From Glandiceps talaboti (lineage: Eukaryota; Hemichordata; Enteropneusta; Spengelidae), in contig NC_135564.1 of NCBI RefSeq assembly GCF_964340395.1, positions 14,204,012-14,268,011 on the forward strand: a stretch of 64,000 bases of DNA. The letters run 5' to 3'. The notes under the pieces are model-generated. The model searched no databases and had not been told where the DNA came from. It saw nothing but the letters and a program-made list of their open reading frames with translations. Shown here in pieces: positions 1 to 64,000 of this stretch; within the stretch, counting starts at the first letter, position 1; every line of letters begins with the position of its first letter. Made by a program: the position numbers and the translations under genes.

Positions 1-83
1 GAGACTTGCACTAAATTCAAAGTCTCTTTGACATATTATTGTATGAAAATTTTTTTTTCAATGAATTATCATGAGGGTAAATC

Positions 84-236
84 ATACATCACTGCTGGAA
101 TGGATCTATGCTGGCAGAATGGCTCTTTATACATCAACTCCCTTGGCGTCACCAACCAGTGCAATCCATTGCTGTTTATGTAAGCCCAGAGGATTCCAAG
201 CTGGCCACTCCAACCATTCGACAATCATGACTCCAA
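84..236 (-). mobile_element. Antisense, internally deleted SINE copy
   Basis: Read on the minus strand, this block matches the better preserved SINE at 5081-5427: the box-A region (GAATGGTTGGAGTGGCCAGC), then a jump to the distal part (AAACAGCAATGGATTGCACT and the run to GATCCATTCC). The middle third, including box B, is missing. It lies upstream of the first coding exon of the SerRS-like gene. Nothing else is recognisable in bases 1-476, and no promoter motif is convincing. Confidence 0.65.
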
Positions 237-476
237 CAATTCTCAATAATGTATTTTGGTTCAAAGAATATAAACCTCTTGTACCTCATGACTCGGATCA
301 CTCAAACAAGTGGCATTGGGAGCGGCCACTTACATTTGCGCCCTCTACGACAAATACTGTTTTAGTTTGTAACCTTTGATTATATTTCTGGCCGTTGAGG
401 GCTCCTGACTAATTCTCCAGCATGATTCTCAAGTCATGGCCGAACTAACGTGAATGGTGCTGAAATCCCAATAATA

Positions 477-3400
477 ATGTTGCTATTCTCCGGTGGATCT
501 TGTAGATGGAGGATTCTCCTCGACTCCTGCAGACGTATAAACCAGAGTCGTAAATGTAGCGCGGCCTTCAGTCCAATTGTGTATCAAAATGCAAGGGAAC
601 ATTTGAAACACAACTGCTCTCAGCTGTCTGTTCGGATGTCAACATTGACTTTATACACGCCGAGCGGTGATGGCGAGAAGGTACCGTTTCTGAGTAGACC
701 AGATGTTGATATCAAGTTTATAATGGATAACATAGACTTGATGAAAAAGAACGTTAAAGACAGAAAGATGACATTTGATTTTGAAAATTTGGTGAGTCAG
801 CCAACTCCCAATGTTTCAAGCCTGTTTTTACAGTGTAAGGGACCCTTCAGTAATTAGGGGGGGGGGGTTAGCTTTTTACAAACAGGTTCTCAGGGAGGGC
901 CATAGTTTGAAAATAGAATAGAGGGAGGGTCACGTCTTACTTTGACTGATTGTATTTTCTAACTTAAGCATTATTTGTGATGTTGATATCACATCGTGCT
1001 GCCACCGGTTCTACAATAGATTCTCATACCTCTGGATGTACATGTATATGCTACGAGGCTCGACACATCTTGGGGAGGGGAGTAGACATGTCGAAAACCT
1101 GTAGCGTATATTTCGAGAGCTACATATCCCACTGCTGCCAAATCGGTTCGGGTGCCCCGTCCATTGGGTTTTACGCGTATGTAACATTAAGCAGGCATTA
1201 TGAATGGGCCTTATGTATAACATATAGTGAGGTATATAAATAATGGAAGCACTAATAACAAATTTGGTAATAAAGCTGAAATGAATTCCCTTGCCCTGTG
1301 TTAACACATAGGGCCTATAGTTGCAAACTAAGTGACGCCTTGAAAATTATTTAAATTGCTGACAATATGCCTGTCCTTATTATTACCAGTTGATATGAGG
1401 TTCGCAGAGATGGTCAAAACTGTTTTCCTTTTAATATAGCTCATTGTAACCATGGTAATCAACAGCCAATGTCACCTTGAATTATGGCTTAGGGTTATAG
1501 GTACCATAATACTCACATATTGTCAAATTGCTGCTGACAACCATATAGTGAATTGTCAGTTGTTATGTGAGAAGAGATCTGAGTCTCACAGGCCTGAGTA
1601 AAATGGGAACAATTGGTAAGGTATGAGGGCTGGTGTTGCAGAATACATTGTATTGTTGACCTCGGTCCCGACAATGTTGGGAGTACTCAGTGTGGCCATA
1701 TCCTGTTTGGGAGTTCACATTTTGGCCTTCAGCTCATCCAGTGAGATCCAAACACAGGTACTGATTGACGCAGTGTCTTCACACAAATTTCCTATGGTGG
1801 TACAAAATAACCAATACCTTTAAACTTTCAACATGGTGGCAGCAGTGGGATTAAGTCCTTTTAAAACCATTGATTCTGGGACTAGGGTTCTTTTCCATGT
1901 AAACCATAGTTTTGAAATATTTGAACAGGGGAGTTGGGAGAGTCATATTTTTAGAGAAAGGAAATTGAGGGAGGGTTACTTTTTAGCACGATGGAATCAA
2001 GGGAGGGCCATATTGTATATTGTTAATTATTATCATTAATTAAATCTTAATTAATTAATTTCAGTCCAAACTATGGCTTGAAGTCCAAAAGTTACAAGTT
2101 GATGTAGAGGCACTTGAAGAAAAGAAACTAAAGATAAATCTTATTGCAAAGGAAATTGCCAAGAAGGTAAAGCATGTGTTTTGAGATATTTTCAAGAAAA
2201 TTTGATACTTAATACTGTAGGTTTGAACTTACTATATTCACATATATTACTAAAAGAGATTGCTGGGAAGGTTTGTGTTTGAGATTTTTTCAGGTTTAGA
2301 TTTCAGAGAGGTTTCAGTGAGATATTTTCAGGTTTAGATTTCAGAGAGGTTTCAGTGAGATATTTTCAGGTTTAGATTTCAGAGAGGTTTCAGTGAGATA
2401 TTTTCAGGTTTAGATTTCAGAGAGGTTTCAGTGAGATATTTTCAGGTTTAGATTTCAGAGAGGTTTCAGTGAGATATTTTCAGGTTTAGATTTCAGAGAG
2501 GTTTCATTGAGATATTTTCAGGTTTAGATTTCAGAGAGGTTTCAGTGAGATATTTTCAGGGAGGTTTGAGATGTTTTTCATTGAGGCATGAGATATTTTC
2601 AAGGAGGTTTAGTGAGATATTTTCAAGGAGGTTTAGTGAGATATTTTCAAGGAGGTTGAGAGATTTTCAAGGGTTGGCGAGATATTTTCTGGGAGATTTC
2701 AGTGAGATTTTTTATCATCGGAAGGTAGTAATCATTTGGGAGTCATTAATATTTATATTCATCTAATAGATACGTATGTCTGCTGACCCCCATGAGGCAA
2801 CACTGGATCACTTCTAAGACAGTCACAGAACAATGTAAAGGATTCAGTTTGGTGCACCTTGGCAATTGCAGGGAATTTATGTGACGATAAATCATGAAAT
2901 GATACTCCAAAACCCAAAGTTTATAAAAATGCCCTTATTTCCTGGAGGGTTGTCCCCACTTTCATTAGCCTGCCTTGATTTTGTTTGTATTTGTTTTATT
3001 TATGCTAAGATATTGTTCATTTCAGGATGTCTCAGCAGCAGAAAAGCAAACAATAAGACAACAAAGTAAACAACTCAGAAAGGAACTAAAAAAACTTAAT
3101 GTAAGTTAAAATAGTGCCAATGGCATTGCAGGATAACTGTAAAGTTTATGATAATGTACATATACATAGACACTACTGAACCTCAGTTCAGTTGTGCTAA
3201 AAACACTTGTTAAATGTCATGCATAGTTTTCTTAAAAACTCCTGAGGTGGGCCTGGTTTTCTGTGATCTCTTTTGTAGTAAATCGAGATCACCACATATA
3301 GTTTCTAGACTATGGAAATAATGACATAAATACTACATGTAGTTAATTGACAAATTAGTTACAAATCATGCTTGGCCTTATTTAAAGAAGAATTACACTA

Positions 3401-6400
3401 TATATATATATATATATATAGTATTTATAGCCAGGAAATGTACAAAAAATGGTAATAACTGTTGTATACTTATTCTAAGCCTACCAATACTGAAAGTTTA
3501 TTGACATGTATTTCATGAAATGAAATGTTATGTAATTTAGTCTTGCGTCTGAATGCATTGATTATTGTCATGGTGTTATTTTTTCCGTTGTAGACACTTT
3601 ATTCCAACTTGTCAGATGAATTGTTTATAAGTGCTTTACAACTACCAAACTTTACACACATAGACACGGTAAGAGTTAGTTATACCATTGTATTCCTAGT
3701 AATCACATTTCTTATGTGATGAATTGATTATGAATATCAGTTACATACAAGACAATTGCACAATGTCACACAAAACCAGTGGTGAGCGAACTTCGTTCAT
3801 TTAGGGCATAGACCCTACACCAACCACTTGGTGTAGGGTCTATGTTTAGGGGGAAGGTAGTCTGAATTTATAGTCGGTGGGGTCATGAGTAACACTAACA
3901 GAATTAAGTATGGCCACCTTAATGTATAACTCTTATTAATCACCTTGTTAGTCGGTGTTTTCGTTAAGGACGGTAGGTGAAATGAGTTGCTTAATGTATT
4001 TGACAAGGCTTTTCCCTTGAAAATGATTCTACAAGATGTGGAAATCTGTGCAAGTTTTATCAAATTTCTCCTACCTGTTCCCAAACCTCAGCAAAAACAC
4101 TGCTGGTAGAACCATTAGTCTATTTGTCTATACTAAATATGTTATTTTTACTTTGATACAGCCATCAGGTGCTGAAGGTGTAGTCATAGAACAATACAGA
4201 GATAAACCAAAAGACGAGGTGTGGAGAAAGAGCCATGTTGATGTCGGTAAACAAAAAGATATCTTGTCTGTAGAGTGAGTATTTATTATTCATATATTAT
4301 AACTAAAAATACTACAAAAGTAGGATAGTTTAATAAAGTCATTGTTGTTTATGTCTTCTGCTATGATTTTTGTTGTGACTACATAAATTAAACATTAGAA
4401 AGCATAATGTTGATAATGTGGGGGTAGACACTTGAATGGTGTGGGGGTAGACACTTGAATGGTGTTCGTATGTATTAAACATTTGGATGTATGAAACAAA
4501 ATTTGCAAACCACAAGCACATGTATGGTCACCATTTTGCTTTAAAGGTCAAGGTTGTATACTTACGGAACACGCGTATGTCCCACATAGTATACCTTTAT
4601 GTAAAGTTAGCTTGAAATCGGCTGAAGTATGTCAGAGAAATGAGGGTGCACAGACAAATGGACGGTTGCTAAACACAATTGATACCAATTTATCCATCTA
4701 TTGAATATCATTTATAACTAATAAATGATTATGAAAGTTTTAACCATTGGCTTATTTCTTGTCACTGTATATTTTTTCTCTCATTATATCAGTCATCGTC
4801 TTGTCCATCCTGGAGTTTGTTATCTAAAGAAAGAAGCAGCATTGCTTGAACTTGCCCTGATGTCTTGGATGTCAGAGAATTTACAAAATCATGGTTTATT
4901 GCCACTATCGTGTCCTGAAATGTTTAAACAACTTATAACAGTAAGTTTGTTTATGTTAGTATTTAAAAAAAAATTGTATTCCTACATTTGATTTCATGTT
5001 AATTGTCATATATATATATATAAAATGCATCATGTTGCACACAAGGCATAGGAAGCTAAGTTTTATATTATGAGTAAGTCATGATGGGTGAATGGTTAGA
5101 GTGGCCGGCTTGCAATCTGCAGGTTACAGCTTCGAGCCACATTGCTGCTGTTTGTTTCTGAGTGGCTGAAGTCTTTAGGCAAGATTTGAACCATGACTGT
5201 GCCTTAGTCAACCCAGCTGTATATTTAGGGACCTGGTAGGATAGAGGTTGCAATGTGAATGCTTTAATCCTATGCATTTATAAAGGCTGCAATGGATTGT
5301 ATGCTCCCCAGGGAGTTGAAGTATAAAGGGCTGTTGTGCCTCTATAGATCCAAGCCAGGGGTAATAATTGTAAAGTGCTGAGCACAGAGTGGCAAAGCAC
5401 TATATAAAAATCAACATTATTATTATATCTATCAAAACTTTTCCAAATTTGTGCTCTATGTTCTTTTAATATTTCCATGTTTTATGTCATTCTAGGAAGG
5501 ATGTGCTTTTGATAATAAACAGGTGAGAATTGAAGTTAAGATTATCATATTTTCTGCAGTGCCATTCAGTTTACTATCATAGTGCTATTTTATCGTTCAC
5601 GGTTTTTACCGTAAAACACAATACTCCACATTTTACAGTAAAACAGTTCTACAATTTCCTTGAGAAACTACACTTTGGTGCAAAACTGGTAAAATTTCTA
5701 GCTATTTTTGTACTGAAGTACTACTATGTATCAAGCATCCAATTCACATGTAATGTACACTTTGGGGTCCAACGCAACTAAAACCTAGCCAATAATTAAG
5801 GATGCGCTGAAACAAAACCTTTTATTTGAGCAGGAGTTGACACGATTTATGAAAGACTTTTAGCTACATGTACAAGTGAAATGTGGTGTCATGCAAATTA
5901 GCCAAATTCAATATGGTGGGTAGAAGTTGGGATCATGGCTTGGTCTCGGTTTAATATACCCAGAGTCTCATCACTTGGGGCTCTACTACAAAACCACCCA
6001 GACGAGAGTCTGAGGAAGTATCATTGGGCAGAATTTTGTGATCGATTAACAAAGACTTGATGTTAATGACTGTGTGGATGGCTTCATTGAATTTAAACTT
6101 CATCTCCTGTCCTCATTGAGCTAGATGTAAGAAGACATTCAAAACCATGGATTGTATCCAGACTACTAAACTACTGGCGTATATACTAGAGGAGATTGAT
6201 AGAATTATGTACTATGGGTATACACTATAGGCACAACACACAAAATGTGTAGCGTCTATTGTATGCATCCTGTCATTTGATGTACATGTACTTGAAATAT
6301 GAAATCAGTGTACTTATTCTTGGTGTAATCATAGACTATCTGTATCACAGGTTTACTCGGTTATTGGTAGTGATAGTGTACTTCGACTGACTGGAGTGTC

Positions 6401-8245
6401 TCTCATGTCCTTTGTAGGTAAGGATGTGTTCATTCTACTATCATCTTCCATATGAAATGTTGTGGGATCAGGGAGTTGTCGTACAGTTATGCGTAACAAG
6501 AAATCGTAGTACGTTTCACATATTGCACATGATAGCACGCATCATCACCTCCCACTCTCCATAGGAAGAATCAAACCAATCTTGGGAAATGACTTTGGTA
6601 TATGTAATGAATAGGATGAAACTTTCAGTGCAGTGAGAGGTCATTTACTCAAAGGAAGCGTTTTCTGTATTTTTAGAGTCATAGTTTGAAAGTCTTTCAG
6701 TCTTCCAGGATTATGTACAATATAGATTAATAATTTAATGAATTAAAGATTTAGTTTTGGTGGAATTCTGTGTCACAGTGTCGATTTTACAATATTTAAC
6801 CATATGGCATATGCAAATTGAAACATTTACATAATGGACCCCCTAGATTGCTGTTAAAAATAATGTAAACACGGACAGCATGACTGTTCACATGCTAATG
6901 ATGATATCAATGGTGTCAAAGTATTGTTTTCTTGTAAAGGTTGCTACATGTGCATTCAACTTTATTTATTATAACTATTTATTTACTTATTTATGTATAT
7001 ATAGTTGTAATATTTCATTAATGTCTATTTATGTAATTGTTAGTTTTGAGTTGCAATCATTGTGATACATGATGGTAGTGACTCCTTTCATACTGTTGTT
7101 GTACTTGATACGAATGCAGTTTGTACTACCTCTTATAAATTGAGGTATTAATACATTTTTATAGTTATGAATAATACTGTAGTTATGAAAAATCAGATTT
7201 AAAATATTTATATTATTTATAAAAGCTGATTTGCCCTTTATATCTGATTCTAATAGCCAATTGGGTTTACCCAACTCAAATTTTACAAATGCACTGGGCT
7301 AACACTACTTTCAAATTTTTATTTTCAAAATTTTTTAGTTTTTTGTTATTTTTAATAAGTTTATATTTTTATTTATACAAAAGATATAAAAATAGTATAC
7401 AAACCTTGTCAGTTACCACATAGTGTTGGAGAATGTTTACTTTTAGGGTGACAAGAAATTGATAAAGTAGGCATACTGCTTTGAGATCTGTACTTTGTTC
7501 CATATTTGCATGTCCAATTTTAATCTTAGATTTCTTGATTTTATTGATAGCATACTTTACAATGATGGTTCTTGAAAACAACAGTCTACCTGTAAAGTGA
7601 GTACTGCAAGTAAATGTATATCTCAAATCTTCATGACTCCTATGAGTTTACTTCCTACACATAGTCATGATTATACAGTATAGTGTACATCTAATGAATC
7701 ATGTATGCTAAGACCCATGATGCAACTGTGTATCACTGAAAGAACTGAGGTGAAAAAGAGTTTCAATTTGATGTTTCCTGGCAACTGAGAGAAATTTATG
7801 AGATGTGAAATCATGAAAAGACTCCAGAACCAATTTTTATGAAAGTACCTAGTTGTTCCCTGGAATGACATTCCCCACATTAAGGTGTGTCAAGGAAAGA
7901 ATTTTTAGTAGTCATCCTTTCTCCCCAATATCATTTGAACCCTTTCAATAGGACATTCATGAGGAGGTCTGAGAATGAAAATTACAATTTCCTTCAAATG
8001 AAAACATTTATCATAATATTGATTTGAGTTAATTTCTCTTACTAGGTCTTATACTATGGGTAGGAACTATAACCCAGTCAATGGTATGTAAACCTCACTA
8101 TTCTTGTCTTTTATTCATGGATCTTAGAAGAATACTTGGAATATGACGGATGAGTTGGGACAATGTTTGATATTTCAGTATATAACTGAATTACTCAATC
8201 ATGCAAGTTAAAATAGTAACCTTCATGGTGACGTCTGCCTGTCCC

Positions 8246-8302
<57 letters not shown>

Positions 8303-8327
8303 GCTGTCTGTCTGTCTTTCTGCCTCA

Positions 8328-8411
<84 letters not shown>

Positions 8412-11286
8412 TTCTCTCATGTGTGTTTTAGTTATTGCCTTATTTGTATGTGTGTATTTTATGTGGCTCATTATTTGATATGTTCTCTTTATTTCCAGAA
8501 AACCAAGAATTTAAAAGTTTATGTGATATGCATCAGTCAAGCATGGTGAGTAAAAATACAAAACACCATACACTATTGACTTTGTCAGGAATTTAAGCCT
8601 TTGCCACCCCCCAAAACATGTATAAACTTTGTTCTTGTCCCTTAAGGACATCACAATTTCTGCTCTCTTTCAATTTTACCATGCTAGGTTCACCTTTTTG
8701 GTCTGACAAAAAACTCAACAGAAGAAAGTGAAGAAATGTTTGAGGAATACATGACTGTACTAAAAAGTCTATTCTCACAACTACAATTACATTACAGGTA
8801 AGTGCTGATTTTCTTGTCTTTTTTCTTATTAGAATTTCTCACAACATTATCTATATCGTGAATTGACATGCAACCTCCTTTGATAGATTAGAGTCCAGAT
8901 ACCTGCTGGTAGCCTGGAATCCATGCAAGTGGAGGTTTTGAATTATTTATTTCGTAGGAAACCAAAATTTAAAACTCCCCATCTGAATGGATTCCAGGCT
9001 AACCTGGTAACCTCCCCAGGTGCTCTTTCTAGTTACCTTCATATGCTAAACATTCAGGAACACACACGATGTACCTGCCACTGACCTCCCCAGGTAGCCT
9101 ATACTCGTTACACCTGCTGGTGATCTCCCAAGATGCAACTTGTGCTGAGTAGCCTCAAGATAGCTAAATATTTGTTGTGTTACATATCAGTTCTTATGTG
9201 TACTTGAGTAGTTACATTTTATTTACCGGACATTAAAGTTCATGTTTGTAAGACACGAGTTGCATTAGCTGCTCTAAATCATTTGCAAATGTGTTTGGTC
9301 TAAATTATTTGCTGTCTTGCTGTCATTGTATTAAAATAAACTTTATTGAAAATTGTTACTTGTAATTTTCGACTACACTCTTTCTAAAAATATTGACTCA
9401 TTCTTCAAAACATGAGATGCGGAACACATGATCTTGCAGACATACATGCCTAATTAGGGGTCAAAGGTACAGTCACATATTTCTGGTAGCAATTTTCAAG
9501 TTCATGTTTGGAAGGAAAGTTTACTTGTGGACAACATTAATGATCAGCTCACAGATATAGTTTTTATTTTGTTGTAACAGGATTGTCAACGTACCTAGCT
9601 GTCAAATGTCACTGCCAATGACTAGAAAGTCTTCTGTACAAATGTGGCTGCCATCAGAAAAACGGTATGTGGAGGTAAGAAATTACAACTACTAATCACA
9701 AGTTGTAATAATTACAGAACTCCATGATGTTTGAGTGCCACTGTGGGTACTCAGTGTATTTGGACTTACACTTTCAGTGTTTTCTACCCTGAGTATACCA
9801 CTCTTGCTTGCACACTTCATGAGGGGTTTCTGAATTATGACTGAGTTCTACAATATTGATCCTGAAGTATTTGTATATGTTATAGGTATCATGGATGAGT
9901 AATAGTGGAGACTATGTCAGTAGAAGACTAAAACTTCAATATCCAAATAACCCAGAGGAACCAGCTGTTAGTAGTAGAAACAGAAACTATTGCCACACAG
10001 TAAGTTGTGAAATCAATAGTGTTTATTTTATCATGTTATTACACATTATTTGAAATTTGGTGAAACAGTCCGGTAACAGAATTTCCAACTACAATGTATT
10101 GCCACCCAGTAAGTTGTGAAATCAATAAATGTTTATTTTAAGCATAACTCATTTTTCAAAGTATGTTATGAATGAGGAATTGGTATTTATTTTGGAATTT
10201 TAATACTTGACTTTGTTTTTCTACTTGTGAAAGGTGAAACAACAAATACGTACTTGTACTAGGTTGTTTCACATTTTTTTTTTTCAAGTAGAAAGACATA
10301 GTAAAATAGTTGTATTAATTATAAATTAAAAATTTCCCCATTTTTCATCCATGTGACCAATTTAAACAGTATGATGCTAAAATGTGTATCTATTACCACA
10401 CCGTAAGGTAAGCTTGTAGTGTCCATTTCATAAAAAAGTTATTCAGATATAATGTTCATGGGCCAACAAAGTTATGATAGCTGATGTTACTTTGTTGGAC
10501 CAAGAATGTTTGATCTTAACAAGTTTTTATCTTATTCCTGCCCTTGTAGTGTTTTCATATATTCTCAATAATTACTAGTAGTACAGTTTATTTCAACAGT
10601 GTTATTTTTTATGGAATTTTGCCATTTCAGATAAAAACTATGTATAATACCAGACCCTCATGACATGTGAGTGCAAGTGTCAGTACTCATGGGTCCTGGG
10701 CGTATTTGCACTTGTGCTTGCAGTGTTTTCTGCTGCACTTTCATGCGCATATGGCAGCAGAGAACACTGCAAGCACTCATGCAAATACCCAGCGTATGTC
10801 ACATTTGCTCTTGTGCGTCATAGGATTCTGTCATATATATTGCACAGTAAGATGAACATTCTGTTTTTTTATGAAGAATGATATTATCACTTTGATACAG
10901 GTACATGGTATGGCTATAAATATACCAGCAGTGATTGCTGTGATATTAGAAACATGTCAACAAGAGGTGAGTATGACAATCCTTAAAATTGAAAATTTTG
11001 AAGGTGAAGGGTAACGATAATAATATGGAGAATAAATTTACATCTAATATCTAATTACAGGACAAACTAGACAGAAATTAAATTCATCCCCAACAAGGTT
11101 AAGATCGCAAAGCTGACATAGATGTTCGTTTCTTGGCAACTTCAAATTGCGTCCACTCTCAATACGGAGATTGTGGTCACATATCATACATGTAGTAATA
11201 ATATTTTCGTTTTTTTTTCGCAGGATGGAAAAATACCCATTCCAGAAGTCCTTAAACCATTTATGTATGGCTGTGAAGCTGCATAG
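477..11286 (+). CDS. Mitochondrial seryl-tRNA synthetase-like protein (SLIMP type), 16 exons
   Basis: Exons: 477-791, 2065-2166, 3026-3100, 3594-3668, 4162-4274, 4793-4940, 5496-5522, 6351-6417, 7551-7596, 8046-8083, 8499-8545, 8688-8797, 9581-9674, 9886-9999, 10901-10966, 11224-11286. All junctions are GT-AG and in phase, giving 499 residues. The ATG at 477 is chosen because the frame further upstream has only a GTG. The first ~35 residues are Arg/Ser-rich and hydrophobic, like a mitochondrial presequence. Residues ~75-165 form the charged coiled-coil arm typical of class-II SerRS. The catalytic-like fold follows: motif-1 region GLLPLSCPEMF (~261-271), an eroded motif 2 (YTMGRNYNP, Arg329 kept, the following acid lost) and motif 3 HGMAINIPAVIAVILE. 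In motif 3 Ala467 sits where active SerRS has the ATP-binding Arg. The end, EVLKPFM, is SerRS-like. Inference: a non-aminoacylating mitochondrial paralogue like insect SLIMP. A decayed SerRS2 is less likely because every frame is intact. Confidence 0.87.
2281..2700 (+). repeat. 38-bp minisatellite plus 24-bp degenerate units
   Basis: About seven near-identical 38-bp units (core GATATTTTCAGGTTTAGATT followed by TCAGAGAGGTTTCAGTGA) are followed by shorter ~24-bp units built on GATATTTTCAAGGAGGTTTA. The array lies inside intron 2 of the SerRS-like gene. It has an open frame by chance, because the unit lacks stops in one phase. Confidence 0.9.
3398..3421. repeat. (TA)n microsatellite
   Basis: A pure TA dinucleotide run in intron 3 of the SerRS-like gene. 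A shorter TA run lies near 5010-5022. Confidence 0.9.
4418..4463. repeat. Two tandem copies of a 23-bp unit
   Basis: The unit GTGGGGGTAGACACTTGAAT followed by GGT occurs twice in perfect tandem in intron 5 of the SerRS-like gene. It is probably a simple slippage duplication. Confidence 0.9.
5081..5427 (+). mobile_element. tRNA-derived SINE, near full length
   Basis: The 5' end resembles a tRNA with pol III boxes: box A AATGGTTAGAGTGGCCGG near 5091 and box B GGTTACAGCTTCGAGCC near 5122. An unrelated body and an AT-rich tail (GCACTATATAAAAATC, then ATT repeats) follow, as in SINEs mobilised by L2/CR1-like LINEs. It lies in intron 6 of the SerRS-like gene, sense orientation. I saw no clear flanking duplication. 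A second, antisense copy opens the window. Confidence 0.75.
8240..8404. repeat. (CTGT)n and (CT)n microsatellite
   Basis: An interrupted CTGT tetranucleotide run (about 8240-8357) passes directly into a CT dinucleotide run (to about 8404) in intron 10 of the SerRS-like gene. Open frames on both strands here are low-complexity artefacts. Confidence 0.95.
8910..9001. mobile_element. 92-bp hairpin MITE
   Basis: The ends are perfect inverted repeats, TAGCCTGGAATCCAT and ATGGATTCCAGGCTA. Further imperfect pairing runs inside (GGAGGTTTT against AAAACTCCCC). It lies in intron 12 of the SerRS-like gene. Related TAGTCTGGATGCCA segments recur in CMTR2 introns near 19741-19782 and 21342-21550. Confidence 0.7.
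9989..10430 (+). repeat. Exon-14 donor segment repeated three times
   Basis: The true exon 14/intron 14 junction (TATTGCCACACAGTAAGTTG) is followed near 10097 by a close copy (TATTGCCACCCAGTAAGTTG, continuing GAAATCAAT...GTTTATTTTA) and near 10391 by a diverged copy (TATTACCACACCGTAAGGTA). The duplicates carry unused or cryptic donor-like sequences. Confidence 0.75.
10697..10797. repeat. Imperfect hairpin of ~38-bp arms
   Basis: The left arm (GGGCGTATTTGCACTTGTGC, then TTGCAGTGTTTTCTGCTGC) pairs with the right arm (GCAGCAGAGAACACTGCAAG, then CACTCATGCAAATACCC) around a short loop near 10740-10753. It lies in intron 14 of the SerRS-like gene. It could be a short foldback element or a structured intronic RNA. 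Confidence 0.65.
11049..11205 (-). mobile_element. Antisense LINE 3'-terminal fragment in the last intron
   Basis: The minus-strand translation (CDHNLRIESGRNLKLPRNEH, then LCQLCDLNLVGDEFNFCLVC) matches the zinc-knuckle-like tail of the LINE at 14635-16643 (SDHKLEIEKGRHHKIP..RLCKICNSTLVEDEKHFILQC). The fragment fills most of the 257-bp last intron of the SerRS-like gene and stops only ~20 bases before the final acceptor at 11223. Confidence 0.6.
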
Positions 11287-11449
11287 AATTTCAAGTGATT
11301 TTATGCAATGACTCACTCAAACCCAGCTTGAAACGTGGTCTGTCATCATGTGTTTGTATGTGTAGTAGAGTTTGAGGTATCCATGGAAACCATGTTTCTA
11401 TTATTTATAATAATGATGTTGTAATTTGAACAGACTGGGGAATTTTTAT

Positions 11450-11455
11450 AATAAA
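11450..11455 (+). terminator. Candidate polyadenylation signal of the SerRS-like gene
   Basis: AATAAA lies about 165 bases after the TAG stop at 11284-11286. No earlier canonical hexamer is seen. Confidence 0.5.
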
Positions 11456-11459
11456 CTTG

Positions 11460-13100
11460 ATTCAGAAGGACTTATGTGTTATTATCCAATATAGATAAGG
11501 TACCCTTATTCAGTGGATGTTGAAGAGATTGATTGATTGATTAATAGATTGACAGACTGACTGACTGACAGACTGGTTGTTGTTGTTGGTTGTTTGTTTG
11601 TTGGTTGGTTGGTTAATTGAAAGAATGATTGATTGGCAGACTGACTGACTGAATGGTTGGTTGGTTGTTTGGTTGGTTACTGACTGACTGACTGGCTGAT
11701 TTATAGAACGGTTATGTAGTTGCTAAATTAATTGATTGATTCATCTGGCATTTGGATTTAAGAAACGACTTGGATGATTTTTGGATTTGTGAAAGTAGAA
11801 ATACTGACATTGACATGACATTGTTGCCATCCTGGAAATAATACTCTTAAGATTCCTAGATGGGTGTCTGTTATTGTGTCTTTTCCATTTCACAAAACTA
11901 TTGACAGTGTCAAGAAGCTAATACACACAATTGTAACAATGTAGCAAATACTAGTATATCCCGGATGTGTCAAATGTTACACATGTACATGTCATAGTTA
12001 TCGAGAATATTTTGTATGGAGAATATTATACATCAGGGTACCAAATATCAACCATCCAAAATTCGAATTATATCATATGAGTGAATAGACAGACTGTCTT
12101 CAATGGGATTTGGTATTTTTAGTTGACATGAAACACAGGTTATTTCCACTCGAGCTTTTGAAAAAATCGATGACCGAAACCAAAGTTCCTCCATGATTGC
12201 ATTATCCAAAACATAACCCCACACATATCTGGTTTAGAAGATTTTGTGGGTCGGATAAAATTGATGCGATCGGATGATTCTTTGAATGTAACGCACCAAT
12301 TTGTATCAACTACAAACTATTATTTATAGTTTGTATCGAAAAACCAGTCGACAATATTATTATGTAGTTCGTGGTAAAAACCCATATCACTACTGCATTC
12401 CTTCAAATGGGTAGATTTTCAACAAATATATTTATGTACATAGGTATTTGGTTTTGATAGCTAGAATAAGAGGTATATCCGGATATCTACATTTACAAAA
12501 TGTATCGACAAACTGATAGAAGACACTTGGAATAATTTGTCACGCACAGGAGATACAACACTTACTTTTATCAAATTTGCAATTGTTTGAACAGTTTCTA
12601 GACAATTTTTTGGAGGGAGCATAATCATATTAGACTACAAAACTAAAATCAATAACGCTGTAACGAAACCTCCAAAATAACTTTGACATGGATATATAAA
12701 CTTACGTTTGTTATCCTGCAACCAGAAGTCCGCGATAAACCTGAAAAAAAAAGTTACCTTCTCTGAAAACTTCTACAGTAGCAAAGCCGATCCGCGTTGA
12801 TATCAAGGAGGGTGAATATCTCAAGTTGCACGATAGTGACGAAACATGACTATGAAGAATCATTGCTGACGTTACAACATTCTCAAATCGAACGCCATCT
12901 GGTCATAAGAAGACGCTTGTGGTTGCATGGCAACTGTGGCCAGTTCCTAGGAGACCAATGGTATGCGCATAAGGATGCGCGTTCACTGTATCTGTTTACG
13001 TGCACTTTCGAACTCTTTTGCCGAAGTTTTGTATTGTTTCCAAATACAAGCAAATTAAATACGTCACAAGTCGTATAAATTTGACCGAGAGCGGTCAAAT
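11460..13100. other. Intergenic stretch with low-complexity GACT/GATT/GGTT tracts
   Basis: Degenerate tetranucleotide runs (GATT, GACT, GGTT) occupy about 11525-11700. The remainder is unique-looking, AT-rich sequence with no coding region I can support. Short open frames on both strands around 12797-13110 have no recognisable domain. Confidence 0.5.
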
Positions 13101-13141
13101 ATGACATCATTTCAGAGCAGTCGTACCCAGTATCCTGCAGG
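13101..13141 (+). other. Possible first coding exon, unidentified
   Basis: An ATG opens 13 codons (MTSFQSSRTQYPA) and runs into a strong donor, G|GTAAGT, at 13142. The sequence just upstream is richer in CpG than its surroundings. No matching downstream exon is recognised before the LINE at 14.6 kb. It may be a real 5' exon of an unidentified gene or a chance signal. Confidence 0.25.
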
Positions 13142-13490
13142 TAAGTTTTCCAACATCAAATTTCAAGAAAACCTGTCGTTTCATGTTGATTTTATTTTTC
13201 GGTCGAAAATATCTTTAGAGCGAAAGTACAAGAATCAAGATATTCCAAGAGGAAGAATTCATTCCCGGGTTCATGACGGAAACGTCATGATTTTTGAAGA
13301 ACCTTTTAGATACAAGACAAACAACAGTCACATTTACTCCATAGCGGCCAGTGATTCCACTGGCATCGTCCATCATCACTGTGTGAATTATAAGTCCCTA
13401 GGCCTAGGCCTGTATAAGTTTCTTTGGCAGGGGAATACAGTCAAAAAAAATTGATTTGCTATTCATAAACCAAACCAAAACAGTAACAGT

Positions 13491-13537
<47 letters not shown>

Positions 13538-13858
13538 CTTCCCACGAAGTTAAACGGCTTTTCTTGTGACACACTTTCACATATATCGGACAGAGATAAA
13601 CCTGAAAAAGTCAACCCCTCGTTACGTTTATACATGAAACAGTTGGTTCAAACTGCGTTGTTGATAGCTTAGACACTTGAACCTCATACTTTCTTGCAGA
13701 CAAAACCATTATAAGCTTATTCTGTGTGACAATTTGCATAACTGATATCTTGGTGAACAAGGTATATAGACACAAGAAACAAACAAACAAACAAACAAAC
13801 AAGCAAACAAACAAACAAACAAACAAACAAACAAACAGACAGACAGACAACAACAACA
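13491..13858. repeat. (CAA)n and (AAAC)n/(AGAC)n microsatellites
   Basis: A CAA run spans about 13491-13538. A second tract (about 13777-13858) is AAAC repeats passing into AGAC and AAC repeats. The ~240 bases between them show no gene. Confidence 0.95.
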
Positions 13859-13859
13859 A

Positions 13860-14626
13860 AGTATACCCCTCTTCCTTCGCAATTTGTTTTCGTAGTGCAA
13901 TATTTTTCTGGGAAGGGGATTGCCAGGGGTACGAGTAGTCATGGGGTGCGAATTTTAATTTCGAGGGACACGACGTCGACTGAAATATCTTTTCAACCCA
14001 TAATGTATAAATGTCTGCATTCGTATTTGAGTATGATTAAAACGATTCAGAACTTTGAGCTCGCTGTTTCAATCATCATTCCTGTAACATGGTAAACACA
14101 GTGCCTAGATCCACTGATCTATTCCATGTGTTTGCGGTCTCTGGATGCTACAAGCCCTAACCTATGTGTTTATCCAATGTCAAAATGACTTTGATTAATG
14201 ACGGTGATTAGATGGCATGGGATGTTCCCGGGTATTTCCTTGACATGCGCACTAAAGTACCCTGGTACTCACTTCCCAAGATATCTTCACGACATGCTGT
14301 CTAGTTTTCATCTCTGAAATCTAGCAGGTTAGTGCTTTCATCTGTGATTATACTTTCCTTTTACTGTTATTTAGAGAAAATGACTGTACTTGTTGACGTT
14401 ATCGTTTGATTTGATTCATGTATAAACATTTCTATACTTTTGTATATGACTCATACATTGACAGTTGACTGATCATGTACTCTACTTTGTCGATTCTTTG
14501 ATGCAGTTTACGATAACTTTTGTACCTATTGTTTCATTCTGTGAGTTTATATGCCAAGTTTTTGACGCTACGGGTAATGCTAGTTTTAGTTTTCCGACAA
14601 AGTTTCCAACTTCCATTGACAATCAG
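13860..14626. other. Non-coding stretch before the LINE
   Basis: I see no conserved coding sequence, RNA gene or inverted-repeat element here. It ends at the left copy of the LINE target-site duplication, ATACTAGA at 14627-14634. Confidence 0.5.
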
Positions 14627-14634
14627 ATACTAGA

Positions 14635-16399
14635 ATTGCTATATCTAGTTGCCTTGGCAAATTATTCACAAGTATATTGAATAACAGGCTAACCGAATAC
14701 ATAGAAAACAAAAACATTCTACCATCAGAACAGTTTGGTTTTAGAAAAAATTGTCGTACTACAGACAATCTATTTATTTTAAAAACAGTTATCAATAAAT
14801 ATTTATATCAAAATGAACAACAAAAAACAAAACAAAAGGACAACAAAATTTATGCTTGTTTCATAGATATGAAAAAGGCATTTGATAGCGTCTCACATGA
14901 TGGCCTCTTCCAAAAAATGCTTTCTAATAACATATTTGGTAACATGTATAAAATGATTAAACATATATACAGAAATGCAACTTACAAAGTGAAAACCAAA
15001 AATGGTTTAACACAAGAATTTAAATCATCTGTAGGAGTCAAACAAGGCTGTAACCTTAGCCCTACACTATTTAATATTTTCATTAGTGACCTACCAAGAA
15101 TTTTTGATTCAAGTCATTGTGACGCACCAACTATCAATAACAAGGCAATCAGTTGCCTACTTTACGCTGATGATATTGTCCTTCTGTCAAAATCGAAGCA
15201 AGGGTTACAACACTGCCTTGACAAATTATCAAAGTACACACAGAAATGGAAACTCAAAGTTAACACTATGAAAACAAAAATCATGATATTCAATAAAAAC
15301 AACAGACTGTTACAAAAAAGTGTTTTTTTCTTTGAGGGAGAAGAACTAGACATTGTAAAAAAAATTCAACTACTTAGGTCTAATTATTTCTCCAAATGGA
15401 AAATCAAAAGAAGCAATGATGAATTTAAAAAACAAAGGGATCAAAGCATTATTTTCACTAAAGTCAAAGTTAGGCAATCTTAGAAATCTAAGTCCACAAT
15501 TAATGCTAGATATATTCGATAAACTAATAAGACCAATAGTTGTATATGGGTGTGACATATGGAGTGATGAGTGCTGCAAAGATTCACCAATTGAAACTGT
15601 AAATGTTAACTTCTGTCGGTTTATACTAGGAGTATCAAAGAAAACCACTAAAATGGGGATTTATGGGGAACTTGGAAGATTTCCATTAGATATATTTGTG
15701 AAAAAACAAGCGATAAAATATCTCGTCCATGTAATGAATACAAAAAACAACATATTACGAGAAGCTTTCAGTTTCAACAAAGAAAAAAAGACAACCTGGT
15801 ACAAATCCACAACTTTGTACCTACCTAATAGTGACATAAATCAATTACAAGTCAATGAAATCAGTAAAAAAATAAAAACACAGCAAATAATCAACATTGA
15901 ACATCAGCAACAAGCAAGCTTCATCTCACAGTGGAAAAACAGCTTAAATAACAGAGAGGAAAATGGAAATAATAACTGCAAACTCAGAACATACAAACTC
16001 ATTAAATTAGATTTTAAGCTTGAACCATATCTAGAAAAATTAAATAACCCAGAATTGCGATCAATAATCTGTAAATTCAGACTAAGTGACCACAAACTTG
16101 AAATTGAAAAGGGCCGTCATCACAAAATACCAGCTAAAAGCAGATTATGTAAAATATGCAACTCAACCCTTGTAGAAGATGAAAAACACTTTATATTACA
16201 GTGTCCCCTGTATAATTTACTCAGGCATGACCTCTTTAGTGAAGCTGCTAAACATATTAATAATTACAGAAACTTGACAGAAGAACAACAATTTAAAGAA
16301 ATAATGAGCAACAAAACTCTAATTATCGCACTTGGAAAATATATCAAACTTAGTAATATAAAAAGGGAGCACCACCTACAAAATACTCATAATATATAA
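14635..16399 (+). pseudogene. LINE reverse transcriptase C-terminal two thirds, one frameshift
   Basis: The frame enters in the RT thumb/finger region (SSCLGKLFTSILNNRLTEYI), then FGFRKNCRTTDNLF, ACFIDMKKAFDSVSHDGLF (first catalytic Asp), GVKQGCNLSPTLFNIFISDL and LLYADDIVLLS (YADD active-site box). Near 15375 the frame shifts by one base and continues as GLIISPNGKSKEAMMNL through a C-terminal domain. That domain ends in a Cys-rich knuckle (RLCKICNSTLVEDEKHFILQ-C) and stops at 16399. Endonuclease and N-terminal RT are missing. The frameshift and truncation make it inactive, though it looks fairly recent. Confidence 0.88.
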
Positions 16400-16643
16400 T
16401 TTGAAATGTCTAAATACCCTTCATTATTATTTTTTCATTAATATTATGTTTCAACTCGTTGAATAGTTATTGTTGTTGTTTTGTTTTGTTTTGTAGTCTT
16501 TATTATGATGTGTAATGTTACTTTTGAAAAGCCTATAAGTGTTATTATTATGATTTTTTTTTTCCCCAATTTTATTTTATTTGTACCTTTAACAAATCCC
16601 CAGGGTTTTGTTACGTGTAATCAATAAATACTAAATACTTCAA
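14635..16643 (+). mobile_element. 5'-truncated non-LTR retrotransposon with target-site duplication
   Basis: The inserted segment is flanked by identical 8-mers ATACTAGA at 14627-14634 and 16644-16651; the match extends to 11 bases with one mismatch. The 5' end is cut inside the reverse transcriptase domain, the usual result of incomplete target-primed reverse transcription. The 3' end is AT-rich (AATAAATACTAAATACTTCA) rather than a long poly-A. A short antisense relative lies in the last intron of the SerRS-like gene. Confidence 0.88.
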
Positions 16644-16651
16644 ATACTAGA

Positions 16652-17270
16652 CATTCCATTACACATGGTGTTATAATTTCATTTTAGGCGGGAAATAACC
16701 CATGCGTATATATACATAGTGACAGTGTGTAAGCTGAGCTGGTGTCAAGACCTCAGCCAGGGTACGTGTAATTTGACACACTAACATTGCTCCTTGTAAT
16801 CTTCACTTAGCCTATTTCCTAATTTCGTTTTATATTAGTAACTTTTATTTTACTGATGTAAATATAGTGTATTTATTCAACCTGCGTTTCATTGCATCAC
16901 GTGTCTGTCATTGCATGCATTACCCTCGTAAACCTAAGTCTAGTCATGCTAAAGCTAGGGGGCCCAACTCCTGGCCTCATGTGCTATGTCGTGTATCAAA
17001 ATGGCGACACTCGCAAGCAACGTGATTCACATGTGTTTTGCTATTTGGCTTCATTAGCGAGGTGTGGAGGGTAAACTGTAAATTTTGCCTTGATACAGTG
17101 CTATTGACTCTGAATTGTTGATGGTTTCAGTGACAGAAATTTGCCATTCGCGACTTATTTTGAGGGCTCGCCGTATTTGTAGACATTGTTTATGTTTGGT
17201 GTCTATCGCTTGCCACGCCAGTTAGCTTTGCCACTGAAGTTGAAGATATTGTTCTCTAGATTCGACGAAA
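16652..17270 (+). promoter_or_regulatory. Probable CMTR2 promoter/5' UTR region
   Basis: This is 600 bases of unique sequence between the LINE and the CMTR2 start. CpG dinucleotides become more frequent toward 17150-17270, as in promoters of housekeeping genes. I see no firm TATA box or initiator at a defined start, so the boundary is inferred from position only. Confidence 0.35.
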
Positions 17271-20200
17271 ATGGGGAGAAAAAGGAAGAGACCACAACAA
17301 TATGGTTGTAACAATGATAACTACCGAAGAAGAGACTTCAGTCCACCTGTCATGGACGAAGCGAGTGCGGTCTTTACAAAGAGGTTCACATTCGTTACAC
17401 CTGGCGGTGACGATACGTGGTCACTTCCTGGTGCAGACGACTTTTTCGTTACCGAGTATGTCGACGTGAATGAAACATTGTCAACAATGAAAAGTGAACT
17501 GAATTCAACCAAATCGTCTCTCAGTGACAAAGATATGCAAAGCTGGCATGAACACACGATGTTTACGAACAAAGCTGGACGGGTTGTACCCCACATCCGA
17601 GCGGACTATAAACCCGAACTCTGTACTCAAGCGTGGTGTAAATTCCGCGAGATTGTCGGCACTTTTGACGTGATACCCGAACTCGCTGTACAGTCAAGGG
17701 AACTTAACACAGTTCATTTATGTGAAGCGCCAGGTGCCTTCATCACAAGTTTGAATCATTATATCAAAACTAATGTTAAAGTTGATATTTACTGGGAATG
17801 GCTAGGTAGTACATTGAACCCTTACTATGAAGGTAATGACTTGAGTACTATGATTCCAGATGACAGGTTTATTTATGAAACATCCCACCGGTGGTACTTT
17901 GGTGAAGATGATACCGGTGATATGACAGATGTCGGTGTCATGGAAGAATTGGTGAAGGAATGCAAGCTGAGACTTGGTGATGTGCATTTGGTATGTTTAA
18001 TCACATTCATCCCTTCATCTCAGTCAACTTAGCCTCAAATGAGTGCTGATCGGTCATACAATTTTACCATTATAGTCATGAAATTCTCCACTGCTGGCTT
18101 TTACCACTGTATCACTCTACCCTGAAGAAGACCTCCTGTGTGAGGTCAAAACGCTGGTAATAAAAGTTTAACTTAGACAAAAGGACTTGTCGTTTCTTTT
18201 ACCAAACCCAATTTTACATTTTCTCAAGTCCATGTCTCCGAGTTGGCTCACCATAGTAGTTGGACTGAGTGTAGCTTCTGCAACAAACTAGTAGATTACT
18301 AACAAAATATATCTGGTTATATTATAACCAAGTGCATATTATTACATAAACAATGTGCCATATTCTTGGTACCCACTTTATCTGTAACCTGTTAGTTTCA
18401 TAGAATTATAGAAGCATCTTGTGTGAGCTCTAGGACACCCAAGAATAGGGTGAATATGGGTAAAAAATTGTCAATTCAGATGGCAACTGAATGGCTACAT
18501 GTGAAGCAGGCAAAGATGTGCTAGAAATTGTTTAGTTTCTTGAAATGACATCAAAAACAAAGAAAGTGGAACTATTATAGAATTAGTTGAGAATTCCATT
18601 GACCAACAGTATCAACTGGGAAAGGACAAGTTTCAATGTATGCACAGTACTTGTGGTTCTCACCATGAACCAATAGATAAGTTCAGGATAAAAGCCATTT
18701 GCTATCTGTTAGCTAGTCTGTCCACGGCACTGGAGCTGTAACTATGCTAGGTCTTGTCTACTATGAGAGCAAGCACAGTTACAGCGCCAATGCCATATAG
18801 CTAATGGATTGCAAGCAGTTTTTATCCAGAACTTGCCCAATATGTTTCCAAAAAGCAGCCCTAGTGGCCAACAGTAAAAATTCTTTTCTTTTTTTCAATA
18901 ATGTGACTGGTATTTTGAACTGATTTGTTGTAAGTGTCTTTATGCATTTTTCAAACCAACACAGAGCATTTTTGTTTTGTTTTTAGGTGACGGCTGATGG
19001 AAGTATAGATTGTCAAGTGAATCCAGCAGAGCAGGAATCATTAGTATCTCATCTCCATTACTGTGAAGTCATCACAGCATTGCAATGTCTTAGCCCTGCA
19101 GGAAATCTTGTCGTCAAAATGTTCACATTCTTTGAACACAGTGCGACATGTCTTATGTATTTCCTGAATTGTATGTTTGAAAAGGTAAGTGTTATTGTCG
19201 CCATATGATGTGTCTTGTAAGAGTAGAATGTGTAACATAGTATGTTTGTTAGTGAAGAAGGTTTGCCAGGCATTTGTATTCATATGTATTCATACTCGGA
19301 ATATTTGGCAACCCTGGTGAAGTGACTGGCAAGTTCATGTAGATTTTAGGGACTGTCTACCTCAACAAACACACTTTAGAGTACATAACACAGTGTAATC
19401 ATGATATGATCTATCACATTCATATAATACATGAGCTTATTATAACGATGACATCATAGTGTTGTGTTCTTTTGATACATGTCATAGGAATCTATCTTGG
19501 AGGCCCATGACCAATAAAGATTCAATATTGGCAAGAAAAACAGTTTCTTAGCTTTTGGCAAGAAAAACAGTTTCTTAGCTTCGATGCTATCCGTGGCATT
19601 GAATCTCAAGATCTCTCAGTCTTCACGTCAGCTCAATGAGGTCTTGGGATGAAATTTCAAATTCAGCTGACACCACCCTTATACACAGTCAACATAATGT
19701 CTTTGTTAATCAATCACTAATCTAGTTGTATTGTTACCATTTACACCTCCACTCATAGCAACCACATTGGCATCCAGACTAATCAATCATAGAATTCTGC
19801 CTGGTTAATCAATCATAGAATTCTGGTTATAAGTTAGTGTTTATTGGGGGCTGTTATGTAATGTCCAAATGTGGTATATTTGTCAGCTCGCTGATGATGC
19901 TATTTATACATTGTTTACATCATTCCAACAGTTGGAATTTACTCAGTTGAATGAACAACATTTGATTCATGATTTCTCATTGAGTTAGACTGGGTGAAGA
20001 GATGATTCAATACCACAGACAGCATCTAGACTATGACCAATTTGTTTTGGAGGCCCATGGCAGTGATAAGGACTAAAATTTGGTAAAAACAGTTACCTGG
20101 CAAAACTGTAGCAAAAAGTTGACCTTGAACATAATCTTATCTAATCTTTATGGCTCCCAAAACAAGATAGCACAGAATTTGAGAACCTGGGATACTTCAT

Positions 20201-23200
20201 ATTTGCCTTGCAGTCATTTTGGAAAGAAGTTTCACAAGAGGGCAAAGTAAAGTCTATGCTTTTGATTTTGGCCCTTACTCACAAATCATAGGCCTTTGAA
20301 ATGGATTTGTAGTAATCTAGTGTAGGTGTACAGAAATTACTTTTGTGACCTTCGTACCTTCTTCAGAGAAAACACTGATGACACCTTAGGAATAATCATT
20401 CATATATTTTTATGCTTACAGGTCCACGTCTTCAAACCATCGACCAGTAAGGCTGGTAACTCGGAAGTCTATGTCATTTGTCTCAACTACAATGCTAAGG
20501 ACAAGATTGAAATCTACCTACCAAAGTTGATCCAGGCATTTGGTAAGTTGGCATTTAAGTTTTGTCATCTAAATTGCATGTGAAATGTTTGCACAGAAAT
20601 GTAGAATTATTTTTTAACGCATGATAATTACATTGCTTTCTTGGATTAAAATTATTGTACACTTCATGACAAATTACAGTAGAAATGCATGAATGGCAGC
20701 ATTTTTGCCAAGTTTGGGAATACTGTACCATGATACACACAGTTCAAATAAAACATTACTCTAAGATACATGGTACCTTGGGAACTAAGGTATATATTAC
20801 CAACATAACACCCTTGTGACTGACCCAGAACACCAGACTGGAGAACAAATCCACAGTTGTAGAAGAAAGCTTCAGTGTTGCTTTCACTAAATATCAATTG
20901 TGTATAGTGTTTCAAAAGTTTGAATGTTGAAGTTGATAAAACCCTTAACAGAAACACACTTTTTAATTGTAAATTATCAAATCTCATCCCACAGCTAGCC
21001 AGAAGTCAATGTACATGCTTTCTGCCAGTGATATTCCAGCATCATTCATGACACAACTGATAGAATGTGCCCAGTTATTCAAACAGTATCAAACCGAAAC
21101 CATAGACAGCAATGTCACAATGTATGAAAGTATCGACTTGGCACAAAGACAACATATCCAGCAAGTCAGAGATTGCTGTCTTCAAATGTACATAGAGAGA
21201 TTTGGTGTGAAATACATGCCAAGAGGTCAACAAATATGTCCTGATTTATACAAGGTAAGTGTTAATACATGTACATGTATACAGTGTATATAAATTGGGA
21301 ATGTCACAGTGTCAGTTATAGAGACTGATTCATGGGAAGTGTAGTCTGGATGCCAAGGTGGTTTCATGTGAGTGGAGGTGTAAATTATAATGATACGTCA
21401 TATAGGGACTAGTCTGGATGCCAACTGTGGTCTAACCACACACTATACATGCTATATAGGGACTAAACTATGGGAATTGTTATTCATTCCTTTCGTAGTC
21501 TGGATGCCAACTGTGTGAGTGGACATTTAATGGTAACGATACTGTATAGGAAATAGACTATTCCTTTGGGGATGATGGATGGGTTAGGTTCATTGTGTGT
21601 GTACATCCAAATGTAGTAAGGAATTTGAATTGTACAAATAGTGTTTATTTACTATACTGTAATAAAGATAACTCATAGCTTACATAACAGGTATCTTGTA
21701 TTACCACTCACAGTTTGACCTGTTCAAGCATGTAGAGTGATGTGTTAGAGATTATATATTTCAGAAAATAATGTCTTCCTCTCTTCCTTTTACATGAAAT
21801 CACGAATTTGAATATATCACAGTGTCAATGAGTACTTGTTTTCCATAAGTTCAATGACAACCATTCTAACTTTTCAAGGTTAAACCAAACTCAAATGCAC
21901 CCACTGATTTTAGTAGTCATGAAAACATGATTATGTAATAGTGAGTACTTTATTGAATATTGACGATTGACTGGGACAGTATGTTGGGGTTCACACATCG
22001 ACCCTTTCACTGGAAAGGTCAAGACTGTTGAGGGCAGAGTGATATGATGTAGCTTACAGTCCATAATGAAAGGGGAAGTGTATTTTCAACATGTTTGCCT
22101 TTTATTTGAACATAGCAAGACCACTATCTGAGAAATCAAGTCATCAGTAGTACCAAGGCCAGACATGTTGGATCTTATAATGACAGACAAGATGAACAAA
22201 ATTGGTGGACAAATCTGCACAAGACTATTGATGGTTGGTTGCTTAGCGACAGTGAAGACTTCTACTTTCAGGTATGGTGGTTGTCAGTGGTTACTGTTTA
22301 CAAATAAATGTAAATATCAACAAGATGGAATAGATGTAAATATCTATTTTGTGGCAAGGCTTGAAGAGGGAGTGAAATGCCAAGTACGGTATAGTGAGAA
22401 CATTTGTATTTTAGCATTCAAAACGGTTGAATGATAAAGAACTCTGCATATTTTGGTTCTGATTTAATTTGGCAGATCAGAAGTTGGCTGATTCTATCAA
22501 CTTAGTTGATTTTTTATGTATTTTGAATCACTTTTTACATACTGCATTTTCATTAGTGTGGATGTACTCTTATACCTTCCCATTTTTGTGTTACTGTACA
22601 GAATTCTGTTGATTTCTCAATGGCATCGTTGGACCTGACAATACTGTATGGGAAAGCGATAGATAGGGTGAGAAGTTCAAGGTTTTGTCAACCTAAACTA
22701 TTGGATGATATCAACAAAGCTGTTACTACAGCAAAGGTGAGTTATATTCCCATGGTTATATGTAAGCAAAGAATCAAAAACCTCATGGCAGATTAGTCTC
22801 AAAATTACTTGGTATGTTTCAATTGGTGCCTGCATCGAGATGAAGAACAGTCAAGCTGCTGGACCCACACAGTCTTTCTGCTTACTTTAAAAGCGACTGA
22901 AGATTGTTACTGAGGGTGCTGCACCCAGACAGAGTTCCTCATCACCCCTTAGCTTTATTCAGCAACCCGTAAGGTATATATCCAATGTCTTACTACAAGA
23001 CTAGATGAAGACACGTTCCAAGACAAAATGATTATGCAAATAAGGTCTAAAAATGTGATATTTGGCTCAAAACTTAAAACTTGAATTATCATACCGAGAG
23101 GGTTAAACAATTTGGTTGGGGATCTGATTAAAGACCAAGTCTGAGATGTATTGACACAAATATTCCCATCTAGACTAGTCTATTTATTTCTAATGTTTGT

Positions 23201-26200
23201 CTTCATACCATGTGTTCTTGTGTCCTTTCTATTTTCAAAAAAGATTTTTGGGAGAGAAAACAGTGAGACGTTGAGTGAATTGATGTCGGCAAATTTAGAA
23301 GCTATTCACTGTAGTCTTATAAACCAGATATCCCAGGCTATAAACCAAGAGATTCAGGTAAGTAAGAATGTTTGTAGTGAGAGCTGTTCAGCCTTACTAC
23401 AGTAATTAAAAAAATATTTGATTTTGTTGATAAATATGTCCTGCCAAGTTTATACGTAATTCATAGTCTGCAAGATGTGACATTCATGCCATGCTATCAG
23501 CCAACACTTGGTTGTTTAGCAGCCTGGTAGGGCTAAATCATTGATTGCACATTGGGTTTGTGATTTAATGTAATGAAGTATAGTCACGTGGATTCTTTTC
23601 ATGCATTTCTCTGTACCATACATCATTACATTCTTCAAACTGGATGGTGTATTACTGTAAACCGCTAATTTTTCGCGTAAAATAAATTTACACGAGTTTC
23701 GCGAGGCACCTAAAATCGCGAAATATTGACGTCGCGAAAATATTGTAAACAACATCAATCAACACAACGTACAGAAGCACTCCATAAGTGAATCACAGTG
23801 ATGCAAACGAACACATAACAAACATTACATACACATACACTTCAACACGAGCAGACACCCACTTCTTTTACGGAATAAACTAATAAGAATGAAATAATAT
23901 GTGTACATTGTATTTTTATCTTCGGTTTATTCTCTCAAGTTCAAAAACAGAACAAATCACAAGTTACGAATTTACAAACACAAACAAGACGGGTGTACTG
24001 AAATACGACTAATCACGGACAAAAATACAGATTACACATTTCAAAATGAACTGTTTTGATACTAAGAAATTCCTTTATAAATTGTTCACTGCTCGTAAAG
24101 AAAAAATCGTGCTCACATACATTAAAATTATCAAAAATTACAAACGGACAACGTGCAAGGCGGCAAACTGTAAATGTTTTGTGATACTATAAATACTGAT
24201 ACTATAAATACAACTCGACAAAATGGCGGTTCACCAGATCACGGATGAAAAAATACTCGTAGCAAGTCCATAATAAAGATTCAAAAAATCACTACACGTA
24301 CTTAAATATTATTGGCAATTTGTTTCTGTGATCGGATCAGTTCTGAATGTTTCTATATTTGAATATTGGAGATCGCGGCTTTGATGGACGACTTCTCAAA
24401 ACCTTCAATGATGGCGGCATGGTCGTTACGGAGTTTGTCATACGCTGTCAAAAACCAGTTGGCATGTAGCGGTTTCACATGTGACAGAGTTAGGTTGACT
24501 TTGATACTACTGATGTCTTCATTCCGATCCAAGGCTGATGAAATTTGTGACGCATACCATTTGTTGAACTCTTCTTTGATGTACTCTTTGAACTTGCCAT
24601 TGAAACTGAGATCGAGAGGCTGTAATTCTGAGGTACAGTTCGCTGGAACAAATACGGTTGCGATGCCAGCATCATGAAGTTTCTGTAGAAAACTTGCACT
24701 TTGGTGAGCTCTGAAGACATCGAAAATTGCGAGTGCACGTTGCTCATTGGGGAGATCTTGACTTTGACGGATTCGTTGAACGTATGGAATTAACACTTTC
24801 TCTGCATAGTGACACATTGTGCTTTCATTACTCCAGTGGTTTGGGCTGTGGTGAACATCCCAGTCAGCAGGAAAATTAAAAGTCGGGTGACATTTGGCCG
24901 TTTTGCCCTGGTACAGTAGTTGTGCTGGGAGTAGATCGCCGCTTAGAGATACACCAAACAATGCTGTTATAGCCCTCTTGTCTTCCAAACCAATGATTGC
25001 CACTTGACTTTCACCTTGTCTTGCTAAAGTCCACGAACTTACAGGGAGAATGTTAATGCCGGACTGATCAAAGTTAATGACTAACTCAGGCGGTATCGCT
25101 TCTGTAGAGACGACGTCAGTGATTCGATCTAAGAACTCGGCTTTAACTTCAGCAAAATTAGTGGGCACTTTCCGAGCTGCCTTGGTTCCCTTACGCTTGA
25201 CAAAACCCATTCGCCGAAGGAGTGACTCAGACCACGTACGGGTTACATTGATAGGGCCGCCAAATTCACTAAGTAGACCTCGGTTGTTTTGTAGTACGAT
25301 GCCTCTTGCAGCGGCTACCACGATGTTTTTATTGATGATACCGCCTGAGTCTCTCACATTGTGTATGTACGCTTTCACGTTGTTGTCGAGCTCGCCCAGC
25401 AGGAGGGGTCTTCCATGTTTTGCATGGGGAAGAGACGTGACTGGCTCAGGTCGTCCCTTTCCAACTTCTTTTAAGTATGACTTTTTCATCGATCGAATGG
25501 TACTCTCGTTGATTTTCTTACCCAGCGAAGTGGTGTATTTTCTGACAGCTTTCGCATTGCCATTCTCTGCTGCAAACTTGCCAATTTCAGCCCGTAGTTC
25601 AGCACTGTAGTACTCATACTGGCCTCTCTTTCTCTTCAAACTACCGGAGTTGACTTCATTGAGCACTTTTGACACTTCTTCGTTGGCTTTTGCAGTCTCA
25701 GCAGGGTTGGGTGTTCTCGTAGGATCAGGAAGACCAGGTACTATTGTAGTATTCGTATTAGGATTTCGAATAACGTAACGCCACATGTTGATACTTTAAA
25801 TTTACAGTCGTGATCAGTAAACAGCTTCGTATGACGATCAGATCGCAAGTGAAGTTTAAGCCAAAACCCACGGTTTATATCCATTTTTTACGTTTGATAC
25901 ACCGAAAACAACTTTGATAATTTATATTTAACCGCAAAAGTGAAAGAAAAATGTTCACACTTTCCTTGTGTGAACTGTTTTACATTCAAAATAAACCTTT
26001 CAACAACCGCAAGGCGTGAATAAGGCAGAACCAAGCTGTGTGAAAACAATATGTGTGAAAGTACAACCCATTTACAACGCAGTCATACAAAGAAATGTGT
26101 CAAAAGACTTCGTTTATTTAACATCTTCAATAACGGATACGCATTATACAGTCTAATTGGGTATCATTTAGCAGTTTATAATCAAGTCTATGATTAATTT

Positions 26201-28401
26201 ACATTATCAGCATGGAAGGAAGGTTGGTTGTCACGATGACACAACGTTGGCTAGAGACGTGTTTGATCACAATACGTGAAAATTAATCGTCGCGAAATTG
26301 CCACAAAGTATCAAATCGCTAAAAAATATACACGCGAAAATATTGCGGTTTACAGTATTTGATGAATACAACTAAAATCTGAATATTTTATAGTTGCCCC
26401 AAATGTGTTTTCTTGATTTTAACTTAGAATAGGTTGGAGTTTTCTTGAACGAAGTAACAGCAAAAGTTTAAGGTGTTTCTTTCTCAGATTCATTGTACGT
26501 AAAGCTGAAGTATGAGATGTTACACTAGATATACGAATGTAAGCAGATGATTTATTTTACTATATTTTCATTTATTAGAAACTTAAAGATGGTCAACTTT
26601 TGAGTGTGCTTGCAGTCTGTCCAAGAAACATCCACAATGCTATCTTCTGTCAAAGTGAAATGAAAAGTCAAGTTAAAGTCCATGTGATTGATAATGATGG
26701 CAAAGGCCAATCAGATGCCTCTCTTGAGTGTTCCACCAAGGTCAAAGGTCAATCAAATGACTCTCTGTCTCCCAGTGAAAAATCAATATTCAGGTAAGAA
26801 AGACAAATTTGCTATGAATAAGAAAATTCATTAAGCAGGCAAGTTGTGAGTTGTCATGTCAACTCCAGATCTTGGTTCATACATGGCACTTGTTACTTTG
26901 TTGCTGCATTTGCAAGAATGCCACAATTCTTTTTCGGTGAATGGCTTTGTATTTACCGGAATACCCATAATAAGAACACAATGAATTTTATCCTCTCCTG
27001 TCTGCAGGTTTGGACAGAGGGATGACTTACCCAGTGTTCAGATTGTTGTAGCTGTGAGTGAGATATCACCATGTGTGGACAAAATGTTGTCCGTCACTCA
27101 GTATCATAAATTACTATACACCGTTGCAGTTTCTTTCAAGGTAAGATGTTTATTTATAAATTTCCACTATCCTAGTAGTTGATCAGGAACTGTAGCCACA
27201 ACAGGCAGACCCAGGGTAGGGCTAAAGGAATGGGGTCTGTCTGGCTGTCTGTCTGTCTGTACATATGCAGTCCAGGTGCCCAGTCATATATCTGACATAA
27301 ACAAGCTAATTTCATTCAAACTTGGTAAAAAGGTGACATATACATGTCTTTTGATTTCATGGTGCTATCAAATTGAATAAAATGGTGGCCATATTTGTTG
27401 TCAAACTCTGTGCAAATATTAGGCATTATGATACATAGCATCTCAGTCCAAGTGTTTGCTCAGACATTATCAAACTTCTAGTCTAGATACTAGTTGTTGG
27501 GTTTAAATCTGAGGGGTAAAGAGTTTCTAAAACTAGACTATCAGACATGACAGACTGGTATCTGTATTTGTAGCTAATATGTCTATAAATGCCACCGCTT
27601 GACAACATTGCGAATTTTGCTTCATATCAGCCTAATACAGTAATCGTCTCAGCTATTCAAAATTGATCTACATGATAAGAAGATAATGAATTAGAATCAA
27701 AGTTACCAGTATGAGGTGGTGCAACTATTTTTGGAATTCATTGAAACTTTTGACATCTGAACTCTGTAAGCTATGGTAAATTCAACCTATCTTTCTGTAT
27801 TTTATCAAATTGTGTAACTGAAATTATACTCTTTAATTTATTTTCTATGACAGACACTGGTACATGGTGGCCATCTCATCATAACAGCAGACCACTTTCT
27901 AACTAGGTTGACAGTAGGATTAATGTATATATTATACAAATGTTTTGAACAGGTAGGATTTGGGCTATTTTTTGCAATTCATGTACACTTATATTGTAAC
28001 TGTATGTTCTTGCAAATTGAGTGTATGTGTGTGTGTGTGTGTGCGTGCGTGCGTGCGTGTGTGCGCGCACGCGCGCTTAAATGCAAACACAGCATGGCCA
28101 CCATGCAGACATCAAAACTTTACCACCCACTTGTCTATGTCTAGTTGCAGTGCATTGAAGTGGTTCTTTTCGTTTAGACAAAATGTAGCAAGAAACTGCA
28201 ATCCTGAAATGTAAAATGCACAGTTTCATACTGTGGTTTCTGTGTGATTGTATCAAACAGAGCCAGTTAACACTAACCTACAATATGTTGTACATACAAT
28301 CATATTTTAATTTTCAGGTTAAAGTGTCCTGTTCATCAACACTGCCAAGTCAGTCTGTGATTACATGTTGTAACTATCAGCCCAATCAAGTACTTGCAAA
28401 G
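17271..28401 (+). CDS. CMTR2: Cap-specific mRNA 2'-O-methyltransferase 2 (CMTR2), 3' end not found
   Basis: Exons: 17271-17990, 18987-19184, 20422-20542, 20995-21254, 22116-22271, 22602-22736, 23244-23357, 26579-26793, 27008-27140, 27854-27952, 28318-28401. All are GT-AG and phase-consistent, giving 745 residues so far. CMTR2 methylates the second transcribed nucleotide of capped mRNA. Seen: N-terminal basic stretch GRKRKRP; Lys101 in [16 protein letters not shown]-binding [17 protein letters not shown] (~149-165); Asp244 in VTADGS; Lys284 in [12 protein letters not shown]. These fit the K-D-K catalytic set of the Adrift-type RrmJ/FtsJ fold. The exons after 22116 encode the second, non-catalytic Rossmann-like domain. 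After exon 11 a donor (AAAG|GTAAAT) is present, but no exon clearly matching the family C-terminus is recognised. A 10-codon in-phase micro-exon at 28601-28630 is possible. Intron 7 holds a 2.7-kb antisense pogo element. Confidence 0.93.
18122..18163 (+). repeat. Penelope-like/hammerhead-like sequence motif
   Basis: CCTGAAGAAGACCTCCTGTG followed by TGAGGTCAAAACGCTGG and AATAAA resembles the CTGA-GA...stem...GAAAC core found at the ends of Penelope-like elements. The stem GACCTC/GAGGTC is perfect. The core has CTGAAGA rather than CTGATGA, so ribozyme activity is unlikely. It lies in CMTR2 intron 1. Confidence 0.35.
18676..18838. mobile_element. ~163-bp imperfect hairpin MITE
   Basis: The left half (AAGTTCAGGATAAAAGC, TTAGCTA, GGCACTGGAGCTGTAACT) is complementary in reverse order to the right half (AGTTACAGCGCCAATGCC, TAGCTAATGG, TTTTTATCCAGAACTT). 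It lies in CMTR2 intron 1. Confidence 0.7.
19741..19782. mobile_element. Fragment of the TAGTCTGGATGCC MITE family
   Basis: TTACACCTCCACTCATAGCA followed by ACCACATTGGCATCCAGACTA is the reverse complement of the segment at 21342-21385, and resembles the hairpin element at 8910-9001. It lies in CMTR2 intron 2. Confidence 0.55.
21342..21550. mobile_element. Cluster of three TAGTCTGGATGCC MITE pieces
   Basis: TAGTCTGGATGCCAA starts at about 21342, 21410 and 21498. The first and third are followed by a GAGTGGA-type segment and a TAATGRTA-type segment. They are partial tandem copies in CMTR2 intron 4 of the family that forms a perfect hairpin at 8910-9001. Confidence 0.55.
23655..26355 (-). mobile_element. 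Pogo-type DNA transposon, apparently complete
   Basis: The terminal inverted repeats begin CTGTAAACCGC (left, 23655) and end GCGGTTTACAG (right, 26355), with further similarity in the AATTTTTCGCG / CGCGAAAATATT stretches. A TA dinucleotide flanks each end, the target duplication of the Tc1/mariner/pogo class. Subterminal regions are rich in TCGCG motifs. The element sits in CMTR2 intron 7, with its transposase gene on the opposite strand to the host gene. Confidence 0.88.
24353..25786 (-). CDS. Pogo-superfamily transposase, intact 477-aa frame
   Basis: A single uninterrupted frame from ATG at 25786 to TAG at 24353-24355, inside matching inverted repeats. The N-terminal ~200 residues contain helix-turn-helix segments of the CENP-B/Tigger kind ([20 protein letters not shown]; a second around [20 protein letters not shown]). 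The catalytic DDE_1 core follows: [13 protein letters not shown] (first Asp), [12 protein letters not shown] (second Asp) and [18 protein letters not shown] (third acidic residue region). No frameshift or stop is seen, so this copy may be functional or very recent. A decayed relative of its C-terminus lies at 42120-42330. Domesticated use is possible but unsupported, because the flanking inverted repeats are intact. Confidence 0.9.
   Translation of the reverse strand: MWRYVIRNPNTNTTIVPGLPDPTRTPNPAETAKANEEVSKVLNEVNSGSLKRKRGQYEYYSAELRAEIGKFAAENGNAKAVRKYTTSLGKKINESTIRSMKKSYLKEVGKGRPEPVTSLPHAKHGRPLLLGELDNNVKAYIHNVRDSGGIINKNIVVAAARGIVLQNNRGLLSEFGGPINVTRTWSESLLRRMGFVKRKGTKAARKVPTNFAEVKAEFLDRITDVVSTEAIPPELVINFDQSGINILPVSSWTLARQGESQVAIIGLEDKRAITALFGVSLSGDLLPAQLLYQGKTAKCHPTFNFPADWDVHHSPNHWSNESTMCHYAEKVLIPYVQRIRQSQDLPNEQRALAIFDVFRAHQSASFLQKLHDAGIATVFVPANCTSELQPLDLSFNGKFKEYIKEEFNKWYASQISSALDRNEDISSIKVNLTLSHVKPLHANWFLTAYDKLRNDHAAIIEGFEKSSIKAAISNIQI
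28022..28076. repeat. (GT)n/(GC)n alternating purine-pyrimidine tract
   Basis: A GTGTGT run passes into GCGTGC and GCGCGCAC motifs, a potential Z-DNA former, in the last recognised CMTR2 intron. Open frames over it are artefacts. Confidence 0.9.
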
Positions 28402-28600
28402 GTAAATAATCTATTCATTGGTGATACTCTAACTATGACAAGTCTTCTATATTATAAGACAAAGCCCCCAACAAATGTTCTGTTTAACTGTAATCCTTCC
28501 ACTGCCATTATCTTTTTCTTGACCTTAAGAGGGTTGATGGTGTCTAAAATAATGTGTTGCAGTTAGCTAACTATATATAAGTTCATAACATTATTCACAG

Positions 28601-28630
28601 CAATTTCTTCTCAATTTCTCAAACAATAAA
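28601..28630 (+). other. Candidate CMTR2 micro-exon
   Basis: Thirty bases between an acceptor (TATTCACAG) and a donor (AAA|GTATGT) encode QFLLNFSNNK in the phase left by exon 11. No similarity search was possible. Length, splice signals and phase are the only support. Confidence 0.25.
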
Positions 28631-28639
28631 GTATGTACT

Positions 28640-30232
28640 ATTTATTAATTGGATCTGTGTTTGGTAAAGCTACCCATAGACAGATGGACAGGGATGGATG
28701 GACAGACAGATGTAGGTTATTCTGGCTGTAATTATTGGGTCTAATGACACTGTGGCACATAGATTATACTGCGAGTTTTCTTAAAATCTGCCCCTGGTGA
28801 CTATTCTGGGTGTACAGGTGTATAACAAAAGCATGATATGCATATCAACAGCCTACAATGCACAAAGACAAAGGCTGCAACTAGCGCATTGTTCATGTAC
28901 CATACTCGAATAAACATGGATTATACACATATTCGTATACTCAACATGCATGCTCTATCAGTTATGTTGTGTGTTGCGAAGACCAATGAATATGACATTG
29001 TGCAGTCACCACTTTTTTCGCCGGTGTCCTGTATTAATGAATGCATATCTGATAAATGCCTACTGTAGGATCTACTAGTCCTACCTATGTCACTCCCTGT
29101 CCCATCACTCAAGCTACTTAAGAGACGCATTGTTATAAAGTTCAAAAGTCTTTAATTGCTGTTCATTGTAGCGTCCTATAAGAACGCTGTATAACTGAGA
29201 AATCAATAACGAACAAACGAACGAACGGTTCTACAAGGAAATACAAACGGAAAATACATTTCAATTATATTTATGCCGTCTAATTACATGAATTATATTT
29301 GTATGTCCGACTGACTCAAAATTAGTATTTTGAACAAATAGGCTTGGCTTGCTGTCTTTGGAAACGTGCTCTGCCACACCCAAATTGTGACGTGTAGGTC
29401 CAGTACATTGTTGCTTCGTTAGAATTCTGACTTCATTTTCACTTAAAAATTTTTTTAAAAAAAAGAAGAAAATACTTACTTTACTTAACTTTACTTGAAA
29501 TTTAAATGGGACAAAAATTAACCTTAGACAGTACTTACATCTTCAGGGGACAAAGTAAGTTGGCTGCTGCCGTTGGCTATAATGACAAAAGACCTCCCAC
29601 CAAGGACTCTGCACATAAAACAAAACTATACACAGACCACTACATAAAGTTACAGACTAAAGCGGCCAATTTAAATATTACTACAGTACAAGTGTCCGTA
29701 TAGAAATCCAGCCAATCAGAGCAGCACTTACACCTACGATGAATACCCACACAAGCTGCATTACAAATCTTGATGTACCGTATTTACGCGGGTTAGTGCC
29801 CTGGGTGGATTTAACCCACCCACACCCTCAACTGGTGGATGGGCGGTATACCCGTGTACCATATTTTTGTTGAGGTTGAAACCATGTCTAATATTTACTG
29901 TCAATGTTTCAAACACACAAACGAAACAGACTGCTAAAACGCTATGACGATACATAACAGTTCTGGGCCACCTGCCCAGAACTAGGAGTGTTTAGATGTC
30001 TGGAAACAACATAATAATTAAGAGCACAAAAAATGCAACATATTAAACGTTCTGAATGATTGACATGTCACCGACATTTAAATTATAACAATTTCAGAAC
30101 GTTACATAACACGTAGCCACACATCACAATGACCATGGCCACTCTATGATTGGCAACCATTGCCATATAAAAGTCTATGTAGTAGTATGTCATGGTTCAT
30201 TGTATTAAACTTTGTGTCTCCAATATTCTGTG
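28640..30232. other. Stretch without recognisable genes
   Basis: Short open frames (for example 28838-29068 and 29506-29703 on +) have no domain or codon-level signal I can recognise. A poly-A-rich patch lies near 29446-29470. No inverted-repeat element is evident. Confidence 0.45.
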
Positions 30233-30236
30233 TTAA

Positions 30237-31698
30237 CCCTTACGAAAATGGTTCTATAGAAGTCTATAGAAAGCCATAAAATTTCTATAGAAAATTTCTA
30301 TAGAATTGTATGGATTTCTATGGAATTTTGGCCCCTTATTCTATAGACTTTTATAGAAAATCTTTGGTTTTCTATAGAAATTTGATGGAAATATGTAGAC
30401 TTTCTATAGAACTGTACACAATTTCTATAGAATTGTATAACATTTCCATAATCCATAGATAAATATAGAGCAGGTAAACAGGGCCATCAAAACTAGTTAT
30501 CTATACACCAAGAATAATATAGCATAATATCAACATTGTAATAAAGTTTAAATAATATTAATACAAGCTCCAAAATCCCATCCCAAAATTCAATATATTT
30601 ATATTAGATAAAACTTTGTTAACTTCCAAAGTGCATAACTTACCTTTCAAAGCCTTTAATGAACACTTGTAATAAAAATTCTCCGCTTTCAGTTCATCGT
30701 TCTCTTTCTTAAGGTGCCGTTCCTCTGAATCTCCTTCTTGTGATTTCTTCTGTTCCTGTAAATAATTTTTAAAAAGCAATGTAATGAATTCAATTGACAT
30801 ACTGTATGGAAAGAGATAACTGTTTTTTATGCATTGACAGAAGTCAAATTATTAATTCTTTAGCTCCCCTTTTGAAAGTGTCCAAGACTTTGACTACTAC
30901 AGTGGGTTCTGCCTGTGTGTGCTCTTCACAGCTATGTTATTGACAGACTTTGAACTAATTCATTAAATCTGAAACAAATGTGATCTACTTTTAAGGGATA
31001 CAATGCTGATGAAACTGTTGGATGGCATTTCTTCTGGTTTGAAAATGTTACTTACATGATTTGCTGCAACAACTCCAACATCACTCTCCATTTGTGTTGC
31101 CACATTTGATCTTGACTCTTCAATTCTAGTCATCAACTTTAATGAAGAACTTTTCTTGGTAGATTTCTTGACTTTCTTAAACTTCTTGGTTTCTGCTACT
31201 TCGTCCTGAAAAAAGCAAAATGAAACCAATGGCAAAAACTGTTAAGCTATTAACAAGATGATTGCAACCATTAGATTTCACAATAAAGCACCCTTGGAAC
31301 AAATTGGAAAAATTTATATCATTGCTACTTGTTGTCACGAGTAGTCCAGAAATTAAATGGTAACAAGAAAGATGAGGTATACCAATAGTTTAATCATATA
31401 TACTTACGACATTATCTTCTTCATCTGTGCTGCTGAGTCTCCTTGTTCTTTTTTCCCGTTTCCCCCTCCCCAGCTCTGGTGTCTTCATATTTGCATTGAT
31501 ACTACCACCTTTCCTTGTATACACATTTGCTAAGCGCAAAAGCTCAATCTTATCATCTGTTTTTATAAAAATATAAAACAAAAAATCATTTCTTATTCTA
31601 TAGAAGTGTAAAGAATGAGAATTTCCATTAAATTTCTATAGAAATATATTCACTTCTATAGAATTCTATAGACTTCTATAGAACCATTTTCGTAAGGG
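30237..31698. mobile_element. piggyBac-like element carrying captured exons
   Basis: Perfect ~35-bp terminal inverted repeats start CCCTTACGAAAATGGTTCTA at 30237 and end with its complement at 31698. Left flank is TTAA (30233-30236), right flank TTGA (31699-31702): the CCC start and TTAA target are the piggyBac signature, with one flank base changed. Subterminal DNA is packed with the palindrome TTCTATAGAA (30250-30450 and 31590-31680). There is no transposase. Instead three minus-strand exons with clean splice sites lie inside. Confidence 0.75.
30644..31556 (-). pseudogene. Three spliced internal exons of an unidentified basic/coiled-coil protein
   Basis: Exons (minus strand, 5' to 3'): 31556-31408, 31205-31056, 30755-30644, each bounded by good acceptor and donor sites. 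Exon 1 encodes DDKIELLRLANVYTRKGGSI, then an RGKREKRTRRLSSTDEED basic/acidic patch. Exon 2 is Lys-rich (TKKFKKVKKSTKKSSSLKLM). Exon 3 is a coiled coil (EERHLKKENDELKAENFYYK). No start or stop codon is included, so this is a captured middle portion of a gene, not a whole gene. The protein is not recognised; a BEN-domain-type partner protein is only a guess. Reading frames are open. Confidence 0.55.
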
Positions 31699-31702
31699 TT
31701 GA

Positions 31703-32090
31703 CTCTGAAAAGATTTATAACACTTTCAAAAGAGACCGATGGACACAGTAGAATCTGAGTAGAGATAATTTTTCTCTCTGAGGCAATTGTCAGCGCAAAA
31801 TAGTTGCATAGTATTTTTTTTAAGTACGCATGTCGATTTCTCATGCGTATCTTGTCAAATTACCATGCTTGCTATATCATGTTGTTATGCAATAAAGATT
31901 GTTATTATAGTAATACTTTTGGGTCAGTTGAAGCTGATTAAAGTGTTGATCACCTAGATTTATGTCTGTACAGTGTATTTTTTCTATATATTATCTATTT
32001 ACATTACAGAGGAAATGAAGGTAAAAACACACCAGTTCTTAGTCAGAATGAGCTTACTAGTAATGTAGGTTGAATAATAAAAAAGGACAG
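31703..32090. other. Gap with one possible orphan exon
   Basis: A pyrimidine-poor acceptor at about 31987-32007 (CATTTACATTACAG) precedes ~60 bases with an open phase reading GNEGKNTPVLSQNELTSNVG and a stop. Its phase does not match CMTR2 exon 11. I cannot assign it to a gene. Confidence 0.25.
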
Positions 32091-32261
32091 TATTTATATC
32101 CGATGTCCAGCAGATTTGTAAACACCACAAACATTTAAAAATGAACTTGGTGAGAACATGTCATTTTCGATCAGGCGACTCAATAAGAGCAGCTGATTGC
32201 TCATCATTAATACAATGAAATGTAGAACATCGTGGGCTCGGTCAGTAAAATAAATACATAC

Positions 32262-33100
32262 GTACCTTTGCCTCTTTGTCCCTTCGCTCTGTCGCACACA
32301 AAGTCCTCCTCTGGGCATATGGTGACCCTTCCTCGTCAAATTTGTCTGGTAATATTACATTCGACAGCTGCTTTCATAAAGTGGCCCATCCATGTTCGAT
32401 CATGTTTTATGCACTGTAGCCAGGGCAGAAAGAGGTCAGCACAAGTGCATCAATTTCTATGTCACGCCACAATCTCATGTAAAATACGGCGTTCGTGACG
32501 AAATTCACATTAAAGTCGGAGCCACCATCAAGGACTGCAGATACTATCGGTTTCCAGTCTTTTCTAATTAACACAGCCAAGTCTGTTACATGGGCTGTGA
32601 TGCATGTTGGCTGGAAATCTTCAATACGATTTAACTACCAACGGACCACTGCGTACATAGTTGTAGTGCTGTCTACCCATTTTGTCATACTGCATCATAG
32701 GGTCAGTCTCGCGCCATTTCAAAGTCATGTATCCATTCGGTGTTATCAAGCACTTCGGGTTAGGGAAGTCGTGGTTGGGTAGGTTGGGGGCATCGCTCTG
32801 TGGGAATGTGCGTTTCGTCTTGTGACATCTTGAGACAGCTGTCAAGACAACCTTTACTTTGTTCATGTTATCACATGAAATTACCAGACAGAAGTCTGAA
32901 TTCTTCACTGTCAATACCATGATGTACTTCATTTACAAGTGCACAATAAAAGTGGTCGTTTCCATTAGTCTTTCGGACATCGTTGACTGCAGTGGCGACC
33001 TTGGCCACTGTTATATGCAGATGCTTTATGCTGCTTGTTTGGTGCTACCATCCGCCATGCTCTGTCAGGTTGGGATCGTTCTCATATAACTGTTTTTGAA
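32262..33100 (-). pseudogene. Decayed copy 1 of an unassigned D-D-E transposase-like family
   Basis: Minus strand. A degraded N-terminal piece (YENDPNLTEHG...APNKQHKASAYN) is followed by ISCDNMNKVKVVLTAVSR (first Asp), DHDF-like NHDFPNPKCLITPNGYM, then after a frameshift VSAVLDGGSDFNVNFVTNAV (second Asp), then LVLTSFCPGYSA-stop-NMIEHGWATL (Glu) and ILPDKFDEEGSPYAQRRTL. At least two nonsense codons and one frameshift are present. Three more copies or part-copies lie at 42666-43584, 48540-48763 and 50438-51556. I recognise the layout as a repeated family in marine invertebrates but know no formal name for it. Confidence 0.6.
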
Positions 33101-33269
33101 TCTGTCAAAAAAAAGGACACGTTGTCTACATTAATGCTCTATGAATATACTGTACAAACTCATGAATATGCACGTCATTGAATAGCTGGCTACAGGACGT
33201 CAAACATGATTACTGGTAATGCCTGGCATGCTGATTTTGACAAGAAGCCTCAAGTCGAGTTAGATTCGG

Positions 33270-33480
33270 TCGTGGGTGACTTTTTTGCTTGCATTTATAC
33301 AAGACATGCAATTTCTGTTGAAATTAAGAATTCCTTACATCAACTTCACAACACGAATAAAGATGGCAACACTTGCTTACTCTAATGTTATTTTATCCAT
33401 TCTTTCACACTCTTTGTGCTGTTACATTTATAATTCTGACTTGCGCCAACAATGTAGCCAAGTAGATAAAAGTGACCGAA
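33270..33480. repeat. Dispersed repeat R2, copy 1
   Basis: About 200 bases from TTTTTTGCTTGCATTTATAC to GTAGCCAAGTAGATAAAAG are repeated in the same orientation at 38137-38338 with scattered differences. There is no coding signal. Its class is unknown. Confidence 0.8.
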
Positions 33481-33750
33481 CGACTCTGGCAGTTAGACTG
33501 GTCGATGTTTTAATGTTTCACATGCTATTGTTTTTATACATTAAAATCACCATACCATATACTGAAAGTGTTAATGACCACCCACCTCTCCACCCAGGAC
33601 TTTCTTAGGCTAATAGCCACACAATACAAATCAAACAAAGGTTATAAAGACAATGTCTTGACGTGGGGGTGGTGTTGCTTGAAAAAAAAATACTGTGAAT
33701 GACGGCAGAAGTTGATCACATTAGGACATTAGGCAATAGACACAATAGTA
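33481..33750. other. Short unassigned gap
   Basis: No recognisable coding, RNA or repeat signal between dispersed repeats R2 and R3. Confidence 0.4.
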
Positions 33751-34330
33751 CAGTACTGGGCGACACCTTCTCATGCCGGCTACTTTTGAGTCCCATTCGG
33801 GGCTGTGCGGCAAAATCCGGTGTGTGGAGATCCTTGTGATATGCATTCATTTTCATGTCATTTGCCTATCTTGCTGGAAGACTATCCTTTGAATTTTAAC
33901 TGTTGATTTTTCCAAAACTGTCTTCCATTGCTTCTAAAACCAAACTCGTATAAAGTACCCACACGCACATGCAAGAGAAAAAAAATACCATGTCCTTTAT
34001 TCCAACATAACAACAGGTAGGCATCACTTCAGATATTCTCCAAGCCCGTCTTCGCAAGTCACACATGGCAGTCCTTACATTCACCTTTCATTTGTGCAGT
34101 AGACGTATAGAACGGCAGACAATGACATACAGTACAGACAGCAGATATATCCAGAAATACATAACCATTTTCTCTTCTAGCTTTCTTCTGACCAAATATC
34201 TCAAACCACAATCAACCACTTCTGGCAATCCAATCATATTCCCAGAAAATCTTCCATCAGCTCTTGTTCCTCTCAACAAGTCACATACGTAGCAGATTAC
34301 AATGTAGAACATGGTCAGTACCGTTAAAAT
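33751..34330. repeat. Dispersed repeats R3 and R1, copy 1
   Basis: R3 (about 33751-33880, core GCCGGCTACTTTTGAGTCCC) and R1 (about 33932-34330, core CATTTGTGCAGTAGACGTAT) lie side by side. The same pair recurs at 42372-42665, and R1 alone at 35287-35525 and 41100-41475. Minus-strand frames over R1 have a Cys-rich part (VCTVCHC...CKDCHV) but are broken in every copy. R1 may be the worn C-terminus of an old transposase. Confidence 0.7.
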
Positions 34331-34570
34331 CATATTACTAGCCGTGGCTTTAATTGAAATGTTCCAAAAAGCCCACTTGGGATTTTGTCCCAAAGTCAGG
34401 TTGCATCTTATAATACGGACAATGTTGTTTTCCTAAAGTGGGCGGGTATCATGTTTTGACGCAATCCAATGTACAAACCCATATACAAAGACATGTTTAA
34501 TGTTCGACTAACCAAGATCATTTTACACACAAAATAAAAATAAAAAGTGGTTTTCAAAGGTTATGGTATA

Positions 34571-35286
34571 TCTCTTTTTGGAGGATGTAGTGGCCCTGAA
34601 AAGGGCCTTTTGGTTTGAATCGTATGTTCTACACGGGTACTATGGTAGACATACAATTGTACTATTCTTCTTCGTCGTCGTCTGAGAAGAAAATATCTGC
34701 AAGGAGCTCTACAAGTTCGTCGTCAACCTCATTGTCTTCGTCATCCGACTGCAAGTCTTCATACACCAACTCATCCTCTGTACTGTCGAGACGATTTGAG
34801 ATACCGTACTTCAGAAACGACCGGGAAACTGTTACTGGACTGAGTTCCTCCCATGCCTTCATCACCCACCTCAACACGAGTTCTCTGCTTGGCGGTCTTC
34901 GTTTACCACTGGGGGTAAATTCGGCCTCACCATCCTTCATCCAGTCATCCCAGCAATCCTTCACCACATCCTTGACAGGCTTGTTGCAACCAACATCAAG
35001 CGGTTGAAGCAGTGGTGTCAAACCACCCGGGATAACTGCCACGTCGACATCTCGCGATCGGAGTTTTTTTTAAAATATTTTTTTTTTTTTTTGACATGGA
35101 CAGACCAGCTCGAACCGTAGTAAAAATTGAACTCACCTTTCTGATCGATGTACCCCTTCTCTTGAACTCTTACTCTGGTCACGCTTTCCCTTGAAAATTA
35201 CTGTTGGTATCACTTTACTGCCATCGGCTGCCACTGTCAGCACTGCCGTAAACCCCTTCTTCTCAGCCCCCGTAGTCTTGATATGT
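34571..35286 (-). pseudogene. Tigger-like transposase remnant, copy T1
   Basis: Minus strand. The 5' piece (35286-35135) reads KTTGAEKKGFTAVLTVAADG, then VIPTVIFKGKRDQ and, after a shift, VRVQEKGYIDQK|GTGAGT, a real-looking donor. A deleted middle is followed by DVAVIPGGLTPLLQPLDVGC (third catalytic Asp), NKPVKDVVKDCWDDWMKDGE and a very acidic tail ending EEE and TAG at 34662-34664. The N-terminal DNA-binding part is gone. Its 3' flank carries a histone-type stem-loop. The family is the same as T2 and T3, but not the intact pogo at 24.4 kb. Confidence 0.8.
34592..34607 (-). promoter_or_regulatory. Histone-type 3' stem-loop after Tigger T1
   Basis: On the transposase sense strand the sequence is CAAACCAAAA-GGCCCTTTTCAGGGCC-ACTACA. 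This is a 6-bp GGCCCT/AGGGCC stem with a four-base TTTC loop, A-rich 5' flank and ACYACA 3' flank, as in replication-dependent histone mRNAs. It begins 54 bases after the stop codon. CCAAAAAGAGA at 34571-34581, ten bases further on, looks like a histone downstream element that pairs with U7 snRNA. Confidence 0.75.
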
Positions 35287-35525
35287 CTTTCATTTGTGCA
35301 GTAGACCTATAGTGCGGCAGACAATGACATACAGTACAGACAGCAGATATATCCAGAAATACATATTAACCATTTTCTCTTCTAACTTTCTTCCGACCAA
35401 ATCTCTCAAACCACAATAGACAACTTTTAGCAATCCAATCATACTCCCAGAAATCTTCCATCGGCTCTTGTTGCTCTCAACAAGTCATGTATGTAGCAGA
35501 TTACAATGTAGAACAGTGTCAGTAG
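35287..35525. repeat. Dispersed repeat R1, partial copy
   Basis: Starts abruptly at the T1 Tigger remnant with TTTCATTTGTGCAGTAGACC and matches R1 at 34083-34320 to its end. The abrupt junction suggests recombination or insertion between repeats. Confidence 0.75.
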
Positions 35526-35635
35526 TGGGCAAGTGTATCGGGCATCCATGTTGTAGTCATGGACGGATTTGCAACTCATTAACTCTCCCTACATACATAT
35601 GACTCCAGGTGTTAAATTTGAATTCTCTTAACCAT

Positions 35636-37873
35636 CAGCCAGTCCGCAACACCCTCATTAACATATTAAAATGGGAAAAGTAATTTGAACAACGGGTCCG
35701 TTACGCTGGGCCCCGTACACAGTGCTTGAATTGGGTCACATTTTTCCCAATTTTCCGACGTTGATTGGCTTCGTTGTAGACCGTTCAAAGTAATCTGGTT
35801 GCTTGTATTAAAAGGTACGTATATCGAACTATATATTGATGGTTTTTTGTCCAGTTTTGATTTTTACATTTCGAGAAACCAAACGAATTTGAGAGCCATG
35901 AAAATTCACTCCGGCGTGACATGCCTCGCGAAATTCTTGAACTGAGTGTTACACAAGGATGTCACCGTAAACAAGCTGTATAGAATCAAAATATAGACCT
36001 GCATCATGCTTACCATGCAATGTGTAAACTTTCCGGTGCGTATTAGCAATGTTACGAAGGCTTGAATTTTGTTTATTTTTTGCATTGGTGACGCCATTTT
36101 CAGTGGAAAATATGGCGGGAGCACACATCGTGTACGATGTAACGCCTGAGTGAGGCGATCGGCGAACAAGCTTTCCCGTACTGAGATTAGCAAAAATGAC
36201 TTTGAACAACCCTTTTCGTGAACTAATCTTTACCTAGTACTTCAAAAATCACAAATATACGGCCAAATTATATGCACAATTCATGAAATTTTAGTTGTGT
36301 TTCAGAATTTGACCCGATCACATCGCGTCCGATGTCACATGCTTGCTAGTTATGCAATCCACTCGTGTATAGATACTCACACTCGTCATGTTGTTGAGCG
36401 GTGATCATCGCGTCGACAGTGACATTTCTGTTTAGTACACTTGAAATTGTCTTTTTCAATGGTGAAAACATGGTTTTTCTCTTTATTTTCAGATTCAATG
36501 CAAGACTACAACGCACTATACGATTTTTGCAGCTTCATTATTAGATTCTCTTTTCCAATTGGAAGTCGGGAATTTCTTAAAGTTGAATAAAAACAGTCCT
36601 GTGTGGACTTATACACGTTTATTTGTCTTTTCATGTTATGACAGTAATGTGGGTGTCGATTTAGCTATATTTCCCCGTCTTCATGTGTTTATCCTTCTCA
36701 CTTTCATCGGTCAGAAATTGCACAATTATATACTTATATTACGGTAAAAACTTACAACTTGAAGGTATATACAATTCTAACCATTCCAGCTTGAATGTAA
36801 CTCAAACTAGTTTACTAGCGGATGACTTTGGCCCTACTTGTACTTTTTTTTCATCATTCCATTGTATTTAAACCTTGTACTTGACATTTCACAATATTTA
36901 TAATTCTCAACAAAATACCTCAACATGTCTTACCTCGCTCGTACTCGAAGCAGTCCCGGTATAGATCACTGACATGACCAGAGAGAACCTTTTCGGATTT
37001 ACATGTAAAACGGGGAAAGATGCGGAAAACATAATGCAAAGTCTGAAGCCAAATTAAAGTTATAATTATTTTTACTTGCCAAATAGTTACATTTTGGAAA
37101 TGGCAAGACATGTTCACGTCTTTTACATGTAAACTGTCGGCCAATAAACAAAGTTTGGTCGATTGACAGTACGCACAGAGTCTCGGAGACTGGTCATGCA
37201 TAAGTTCAACCGCATGCCTAGGCGCTAGGCATGCCTTGCTTACGCGAGTTGTCTTCATTCTGGTTCACTGTCACTCCAAATTGCACGACAATATCGAATT
37301 AATCACAAGTTACATGTTATCTGAAAAAATCAAACTTTTATAGTGGGTCTGAAGTGTGATTTTAGTGAGTACTAAGAACTCCCGCGTTTCTGCTTGCTGT
37401 GGAAAATCGCCCGGTCAAACAAGGTCAGCTTCAACTTCCGGGTCAAATCAGTCGCTTTCGACCGAAAATTCTTGAACGAACCGTTACACAACGATCCTTC
37501 TAAATTTTCTTGCCATGGTTATTTAAAACACATAAAAACCCACCTTTTTGTGAAATTTGTAAACTTTCCGGTCCGTATTAAGGAAATTATGAGCGAAAAA
37601 CCGGGTCGAAATTTCAGGGCCTTAAGTATGCGTCCCGAATTCGTCGGAAAATCGGTATTCCTAAATGTAATTCCAAAATTTATTTTGCTGGCACGAAAGA
37701 AGAGATGTCAGTTGAGGTTTAGACGTTTACAGTATCTAAAATGGTGGACTCTAGGGAAAGTTACGGCGAGTTGAAAATACCCAAAAATAAGGCCCGTGAG
37801 CAGCCATTCAAAGTGTAACGGTCGCGATCTGAAGGATAGATTGTATGCAAATGAGGGTGTTGCGGACTGGCTG
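35636..37873. mobile_element. 2.2-kb non-autonomous TIR element
   Basis: Perfect 24-bp terminal inverted repeats start CAGCCAGTCCGCAACACCCT (35636) and close at 37873, flanked by CAT on both sides (a 3-bp duplication). Inside are two diverged direct repeats: GAAATTCTTGAACT...GTTACACAAGGAT near 35928 and GAAAATTCTTGAAC...GTTACACAACGAT near 37465, each followed by a GTAAACTTTCCGGT segment. There is no transposase. A 3-bp duplication and a CA...TG end would fit CACTA or Harbinger relatives. Confidence 0.7.
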
Positions 37874-38136
37874 CATAGCAGAAGTACAACCACTCTTGTC
37901 CTTTCATCAATTCATTTTGGAATGATGTTGACTGTCAGTGTTTGACTATGGGCTGTTGGGCTCTCAGAGTTGGACTGCCATTCTCTAGCTTGGTTTTCTA
38001 TATGTGATTCTCTTTGTTTGTTGGTGCTTGGTTTTCTTCAGTCTTCTTATGTTTACTGGATGTCATATACTTTAAAAGCAACAGTGTTCTCTCATGATGT
38101 TTAATTGAGTTAAGTTGAGTTAGAAGTGGTACTGCA
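37874..38136. other. Short unassigned gap
   Basis: Nothing recognised between the TIR element and repeat R2 copy 2. Confidence 0.4.
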
Positions 38137-38338
38137 CCACTTTTTTGGCTTGCATTTATACACGCAATATCTGTTGAAATTATGAATTCCTTACATCAAC
38201 TTCACAACATAATAAAGATGGCAACACTTGCTTACTCTAATGTTATTTTATCCACTCTTTCACACTCTCTGCCACTGTTACATAATTTTCACCACACTTC
38301 TGACTTGTCGCCAATAATGTAGCCAAGTAGATAAAAGC
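38137..38338. repeat. Dispersed repeat R2, copy 2
   Basis: Same-orientation copy of 33270-33480. The foldback element begins within ten bases of its right end. Confidence 0.8.
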
Positions 38339-38343
38339 GCTTA

Positions 38344-39103
38344 CCAGTCATAACGTCCCCGCGTCAAAACGTCCCCGGGTCAAAACGTCCCCGGGTATGA
38401 CCAAAACGTCCCCGGGTCAAAACGTCCCCGGGTCAAAAACGTCCCCGGGTCAAAACGTCCTCGGGTATGACCAAAATTTAACCAAGAGACTTGACTGTGT
38501 AACAGTTTCCGTTCCTTCCCTAAAACACGGTCACCTTTAGTACATCTTCTGTGTTGCCAACGTTGGCACACATCGCACTCCAAAGCCGGCTGATGTTTGG
38601 TGACTTCTAAACTGCACTTGACACACGGGAATTCAGGTTCTGCGAAACGGCGTTTGTTGATATGTCTGGTATTCATGATGATGATGATAGTGATGACGTT
38701 GAAAATTTCGTTTAGGAAGATAAGGTAAAGTTGCTCGCTTGTCGATAATTCGATACAAGTGTACGAAGGTATCGGTTTTGCGTAGATTTTTTATAGTTTG
38801 CGATTGGCAATCTCGTGATGCTTAGCCGATCCATGGGAGCCGCATAAACGTATTTTGGGCACCTGAGGTGGGTACGCAGTCACATTACTGTATTGTGATG
38901 TAAGAAATAGTAAGAAATAAGGATATAATGTAACACACACACACACACACTCACACACAAATAGTTTGGGTCGAGGAAAATGGAAAGACGGGGACGTTTT
39001 GACCCGGGGACGTGGGGACGTTTTGACCCGGGGACGTTTTGACCAGGGGACGTTTTGACTTATGGAAACCGGGGACGTTTTGACCCGGGGACGTTTTGAC
39101 TGG
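38344..39103. mobile_element. 760-bp foldback element with tandem-repeat ends
   Basis: The left end is a tandem array of the ~16-bp unit AAAACGTCCCCGGGTC (38344-38475). The right end is the same unit in reverse complement, GGGGACGTTTTGACCC (38980-39103). The outermost bases are CCAGTCA... and ...TGACTGG. The middle carries a minus-strand PHD-like coding fragment (38470-38676) and an (AC)n tract at 38931-38957. Flanking duplication is unclear. Long ends built of tandem units are typical of foldback-type, often MULE-related, elements. Confidence 0.7.
38470..38676 (-). pseudogene. N-terminal PHD-like finger fragment in the foldback element
   Basis: From ATG at 38676, MNTRHINKRRFAEPEFPCVK is followed by CSLEVTKHQPALECDVCQRWQHRRC. 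The CxxC...CDxCxxWxHxxC spacing is that of a PHD/treble-clef finger. After ~65 residues the frame runs into the terminal repeats and is meaningless. Such a finger opens several FLYWCH/MULE-type transposases in invertebrates, so this may be the stub of the element's own transposase rather than a captured host exon. Confidence 0.55.
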
Positions 39104-39995
39104 ATACCATAAAAGCATAGACAGTGGAGGGGCGACTTAAGTCATCATCAAGGGAAGTAATGTGTTCAACGGTCCTGCAGCAGAAGTTGACAATACCCCA
39201 TTGCCACGTCATAGAAGATAATATCATCTGTAGACCTACAAAGTCCATCCTGAATGACTAATGACTTCATTGTGTATACATATATAAGTTGTTACACACT
39301 ATGCAATCGTATACTGGAATAACAAAAAACGATTGGGTTGTGATTTTTATTTATGCTGTATGTCTCAAAAATAGCGTGCAGATATTTATGTACATATATT
39401 AGTGTGTTTATGAACTGTTAATATGTGCCATAGTCTAAACATTTCTTTCATTTTATCATTAGGAAGTGTGTGTGACAGTTTGTAAATTATTTTTGTGTGG
39501 TCGAGCTGTAAGAAGTACACCATAATGAGCATGCACACACATGCATATTATTATAGTAGTAATATTGATAAACCCTTTCATTGCCAGAGATTATATTGTG
39601 TATTTATCATAGTATGCAAACTAGATGACTTGAAGTGTGGATTGTGACAGTCAAGTTCTTATTAACGAGTGTACTACCAAAGTATATGGGGATATATGAT
39701 GAACAACAACTGGTATGAATGTTCTGCAAATATTTTATTCTGCATGAATATATATTTTCTGTAGAAGTAACTCTAATTTTTCAGTGTACTTTTAAATTAT
39801 TTAGAAGATTTACTCAAACAACAGCCAGTATTCAATCATACAACTCTACTGATTTATTTAAGTAATGGAAAACATCATAGGCATAAACATTCTGATAAAG
39901 TGTTTTTATTGACAATGTAGACTGTTATAAAAAAAGGGTCACACACAATTGACTTTCAAATTTTTCAAATAGTCTGTATTCAAAGAAAAGACAGT
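39104..39995. other. Stretch without recognisable genes
   Basis: AT-rich sequence. I see no coding region, RNA gene or inverted-repeat pair. Confidence 0.45.
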
Positions 39996-41007
39996 CTAGT
40001 TTTCGTGTAGTTGTTTCAGTTCCTTTCTAAGGGCTTTAGTACTCTGTTGTTTAAGTTGTTTCATTTTGAATTCCTGTAATAGATGACGAGCAGTGGAATG
40101 TCCCCTGATGTTCACCCACAACTTGGTATACATTGACATGAGTTGAAGTCCAGCATCCTCTTTCAAAGTGTCTGTTAATTCTGACCAATGTTGTAGATTC
40201 GCTCAGTCTGACATAACACTATCGATGACTAACTGACGAATATTACTAGGTTGACATTGAACCATATGGCTAGTATGTTTCCGAACAAAGAATTCTACTT
40301 GACGAAAGAATAAATACAACTTATCATTCACAAGGAAAAGACCACCCCTATTTTCAGAATTGACCCAGTGGGTTGTGTAGCTTAGAAATGATGATGCGTC
40401 TTGACTGGTTGCGTTCATACTCTTCAAACATTCAATCATGTGGCCAAATCTTGAACCACATCTGTCAAGCTGCTTCGAAAGGGCCATTGGTATGTGACCA
40501 CATGCATACCGCAGAACATTTTCTTCAATTACATCCATCTCTACTCTGTTATCAAACTTGTTAGATTCCACCTTTTCTAGCTTTGAAACCAATGCCTGAA
40601 ATATGTGTCTTGTCAATGCCATCAGCACTGGTAAAGTAACATCTAGTCCAGCCTTTGAGCACAAAGATTTCATAGATCTTCTCAACAATGGGCTTAGTCT
40701 AACCTGGTGAAATTTACAAAACATCTGTTCGCACTGTCAACCTTTGTCTGTCTCCACCTGTCACTGCAGGCCATAATACCACAATCACTTCTTTCATTTC
40801 ATCATGCAGCTCAAGGGCATTGACATGAAGTACATCATTCAGTGTCTTTGCTGTCTTCAATACTGTTTCAACACCAGGTGAAATGTTACTGTTGAAAAAA
40901 CTTTTTGACAAGATGACCTTCAGTGCTGACATAAATATGTTGGTAGAATCACTGACAGCTTGGTCCAAAGTCATATCAGGGAGTGGAAGTCCTGTCATAA
41001 AGAACAT
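39996..41007 (-). pseudogene. Unidentified multicopy-type protein gene with one frameshift and one in-frame TGA
   Basis: Minus strand. The first part (41007-40714) has LSKSFFNSNISPGVETVLKT and HDEMKEVIVVLWPAVTGGDR. A one-base shift at ~40715 leads to MFCKFHQVRLSPLLRRSMKS, then HTTHWVN-type SYTTHWVNSENRGGLFLVND and FFRQVEFFVRKHT. A TGA at 40203-40205 interrupts the frame, yet the same frame stays open for ~68 more codons with KLWVNIRGHSTARHLLQEFK and an STKALRKELK end. The RGGL...LF(F/A)...E layout followed by W(V/I)(N/K)IRG and KS/TKALRKxL resembles a repeated hypothetical family of marine invertebrates. Its function is unknown and it is possibly transposon-borne. It is most likely a young pseudogene. 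Confidence 0.55.
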
Positions 41008-41099
41008 AGGTATTTTGTTGTAATTGAAGTTATTTGTAGTTCATGATCAGATTTGAGAACTATTCTTTGTTAAGTACTTGAAAACATAAGTCACTGACC

Positions 41100-41475
41100 T
41101 GTAGGAAAACCAAACCTGTATAAAGTACCCACATGCACATGAAAGAGAAAAAAATAACATGTCATTTATCCCAACATAACAACAGGTAGGCATCACTTCA
41201 GGTATTCTCCAAGTCCGTCTTCGCAAGTCACACATGGCAGTCCTTACAATCACCTTTCATTTGTGCAGTAGACGTATAGAGCGGCAGACAATGACATACA
41301 GTACAGACAGCAGATATATCCAGAAATACATAACCATTTTCTCTTCTAGCTTTCTTCCAACCAAATCTCTCAAAACACAACAAACCACTTCTAGCAATCC
41401 AATCTTCCATCGGCTCTTGTTCCTCTCAACAAGTCACGTACGTAGCAGATTACAATGTAGAACAGTGTCAGTCGT
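41100..41475. repeat. Dispersed repeat R1, copy 3
   Basis: Matches 33936-34320 closely, including CATTTGTGCAGTAGACGTAT and the AGATATATCCAGAAATACAT segment, with a short deletion near 41400. Minus-strand frames are broken at different points than in copy 1. Confidence 0.75.
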
Positions 41476-42119
41476 GGGCAAGTGTATCGGGCATCCATGT
41501 TGTAGACATGTACGGATTTCGCGACTTTCACGATAACCAAAAATTGCAAAAATATGACGTTGCAGAAAATAATATTTTGATAGCGTTACATACAATGATA
41601 CCACACATGGAGCTTACTGACATCGTATCATGCACCACACACTCTCGTACACAAGAACATAACGTGTTGTACAGTTTTACTACATATCTATTTATTACAA
41701 AATCAACTTATATATTACACATGGAAATCCAATATCAATTGTAAATCTCTGAAAAGTAAAGAAAGAGTGATGTCGGCTGCTTTTGAGATGAACGATACCA
41801 TGCATGAACTCAGTTACATATGACACATAACCTGCACGGGTACTCCCGGGCTTTTGACAGCAAATTATTGAAAGGTAAAGAAATATTACTTAATAAATGT
41901 TATAATGTTAAATATTATACAGATTCCTGGGTAATGATATCAATAATTTACAATACTAGTATCCGTACCACTGGAATATGATAAGATAACTATGACGTGA
42001 CGGCAAATACAAATCCAAAATGGCAGCAAGTGTAAGTCACAACACTGCAAATATAACAAAATTTAATCAGTTCAATTGAGATCGGTAACTGGAGAAACAA
42101 GTCCTCATGAGTTCAGTGT
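41476..42119. other. Stretch without recognisable genes
   Basis: No supported feature. The open frame 41508-41744 on + has no recognisable domain. Confidence 0.4.
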
Positions 42120-42330
42120 CTAAATTTCGATACTTTCAATAACTGTCTTAATGGATGCCATTTCAAAGCCTTTGATGATAACACCCCAGTCACTTCGTAG
42201 TTTGTCGGAGGGAGAAAGAAACCAGTTCGCGCCTACTGTCTTTACTGTTGATAAACGAAGATAAACCGCTACCTCACCAATATCTACACCACTGTTGAGG
42301 GCCACTGCAACTTTACTGGCATACCACAGA
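42120..42330 (-). pseudogene. C-terminal fragment of a pogo transposase related to the 24-kb element
   Basis: The minus-strand frame LRLSTVKTVGANWFLSPSDK then LRSDWGVIIKGFEMASIKTV aligns position for position with the end of the intact transposase ([40 protein letters not shown]). The upstream part of the frame is repeat R3, so only the last ~60 residues remain. Confidence 0.75.
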
Positions 42331-42371
42331 AAAAATGGCAGAATTTGATCACATTGGGACGTTGGCTGGTG

Positions 42372-42665
42372 AAACAATAGTACTGGAGAGCACCTTATCA
42401 TGCCGGCTACTTTCTTTGAGTCCCCGTTTGGGGCCCTCTGGCAAAGTCCGGTGTGTGGAGATCCTTGTGATATGCATTCATTTTCATGTCATTTGCATAT
42501 CTTGCTAACCTTCGAAATTTAACTGTTGAACTTGCCAAACTGTGTTCCATTGCTTCCAAAACCAAACCTGTATAAAGTACCCACACGCACATGCACGAGA
42601 AAAAAATAACATGTCATTTATCCCAACATAACAACAGGTAGGCATCACTTCAGGTATTCTCCAAG
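42372..42665. repeat. Dispersed repeats R3 and R1, copy 2
   Basis: R3 (42372-42505) and the first ~110 bases of R1 (42555-42665) occur in the same order and orientation as at 33751-34050. This shows the two belong to one larger, worn repeat. Confidence 0.75.
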
Positions 42666-43584
42666 TCAATCATTGCAAGTCGGTTGATCACTGCAAGCGG
42701 ACCACTTCTTGGGAAATTGAAATTTTCGCGACCGAGATCGTCTGTCGACATCTTGGCATCACCGTCTTTTCTTTTCAACAATAGGTAGCCAACTGGGGTA
42801 ATTAAATAGCCTGGGTTTGAGAAGTCGTGGTCTGGAAGGTGTGGCGCATCCCTGATAGTGGAGTAATGAGTGTTCTGATGATATCTAGAAACAGTTGTAA
42901 CATCAACTTTCACTTTGTTCATGTTGTCACACAAGATAGCTAGTCCCGAACCTTGAAATTGTGTAATGAATGCCATCGCATATTTCACCTGCGCAAGTAA
43001 TAGTGGGTGTTGTCGTCAGGTTTTGTTGTTCGTGGTGGTAGTGACACAGGCATCGATTTCTCTGCTGTACAATGAAGCTGATTTGAAGTGTTTGTTGGGT
43101 GCAAGCATCCATCTTCCTATCGTAGCCACACTGACACCTTTCAGCTCGAGTTCTGGGTCGCTATTATTAAGACATTCCTGGTGACACCGCAGTTACCAGT
43201 TATTTCTTGATGTCTTTGATGGGCCTTGAAAGTGTTACTCTCGATGAAGTCCATTGCAGTCTCAATGGCCTTAGGGAAAAGTTCTGATGATCTAGGTAGG
43301 CCCACACCTCCTCGCATACCCCTGTGATTGATAGATTTCTTCTGACTAACGGCATTTACAGCTGGATAGTTTTCTTCATTTGTTGTGCTCATAACGTTGG
43401 AAGTAGTAACTGGACTTCTTTGAAATAACCAGGAAAGTGATGAGATTTGCTTAGGCCTACATGAATAATGTTCAGGGCTCAGAGAAGTGCTGACGACAGA
43501 TGCCGTACTTTCTGAACCATTCTTAACTGGTTTGAACAACCAAGAACAACTAGACAGTGTAAACTGCACAGGTGATGATGCCAT
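42666..43584 (-). pseudogene. Copy 2 of the unassigned D-D-E family, N-terminal half
   Basis: From ATG at 43584 the frame is open for 147 codons with two SWLF motifs (SCSWLFKPVKNGS and SLSWLFQRSPVTT), a Ser-rich stretch and FIESNTFKAHQR. After a frameshift near 43160 it continues with a helix-turn-helix-like stretch (NNSDPELELKGVSVATIGRW, MLAPNKHFKSASLY). Then come LAILCDNMNKVKVDVTTVSR (first Asp), DHDFSNPGYLITPVGYLLLK and NFPRSGPLAV. It ends at the R1 junction, so the second Asp and Glu are absent. This copy best shows the family N-terminus. Confidence 0.6.
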
Positions 43585-44112
43585 GATCCTATGTCTCTTT
43601 TTATAATACTTTTAATGCTTTTACATATTAAGAAACTCCTTGACCAATCACTGTTATATCCCACTGTGAGCCAAATTACTTTCAGTGTTCTCCCCAGGAT
43701 TAAATCTGTGGAACTTTGGGCAGCCGGGAAAACAAAGGAGAAGGGGGAAATAAGCACAGTGACAAACACATGTTTTGGATCCAGTAGGGGGTACAATTTA
43801 TTACTAAATTCTAAACTAAATAACTTATAACCTTTTTGATTGGATATGGGCTCATTTGCATAAATGTGCATCACAAAAGGGGCAGGGTAGTGTCAGAGGT
43901 CAAACACTCCATAGACCATTAGATATTATATTTCCTTCTAATAATTTATTTATTTATCATCTTAATTGAGCTGTTGGTACTATCATCCTTACAAAAATAC
44001 AACAGGGAAATTCAATGATTCTTTTAATAAAAAAGACCAAGCCATGCAATAAAATCATTTCTTAACTCTAAGTTCAAATGATGATCATATCCAATGTTCT
44101 TCATTCATCTCT
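43585..44112. other. Stretch without recognisable genes
   Basis: No supported feature. Immediately downstream (on the minus strand) lies the hAT fragment. Confidence 0.4.
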
Positions 44113-44600
44113 TCAAACCTGCACACAAATTCTTCTTCGCCTTTCTTGTGCCCACTTGTCCACAGTCTTTTTGAAGTTGTAGTCAGCCACAGCTGGTCCT
44201 TCTATTCTGATAATCAGCAGACTTCTCAAAATCTTCTCAGATAACCTGTTCCTGACTTCTGTCTTTACTCTTCCTAACACTGAAAAGCCCCTTTCACAAT
44301 CTGAAAAGAATGCAGATGAAATAATTGACACTATTATGAATTTGGAATAAGATTAAGAATTGGCTTAGGTTAGAGAATGGTTGAAATTAAGATGGATCTC
44401 TTTCTGTAATATAAACTCACCAGCTGTTGACACAGGAAGAACCATGGCCACTACTGCCAGTTTGGTCAGATTAGGCAGATCATCTTTGTTTGGTCAGCAA
44501 CATCTCAAGTACTTCTTGATATCTTTTCTACCCCTTCTGTTGTAGTAAAAGGTTCTTGAAAAGCTCCCATTCACTATAAAGTTCACTCTCTGTCATACTG
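44113..44600 (-). pseudogene. hAT-like transposase C-terminus, two exons
   Basis: The upstream exon (about 44600-44421) ends LPNLTKLAVVAMVLPVSTA with donor G|GTGAGT and carries a TGA where the family usually has Trp (C-stop-PNKDDLPNL). The downstream exon (44300-44113) begins at a TTTTCAG acceptor: DCERGFSVLGRVKTEVRNRL, then SEKILRSLLIIRIEGPAVAD, and stops at TGA 44113-44115. This is the hAT dimerisation region as found in ZNF862/ZMYM6-like proteins. The phases of the two exons match. The BED finger and catalytic core are absent from the window. Confidence 0.75.
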
Positions 44601-44619
44601 TTACGTTAATCAACAACTT

Positions 44620-46260
44620 GAAAGAGAAAACAAAAAAAAATAAGATTAATTGAAGTAAGAATAACTTGGGAAACCAGTACTAAACATTCATTTTTATTTC
44701 AAGAAAAATACATAAAACCCCCCAAAACAAGACTTCCTTGATATCTGCAATGTCTTTAGCGAGTTTGCTTTGGTTTCTAAGTACTGTTTTAATTTAAGAA
44801 GAAAAGTATAACTTACATTGACATGTGAACAAGGAAAAGTACAAAACAGAGCAATATGAGAACTACTCTATTAGCCACCATACTTCTGTGATCTGAAACT
44901 CTTGTTGTGTATTACGTTGGTTTAGGAACTTCGTTTCTAGTTCACTCAATATTGATAGCTTACATACCAACCATATGCAAAGCTAGTGAAACTGCAGACC
45001 TACGACTACCTTCAACAAATGAGGAACTATATCAAAGGATATATTTCTCGGATCACACTTGCTACATTCAAGGTCAATCTTCACACCACAACCCAGACCA
45101 ATCAAATGGACCTTTACAGGAACCAATTTCCCTGGACACAAGAAATTGAAAAAAAGAATTATTAATTTGTATACATGTTTCCTTGTATATTTCTTTCAAT
45201 ATCCAGCATCTTTTTTGTCAAAATTGGGTCATGTAAGAAAAGCACAATTACAATGGTTGGTAAACATATTTGAAATATCAAGGCCGCACACGCATGGCTG
45301 TGAATTAGTATCACGAAATACTTCTGATTGGCCCATGTCAATATTGATCATGTAAATGCATTGTACATTGTCTTACCAGTATCACATGGTGACGCGATGA
45401 CTGAGAATTCAGTGTGCGTTTTACCTCCACTGTCTGTGATTGAAGTATAACCCCACGCTATAACGTAAGTTTACATACTTCTTAGTGCATATTTCTAAGT
45501 AAAAATATGTTGCATAATTTAGAAGTCTTGGAGAGTGTATTAGTCGGACGTACAGCGTCATATGAAGACTGATACAAATAAAGTATTTGAGGGCTTGCAC
45601 AACAAATCTGTACTTTTTTTTACTTTTGCAGAAAAACAGAAAAACATTTTTCCACCAATACTTATTGTAGTAATAAGTTTACATTTGAAAAATTCTTTCA
45701 TATTTTCAAAACAAAATAGGAATTTTACTCACTAAGAGTTACACTCTTCTCAGGTTGATCACTGCCTAATAAATGCCTTTTGTTGGGAGAAGGCAAGTAG
45801 CCGGAGTCAGGTGTGGACGAGAATTGATCAATAGGTGACATTGGAGGTCGTTTCATTTCCTTAGCAAGATTGAAACGTAGACTAACACAAGGTTGTTTCC
45901 AAAATGCGGAACTTGTACTGGGTTGCGGACTTTCACTGCCAGAGCATGTAGATGTACTGGTACCGTTAAATCTGTATTTATAGCCGCGGCTTTAATAATT
46001 TGTTTGCAACATATTATCAACAAAACAAACTTCAAAGTCGAGGTGCATCTTTAATAATGACTTTTTACCGGTTAAAAAAAATGTAAACAAGAATTTCAAC
46101 GAAATTTAACTAGGTCATGAACCAAATGTCATTAATGTTTCACTGTAACGAATCATTTAAAAAAAAAATTAAAACGTGGTAAGATGTTGGCAATATGCAT
46201 AACATGTAACATTATTTTTTGTGTATAATCGGGGCTTGTTGTGGTTTATGGTATACTCTA
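44620..46260. other. Long stretch without recognisable genes
   Basis: Short open frames on both strands (for example 44907-45149 on +, 45853-46035 on -) show no domain. A T-rich patch lies near 45612-45625. No inverted-repeat pair was noticed. Confidence 0.4.
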
Positions 46261-46261
46261 T

Positions 46262-47882
46262 TTGGAGGATGTGGTGGCCCTGAAAAGGGCCATTTTGTTT
46301 TGGTACTATCAGATCATAGACTCAGATTTACGCAAATCTAAGAAATTGTCGTCCTCTTCTACATCGCTGTCGAATATGTCTGCTATTCTTTCCGCAAGTT
46401 CATCGCTTTCTAAATCTTCATACAGGAGATCGTCTTCAGTTCTGTTGAGATTGTTGGAGATGCCACACTTAAGGAACGAGCGGTGAACGATGGACCAGTG
46501 ATAAGTCGTTCCAGACAGATAACACCCACCGCACTACCATTTCTCTACTTGAGGGTTTCCTCTTGCCAGGAGCTGTGAACTCTGCCTCGCCATCCTTCAT
46601 CCAATCATCCCAACTATCACGAACTGACACCAACATCGAGTAGCTGGAGTAACGGAGTCAACCCACCAGGAATCACTGCTACATTGACGTTGCGGGACCT
46701 TAGATCTTCTTTGACAGCCTTTGTTAAATGGACGGAACATGAATCCCACACACGCAATCTTCGTTTATTGCTGTCAAGGCGAGGGAAATGCTGACGTATG
46801 TAATCAAGACAACCTGAAACAAATGAGGAAACAATGTCGGTGTATCTAGGTATGCAGTGCTCGTACTTCGTTCATGGCATGCATAGAGAGCATGCTGACA
46901 TGGTGTAAATAAAACATCATCAACCTTCTCTCCATTCATTGGTCATAACATCCAAGGAAAATATGTCATGGCCCAGTAAACTTAATCAATCCATATGTGC
47001 ATGCATGACATCATTTTCACATAAATTATGCAAATATTTTGTTTACTCGGTTCCTATTCAAACTTTTGCAATAAACATGATAAAAGTTATCTGTAAATTA
47101 TCGTAACTTTTTCATCAATGTAACCCTTTTCTTGGACTCTAACTCGTATTTTACTTGGGATGGATAAATGACTTGTCCCTCTTTCCTTTGAATATAACGA
47201 TGGGTAACTGTTTTGCCCCATCGGCAGACACGGTGAACACGGCTGTGAAACCTTTCTTCTCGGAACCTGTTGTTTTGATGTGAACTGTTCTCGAACCGAT
47301 ACGATCGAGAGTGTGGTTTCCTGGCATGTCGAAACGAAGTGGGGTTTCGTCCATATTGTAAATATCAGACAGGTGGCACTTGTGTTTCTCTCTCAACTGG
47401 ATGACGAACCGATGGAATGCAACCATTTTCTCTTCAAAGTCCTTTAGTAACTTCTGTCCTATTGACGTTTGTTGATGAGTTGACAAAGCATGGCGACGTT
47501 TAAAACTTTGCAACCAACCATCCGGCACCTTGAATGATGAAGTGTTACCACTTGACATCCTCAGTGCCTGATGTTGGAGTTGCTTACCTGTCACCCCATT
47601 TCCATTTTTACGTTGGGTATCAATCAAGTTCATACGTTGATTGTCTAAATTGTTGTCTTTTACTGGTCTGCCAGCACCCTGGAGACATTTTGCGTTCTTT
47701 GAAGTGACGAGTTCATCCTTCTTCTTCAACCAATCTCGTACTTGTTTTTTGTTCAATCTGAAGTACTCGGCAGTCTTACGATTACTACCCAACTCAGCAA
47801 CATTCGCGATTACTCTCAGCTTGAATGATGTATCATAAGCCATGTGGCGACAACAGGAACATGGACGATTTTCTGTAGGCAT
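46262..47882 (-). pseudogene. Tigger-like transposase, most complete copy T2
   Basis: Minus strand from ATG at 47882. The N-terminal HTH region (YDTSFKLRVIANVAELGSNR, TAEYFRLNKKQVRDWLKKKD) is followed by a second CENP-B-like HTH (GVTGKQLQHQAL...SFKVPDGWLQSFKRRHALS). The catalytic start is DIYNMDETPLRFDMPG (first Asp), then EKKGFTAVFTVSADGAKQLP. A one-base shift at ~47155 follows, then IRVRVQEKGYIDEK and an intron-like gap. The next exon starts at 46813 (GCLDYIRQHFPRLDSNKRRL, RVWDSCSVHLTKAVKEDLRS: second Asp), then NVAVIPGGLTPLLQLLDVGV (third Asp). A further shift leads to WDDWMKDGEAEFTAPGKRKP and an acidic tail with a stop at 46309-46311. It is inactive, and a histone-type stem-loop follows. 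Confidence 0.85.
46276..46291 (-). promoter_or_regulatory. Histone-type 3' stem-loop after Tigger T2
   Basis: The sense strand reads CAAAATGGCCCTTTTCAGGG then CCACCACATCCTCC, with a perfect 6-bp stem and TTTC loop. The ACCACA flank is the histone cleavage context, and CCAAATAGAGTA follows in the downstream-element position. It lies 17 bases beyond the (probably displaced) stop codon. Confidence 0.75.
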
Positions 47883-48539
47883 GTTGCTAGATACTAGATA
47901 GTCGATACGTAATAGAGTTTTCGAATAGTTATCGTAATACTAGAGAAGGAATGGTTTCATCAGTGAAATTTCTCAGAATTTATTAGAAAGCTGTGCATTT
48001 CATTATCACATTTTATATTATTTTTCTTTTAAACTTATGAGTGTACAAGCGTACATCCTCGTGTTGGTAAACACGGTGAGAAGTGCACATTGTTTTTTTC
48101 TAAATAGTAGAGCAGGAGGTGTTTCGTTGTCGGCAAAGTGTATGTAAAATCACATTGATGACTGAAAATGTGTCAATCGTTTAGTGAAAAACTATTACAG
48201 ACTGTAAATGGTCGGCTTATTCCCTTTGAAATAACCATCAAAGAACCGAGATAGAGCAGTCATTGTATTATTTTCAATCATGTCGAATATTGCATCGAGT
48301 CATGTACTTCTAAGTTCAATCACGATAGTGTAGTAAGGCCTTTTTGAAAGCAACGATTTGATGGTTGACGTCATGGACTTGCAATGTTTGAAAGGTTAGA
48401 GAGCGTAAGTTCATCATCCTCGTTCACAACCATATTTTTCTGAAAATCAAAATTGTGCCATATTTTGGATTGGTTTGGTCTACGATGTTTGATATGTTGG
48501 TGATGTGAGCGATGATATTGACCGGCGGAATGACTCTCC
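47883..48539. other. Stretch without recognisable genes
   Basis: No supported coding sequence. The left Tigger T2 inverted repeat should lie here but was not identified. Confidence 0.4.
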
Positions 48540-49692
48540 TCAAGAAATATAAGTAAGGGAACCGCTCTTTGGGTAACAGACGTGTTCCCAATTCATGTCG
48601 TCTCTCATTCGAGTCACGTCACCAGGTCTTGTGGTCAGCAACATGTAGCCAGTGGGTGTAATCAAATAACCTGGGTTTGGGAAATCGTGGTCTTCAAAAT
48701 CGGGGGTGTCAGTCCTTGGAAAGTAGCGTGTTTGTTGGTGATAGCGACTTATGACGGGAACACCTAGAAGAAATAATACAAAAAAGAAAAGAAGAGTAAG
48801 TCTATATTATAGGCCCATTATCTTGAGATACTTTCATGTTATCTTTATCTAGAGGATCGCAAAAAACTATTGGGTTTCAATATTCTGTTACTCATGGAAA
48901 AAAGAAAAAGTTACCGTACTAAATTTTGTTCAAAAGCCAAAAAAAACATTATATGGAGACTAATGAAACGGTTGCCAAAAGCAAATAAATTTCACTTCAT
49001 CAGGGGTACGTTAGTTTTTGTCAATTCATTATAGTTTTGAACAATCTCAAGTTTGAATTAGCTGCATTTTAAGCGAAATAGAAGTGGTGGTTTCTTCAAT
49101 GCCCTCCAAAACATGTACTTTGTAGCGACTATAAATTGTTCCAGAGGAGATATTCAGGTAGGATGTTTTTATAAAAATGTTCTAAGAAAACAAGACCATT
49201 TAGAATTTGAAATTAAAAACCTATTTTTCTATTGTACTACTTGTAGTCACACCAAAAAACTGAATATTTTTTCAAGTTTGATGTGCACAGACTTAACAAA
49301 ATTGTTGCAATAATACTTCACTAACGTGCTGTCGATATAAGTTTACAGAGCCGTTACCATACCCCATGCAGGTGACACACAGACATAAGAAATTTGACCT
49401 TGCAGAAAATGGCGTTGGCTAGAGAACAGTCAGACTGTTTGTTCTAACATTAATAACAAAGAGTGGAATGAGTGACGAATAAAGACATCTTACCAAATTG
49501 TACTATGGTCCTCTTCCTCATTCTCGATGGCGATAAATTCAGGTCGTAGATTTTCCGCCAACCTGGAAACGTAGCATCGTATGTACCGTCTTCTTCGCGT
49601 ACATTCGTGATTCTGGAGATTGTCCAGCGTTGTACTTGATCGATGCATTCGACAATGTCAATGTCCCTTTGTAGAAATGTTGAAGTGGCCAT
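48540..49692 (-). CDS. Two-exon 140-aa chimera: agenet/chromo-barrel-like exon joined to a D-D-E family piece
   Basis: Exon a, 49692-49494: ATG then MATSTFLQRDIDIVECIDQV, QRWTISRITNVREEDGTYDA, TFPGWRKIYDLNLSPSRMRK. The pattern (C-x-D-x-x-x-x-W-x-x-x-x-I ... F-x-G-W-x-x-x-Y-D) is that of agenet/MBT/chromo-barrel modules that bind histone tails. It ends at G|GTAAGA. Exon b, 48763-48540, follows a TTTCTTCTAG acceptor in matching phase: GVPVISRYHQQTRYFPRTDT, DFEDHDFPNPGYLITPTGYM, then TYIS and TGA. Exon b aligns with the segment after the first Asp in the D-D-E family copies. No stop or frameshift occurs in 140 codons. Whether it is a real gene or remains of a larger transposase is unclear; no catalytic Asp is included. 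Confidence 0.5.
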
Positions 49693-49699
49693 AATATTA

Positions 49700-50106
49700 A
49701 AAGTATGCATAGTTTAGCCGGTTTACCTAAATCCTTCCTTCAATGAAAGTTACAAAGTGGTTGTTGTGTCCCTGGCTAGGAATTGGTGCTTGAAGACCCT
49801 TCTCTCATAAGAAAGCAACAGCCTCAGTCGCGATAACTGGATTCGCAGAACAGTGGTTGCAGCCCTCTTCATGACCCTTACAAAAGACGACAGTGCTGAT
49901 GCGCTTATCCACATGATGTATCAACAATTTTAACTCTTTCTTCACATCTTCATTCTCAGATCTGTCGGGCACCTGCTTTCTGAATAAGATGATGTATTCT
50001 GTTGTAGTCATGGTACAATCGCGACATCTCTCATACATCGTCGATACCGGAAATACATAGTGTTCCACATCTTGCCAATACCTACACAATATCTCCATTG
50101 CAAGAC
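49700..50106 (-). pseudogene. Probable 3' exon of D-D-E family copy 4
   Basis: Begins at a TTATTCAACAG acceptor (50106): MEILCRYWQDVEHYVFPVST, MYERCRDCTMTTTEYIILFR, then CKGHEEGCNHCSANPVIATE with four clustered Cys/His that could bind zinc. A TGA follows AVAFL (near 49805). The same frame resumes with EKGLQAPIPSQGHNNHFVTF before a final stop. The preceding exon (51.5-50.44 kb) ends in a donor, so the two probably form one transcript. Confidence 0.5.
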
Positions 50107-50437
50107 CTGTTGAATAATAATGATAATTGAATGATATTATATAATAATAATTTCAATGATAACGTCAATTGAAAAACGAATAATTTAACGCAAGACTCTG
50201 TAGAGGAGAATATTTCATGCAAATTATCTGACTTTAAGGCAGTGGATGATTTGTTGTTGCTACATTTAGTTTTGATTTCACCAAAGTTTATGCGGAACTC
50301 ATAAATATAATTATATATTTTTTAATCTGGATATATAAATATCCGTAAGTAAGCATTATACCACGATACATTTTTGAGACTGTTAATATTAGAAATCATA
50401 CTATCTTACCTCATCCCTTAAAACAAAATCTACTGAC

Positions 50438-51556
50438 CTTTATTTCCTTCAGTTGTTTTTGTTGTTGTGTCAAGCTATTCCGCTGGGCATAAGGAGATGA
50501 GTCCTCACCATGCAGTCTGTCAGGAAGTGTCACACTTGCCAATTTCTTTGATAGCATTGCCCATCCTATTTCTACCATGTTATATGCGCTGTACCCAGGG
50601 CAGAATGATGCAAGAATCAGGACGTCTAAATTGAGATCTCGCCACATTCACATGGAGTTTTGTTGTGTAGTTTACGTTGAAGTCAGATCCCCATCGAGTA
50701 CACCACAGACAACTGGTTTGCATTTGTCTCTTCTAATGGCCTCCAAGTCTGTTATGTGGGCAATAACATTGCAAGGCTTTCTGGACCACTTCTTGGGAAA
50801 TTGAAATGTTCATGACTGAGGTCATCTGTCGACATCTTGGCATCATCGTCTTTTCTTTGCAACAGTAGGTAGCCAGCTGGCGTAATTAAATAGCCTGGGT
50901 TCGAGAAGTCATGGTCTGGAAGGTCTGGCGCATCCCTGATAAGAGAGTAACGAGTGTTCTGATGATATCTAGAAATGGCTATAACATCAACTTTCACTTT
51001 GTTCATGTTGTCACACGAGATAGCTAGTCCTGAACCTTGAAATTGAAATAATGAAGCTGATTTGAAGCGGTTTTTTTGGGTGCAACCATCCATCTTCCCA
51101 TCGTAGCCACACTGACACCTTTCTGCTTGAGTTCTGGATCGCTATTATCGAGACATTCTTGCATTTGTTTTCGGGTGACTCCACAGTTACCAGTTGTTTC
51201 TCGTCGTCTTTGATGGGCCTTGAAACTGTTACTCTCTTAATAGTCACTGTCCTCATTAGTTAGGTGCTTCTGGAATGCCTCCAACTTTTTCCTGTTCTTG
51301 ATGCCATGTGGGTTTGTGAATCTATCCTGCAAAACCTGTTCTTCTAAGAAGAGGTAGGCTGATGCCACACTGTCATGGTAACCAACCTGGAAGGTGTTCA
51401 AGACACCTAGGAAGGTTACAAACCCTTCCCAGATGTCTTGTACTTGGCACAGGGCCTTCCCTTCCAGGTTGACAAACATGGAATCTTCATTCAACACAAT
51501 AAAAACCGATCTTTTCTTTGATTTCTTCGCAGCATATGTCATGCTTTCACCCATCC
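50438..51556 (-). pseudogene. Copy 4 of the unassigned D-D-E family, most complete catalytic part
   Basis: Begins at a TTTGAATAG acceptor: GESMTYAAKKSKKRSVFIVL, NLEGKALCQVQDIWEGFVTF. A TAA at ~51239 is followed in the same frame by ESNSFKAHQRRRETTGNCGV and the HTH-like TRKQMQECLDNSDPELKQKG then VSVATMGRWMVAP. After a frameshift, FQGSGLAISCDNMNKVKVDV (first Asp), DHDFSNPGYLITPAGYLLLQ, HITDLEAIRRDKCKPVVCGV-LDGGSDFN (second Asp, one base deleted), then CPGYSAYNMVEIGWAMLSKK (Glu), LASVTLPDRLHGEDSSPYAQ and a donor at 50438 (AAAG|GTCAGT). The D-D-E order and spacing suggest an RNase-H-fold transposase. Three or more disabling changes make this copy dead. Confidence 0.6.
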
Positions 51557-52338
51557 TATTCAAATAGAAATAAAATACTAGATTTATAATCATAATAAAC
51601 ATCAAATAGAAAGATCCAATATTTTATCTTATTACAACTCGATGTTCTTACAGAAGCTGTCATTGGTCAGAATGAAATCATATGAATCTGTAAGTCTGTG
51701 TGTTCAAAATTAAGGTTGAAAAGAATCGAGTAAAAACAAAGATCACCCTCTGTGTATTCATTTCTGATCACTGAAATTGATGACATGGCGTCAACTTTCG
51801 AAACCACTACTATCATCGATGTGTCTCCCTGTACATGATGCAGATTTTTTTTCAAATATAATACAAGGGCAACCATTACTTGAAATAATATTTTAAGTGC
51901 AAAATTACATTAGAATAGATTATTTCGTTTATGCACCTGCTTGTAATGATGATAATATAATAATAATAAACTTCATTGTAACCTTATCTATATTTCCAGA
52001 TATCAATACAATACAATACAATACAATAAAGTATCAAGAAAATAGCTTGTATTGACCACACACACTAAAAAAATAAATTTCACAATGTGAAAATCAACAC
52101 AGCATATTGTTATATAGATAGTAATGAGCCTCTGAGGCCAGATGTAATCAGAAAAGTAGTAAATGTCTTTGTCGAATGTATATCACGATGCAGCTGGTAT
52201 ATTTTTGTTCAAATGATATTCTCGAGTTTTGAATCCGTGTTGAATAAATTTGCTTATTTCAAGTAATGTATTTTTGTCGTTTACTTTAAGAATCTTTATG
52301 AGATTCTCATTATCCGTGCTTGTACCAGAAAATATTAT
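51557..52338. other. Stretch without recognised genes; (AATAC)n at 52008-52030
   Basis: A short AATAC pentanucleotide run is present. The minus-strand frame 51667-51876 has no domain I recognise. Confidence 0.4.
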
Positions 52339-52752
52339 TTAATTTGTTAGTATATCAGGTGCCATCCCACTTCGTCGCTTATAAATGTGAAACTGCACAT
52401 AGGCTGTTGCGAGGACCACTGGCTCCAAACAAATGGCTGATAAATCTTGAACTTCGGTTATACATTTCACACTTTCCATTTGTCCAGCAATCACATCCAT
52501 TTCATAGCAACAGCTGCATTCCTTTGCTTTAGGCATGACTTTGCAATTAGCACACGTGCACCATGATGTACCGGTCCATTATGAAAGATCACCAATTGCC
52601 ACCAGCTTACTTTCTCTACCTGAGATTGATGCATCAGATTCACTCTCAGTATCGTAGTCTGTGGAATTTTCGTCTGGATGGTCACTGTCATCATACTCTG
52701 GCTCAAAATTGTACCCAATGATGGTATCCGTCCCTTCCATTTCAAACGCCAT
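52339..52752 (-). pseudogene. P2X7-ballast-like cytosolic domain gene with one in-frame stop
   Basis: From ATG at 52752: MAFEMEGTDTIIGYNFEPEY, an Asp/Ser-rich acidic linker, then a TAA at ~52579. The same frame goes on: WCTCANCKVMPKAKECSCCY, EMDVIAGQMESVKCITEVQD, LSAICLEPVVLATAYVQFHI, stop at 52339. The WCxCxxC...ECxCC...CIT...(V/L)CL...VL.TAY layout is that of the Cys-rich C-terminal ballast of P2X7 receptors, which occurs as free-standing multicopy genes in many invertebrates. There is no P2X channel part. A splice acceptor (TGTATGTAG) lies just upstream, so an extra 5' exon is possible. The stop makes it a likely pseudogene. Confidence 0.6.
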
Positions 52753-53004
52753 AACGTTCTGATAGCCTACATACATTTGCAAATGTTGAGAAGCAGGTGC
52801 TGGCTAAGTTGTTACGTATACTTGCGTAGATTCCCATTGGCTGTAGTTGGATACACAGGATATATACAAAGAATTTCAAGAAGACGTATCTTTTCATTGA
52901 TAACATTTTACATTAATTTATTTACATTATACATATTTACAATAGTCGGTAATGTGACATACATATTATTATAAAGTACTGTAATAATGGAACATTATAA
53001 CATT

Positions 53005-53175
53005 CAAGTTTCCTTTCGTTTTAATTTCACCGTTTCACCAAAACGACTGATATGTTGCCTAATTAGTTCTTCCTTTAGAGGTTTCTGTTTCTTTGCGACA
53101 TTCTTCGGAAGTTTGACGCGATCTGCATCAACATTTGACCTGACGGAATCTGCTTTTCTTTGTATTACCTTTTAT
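53005..53175 (-). other. Possible 3' exon, basic peptide
   Basis: After an acceptor (AATAATAAAAG) the minus strand encodes IQRKADSVRSNVDADRVKLP, KNVAKKQKPLKEELIRQHIS and a Lys/Arg-rich end before TGA. No family is recognised. It may be the tail of a protein whose other exons lie at higher coordinates. Confidence 0.3.
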
Positions 53176-53181
53176 TATTAG

Positions 53182-53740
53182 ATACAAATAATAATATGTT
53201 TTACCTTCATACCCATTTACCACCGGCTTGTGTGATACACAGTGTAACCTGCCAAAATTATGCCAGTGGGAGACAAAAAATACAATAACCCCTGTCCTGT
53301 TTTGATGATGGAATGCATCAACGATTTCATACTAGCAAGCAGAATAACTTAATATGTTCCTTGCATAAGTCATCGTGACCCAAGGAGGACAATTATAGAA
53401 ACTATGACTTGACATACACAATTAAAACCTAACAGAAAAGAAAGTAAATGCTTACATGTGGCGTCTGTGGTGCATTTTTATCAGTCAGTCCAGGGTACTG
53501 TTGGACTAACTGTTTTCCCTGTCATTTCAATTTCAACAGATGTAGGAAATCTGTCTTGTTCCATTGTAGTAGCCATCATGATTGAAATTTGGTCTTGTAT
53601 AAGGGCATTGACCGTCAAGTCCTCAATTCATGGCACATAAACCCTACAAAACGCATGGTGTATCTATTAAATATGACAATAGCCTGGAATAAATAGTTTA
53701 GATTGAAAGTGTTTTTCAAACAATTAAATCTTGCTCTCTT
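53182..53740. other. Stretch without recognisable genes
   Basis: No supported feature up to the Tc1-like copy A boundary near GTGAATGTTCCTAACGTC (53758). Confidence 0.4.
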
Positions 53741-53757
53741 TGCTGCAACATTGTCAC

Positions 53758-54776
53758 GTGAATGTTCCTAACGTCCCGAAGGATAGCCACCCAGTTCGAT
53801 CACTTTCGGCATTGTTGAGTAAAGTTGGTCTATTTGGAAATTGCAAGTATCTGCGTCTAGGTGATCCCAAAACTTCAGTACAGTTGTTTCCAATTCTTCC
53901 AGTTTCTTGGCTTGGCTTTATTTTTTGAGTATTCTTTCATCCGGTTCCATATATTTTCTATTGGGTTCAAATCAGGGGATTCTGGGGGAAATGGGAACAC
54001 ATCGATCTCGTTATCTTCGAAGAAGGCTTTAGTGATATTTGCTGTTTGGGCTGGCACAGAATCCTGTTGGAATCGAGCACCCTCAGGGAAATACCTTCTC
54101 ACAAATGGCACGAAACTTTCTGTCAGGATAGATTCTGTGTAGAATACAGCATCGACTGTGCAATTGAAAGTAACCAGATGACCTCTCCCTTTTCTTGATA
54201 TGGAAGCCCATACATTTAATTTCGCAGGATGCTTTGGTCGCGGTTTCTTTGGATTCGGCTCTCCTCTCAGACGGTACTGGTAAGTGCCATACTGCTCTAG
54301 GGAAATTGTCATCTCGTCCGACCAAATGATGTCGTTGAATGTTTCTTTGGAGTTTATTATCCGAATGCACCAGGCTACCTGCTTCTCTCTGTTAACTTAG
54401 CGCACCATATGACCATACTGTGTCTTCGAACGGACCCAGTTCATGCCCGATCTAGCCATTCTGACTGTTCTGCCATTTCCACATTAAATTCATTCTTGAT
54501 CTTTTCGTTTAGCTTTCTTGACGTCAACTCGCGATCTTCCAACATTTTCTGGTGAATAAATTCCTTCACTTTGCCTGTTGCCTTGCGTGGCCTACCTGTT
54601 CTTGGACGGCCAGTTATGGTACCAGTCTGGCGGTATTTCTTAAGAAGTTTACCAACAGAATGTTCGCTGACGATTACTCGCTCTTGTAAGCGGAGCATTT
54701 TCTCAATCTTCATGACTCCATGGCTGTTATTATGCCAGTCGACTACCTTCTGTCGATGGTTTAGACTTAGTCTCAT
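53758..54776 (-). pseudogene. Tc1-like transposase copy A
   Basis: Minus strand from ATG at 54776: MRLSLNHRQKVVDWHNNSHG (first HTH), RVIVSEHSVGKLLKKYRQTG then TITGRPRTGRPRKATGKVKE (second, paired-like HTH with GRPR linker). After frameshifts near 54450 and 54330 comes the catalytic part: IIWSDEMTISLEQYGTYQYR (first Asp), HPAKLNVWASISRKGRGHLV, FQQDSVPAQTANITKAFFED (second Asp), FPPESPDLNPIENIWNRMKE (Glu; DD34E spacing typical of Tc1). Two shifts make it inactive. It abuts LINE sequence at its 5' side. Confidence 0.85.
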
Positions 54777-54829
54777 GATGGCAAGTAGGTTACTCGTATG
54801 TGCTCTGAAAATACTTGCGAAACATGTCT

Positions 54830-55090
54830 GCCATATCATCCATGGACATCGACGAACACTGAGAATCATTATAACATAAAGTTGAGGGAAAAGATGAACA
54901 TTTACGTTTAGACTTTACAAATGACCAAAATTGTTTCGAATTATGAACAATTGACTCTCCTGGATATCATTTGAAAACTCCACCACATAAGTAGCACATT
55001 GCAGCTCTTTAAATTGAGCATGTAGATTTGGGAAAATTCTGTAATCAAAATGCTTACCCGTACGTTTAAAGCAAGAATGTTGTGAATCTT
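54830..55090 (-). mobile_element. LINE ORF2 fragment (pre-RT region), copy A
   Basis: Minus-strand reading: HSCFKRTGKHFDYRIFPNLH, AQFKELQCATYVVEFSNDIQ, NSKQFWSFVKSKRKCSSFPS, MSMDDMADMFRKYFQSI. The FW(S/K)(F/Y)(V/I)KSKR signature lies between endonuclease and RT in jockey/CR1-type LINEs. The Tc1 copy joins directly after YFQSI, and the same junction is found at 61.47 kb. The Tc1 therefore inserted into this LINE before the block was duplicated. Confidence 0.7.
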
Positions 55091-55217
55091 TGAAGCTTAG
55101 GAAAGATATCCTGTTAGGGACTAATTATGAGCCATTGTTGCTACCGCCTGTGTTGTTAATTATCATTTTTACAGGACTATAATGATTGTAATTATTGCAG
55201 AAGCACAATTGACTAAC

Positions 55218-55427
55218 CTTGCATGCCCTGTTCTTGGGATGGAGATACTGGATTTTGTTCAGGCTGGCTGGCGCTTTCGTCTGCTTGGTCACTGCTGTGA
55301 TCACCTATAAGACACAATAATATATATACTTACATTGCAGAGACTGGAGTGCACTGAGCAAACTTGTATGTTGATCCTTAATCTTTCTATTTTCCTCTTT
55401 CAAAATTTGAATATCCTTCTTTAGTTC
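55218..55427 (-). pseudogene. Coiled-coil exon and acidic exon of an NRF1-like multicopy gene
   Basis: Two minus-strand exons with good splice sites and matching phase. 55427-55334 encodes ELKKDIQILKEENRKIKDQH then TSLLSALQSLQ (coiled coil). 55304-55218 encodes DHSSDQADESASQPEQNPVS then PSQEQGMQ (acidic, Gln-rich). The second exon is repeated almost exactly at 62062-61976, where the exon before it is a WWP/NRF1-like one. This fits alternative or shuffled 5' exons in one repeated gene family. Confidence 0.5.
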
Positions 55428-55689
55428 CTGTAAATGACAAATGATTTCATTCACAAATTTAAACAATAAAGTATAGTGCAATGAATGGATAAAAAACATG
55501 CAGATGGTAATTTCCATCACCAGATTTACGAAAACATATGCTGTCATGATTTCCTTACTGATATCCTAACTGAATGTTAAGTAAATTGAAAAATAATTGC
55601 ACGAGAGTAAATGAGTTGGAAATATCATGTGATATTATACTTGTGATCATTCGAAAGCTTTTGAGAAATCGGTGTAAATGATGTCAACT

Positions 55690-56060
55690 TGAGCACCTGA
55701 AGAAACAAACGCGGTAAGAAAATCTGAGTATGCAACAAGAGCAGTGGCTGTCGTCAGAATAATTGTAAATGGCTTTGTGAACTAAGCCCTCAAAAATCTT
55801 ACTGAAAAGTGGCAAAAGAGAGATTGGTTGATAATTTGTAACGTCATTCCTGGACCCATACTTAAAAATACGACATTAGCAGTTTTGAGAATTGACGGAA
55901 AACATCCGGAGCTGATGGACTTAGATAATGTAAAGTAGATAATATAACTCATCTGCACACTGTAGTGATATTGTGGCAGGAATTTTGTCTGGGCCACATG
56001 CCTTGTTGCAATTGACAGCCTTCAATGCCTTAATAGAAACTTCGTCAACTGTGAAATGTA
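55690..56060 (-). mobile_element. LINE reverse-transcriptase N-terminal fragment
   Basis: Minus-strand pieces in two frames: KALKAVNCNKACGPDKIPAT then ISLQCAD, and SISSGCFPSILKTANVVFLS then a GMTLQIINQSLF/NDVTNYQPISLLPLFSKIFE-type stretch. GPDKIP and NYRPISLLP are the standard RT entry motifs of jockey/CR1 LINEs. At least one frameshift is present. Its position relative to the pre-RT fragment at 54.8-55.1 kb shows they are separate insertions or rearranged. Confidence 0.65.
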
Positions 56061-56297
56061 ACTTACCGTTAAAGTCATATTATAAGTCACGGCTTATGTT
56101 ACAATGTTGCAAAATAAAGAACCAATTTTTTTCTGGGGTGCGACTTATAATATAGACTGTTTAATTTTTCCAAATGTGGATGTGGTATAAATTCACCCGA
56201 ACTCTCAGTTATGGAGAAATGGACGTCTGTAACACAATATGAAAACTTTATTATGAAGTTTCAAAGTGTAAGAACGAAATTAGTGTGATTTTTGGTA

Positions 56298-57352
56298 TCT
56301 CTTTTTGGAGGATGTGTTGGCCCTGAAAAAGGGCTGTTTGACTCGGTGTACAGTATCACTACTATACTGCACCGTACTCACGACTAAGTTACTCGTCATG
56401 TTCATCTATATCCGAATCAAAGATGTCAGCAATACGGTCCGCCAGATCTTTGTGTATCTCAGACTCATCATTGGTATCTAAATCATCGTAGATGAGGTCA
56501 TCTTCTGTCCTGTCTGGATGATTTGAAATTCCGCATTTAAAAAACGAACGTCTCACCGTTGATGGACTAAGATCTTCCCATGCTGACAGCACCCACTGTA
56601 ACATCATCTCCCTACTTGAACATCTTCTCTTCCCACTTAGCGTGTACTCTGCCTCTCCGTTCTTCATCCAGTCGTCCCACAGGTCTTTTAATGAGTCTTA
56701 CTGGCTTATTACACCCACCATCCAGTGGCTGGAGGAGAGGGGTAAGACCGCCAGGAATGACAGTAACATTGATGTTATGGTCACGCAACTCGTCTTTCAC
56801 TCATTCCGTACCCTACAGGAATCCCAAACTAGTAGACGCCACCGATCTTCAGTCAGTCTTGGGAATATTCTCCTGATGTACTTACTGCAGCAATGAATAG
56901 TAGAAACACAATGATGTCAGATATTTGGAAAAAATATAGGTTGAAAGTAGACTGAAAGATTTGGCGGTATAAATCAGTGTTTGGGTTGATTGCAGAGAGT
57001 GCCAAATTCAAATAGATTCTCTCATTCTAAGTTGAAAGGTGAACTGCGTTCATGAACTCGTACACAAATTTAAATGATTGTCAAACGACTATTGGCCGAT
57101 ACGCATGTGATGTCATGAAACGTCACGGAACATTAGCATATGCGATGTAAGGCCCAATGAGAACACGTCGATGTAAACAACTCCATACTTTGCTAGCGTG
57201 ATCACAGCTGAACAGAATGGTACATGAAACACGTTATAAATTAAAACTCGCCTTTTTCAGCAATATATCCTTTCTCTTGAACTCGAACTCTTAGCTTCTC
57301 TGGTATCGATAGGTGACTCTGATCCCTCTTCCCCTTGAAAATGATGGTTCGT
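56298..57352 (-). pseudogene. Tigger-like transposase remnant, copy T3
   Basis: Minus strand. The 5' exon piece (57352-57250) reads TIIFKGKRDQSHLSIPEKLR, VRVQEKGYIAEK. After an intron-like gap it continues at ~56885 (YIRRIFPRLTEDRWRLLVWD, then SCRV: second Asp), NVTVIPGGLTPLLQPLDGGC and, after a frameshift, MKNGEAEYTLSGKRRCSSRE, MMLQWVLSAWEDLSPSTVRR, with an acidic tail ending HDE and a stop at 56389. The 5' side is cut sharply at 57352, where Tc1-like copy B begins. Intron position and tail match T1 and T2. Confidence 0.8.
56319..56335 (-). promoter_or_regulatory. Histone-type 3' stem-loop after Tigger T3 (worn)
   Basis: The sense strand reads AAACAGCCCTTTTTCAGGGC then CAACACATCCTCCAAAAAGA. 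Compared with T1 and T2 the loop has one extra T and the outermost stem pair is changed. It starts 53 bases after the stop, almost the same spacing as T1. The CCAAAAAGAGATA downstream element is preserved. Confidence 0.65.
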
Positions 57353-58012
57353 GCTAGTGAATGTTCCTAACGTCCTGAAGGATAGCCACCCAGTTCGATC
57401 ACTTTCGGCATTGTTGAGTAAAGTTGGTCTATTTCGAAGTTGCAAGTATCTGTGTCTAGGTGATCCTAAAACTTCAGTACAGTTGTTTCCAATTCTTCCA
57501 GGTTTCTTGGCTGGGCTTTATTTTTTGAGTATTCTTTCATCCGGTTCCATATATTTTCTATTGGGTTCAAATCAGGGGATTCTGGGGGAAATGGGAACAC
57601 ATCGATCTCATTATCTTCGAAGAAGGCTTTAGTGATATTTGCTGTTTGGGCTGGCGGAGAATGCTGTTGGAATTGAGCACCCTTAGGGAAATACCTTCTT
57701 ACAAATGGCACTAAACCTTCTGTCAGGATAGATTCTGTGTAGAATGCAGCATCGACTGTACAATTGAAAGTAACCAGATGACCTCTCCCTTTTCTTGATA
57801 TGGAAGCCCATACATTTAATTTTGCAGGATGCTTTGGTCGCGGTTTCCTTGGATTCGGCTCTCCTCTCGGTCGGTACTGGTAAGTGCCATACTGTTCCAG
57901 GGAAATTGTCGTCTCGTCCGACCAAATGACATCGTCGAATGTTTCTTTGGAGTCTATCATCCGAATGCACCAGGCTACCCGCTTCTCTCTGTTAACTTTG
58001 TGCACCATATGA
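57353..58012 (-). pseudogene. Tc1-like transposase copy B, catalytic two thirds
   Basis: Minus strand: VNREKRVAWCIRMIDSKETF, DDVIWSDETTISLEQYGTYQ (first Asp), NVWASISRKGRGHLVTFNCT, FQQHSPPAQTANITKAFFED and FPPESPDLNPIENIWNRMKE. At the second catalytic Asp this copy has His (QQHSPP in place of QQDSVP), so it could not catalyse even if whole. It is interrupted at 58012 by a ~496-bp insertion, and its N-terminal part resumes at 58509. Confidence 0.85.
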
Positions 58013-58508
58013 AACTGTAATGACTGTAACAGGCCAGTACCACTTCCCTTGTGCAATCTGTCCAAGTGCTGTCTCTACTGACATAAGTCTTATTGGAACG
58101 GCTTGGGTTTTTGTATGGTATATGACTAGGCCACTGAGAGGGCTTCATTTCCTACTGGCCCCACTTTGCATGGCTGTGTTTTGTAGTCGCCTTGACCAAC
58201 TTTGGAACTAGTTCTCTATTAATTTAGCGTTTGGCAGAAGAGAAAGTCGGCCACTGGGATATTCCCTTACATCTATAAGCGAGTGTTTCTTAGAGCCTGT
58301 CATTGGGTTGCTAGGTGAAATGAAAAAATTCACATTTTCCTACATGCTTTTCTTCAATTCATCGGTATTACTGCTATTAATGACATCCTTGCTCAAAAAT
58401 AGAATAAGCGCATTTATATATTAATGGGCAATAAATAAATATTCATTCATCCAGCACTCTCAGAATCGAGATGGAAAGTGATTTCCTCCCCTGTCGAACA
58501 TCATCGCG
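58013..58508 (-). mobile_element. 496-bp insertion carrying a decayed NRF1-like exon, with 11-bp target duplication
   Basis: GCACCATATGA stands at both ends (58002-58012 and 58509-58519). Intact Tc1 copies have it once. The insert resembles the exon at 62301-62679 (AACAGGCCAGTACCACTTCC, GGGCTTCATTTCCT, TTCTTCAATTCATCGGT) but with many substitutions and broken frames, followed by unrelated AT-rich sequence. Loss of the exon's last ~30 bases and the long duplication fit LINE-mediated retroposition or a transposon-borne exon. Confidence 0.6.
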
Positions 58509-58798
58509 CACCATATGACCATACCATACCATGTCTTGGAACAGACCAAATTCATGCCCGATCTAGCCATTCTGACTGTTCTGTCTGCCATTTCCACATT
58601 AAATTCAGTCTTGATCTTTTCGTTTTGTTTTCTTGACATCAACTTGCGATCTTCCAACATTTTCTGGTGGACAAATTCCTTCACTTCGCCTGTTGCCTTG
58701 CGTGGCCTACCTGTTCTTGTACGGTCAGTTATGGTACCAGTCTGGCAGTATTTCATACGAAGTTTACCAACAGAACGTTCGCTGACCATTACTCGCTC

Positions 58799-61364
58799 TG
58801 AGGTAGCTAAATGGTCCAAAATTGAACAGTTGCGGGGCAAAGTGCTAGATCTAGCACTTCGCCACTTTTTGACAAAGTGCTAGATCTAGCACTTCGCCAG
58901 AAAACAACGAAGTGCGGGACTGTAAACAATGAAGCGCCTCCAACGGCAGGATATAACGTGGTCGTTCGCATCAATAAACGTCACATACATGCGTCATGTC
59001 AGTAGTCCGTGTACGTGGTCGTGTGGCACATGATCGACTACAAAACTTATCTTTGGCCGATTGTAACAACGACACGATTTATCTGAAGTTTGTTAAATGT
59101 TTGCCGAATAAAACGGCCGGTTGAAAGTTCACGTTGCCGTACGTACGGTTGTGTCCGGGGGTTGTGTGTTCTGTTACAAACATGCCTTGTCAATACCTCG
59201 CGGTGGATGGACTTGCGCGATCACAGAAACAAGTGTTATTATTTTACCCCTTTCATATACAATTGGCTTAAACACGTCAATATCATCTATATTATCGACA
59301 TTGTATTGTATTCTGATAGAAACATTCTGATACATATCTCGGGAAACTAGTGCCTGTGGGCGGGACTGTACTTCAGAATCTGCAATCTACTCTGTAAACA
59401 AGGACTAGCCACTCAGTATTTCTTGTACCATGTCTATTTTAGAGCGGGAAAGATATATCAATCGTAACGTCTTGAAATAAATTAAGTATCCATCTTTCAG
59501 TATAATCACCTGTGTGCTTATTTTCATTCTAATCTATGAAGTAGTAGAACAAGAATATTGTGCAAAACCATGTCATAACTCCGGTGATTTACACGAGGTT
59601 GAGCGCGCCTAGCCTCCGGGGACACATTTATTCTATAAAAATCTTTAAAATTTCTCCAAACTGTTTGAACGGATAGTTTTATTTTGTTGATCTCTCTGAA
59701 ATGACAAAATCAATATGGGGGTCATTGTGTTTGTTTTTAAACAAACCGACGCCCCTTTCTTTCCCCCTGATGCTGGATTCTAAAAAGATAAGTTTGACAA
59801 TATGCACTTTATTTTCGGGGATGCATTCCATGTTAACTTGCGATGTGCTTTTAAGATATACAGTAACTATAGTCGTTCCCACAATCTTTCTCGTGTAAAC
59901 TACTTCCTATCGCTATTTCTCGAACGGTCGTCATCTGTATTTCTTACTTTTATGATATGCAATCCACTACGAAGTGACGTTTATTACTGCTCCACGATCC
60001 TCGGCGTCACACTGCACGTAAATTGTAGCATTATGAAGTCACTTCCTCTGGACCGAACCAAACTATAACAGATGGCTATTATTATTATTTCCCACATTGG
60101 ATATAATTTCTGAGCGAACAGGAATTACATAAGGGACGATATTGAAGTTGGTGATTGTCTAGGAATGCAAAAAAAATTCAGTAAACAGTAATGTCGCGAT
60201 GGTTTACTTGAGATCTGGCGAAGTCATTGATTATTTATTGTCGTTGTTTTAAGTCAAGAAGTTGGCAGTACCAAGTATATGGAATTTACAAAACAATAGT
60301 AACGGGTTATTTATAGATTTCTATCAAAACATTAACAGCAATGAAGGGCTGAAATTAAAATTGTTCACACGATTATGTTTTCGCACTTATGCTTTCGATA
60401 ACAATATTTTTTGTCATCTATTAACGATCTGATAATACCGAAAGAAGTGAATCTTTTCAATAGAAATATAGTGAACATGATATAATCTTACACCCAGACT
60501 TTATTTTCGTGTTCAACGATCAAGAAAAATCTTCGCTCTCGCATCTAGACACACACACCAAGAAATTCAGTTTTCCTTTATATCATTTCTTTGTCATGCA
60601 ATGTTACAAATGTCACTGCCATTAAATCTGCAGTATGAAGTCTGTGACAAACGCCGAACTAAATGTCTCTTCTTCCTGAAATATTCGAAGTTTCGACTGT
60701 ATATGGGAGTGCGTTATTTGACATGAACAGCTGTCAAAATGGAGGTCTACGGTTGTTGGTAGTGGTGTCAAGCCGTTGTCAAGTACGGAGTACGAAACGT
60801 GGTACCGAAATGACTACGTGCTATAGTTGAAATCTGTGACGCACGCCGAACAAAATGTTCGTAGTTTCGACTGTATATATATGGGAGTGCGTTATTTGAC
60901 GTGACAGCTGTCAAAATGGCGGTCTGCGGTTGTTGGTGTAGTGGTATCAAGCCGTTGTAAGGAGTACGAAACGTGGAAGGGAAACGACCACGTGCTGTAG
61001 TTTTCGCCGCATAGAACATCGAAAAAATACAAAACTGAACGTTACTAAAAATTACGAAGAAGAAACTTGTTTGTGCATTGGCAAAACATACGGAAAATCA
61101 AACTCTAACTTCTAAGGTCGTTATAAACACGGGAAGTAACATTTTACACAGAGTAATAACATGTCCATTACCGGTATAACATGACATATTTACCGATGAC
61201 CTAGCACTCTGCCACACTTTGCCACTCTTTGTTGAAGTGCTAGATCTAGCACTTCGCCACTTTTTGACAAAGTGCTAGATCTAGCACTTCGTCAGTTTTC
61301 GCTAGAGTGCTAGATCTAGCACTTTGCCCCGCAACTGTTCCGATTTTGAATTCTTTGTTACATG
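58799..61364. mobile_element. 2.57-kb non-autonomous TIR element with repeated 20-bp palindromes
   Basis: Flanked by TCGCTC at 58793-58798 and 61365-61370, a 6-bp target duplication in the split Tc1 gene. The end sequences are imperfect inverted repeats for ~25 bases, then match closely (AACAGTTGCGGGGCAAAGTG). Just inside, the perfect palindrome AAGTGCTAGATCTAGCACTT occurs at 58840 and 58875 on the left, and at 61235, 61270 and 61305 (one base changed) on the right. The interior (58950-61190) has no transposase. It holds a ~180-bp tandem duplication near 60638-61003. The superfamily is not assigned. Confidence 0.75.
60638..61003. repeat. ~180-bp imperfect tandem duplication inside the palindrome element
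   Basis: Copy 1 (about 60638-60826) and copy 2 (about 60829-61003) share GTCTGTGAC/ATCTGTGAC, AGTTTCGACTGTATAT, GGGAGTGCGTTATTTGAC, AGCTGTCAAAATGG and TACGAAACGTGG in order. No coding function is evident. Confidence 0.85.
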
Positions 61365-61489
61365 TCGCTCTTTTAAGCAGAGCATCTTCACAATCTTCAT
61401 GACGCCATGGCTGTTATTATGCCAGTCGACTACCTTCTGCCGATGGTTTAGACTTAGTCTCATGATGGCAAGTAGGTTACTCTTATATG

Positions 61490-61850
61490 CTCTGAAAATA
61501 CTTGCGAAACATGTCTGCCATATCATCCATGGACATCGACAAACACTGAGAATCATTATAACATAAAGTTGAGGGAAAAGATGAACATTTATGTTTAGAC
61601 TTTACAAATGACCAAAAGCGTTTCGAATTATGAACAATTGACTCCTGGATATCATTTAGAAAGTCCACCACATAAGTAGCGCGTTGCAGCTCTTTAAATT
61701 GAGCACGTAGATTTGAGAAAATTCTGTAATCAGAATGCTTACCCGTACGTTTAAAGCAAGAATGAGTTTTACTTTTCTTGTGGAATAAAGAATGTTTCTT
61801 TGAGAGGGTCTCAAACAAACGAATTAATGTCGGTGTGTCATTCAAAGTAC
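61490..61850 (-). mobile_element. LINE ORF2 fragment (pre-RT region), copy B
   Basis: Minus-strand frame: LFETLSKKHSLFHKKSKTHS, CFKRTGKHSDYRIFSNLRAQ, RATYVVDFLNDIQESIVHNS, KRFWSFVKSKHKCSSFPSTL. It is longer than copy A by ~60 codons at its start and joins the Tc1 gene at the same point. The frame is open. Confidence 0.75.
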
Positions 61851-61975
61851 TGTTGTGAATCTTTGAAGCTTAGGAAAGAAGTCCTGTTAGGGACTAAGTA
61901 TGAGCCATTGTTGTTAGTTATCATTTTTACAGAACTATAATGATTGTAATTATTGCAGAAGCACAATTGACTAAC

Positions 61976-62679
61976 CTTGCATGTCCTGTTCTTGGGATGC
62001 AGATTCCGGATTTTGTTCAGGCTGGCTTGCGCTTTCGTCTGCTTGGTCACTGCTGTGATCACCTATAAGACACAATGATATATATGGATGGTTAGATTCT
62101 TACCAGAACAAACTATGAAGTTTAGAGCTTTTCTAAAACGAGTTATCAGTTCTGTGAATAGAACTAGTCAAGAACAATATAACAATAGTTCTTGGATTAG
62201 TCCTGCTTTCATCTGATACAGTTTCATTCAGATCTAGTAGTAGACAACGTTATAAACAAGACTGGGATTCTCATGATTAAATTTAAGCGATAAGTCTTAC
62301 CTGTCAATTCTAGTAATTCTAGTAAACTGTAGTGTCTATAACAGGCCAGTGTCACTTCCCTCATACATTCCGTCCACGTACGCTCCCCACTGACGTACGT
62401 CTTGTTCGGACGGCTTGGATTTCTGTAGGCTATGTGGCTCGGCCACCAGAAGGGCTTCATTTCTTCCTGGCCCCACTTTTCGGTCGCCTTTACCAACTTC
62501 GGAACGAGTTCTCTTAATTTGGAGTTTGGCATAAAAGAAAGACGACCACAGGGAAATTCCCTTATATCTGGAAGCGGGGGTTTCCTAGAGTCGGTCATTT
62601 GGTTGCTCTGTGATACGAAACGATCCACATTTTCCTCCATGGTTTGCTTCAATTCTTTTCTGCAATTCATCGGTTCCAT
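61976..62679 (-). CDS. NRF1-like WWP domain exon plus acidic exon, 5' part of a multicopy gene
   Basis: Exon 1 (62679-62301) starts at ATG: MEPMNCRKELKQTMEENVDR, LSFMPNSKLRELVPKLVKAT, EEMKPFWWPSHIAYRNPSRP, RTWTECMREVTLACYRHYSL, ending LLELT with donor G|GTAAGA. Exon 2 (62062-61976), in phase, encodes GDHSSDQADESASQPEQNPE, SASQEQDMQ and a donor. The WWP...W(T)xxxR.....CYRH block resembles the end of the DNA-binding/dimerisation domain of nuclear respiratory factor 1 (NRF1/Ewg). The true family name of this short form is unknown to me. No stops occur in the 155 codons seen. Downstream exons are not found, and Tc1/LINE debris follows. Confidence 0.5.
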
Positions 62680-62689
62680 GCACGATTAG

Positions 62690-63270
62690 TTTTCTTCTTT
62701 GCAAGGCTCGGTCATAAAAGGTTACTACAACAGCAACCTCGAGCAGGGTCTTGTGGTGAAACCTGTTGATCTGCCTGGTCAGTGCCTACCAGGAGCGTTC
62801 GTTGGAGATTTTCGGTAGTAGCATGTCGATGAGACTGGTAGGAGTACTAGTAGGACAACGTTGGTAGAATGATGCTGTTGAGCAAACGAGGTCCTTTTAT
62901 TTCCTATCAAAAAAAAAAAGATTTTGCAATTTCACAGCCATTTCTTTTTTACATTAAAGTTTGATTAATAAAGCGTTAGCATTCTTATAACAATGTGGCA
63001 AGGTGCTCTGAATAAATGTTATTTCATTAACAAATGTATGAATGATCTTTTCGTCCACTGCTGAGAAAAACTAGTTTATGATAATTGGTATATTTATACA
63101 GTTGTGCATGTCCATGTTGAACTCGAGAACGGTCTGCTCTCTAACATAGCGTAGGTTGTGAAGGTGTATCGCGGTTTAGTTTCCACTTTTCTATGATGAC
63201 GTAGATTAGACTCGTGGGGGGGGGGGATAACTGGTGTGAATGGATGCATGCATTTTTTGGTATACAGTGA
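62690..63270. other. Stretch without recognisable genes; G-run at 63217-63227
   Basis: A homopolymer G run lies near 63217-63227, and a similar one near 859-868. No coding sequence is supported. Confidence 0.4.
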
Positions 63271-63279
63271 AAATTGTTG

Positions 63280-63998
63280 TTCCTGTTGGAATCGAGCACC
63301 CTCAGGGAAATACCTTCTCATGATTGGCACTAAACCTTCTGTCAGGATAGATTCTGTGTAGAATGCAGTATCGACTGTACAATTGAAAGTAACTAGACGA
63401 CCTCTCCCTTTTCTTGATATGGAGCCCATACATTTAATTTCACAGGATGCTTTGGTCGCGGTTTCCTTGGATTCAACTCTCCTCTCAGTTGGTACTGGTA
63501 AGTGCCATACTTCTCTAGGGAAATTGTCGTCTCGTCCGACCAAATGACGTCCTCAAATGTTTCTTTGGAGTCTATCATCAGAATGCACCAGGCTACCTGC
63601 TTCTCTCTGTTAACTTCGCGCACCATATGACCATACCGTGTCTTGGAACGGACCCAGTTCATGCCCGATCTAGCCATCCTGACTGTTCTGTCTGCCATTT
63701 CCACATTAAATTCAGTCTTGATCTTTTCGTTTAGCTTTCTTGACGCCAACTCGCGATCTTCCAACATTTTCTGGTGGATAAATTCCTTCACTTCGCCTGT
63801 TGCCTTGCATGGCCTACCTGTTCTTGGATGGCCAGTTATGGTACCCGTCTGGCGGTATTTCTTAAGAAGTTTACCAACAGAACGTTCGCTGACGATTACT
63901 CTCTCTTGTAAGCGGAGCATCTTCTCAATCTACATGACTCTATGGCCGTTATTATGCCAGTCGACTACCTTCTGCCGATGGTTTAGACTTAGTCTCAT
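63280..63998 (-). pseudogene. Tc1-like transposase copy C, reaching the window edge
   Basis: Minus strand from ATG at 63998. A TAG replaces Lys soon after the start (RVM-stop-IEKML). The frame then runs RVIVSERSVGKLLKKYRQTG, GRPCKATGEVKEFIHQKMLE, NVEMADRTVRMARSGMNWVR, DVIWSDETTISLEKYGTYQY. After a shift it continues VTFNCTVDTAFYTESILTEG, RYFPEGARFQQ and stops abruptly at 63280, so the second Asp and Glu are lost. It is closest to copies A and B. Confidence 0.85.
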
Positions 63999-64000
63999 GA

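Follow-up and report, generated by a model that had tools for sequence, protein, structure and literature searches.

A histone-type 3'-end module on Tigger-like transposase genes and other dispersed genes of Glandiceps talaboti

Three Tigger-like transposase genes in a 64,000-nucleotide stretch of the Glandiceps talaboti genome (contig NC_135564.1, positions 14,204,012 to 14,268,011; hereafter the window) end in a stem-loop and a downstream element nearly the same as those closing the histone genes of the host. Replication-dependent histone mRNAs are regarded as the special class of animal mRNAs that lack poly(A). We consider it probable that the Tigger family, together with other families, captured the histone 3'-end module of the host and uses SLBP/U7 cleavage, a reading supported at the level of sequence by the near identity to the histone module, its place near the stop codon, its conservation in diverged copies, and its location inside the element and outside the TIRs. 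In the proposed mechanism, the transposase gene would have taken from host histone genes an SLBP-type stem-loop and, behind it, a U7-type downstream element; the U7 machinery would cleave after the stem and leave an mRNA without poly(A), so that transposase would be supplied in S phase, or in germ cells and early embryos rich in SLBP.

Stem-loops of three decayed Tigger copies

The three copies, T1 to T3 (Table 1), belong to a pogo/Tigger-type cut-and-paste transposon. An earlier note on this DNA had called them Tigger-like, and indeed the first exon of T2 matches HTH_Tnp_Tc5 and BrkDBD, while the family member L078 matches HTH_Tnp_Tc5 and also DDE_1. L078 is a 2,665-bp element with a 25-bp perfect TIR and TA at both ends. 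The family thus shares with pogo/Tigger elements the two domains, the TA target and the TIRs but differs from them by its histone-type 3' end; to our knowledge, no Tigger with such an end has been described. All copies in the window are decayed: T1 lacks exon 1, the intron donor of T2 is broken, and T3 is split by a Tc1-like copy.

When GGCCCTTTTCAGGGCC was sought in the window with up to three mismatches, three matches were obtained against 0.15 expected, and three were reached in none of 100 shuffles; the T3 match, on the minus strand at 56319-56334, has two mismatches. A looser histone consensus, GGYYCTTYTNARRRCC, allowed up to two mismatches, gave five matches against 2.88 expected and was equalled in 12 of 100 shuffles, which is the level of chance, and its perfect matches in the window were those of T1 and T2 only. 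The 6-bp stem and 4-nt loop of the histone consensus were also recognised by the Rfam model Histone3 (RF00032; gathering score, 34 bits) in T1 (E 2.4e-7) and, 0.3 bits short of that score, in T2 (E 6e-6); for T3 the model gave no hit, even with E allowed to reach 0.5. The stem-loops described in the earlier note on the transposase sense strand are exact in T1 and T2 and worn in T3, and the A-rich 5' flank, the 3' flank and the purine-rich downstream element are present as it had them. Its distance of 53-54 bases from the stop codon to the start of the stem in T1 and T3 agreed with our re-measurement; in T2, the present, shifted stop lies 17 bases before the stem. A scan for bacterial promoters and terminators was uninformative.

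Table 1. Positions in the window of the stem-loops, downstream elements and gene parts of the three Tigger copies
Feature	Position	Strand	Remark
T1 histone-type stem-loop, GGCCCTTTTCAGGGCC	34592..34607	-	Exact pattern match; RF00032, 37.5 bits
T1 downstream element, ACTACATCCTCCAAAAAGAG, HDE-like, core AAAGAG	34572..34591	-	Matches host histone genes
T1 conserved 56-nt block	34561..34616	-	91% identity to T2, against 68% in aligned coding sequence
Open frame of the last T1 exon, closed by a stop; 5' exon limit not fixed	34662..35069	-	Rest of transposase gene decayed
T2 histone-type stem-loop, exact GGCCCTTTTCAGGGCC	46276..46291	-	RF00032, 33.7 bits (cut-off, 34 bits)
T2 downstream element, ACCACATCCTCCAAATAGAG	46256..46275	-	Comparison with histone 3' ends
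T2 exon 2, DDE C-terminal part, frame-damaged	46309..46813	-	
T2 intron at conserved family position; donor mutated in T2	46814..47106	-	
T2 exon 1: HTH_Tnp_Tc5, BrkDBD, DDE start	47107..47882	-	Domain matches
T3 worn stem, AGCCCTTTTTCAGGGCC	56319..56335	-	Pattern match
T3 downstream element, AACACATCCTCCAAAAAGAG	56299..56318	-	Comparison with histone 3' ends
T3 last exon, frame-shifted, with stop	56389..56800	-	
Tc1/mariner-like copy interrupting T3 upstream	57357..58012	-	

The module in host histone genes

In the 590 Mb assembly, the exact stem was found at 200 places and the reversed pattern at none; on these numbers and those of the window, a chance hairpin was rejected for the exact stem. 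Eight host histone loci were read (two H4, three H2B, two H2A and one H1), and their 3' ends are composed of AAACCAAAC, the stem and ACCACATCCTCCAAAAAGAGAACTACC, or close to it. The earlier note had likened the layout of T1 to T3 to that of replication-dependent histone genes and had asked whether the host might use a different stem-loop; the loci read carry the same stem and end almost identically to the Tigger copies, with which they have the stem, the A-rich flank and the downstream element in common. In terms of the known histone 3' end (RF00032), the stem, the loop, the A-rich 5' flank, the ACCA-type 3' flank and the purine element with an AAAGAG core soon past the stop are all the same, whereas here the module sits on transposase genes and on genes of other mobile families, and the Tigger gene has an intron.

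Among 100 listed of the 200 exact stems, 27 belong to histone genes, 23 are presumably histone, and 38 lie in mobile or dispersed families (Tigger, TTAA, HIRAN, THAP and P2X7_C), although a list of exact stems selects for stems and by itself says nothing on conservation. Of the histone-fold matches in the listed range, only 25 of 86 have the exact stem and 61 do not. At two places, L009 and L071, the stem stands without histone flanks; these represent a separate repeat and are kept in the count as such.

The block closely resembles histone genes over positions +16 to +36, but at -24 to -4 and at +36 to +56 the likeness is weaker or mixed; at -24 to -4, five of the ten Tigger copies give p above 0.05, the p-values being uncorrected for many rows. 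HIRAN-a and HIRAN-b score lower over +16 to +36 because they are one base shorter there. The module was likely captured from host histone genes.

As for the processing factors, the host has an SLBP gene, C16 having two adjacent matches to PF15247 (E 8.2e-11 and 3.4e-6). The U7 model RF00066 gave no match, but its control also matched nowhere, so that an absence of U7 is not shown. Two U7 patterns built from an Sm-site consensus matched the assembly 48 times against 46 for the control and 40 times against 44, and no convincing hairpin was seen by eye when the sequence 3' of 30 of the 48 first-pattern matches was folded. One match of the second pattern, CTTTTTGGAAATTTCTCTTG at C1:26138243, has a U7-like look. 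The downstream sequence considered for U7 pairing is CTCCAAAAAGAGA.

Conservation of the block and the Tigger intron

Tigger copies were collected by protein, not by stem, and the last exon was likewise sought by protein. The block is present within 0-3 mismatches of 36 in all ten close copies, T1 to T3 included, and in none of four distant relatives. Such a family-wide collection had been proposed in the earlier note, and it bears out the stem, which is kept together with the block while flanks and coding sequence are far less conserved. Indeed, the block is the best conserved 48-column window of the aligned Tigger 3' part (mean pairwise identity, 0.90), as compared with 0.11-0.46 in 25-column windows lying up to 75 columns away in both directions, mostly 0.4-0.7 in coding windows, and up to 0.67 at the 3' tip of the element. 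Between Tigger subfamilies, furthermore, the block is 83-97% identical, against about 64-77% for coding sequence. The stem is exact in seven of the ten copies; in L027, L028 and T3, the first G is replaced by A, breaking a pair, and no compensatory change was seen across the ten.

Given that the block lies inside the element near its 3' end, it could also be a site bound by the transposase, or a terminal-repeat element, whose likeness to a histone hairpin is accidental. We regard this as extremely improbable, because the TIRs are separate (in L078, 282 bp separate the start of the stem from the 3' end, where the Tigger TIR TACCGTTAAAG... lies; in the TTAA element described below, the stem is about 690 bp from the TIR AGGCCCGTAT) and because host histone genes end in nearly the same sequence. 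The motif had also been suspected of being one half of an inverted repeat; it lies outside the TIRs, and this reading was rejected since L078 contains no inverted copy of the block, the best candidate having 29 mismatches of 56.

The Tigger gene, nonetheless, departs from the intronless gene of histone-type 3' ends. Its intron is conserved, with GT...AG junctions in L078, L022, L024 and L027 and the donor also in L025, which makes it harder to assume that this family relies on simple histone-type processing; a study on H2B (PMC3661734) states, citing earlier work, that inclusion of an intron prevents stem-loop-dependent 3' processing, and describes splicing and stem-loop processing as mutually exclusive in human histone genes. 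The module might then be real and selected but act as a switch, in which spliced poly(A) RNA encodes the full transposase and unspliced, stem-processed S-phase RNA encodes a truncated protein of HTH and DDE start, possibly a repressor of transposition. In line with this, exon 1 of L078, which carries HTH_Tnp_Tc5, is open into the intron, and AATAAA or ATTAAA occurs downstream of the stem in all ten Tigger copies. The hexamers, present too in five of five TTAA-element copies checked, make polyadenylation possible; three of four host histone loci checked also have one within 300 nt. However, such hexamers arise by chance in AT-rich DNA, and the HIRAN and TTAA-element proteins are each encoded in a single open frame, so that a switch would be special to Tigger; we consider it unlikely. 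Histone-type processing by the Tigger family, as put forward in the earlier note, is favoured by the sharing of the module with the host, the conservation of the block, its place outside the TIRs and the presence of SLBP, while the conserved intron, the downstream hexamers, the lack of compensatory change in the stem, the many histone-fold matches that do not have the exact stem and the failure to find U7 in the searches above count against it.

Other gene families and known transposons

The module also ends the genes of a TTAA family, which we take to be Kolobok-like, dispersed genes for HIRAN-domain proteins, a THAP/DDE_Tnp_4 transposase, and P2X7_C-type genes. When sought by protein, it was found in 17 of 17 TTAA-element copies at 95% identity or more, in 10 of 11 copies of a paralogue with 52-54% protein identity, in 9 of 10 HIRAN genes, and in three of three close but none of 19 distant copies of THAP/DDE_Tnp_4. 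The stem lies soon past the stop, at 29-31 nt in histone genes, 52-54 in Tigger, 40 in the TTAA element, 20-43 in HIRAN and 21 in THAP, with the purine element downstream; the exception is the P2X7_C gene L072 (144 nt).

The TTAA element is bounded by the TIR AGGCCCGTAT/ATACGGGCCT. Its 5' end was found in 8 of 14 copies, each time after TTAA, and its 3' end in 9 of 14, with a search pattern that itself included TTAA. It shares TTAA targets and short TIRs with Kolobok; the copies examined, roughly 2.0-2.9 kb long, contained no transposase that could be recognised. In the HIRAN and P2X7_C sets, TIRs and target duplications were sought and not found, so that their mobility is not proved.

Among open-licence PMC papers, the only precedent noticed was Tm1-HH, a group of Mutator/Foldback DNA transposons of Meloidogyne incognita with a histone hairpin (Gross and Williamson 2011, PMC3169594). 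According to that paper, the hairpin is possibly a captured host sequence, and selection is left open. The earlier note's statement that no transposon had been described this way does not hold for the hairpin itself; what stands is that Tm1-HH, as described there, is non-autonomous, devoid of coding potential and confined to one superfamily, with composite Foldback-type TIRs and 9-bp target duplications (PMC3169594), whereas in the present genome protein genes of several unrelated families precede the hairpin, which is kept in diverged copies, and the Tigger and TTAA elements have simple TIRs and TA or TTAA targets.

Tm1-HH, with its histone hairpins in non-coding elements (PMC3169594), would be consistent with a histone 3' piece captured by each element and carried along unused, and the TTAA-element copies (about 92-99% alike) are too similar to prove selection. 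We disfavour such a passive passenger as quite improbable, because the Tigger block is conserved well beyond coding sequence and near flanks that hardly align, is kept in the TTAA-element paralogues despite their protein divergence, and stands soon past the stop in four unrelated families. Coming back to captured modules in use, we see about an even chance that, in this animal lineage, DNA transposons of three or more unrelated kinds (Tigger DDE_1, THAP/DDE_Tnp_4 and TTAA Kolobok-like) and the HIRAN genes each captured the module and use SLBP/U7, which would tie transposition to replication; in Tigger, splicing and cleavage could compete, and the outcome could decide whether transposase or a truncated repressor is made.

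If transposons use the histone end, it would offer them a ready route to expression in S phase, oocytes and early embryos, and their transcripts would go undetected in RNA-seq that selects for poly(A). In such families, unrelated genes, even ones with introns, take the place of the histone gene body, so they would also serve as a natural experiment on what share of the histone pathway can be conferred by the stem and downstream element alone.

The protein encoded directly before the TTAA-element stem is Cys-rich, 189 aa long and free of Pfam matches above the cut-off; by eye only, it resembles P2X7_C. One copy of the element, C7:12018253, lies within an open frame of 1772 aa, and GGCTCTTTTCAGAGCC occurs at C18 loci.

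Conservation of the block in Tigger-like copies

The three pogo/Tigger-like transposase gene copies in the window (T1, T2 and T3) each carry a histone-mRNA-type 3′ stem-loop, hereafter the stem, on the transposase sense strand, as the earlier note had described; it is exact in T1 and T2 and has two mismatches in T3. The note's account of the flanks, the spacing and the stop-codon distances was also confirmed on the sequence. The window holds three matches to GGCCCTTTTCAGGGCC against 0.15 expected, and none of 100 shuffles gave three. With a looser histone consensus at two mismatches or fewer, five matches against 2.88 expected were found, which is the chance level; a perfect match to it occurs only at T1 and at T2. 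In the search of the window with Rfam Histone3 (RF00032), furthermore, T1 exceeded the gathering score, T2 fell 0.3 bits below it, and T3 was not reported. Each copy is decayed: exon 1 is missing from T1, both the frame and the splicing of T2 are damaged, and a Tc1-like copy interrupts T3.

Features of the window and of other contigs of the assembly
Feature	Location	Strand	Remarks
T1 stem	window 34592-34607	minus	exact GGCCCTTTTCAGGGCC
T2 stem	window 46276-46291	minus	exact GGCCCTTTTCAGGGCC
T3 stem	window 56319-56334	minus	two mismatches to GGCCCTTTTCAGGGCC
Tc1/mariner-like copies	window 53758-54684, 57357-58799, 63283-63906		three related copies, about 90-95% identical; one within T3
477-aa open frame	window 24353-25786	minus	transposase-like by eye
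253-aa frame	window 17271-18032		resembles a CMTR2-type cap methyltransferase
GGCTCTTTTCAGAGCC cluster	C18:13949843-22315050		holds 16 of the 20 GGCTCTTTTCAGAGCC stems in the assembly
TTAA-element paralogues	C20:3975413-7445505	minus	ten copies (52-54% identity) across 3.5 Mb; nine with Histone3 match
TTAA-element protein	C7:12018253-12018555		within a 1772-aa open frame, perhaps the autonomous element
Exact stem at L084	L084:3501-3516		downstream ACTACATCACAATGCACGAAAGAATG, a different purine element; the stem follows open frames

Near the 477-aa frame no Histone3 match was reported, by the same search that missed T3.

Tigger copies were then sought by protein with the last exon of T1 as the query, a search blind to the stem; its 20 matches fall at 14 different places. 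A 36-nt block, namely the stem plus the downstream purine element, was present with zero to three mismatches in all ten places at least 58% identical (T1, T2, T3 and seven more), seven of which have the stem itself exact; the block is kept in the close copies of the family. At the four places with 32-39% identity, nothing block-like was seen within about 1.5 kb. When the ten copies were aligned, the block was the top-scoring 48-column window (mean pairwise identity 0.90). The values were 0.11-0.46 for 25-column windows up to 75 columns on either side, mostly 0.4-0.7 for coding windows, and up to 0.67 at the 3′ tip of the element. Between subfamilies, the block is 83-97% and the coding sequence about 64-77% identical. 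At the level of sequence, these comparisons show that the block is conserved where other sequence drifted. Compensatory changes in the stem, proposed as a check in the earlier note, were not seen; the changes in T3 and in two further copies (L027 and L028) break a pair.

A copy elsewhere in the assembly, L078, looks like a complete Tigger element: it spans 2,665 bp with 25-bp perfect inverted repeats and TA at both ends, encodes HTH_Tnp_Tc5 and DDE_1 domains, and has the stem 282 bp before its 3′ end. The refuting case named in the earlier note, in which the stem pairs as part of an inverted repeat with the opposite end of the element, is thus ruled out for L078, where no inverted copy of the stem was found.

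The histone signal of the host and other families carrying it

In the assembly (590 Mb, 47 contigs), the exact stem occurs at 200 places and the reversed pattern at none. We read 40 places, the first by coordinate (L001-L020 and L071-L090), and found histone genes at six of them (H4 once, H2B and H2A twice each, and H1 once); a further H4 and a further H2B locus were read besides. Their 3′ ends consist of AAACCAAAC, the stem and ACCACATCCTCCAAAAAGAGAACTACC, or nearly so. The earlier note had considered that host histone genes might use a different stem-loop; the H4, H2B, H2A and H1 genes read here share the signal. The common animal form of the stem is GGCTCTTTTCAGAGCC, which has 20 places in the assembly and is ten times rarer than the exact GGCCC stem, so that the form carried by the transposons is one that the host uses often. 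Among 110 histone-fold matches, 86 are in the listed range, and an exact GGCCC stem lies no more than 260 nt from 25 of these but not from the remaining 61. SLBP, the stem-loop binding protein, is present in the host. The AAAGAG purine core of the downstream element recurs in that of mouse H2a, where CUCUUU of U7 pairs with it (PMC7026596).

The remaining read places include 14 of a TTAA (Kolobok-like) element, which has AGGCCCGTAT/ATACGGGCCT as inverted repeat and encodes a Cys-rich protein of 189 aa, 11 of HIRAN type, two each of THAP/DDE_Tnp_4 transposase and P2X7_C type, and one Tigger. Nine of the HIRAN-type places were assigned by reading frame or alignment, whereas the assignment of L079 and L080 relies solely on a 3′ part homologous to L089; in these two, which are 99.7% identical over 4 kb, a reverse-transcriptase-like open frame adjoins the 3′ part with the stem. 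The HIRAN and P2X7_C sets are counted as dispersed families; terminal repeats and target duplications were sought in them and not found. In L009 and L071, which are 71% identical to each other, the exact stem sits in a different repeat and lacks histone flanks, being a chance or unrelated hairpin. L002 and L084 gave no clear assignment.

Because the list of exact stems selects for stems, only protein searches bear on conservation. Against the listed stems, all 17 copies of the TTAA-element protein with at least 95% identity had the exact stem, whereas one decayed copy at 76% and five at 27-38% lacked it. Of 11 copies of a paralogue with 52-54% identity, 10 have a Histone3 match at the same place, from a scan that scored only 75 candidates. 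The HIRAN search gave 21 matches, and nine of the ten in the listed range coincide with a listed stem. For THAP/DDE_Tnp_4, the stem is present in all three close copies, two of them in one duplicated 4-kb stretch, and absent from all 19 relatives whose identity does not exceed 59%.

In terms of the 100 listed stems out of 200, 27 are histone genes by protein and 23 more, with a histone-fold match no further than 7 kb away, are presumed histone genes (the one read is H4); 38 belong to the TTAA element (18), HIRAN (14), THAP/DDE_Tnp_4 (3), P2X7_C (2) and Tigger (1). Two are without histone flanks, two gave no clear assignment, and eight are unassigned.

In copies with clean frames, some others being frame-damaged, the stem follows the stop codon by 29-31 nt in histone genes, 52 (L078), 54 (T1) and 53-54 nt (T3) in Tigger, 40 nt in the TTAA element, 20-43 nt in HIRAN and 21 nt in THAP/DDE_Tnp_4, with the P2X7_C-type L072 (144 nt) as the exception. 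Judged by sequence, the module of the transposon families is shown to be that of host histone genes, placed shortly past the stop.

Possible origin and processing

Each family probably captured the module from histone genes. A TTAA-element paralogue, L093, has GCATACACAAACCAAAC directly 5′ of the stem in common with H2A and H2B genes, and 14 of 20 letters from −24 to −4 match histone genes (p about 1.5e-4, uncorrected). U7-directed cleavage would then occur 4-5 nt past the stem, and the resulting mRNA would lack poly(A) and be stable in S phase. As expected from histone mRNA biology, transposase might be supplied during replication, as the earlier note had proposed, or in SLBP-rich eggs and embryos, which would suit a cut-and-paste element. 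Several results count against histone-type processing. In Tigger, no compensatory change was seen in the stem, poly(A) hexamers lie 3′ of the stem in all ten copies, and the gene contains an intron whose position is conserved and whose junctions are good in L078, L022, L024 and L027. According to PMC3661734, which cites earlier work, histone RNA that includes an intron does not undergo stem-loop processing. A less likely alternative, compatible with this intron, is a switch in Tigger in which splicing and stem-loop cleavage compete. Also against U7-directed cleavage, U7 snRNA was not found in the assembly with Rfam RF00066, for which the control also had no match, and two pattern searches stayed at the control level.

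The earlier note knew of no transposon described in this way. The bare idea is not new, since the Tm1-HH elements of Meloidogyne are likewise DNA transposons carrying a histone hairpin (PMC3169594). What appears to be new, as far as searches of open-licence papers show, is the hairpin with the downstream element directly after transposase genes, the conservation of this module in diverged transposon copies, and the presence of the host's histone form in several unrelated families of one genome.
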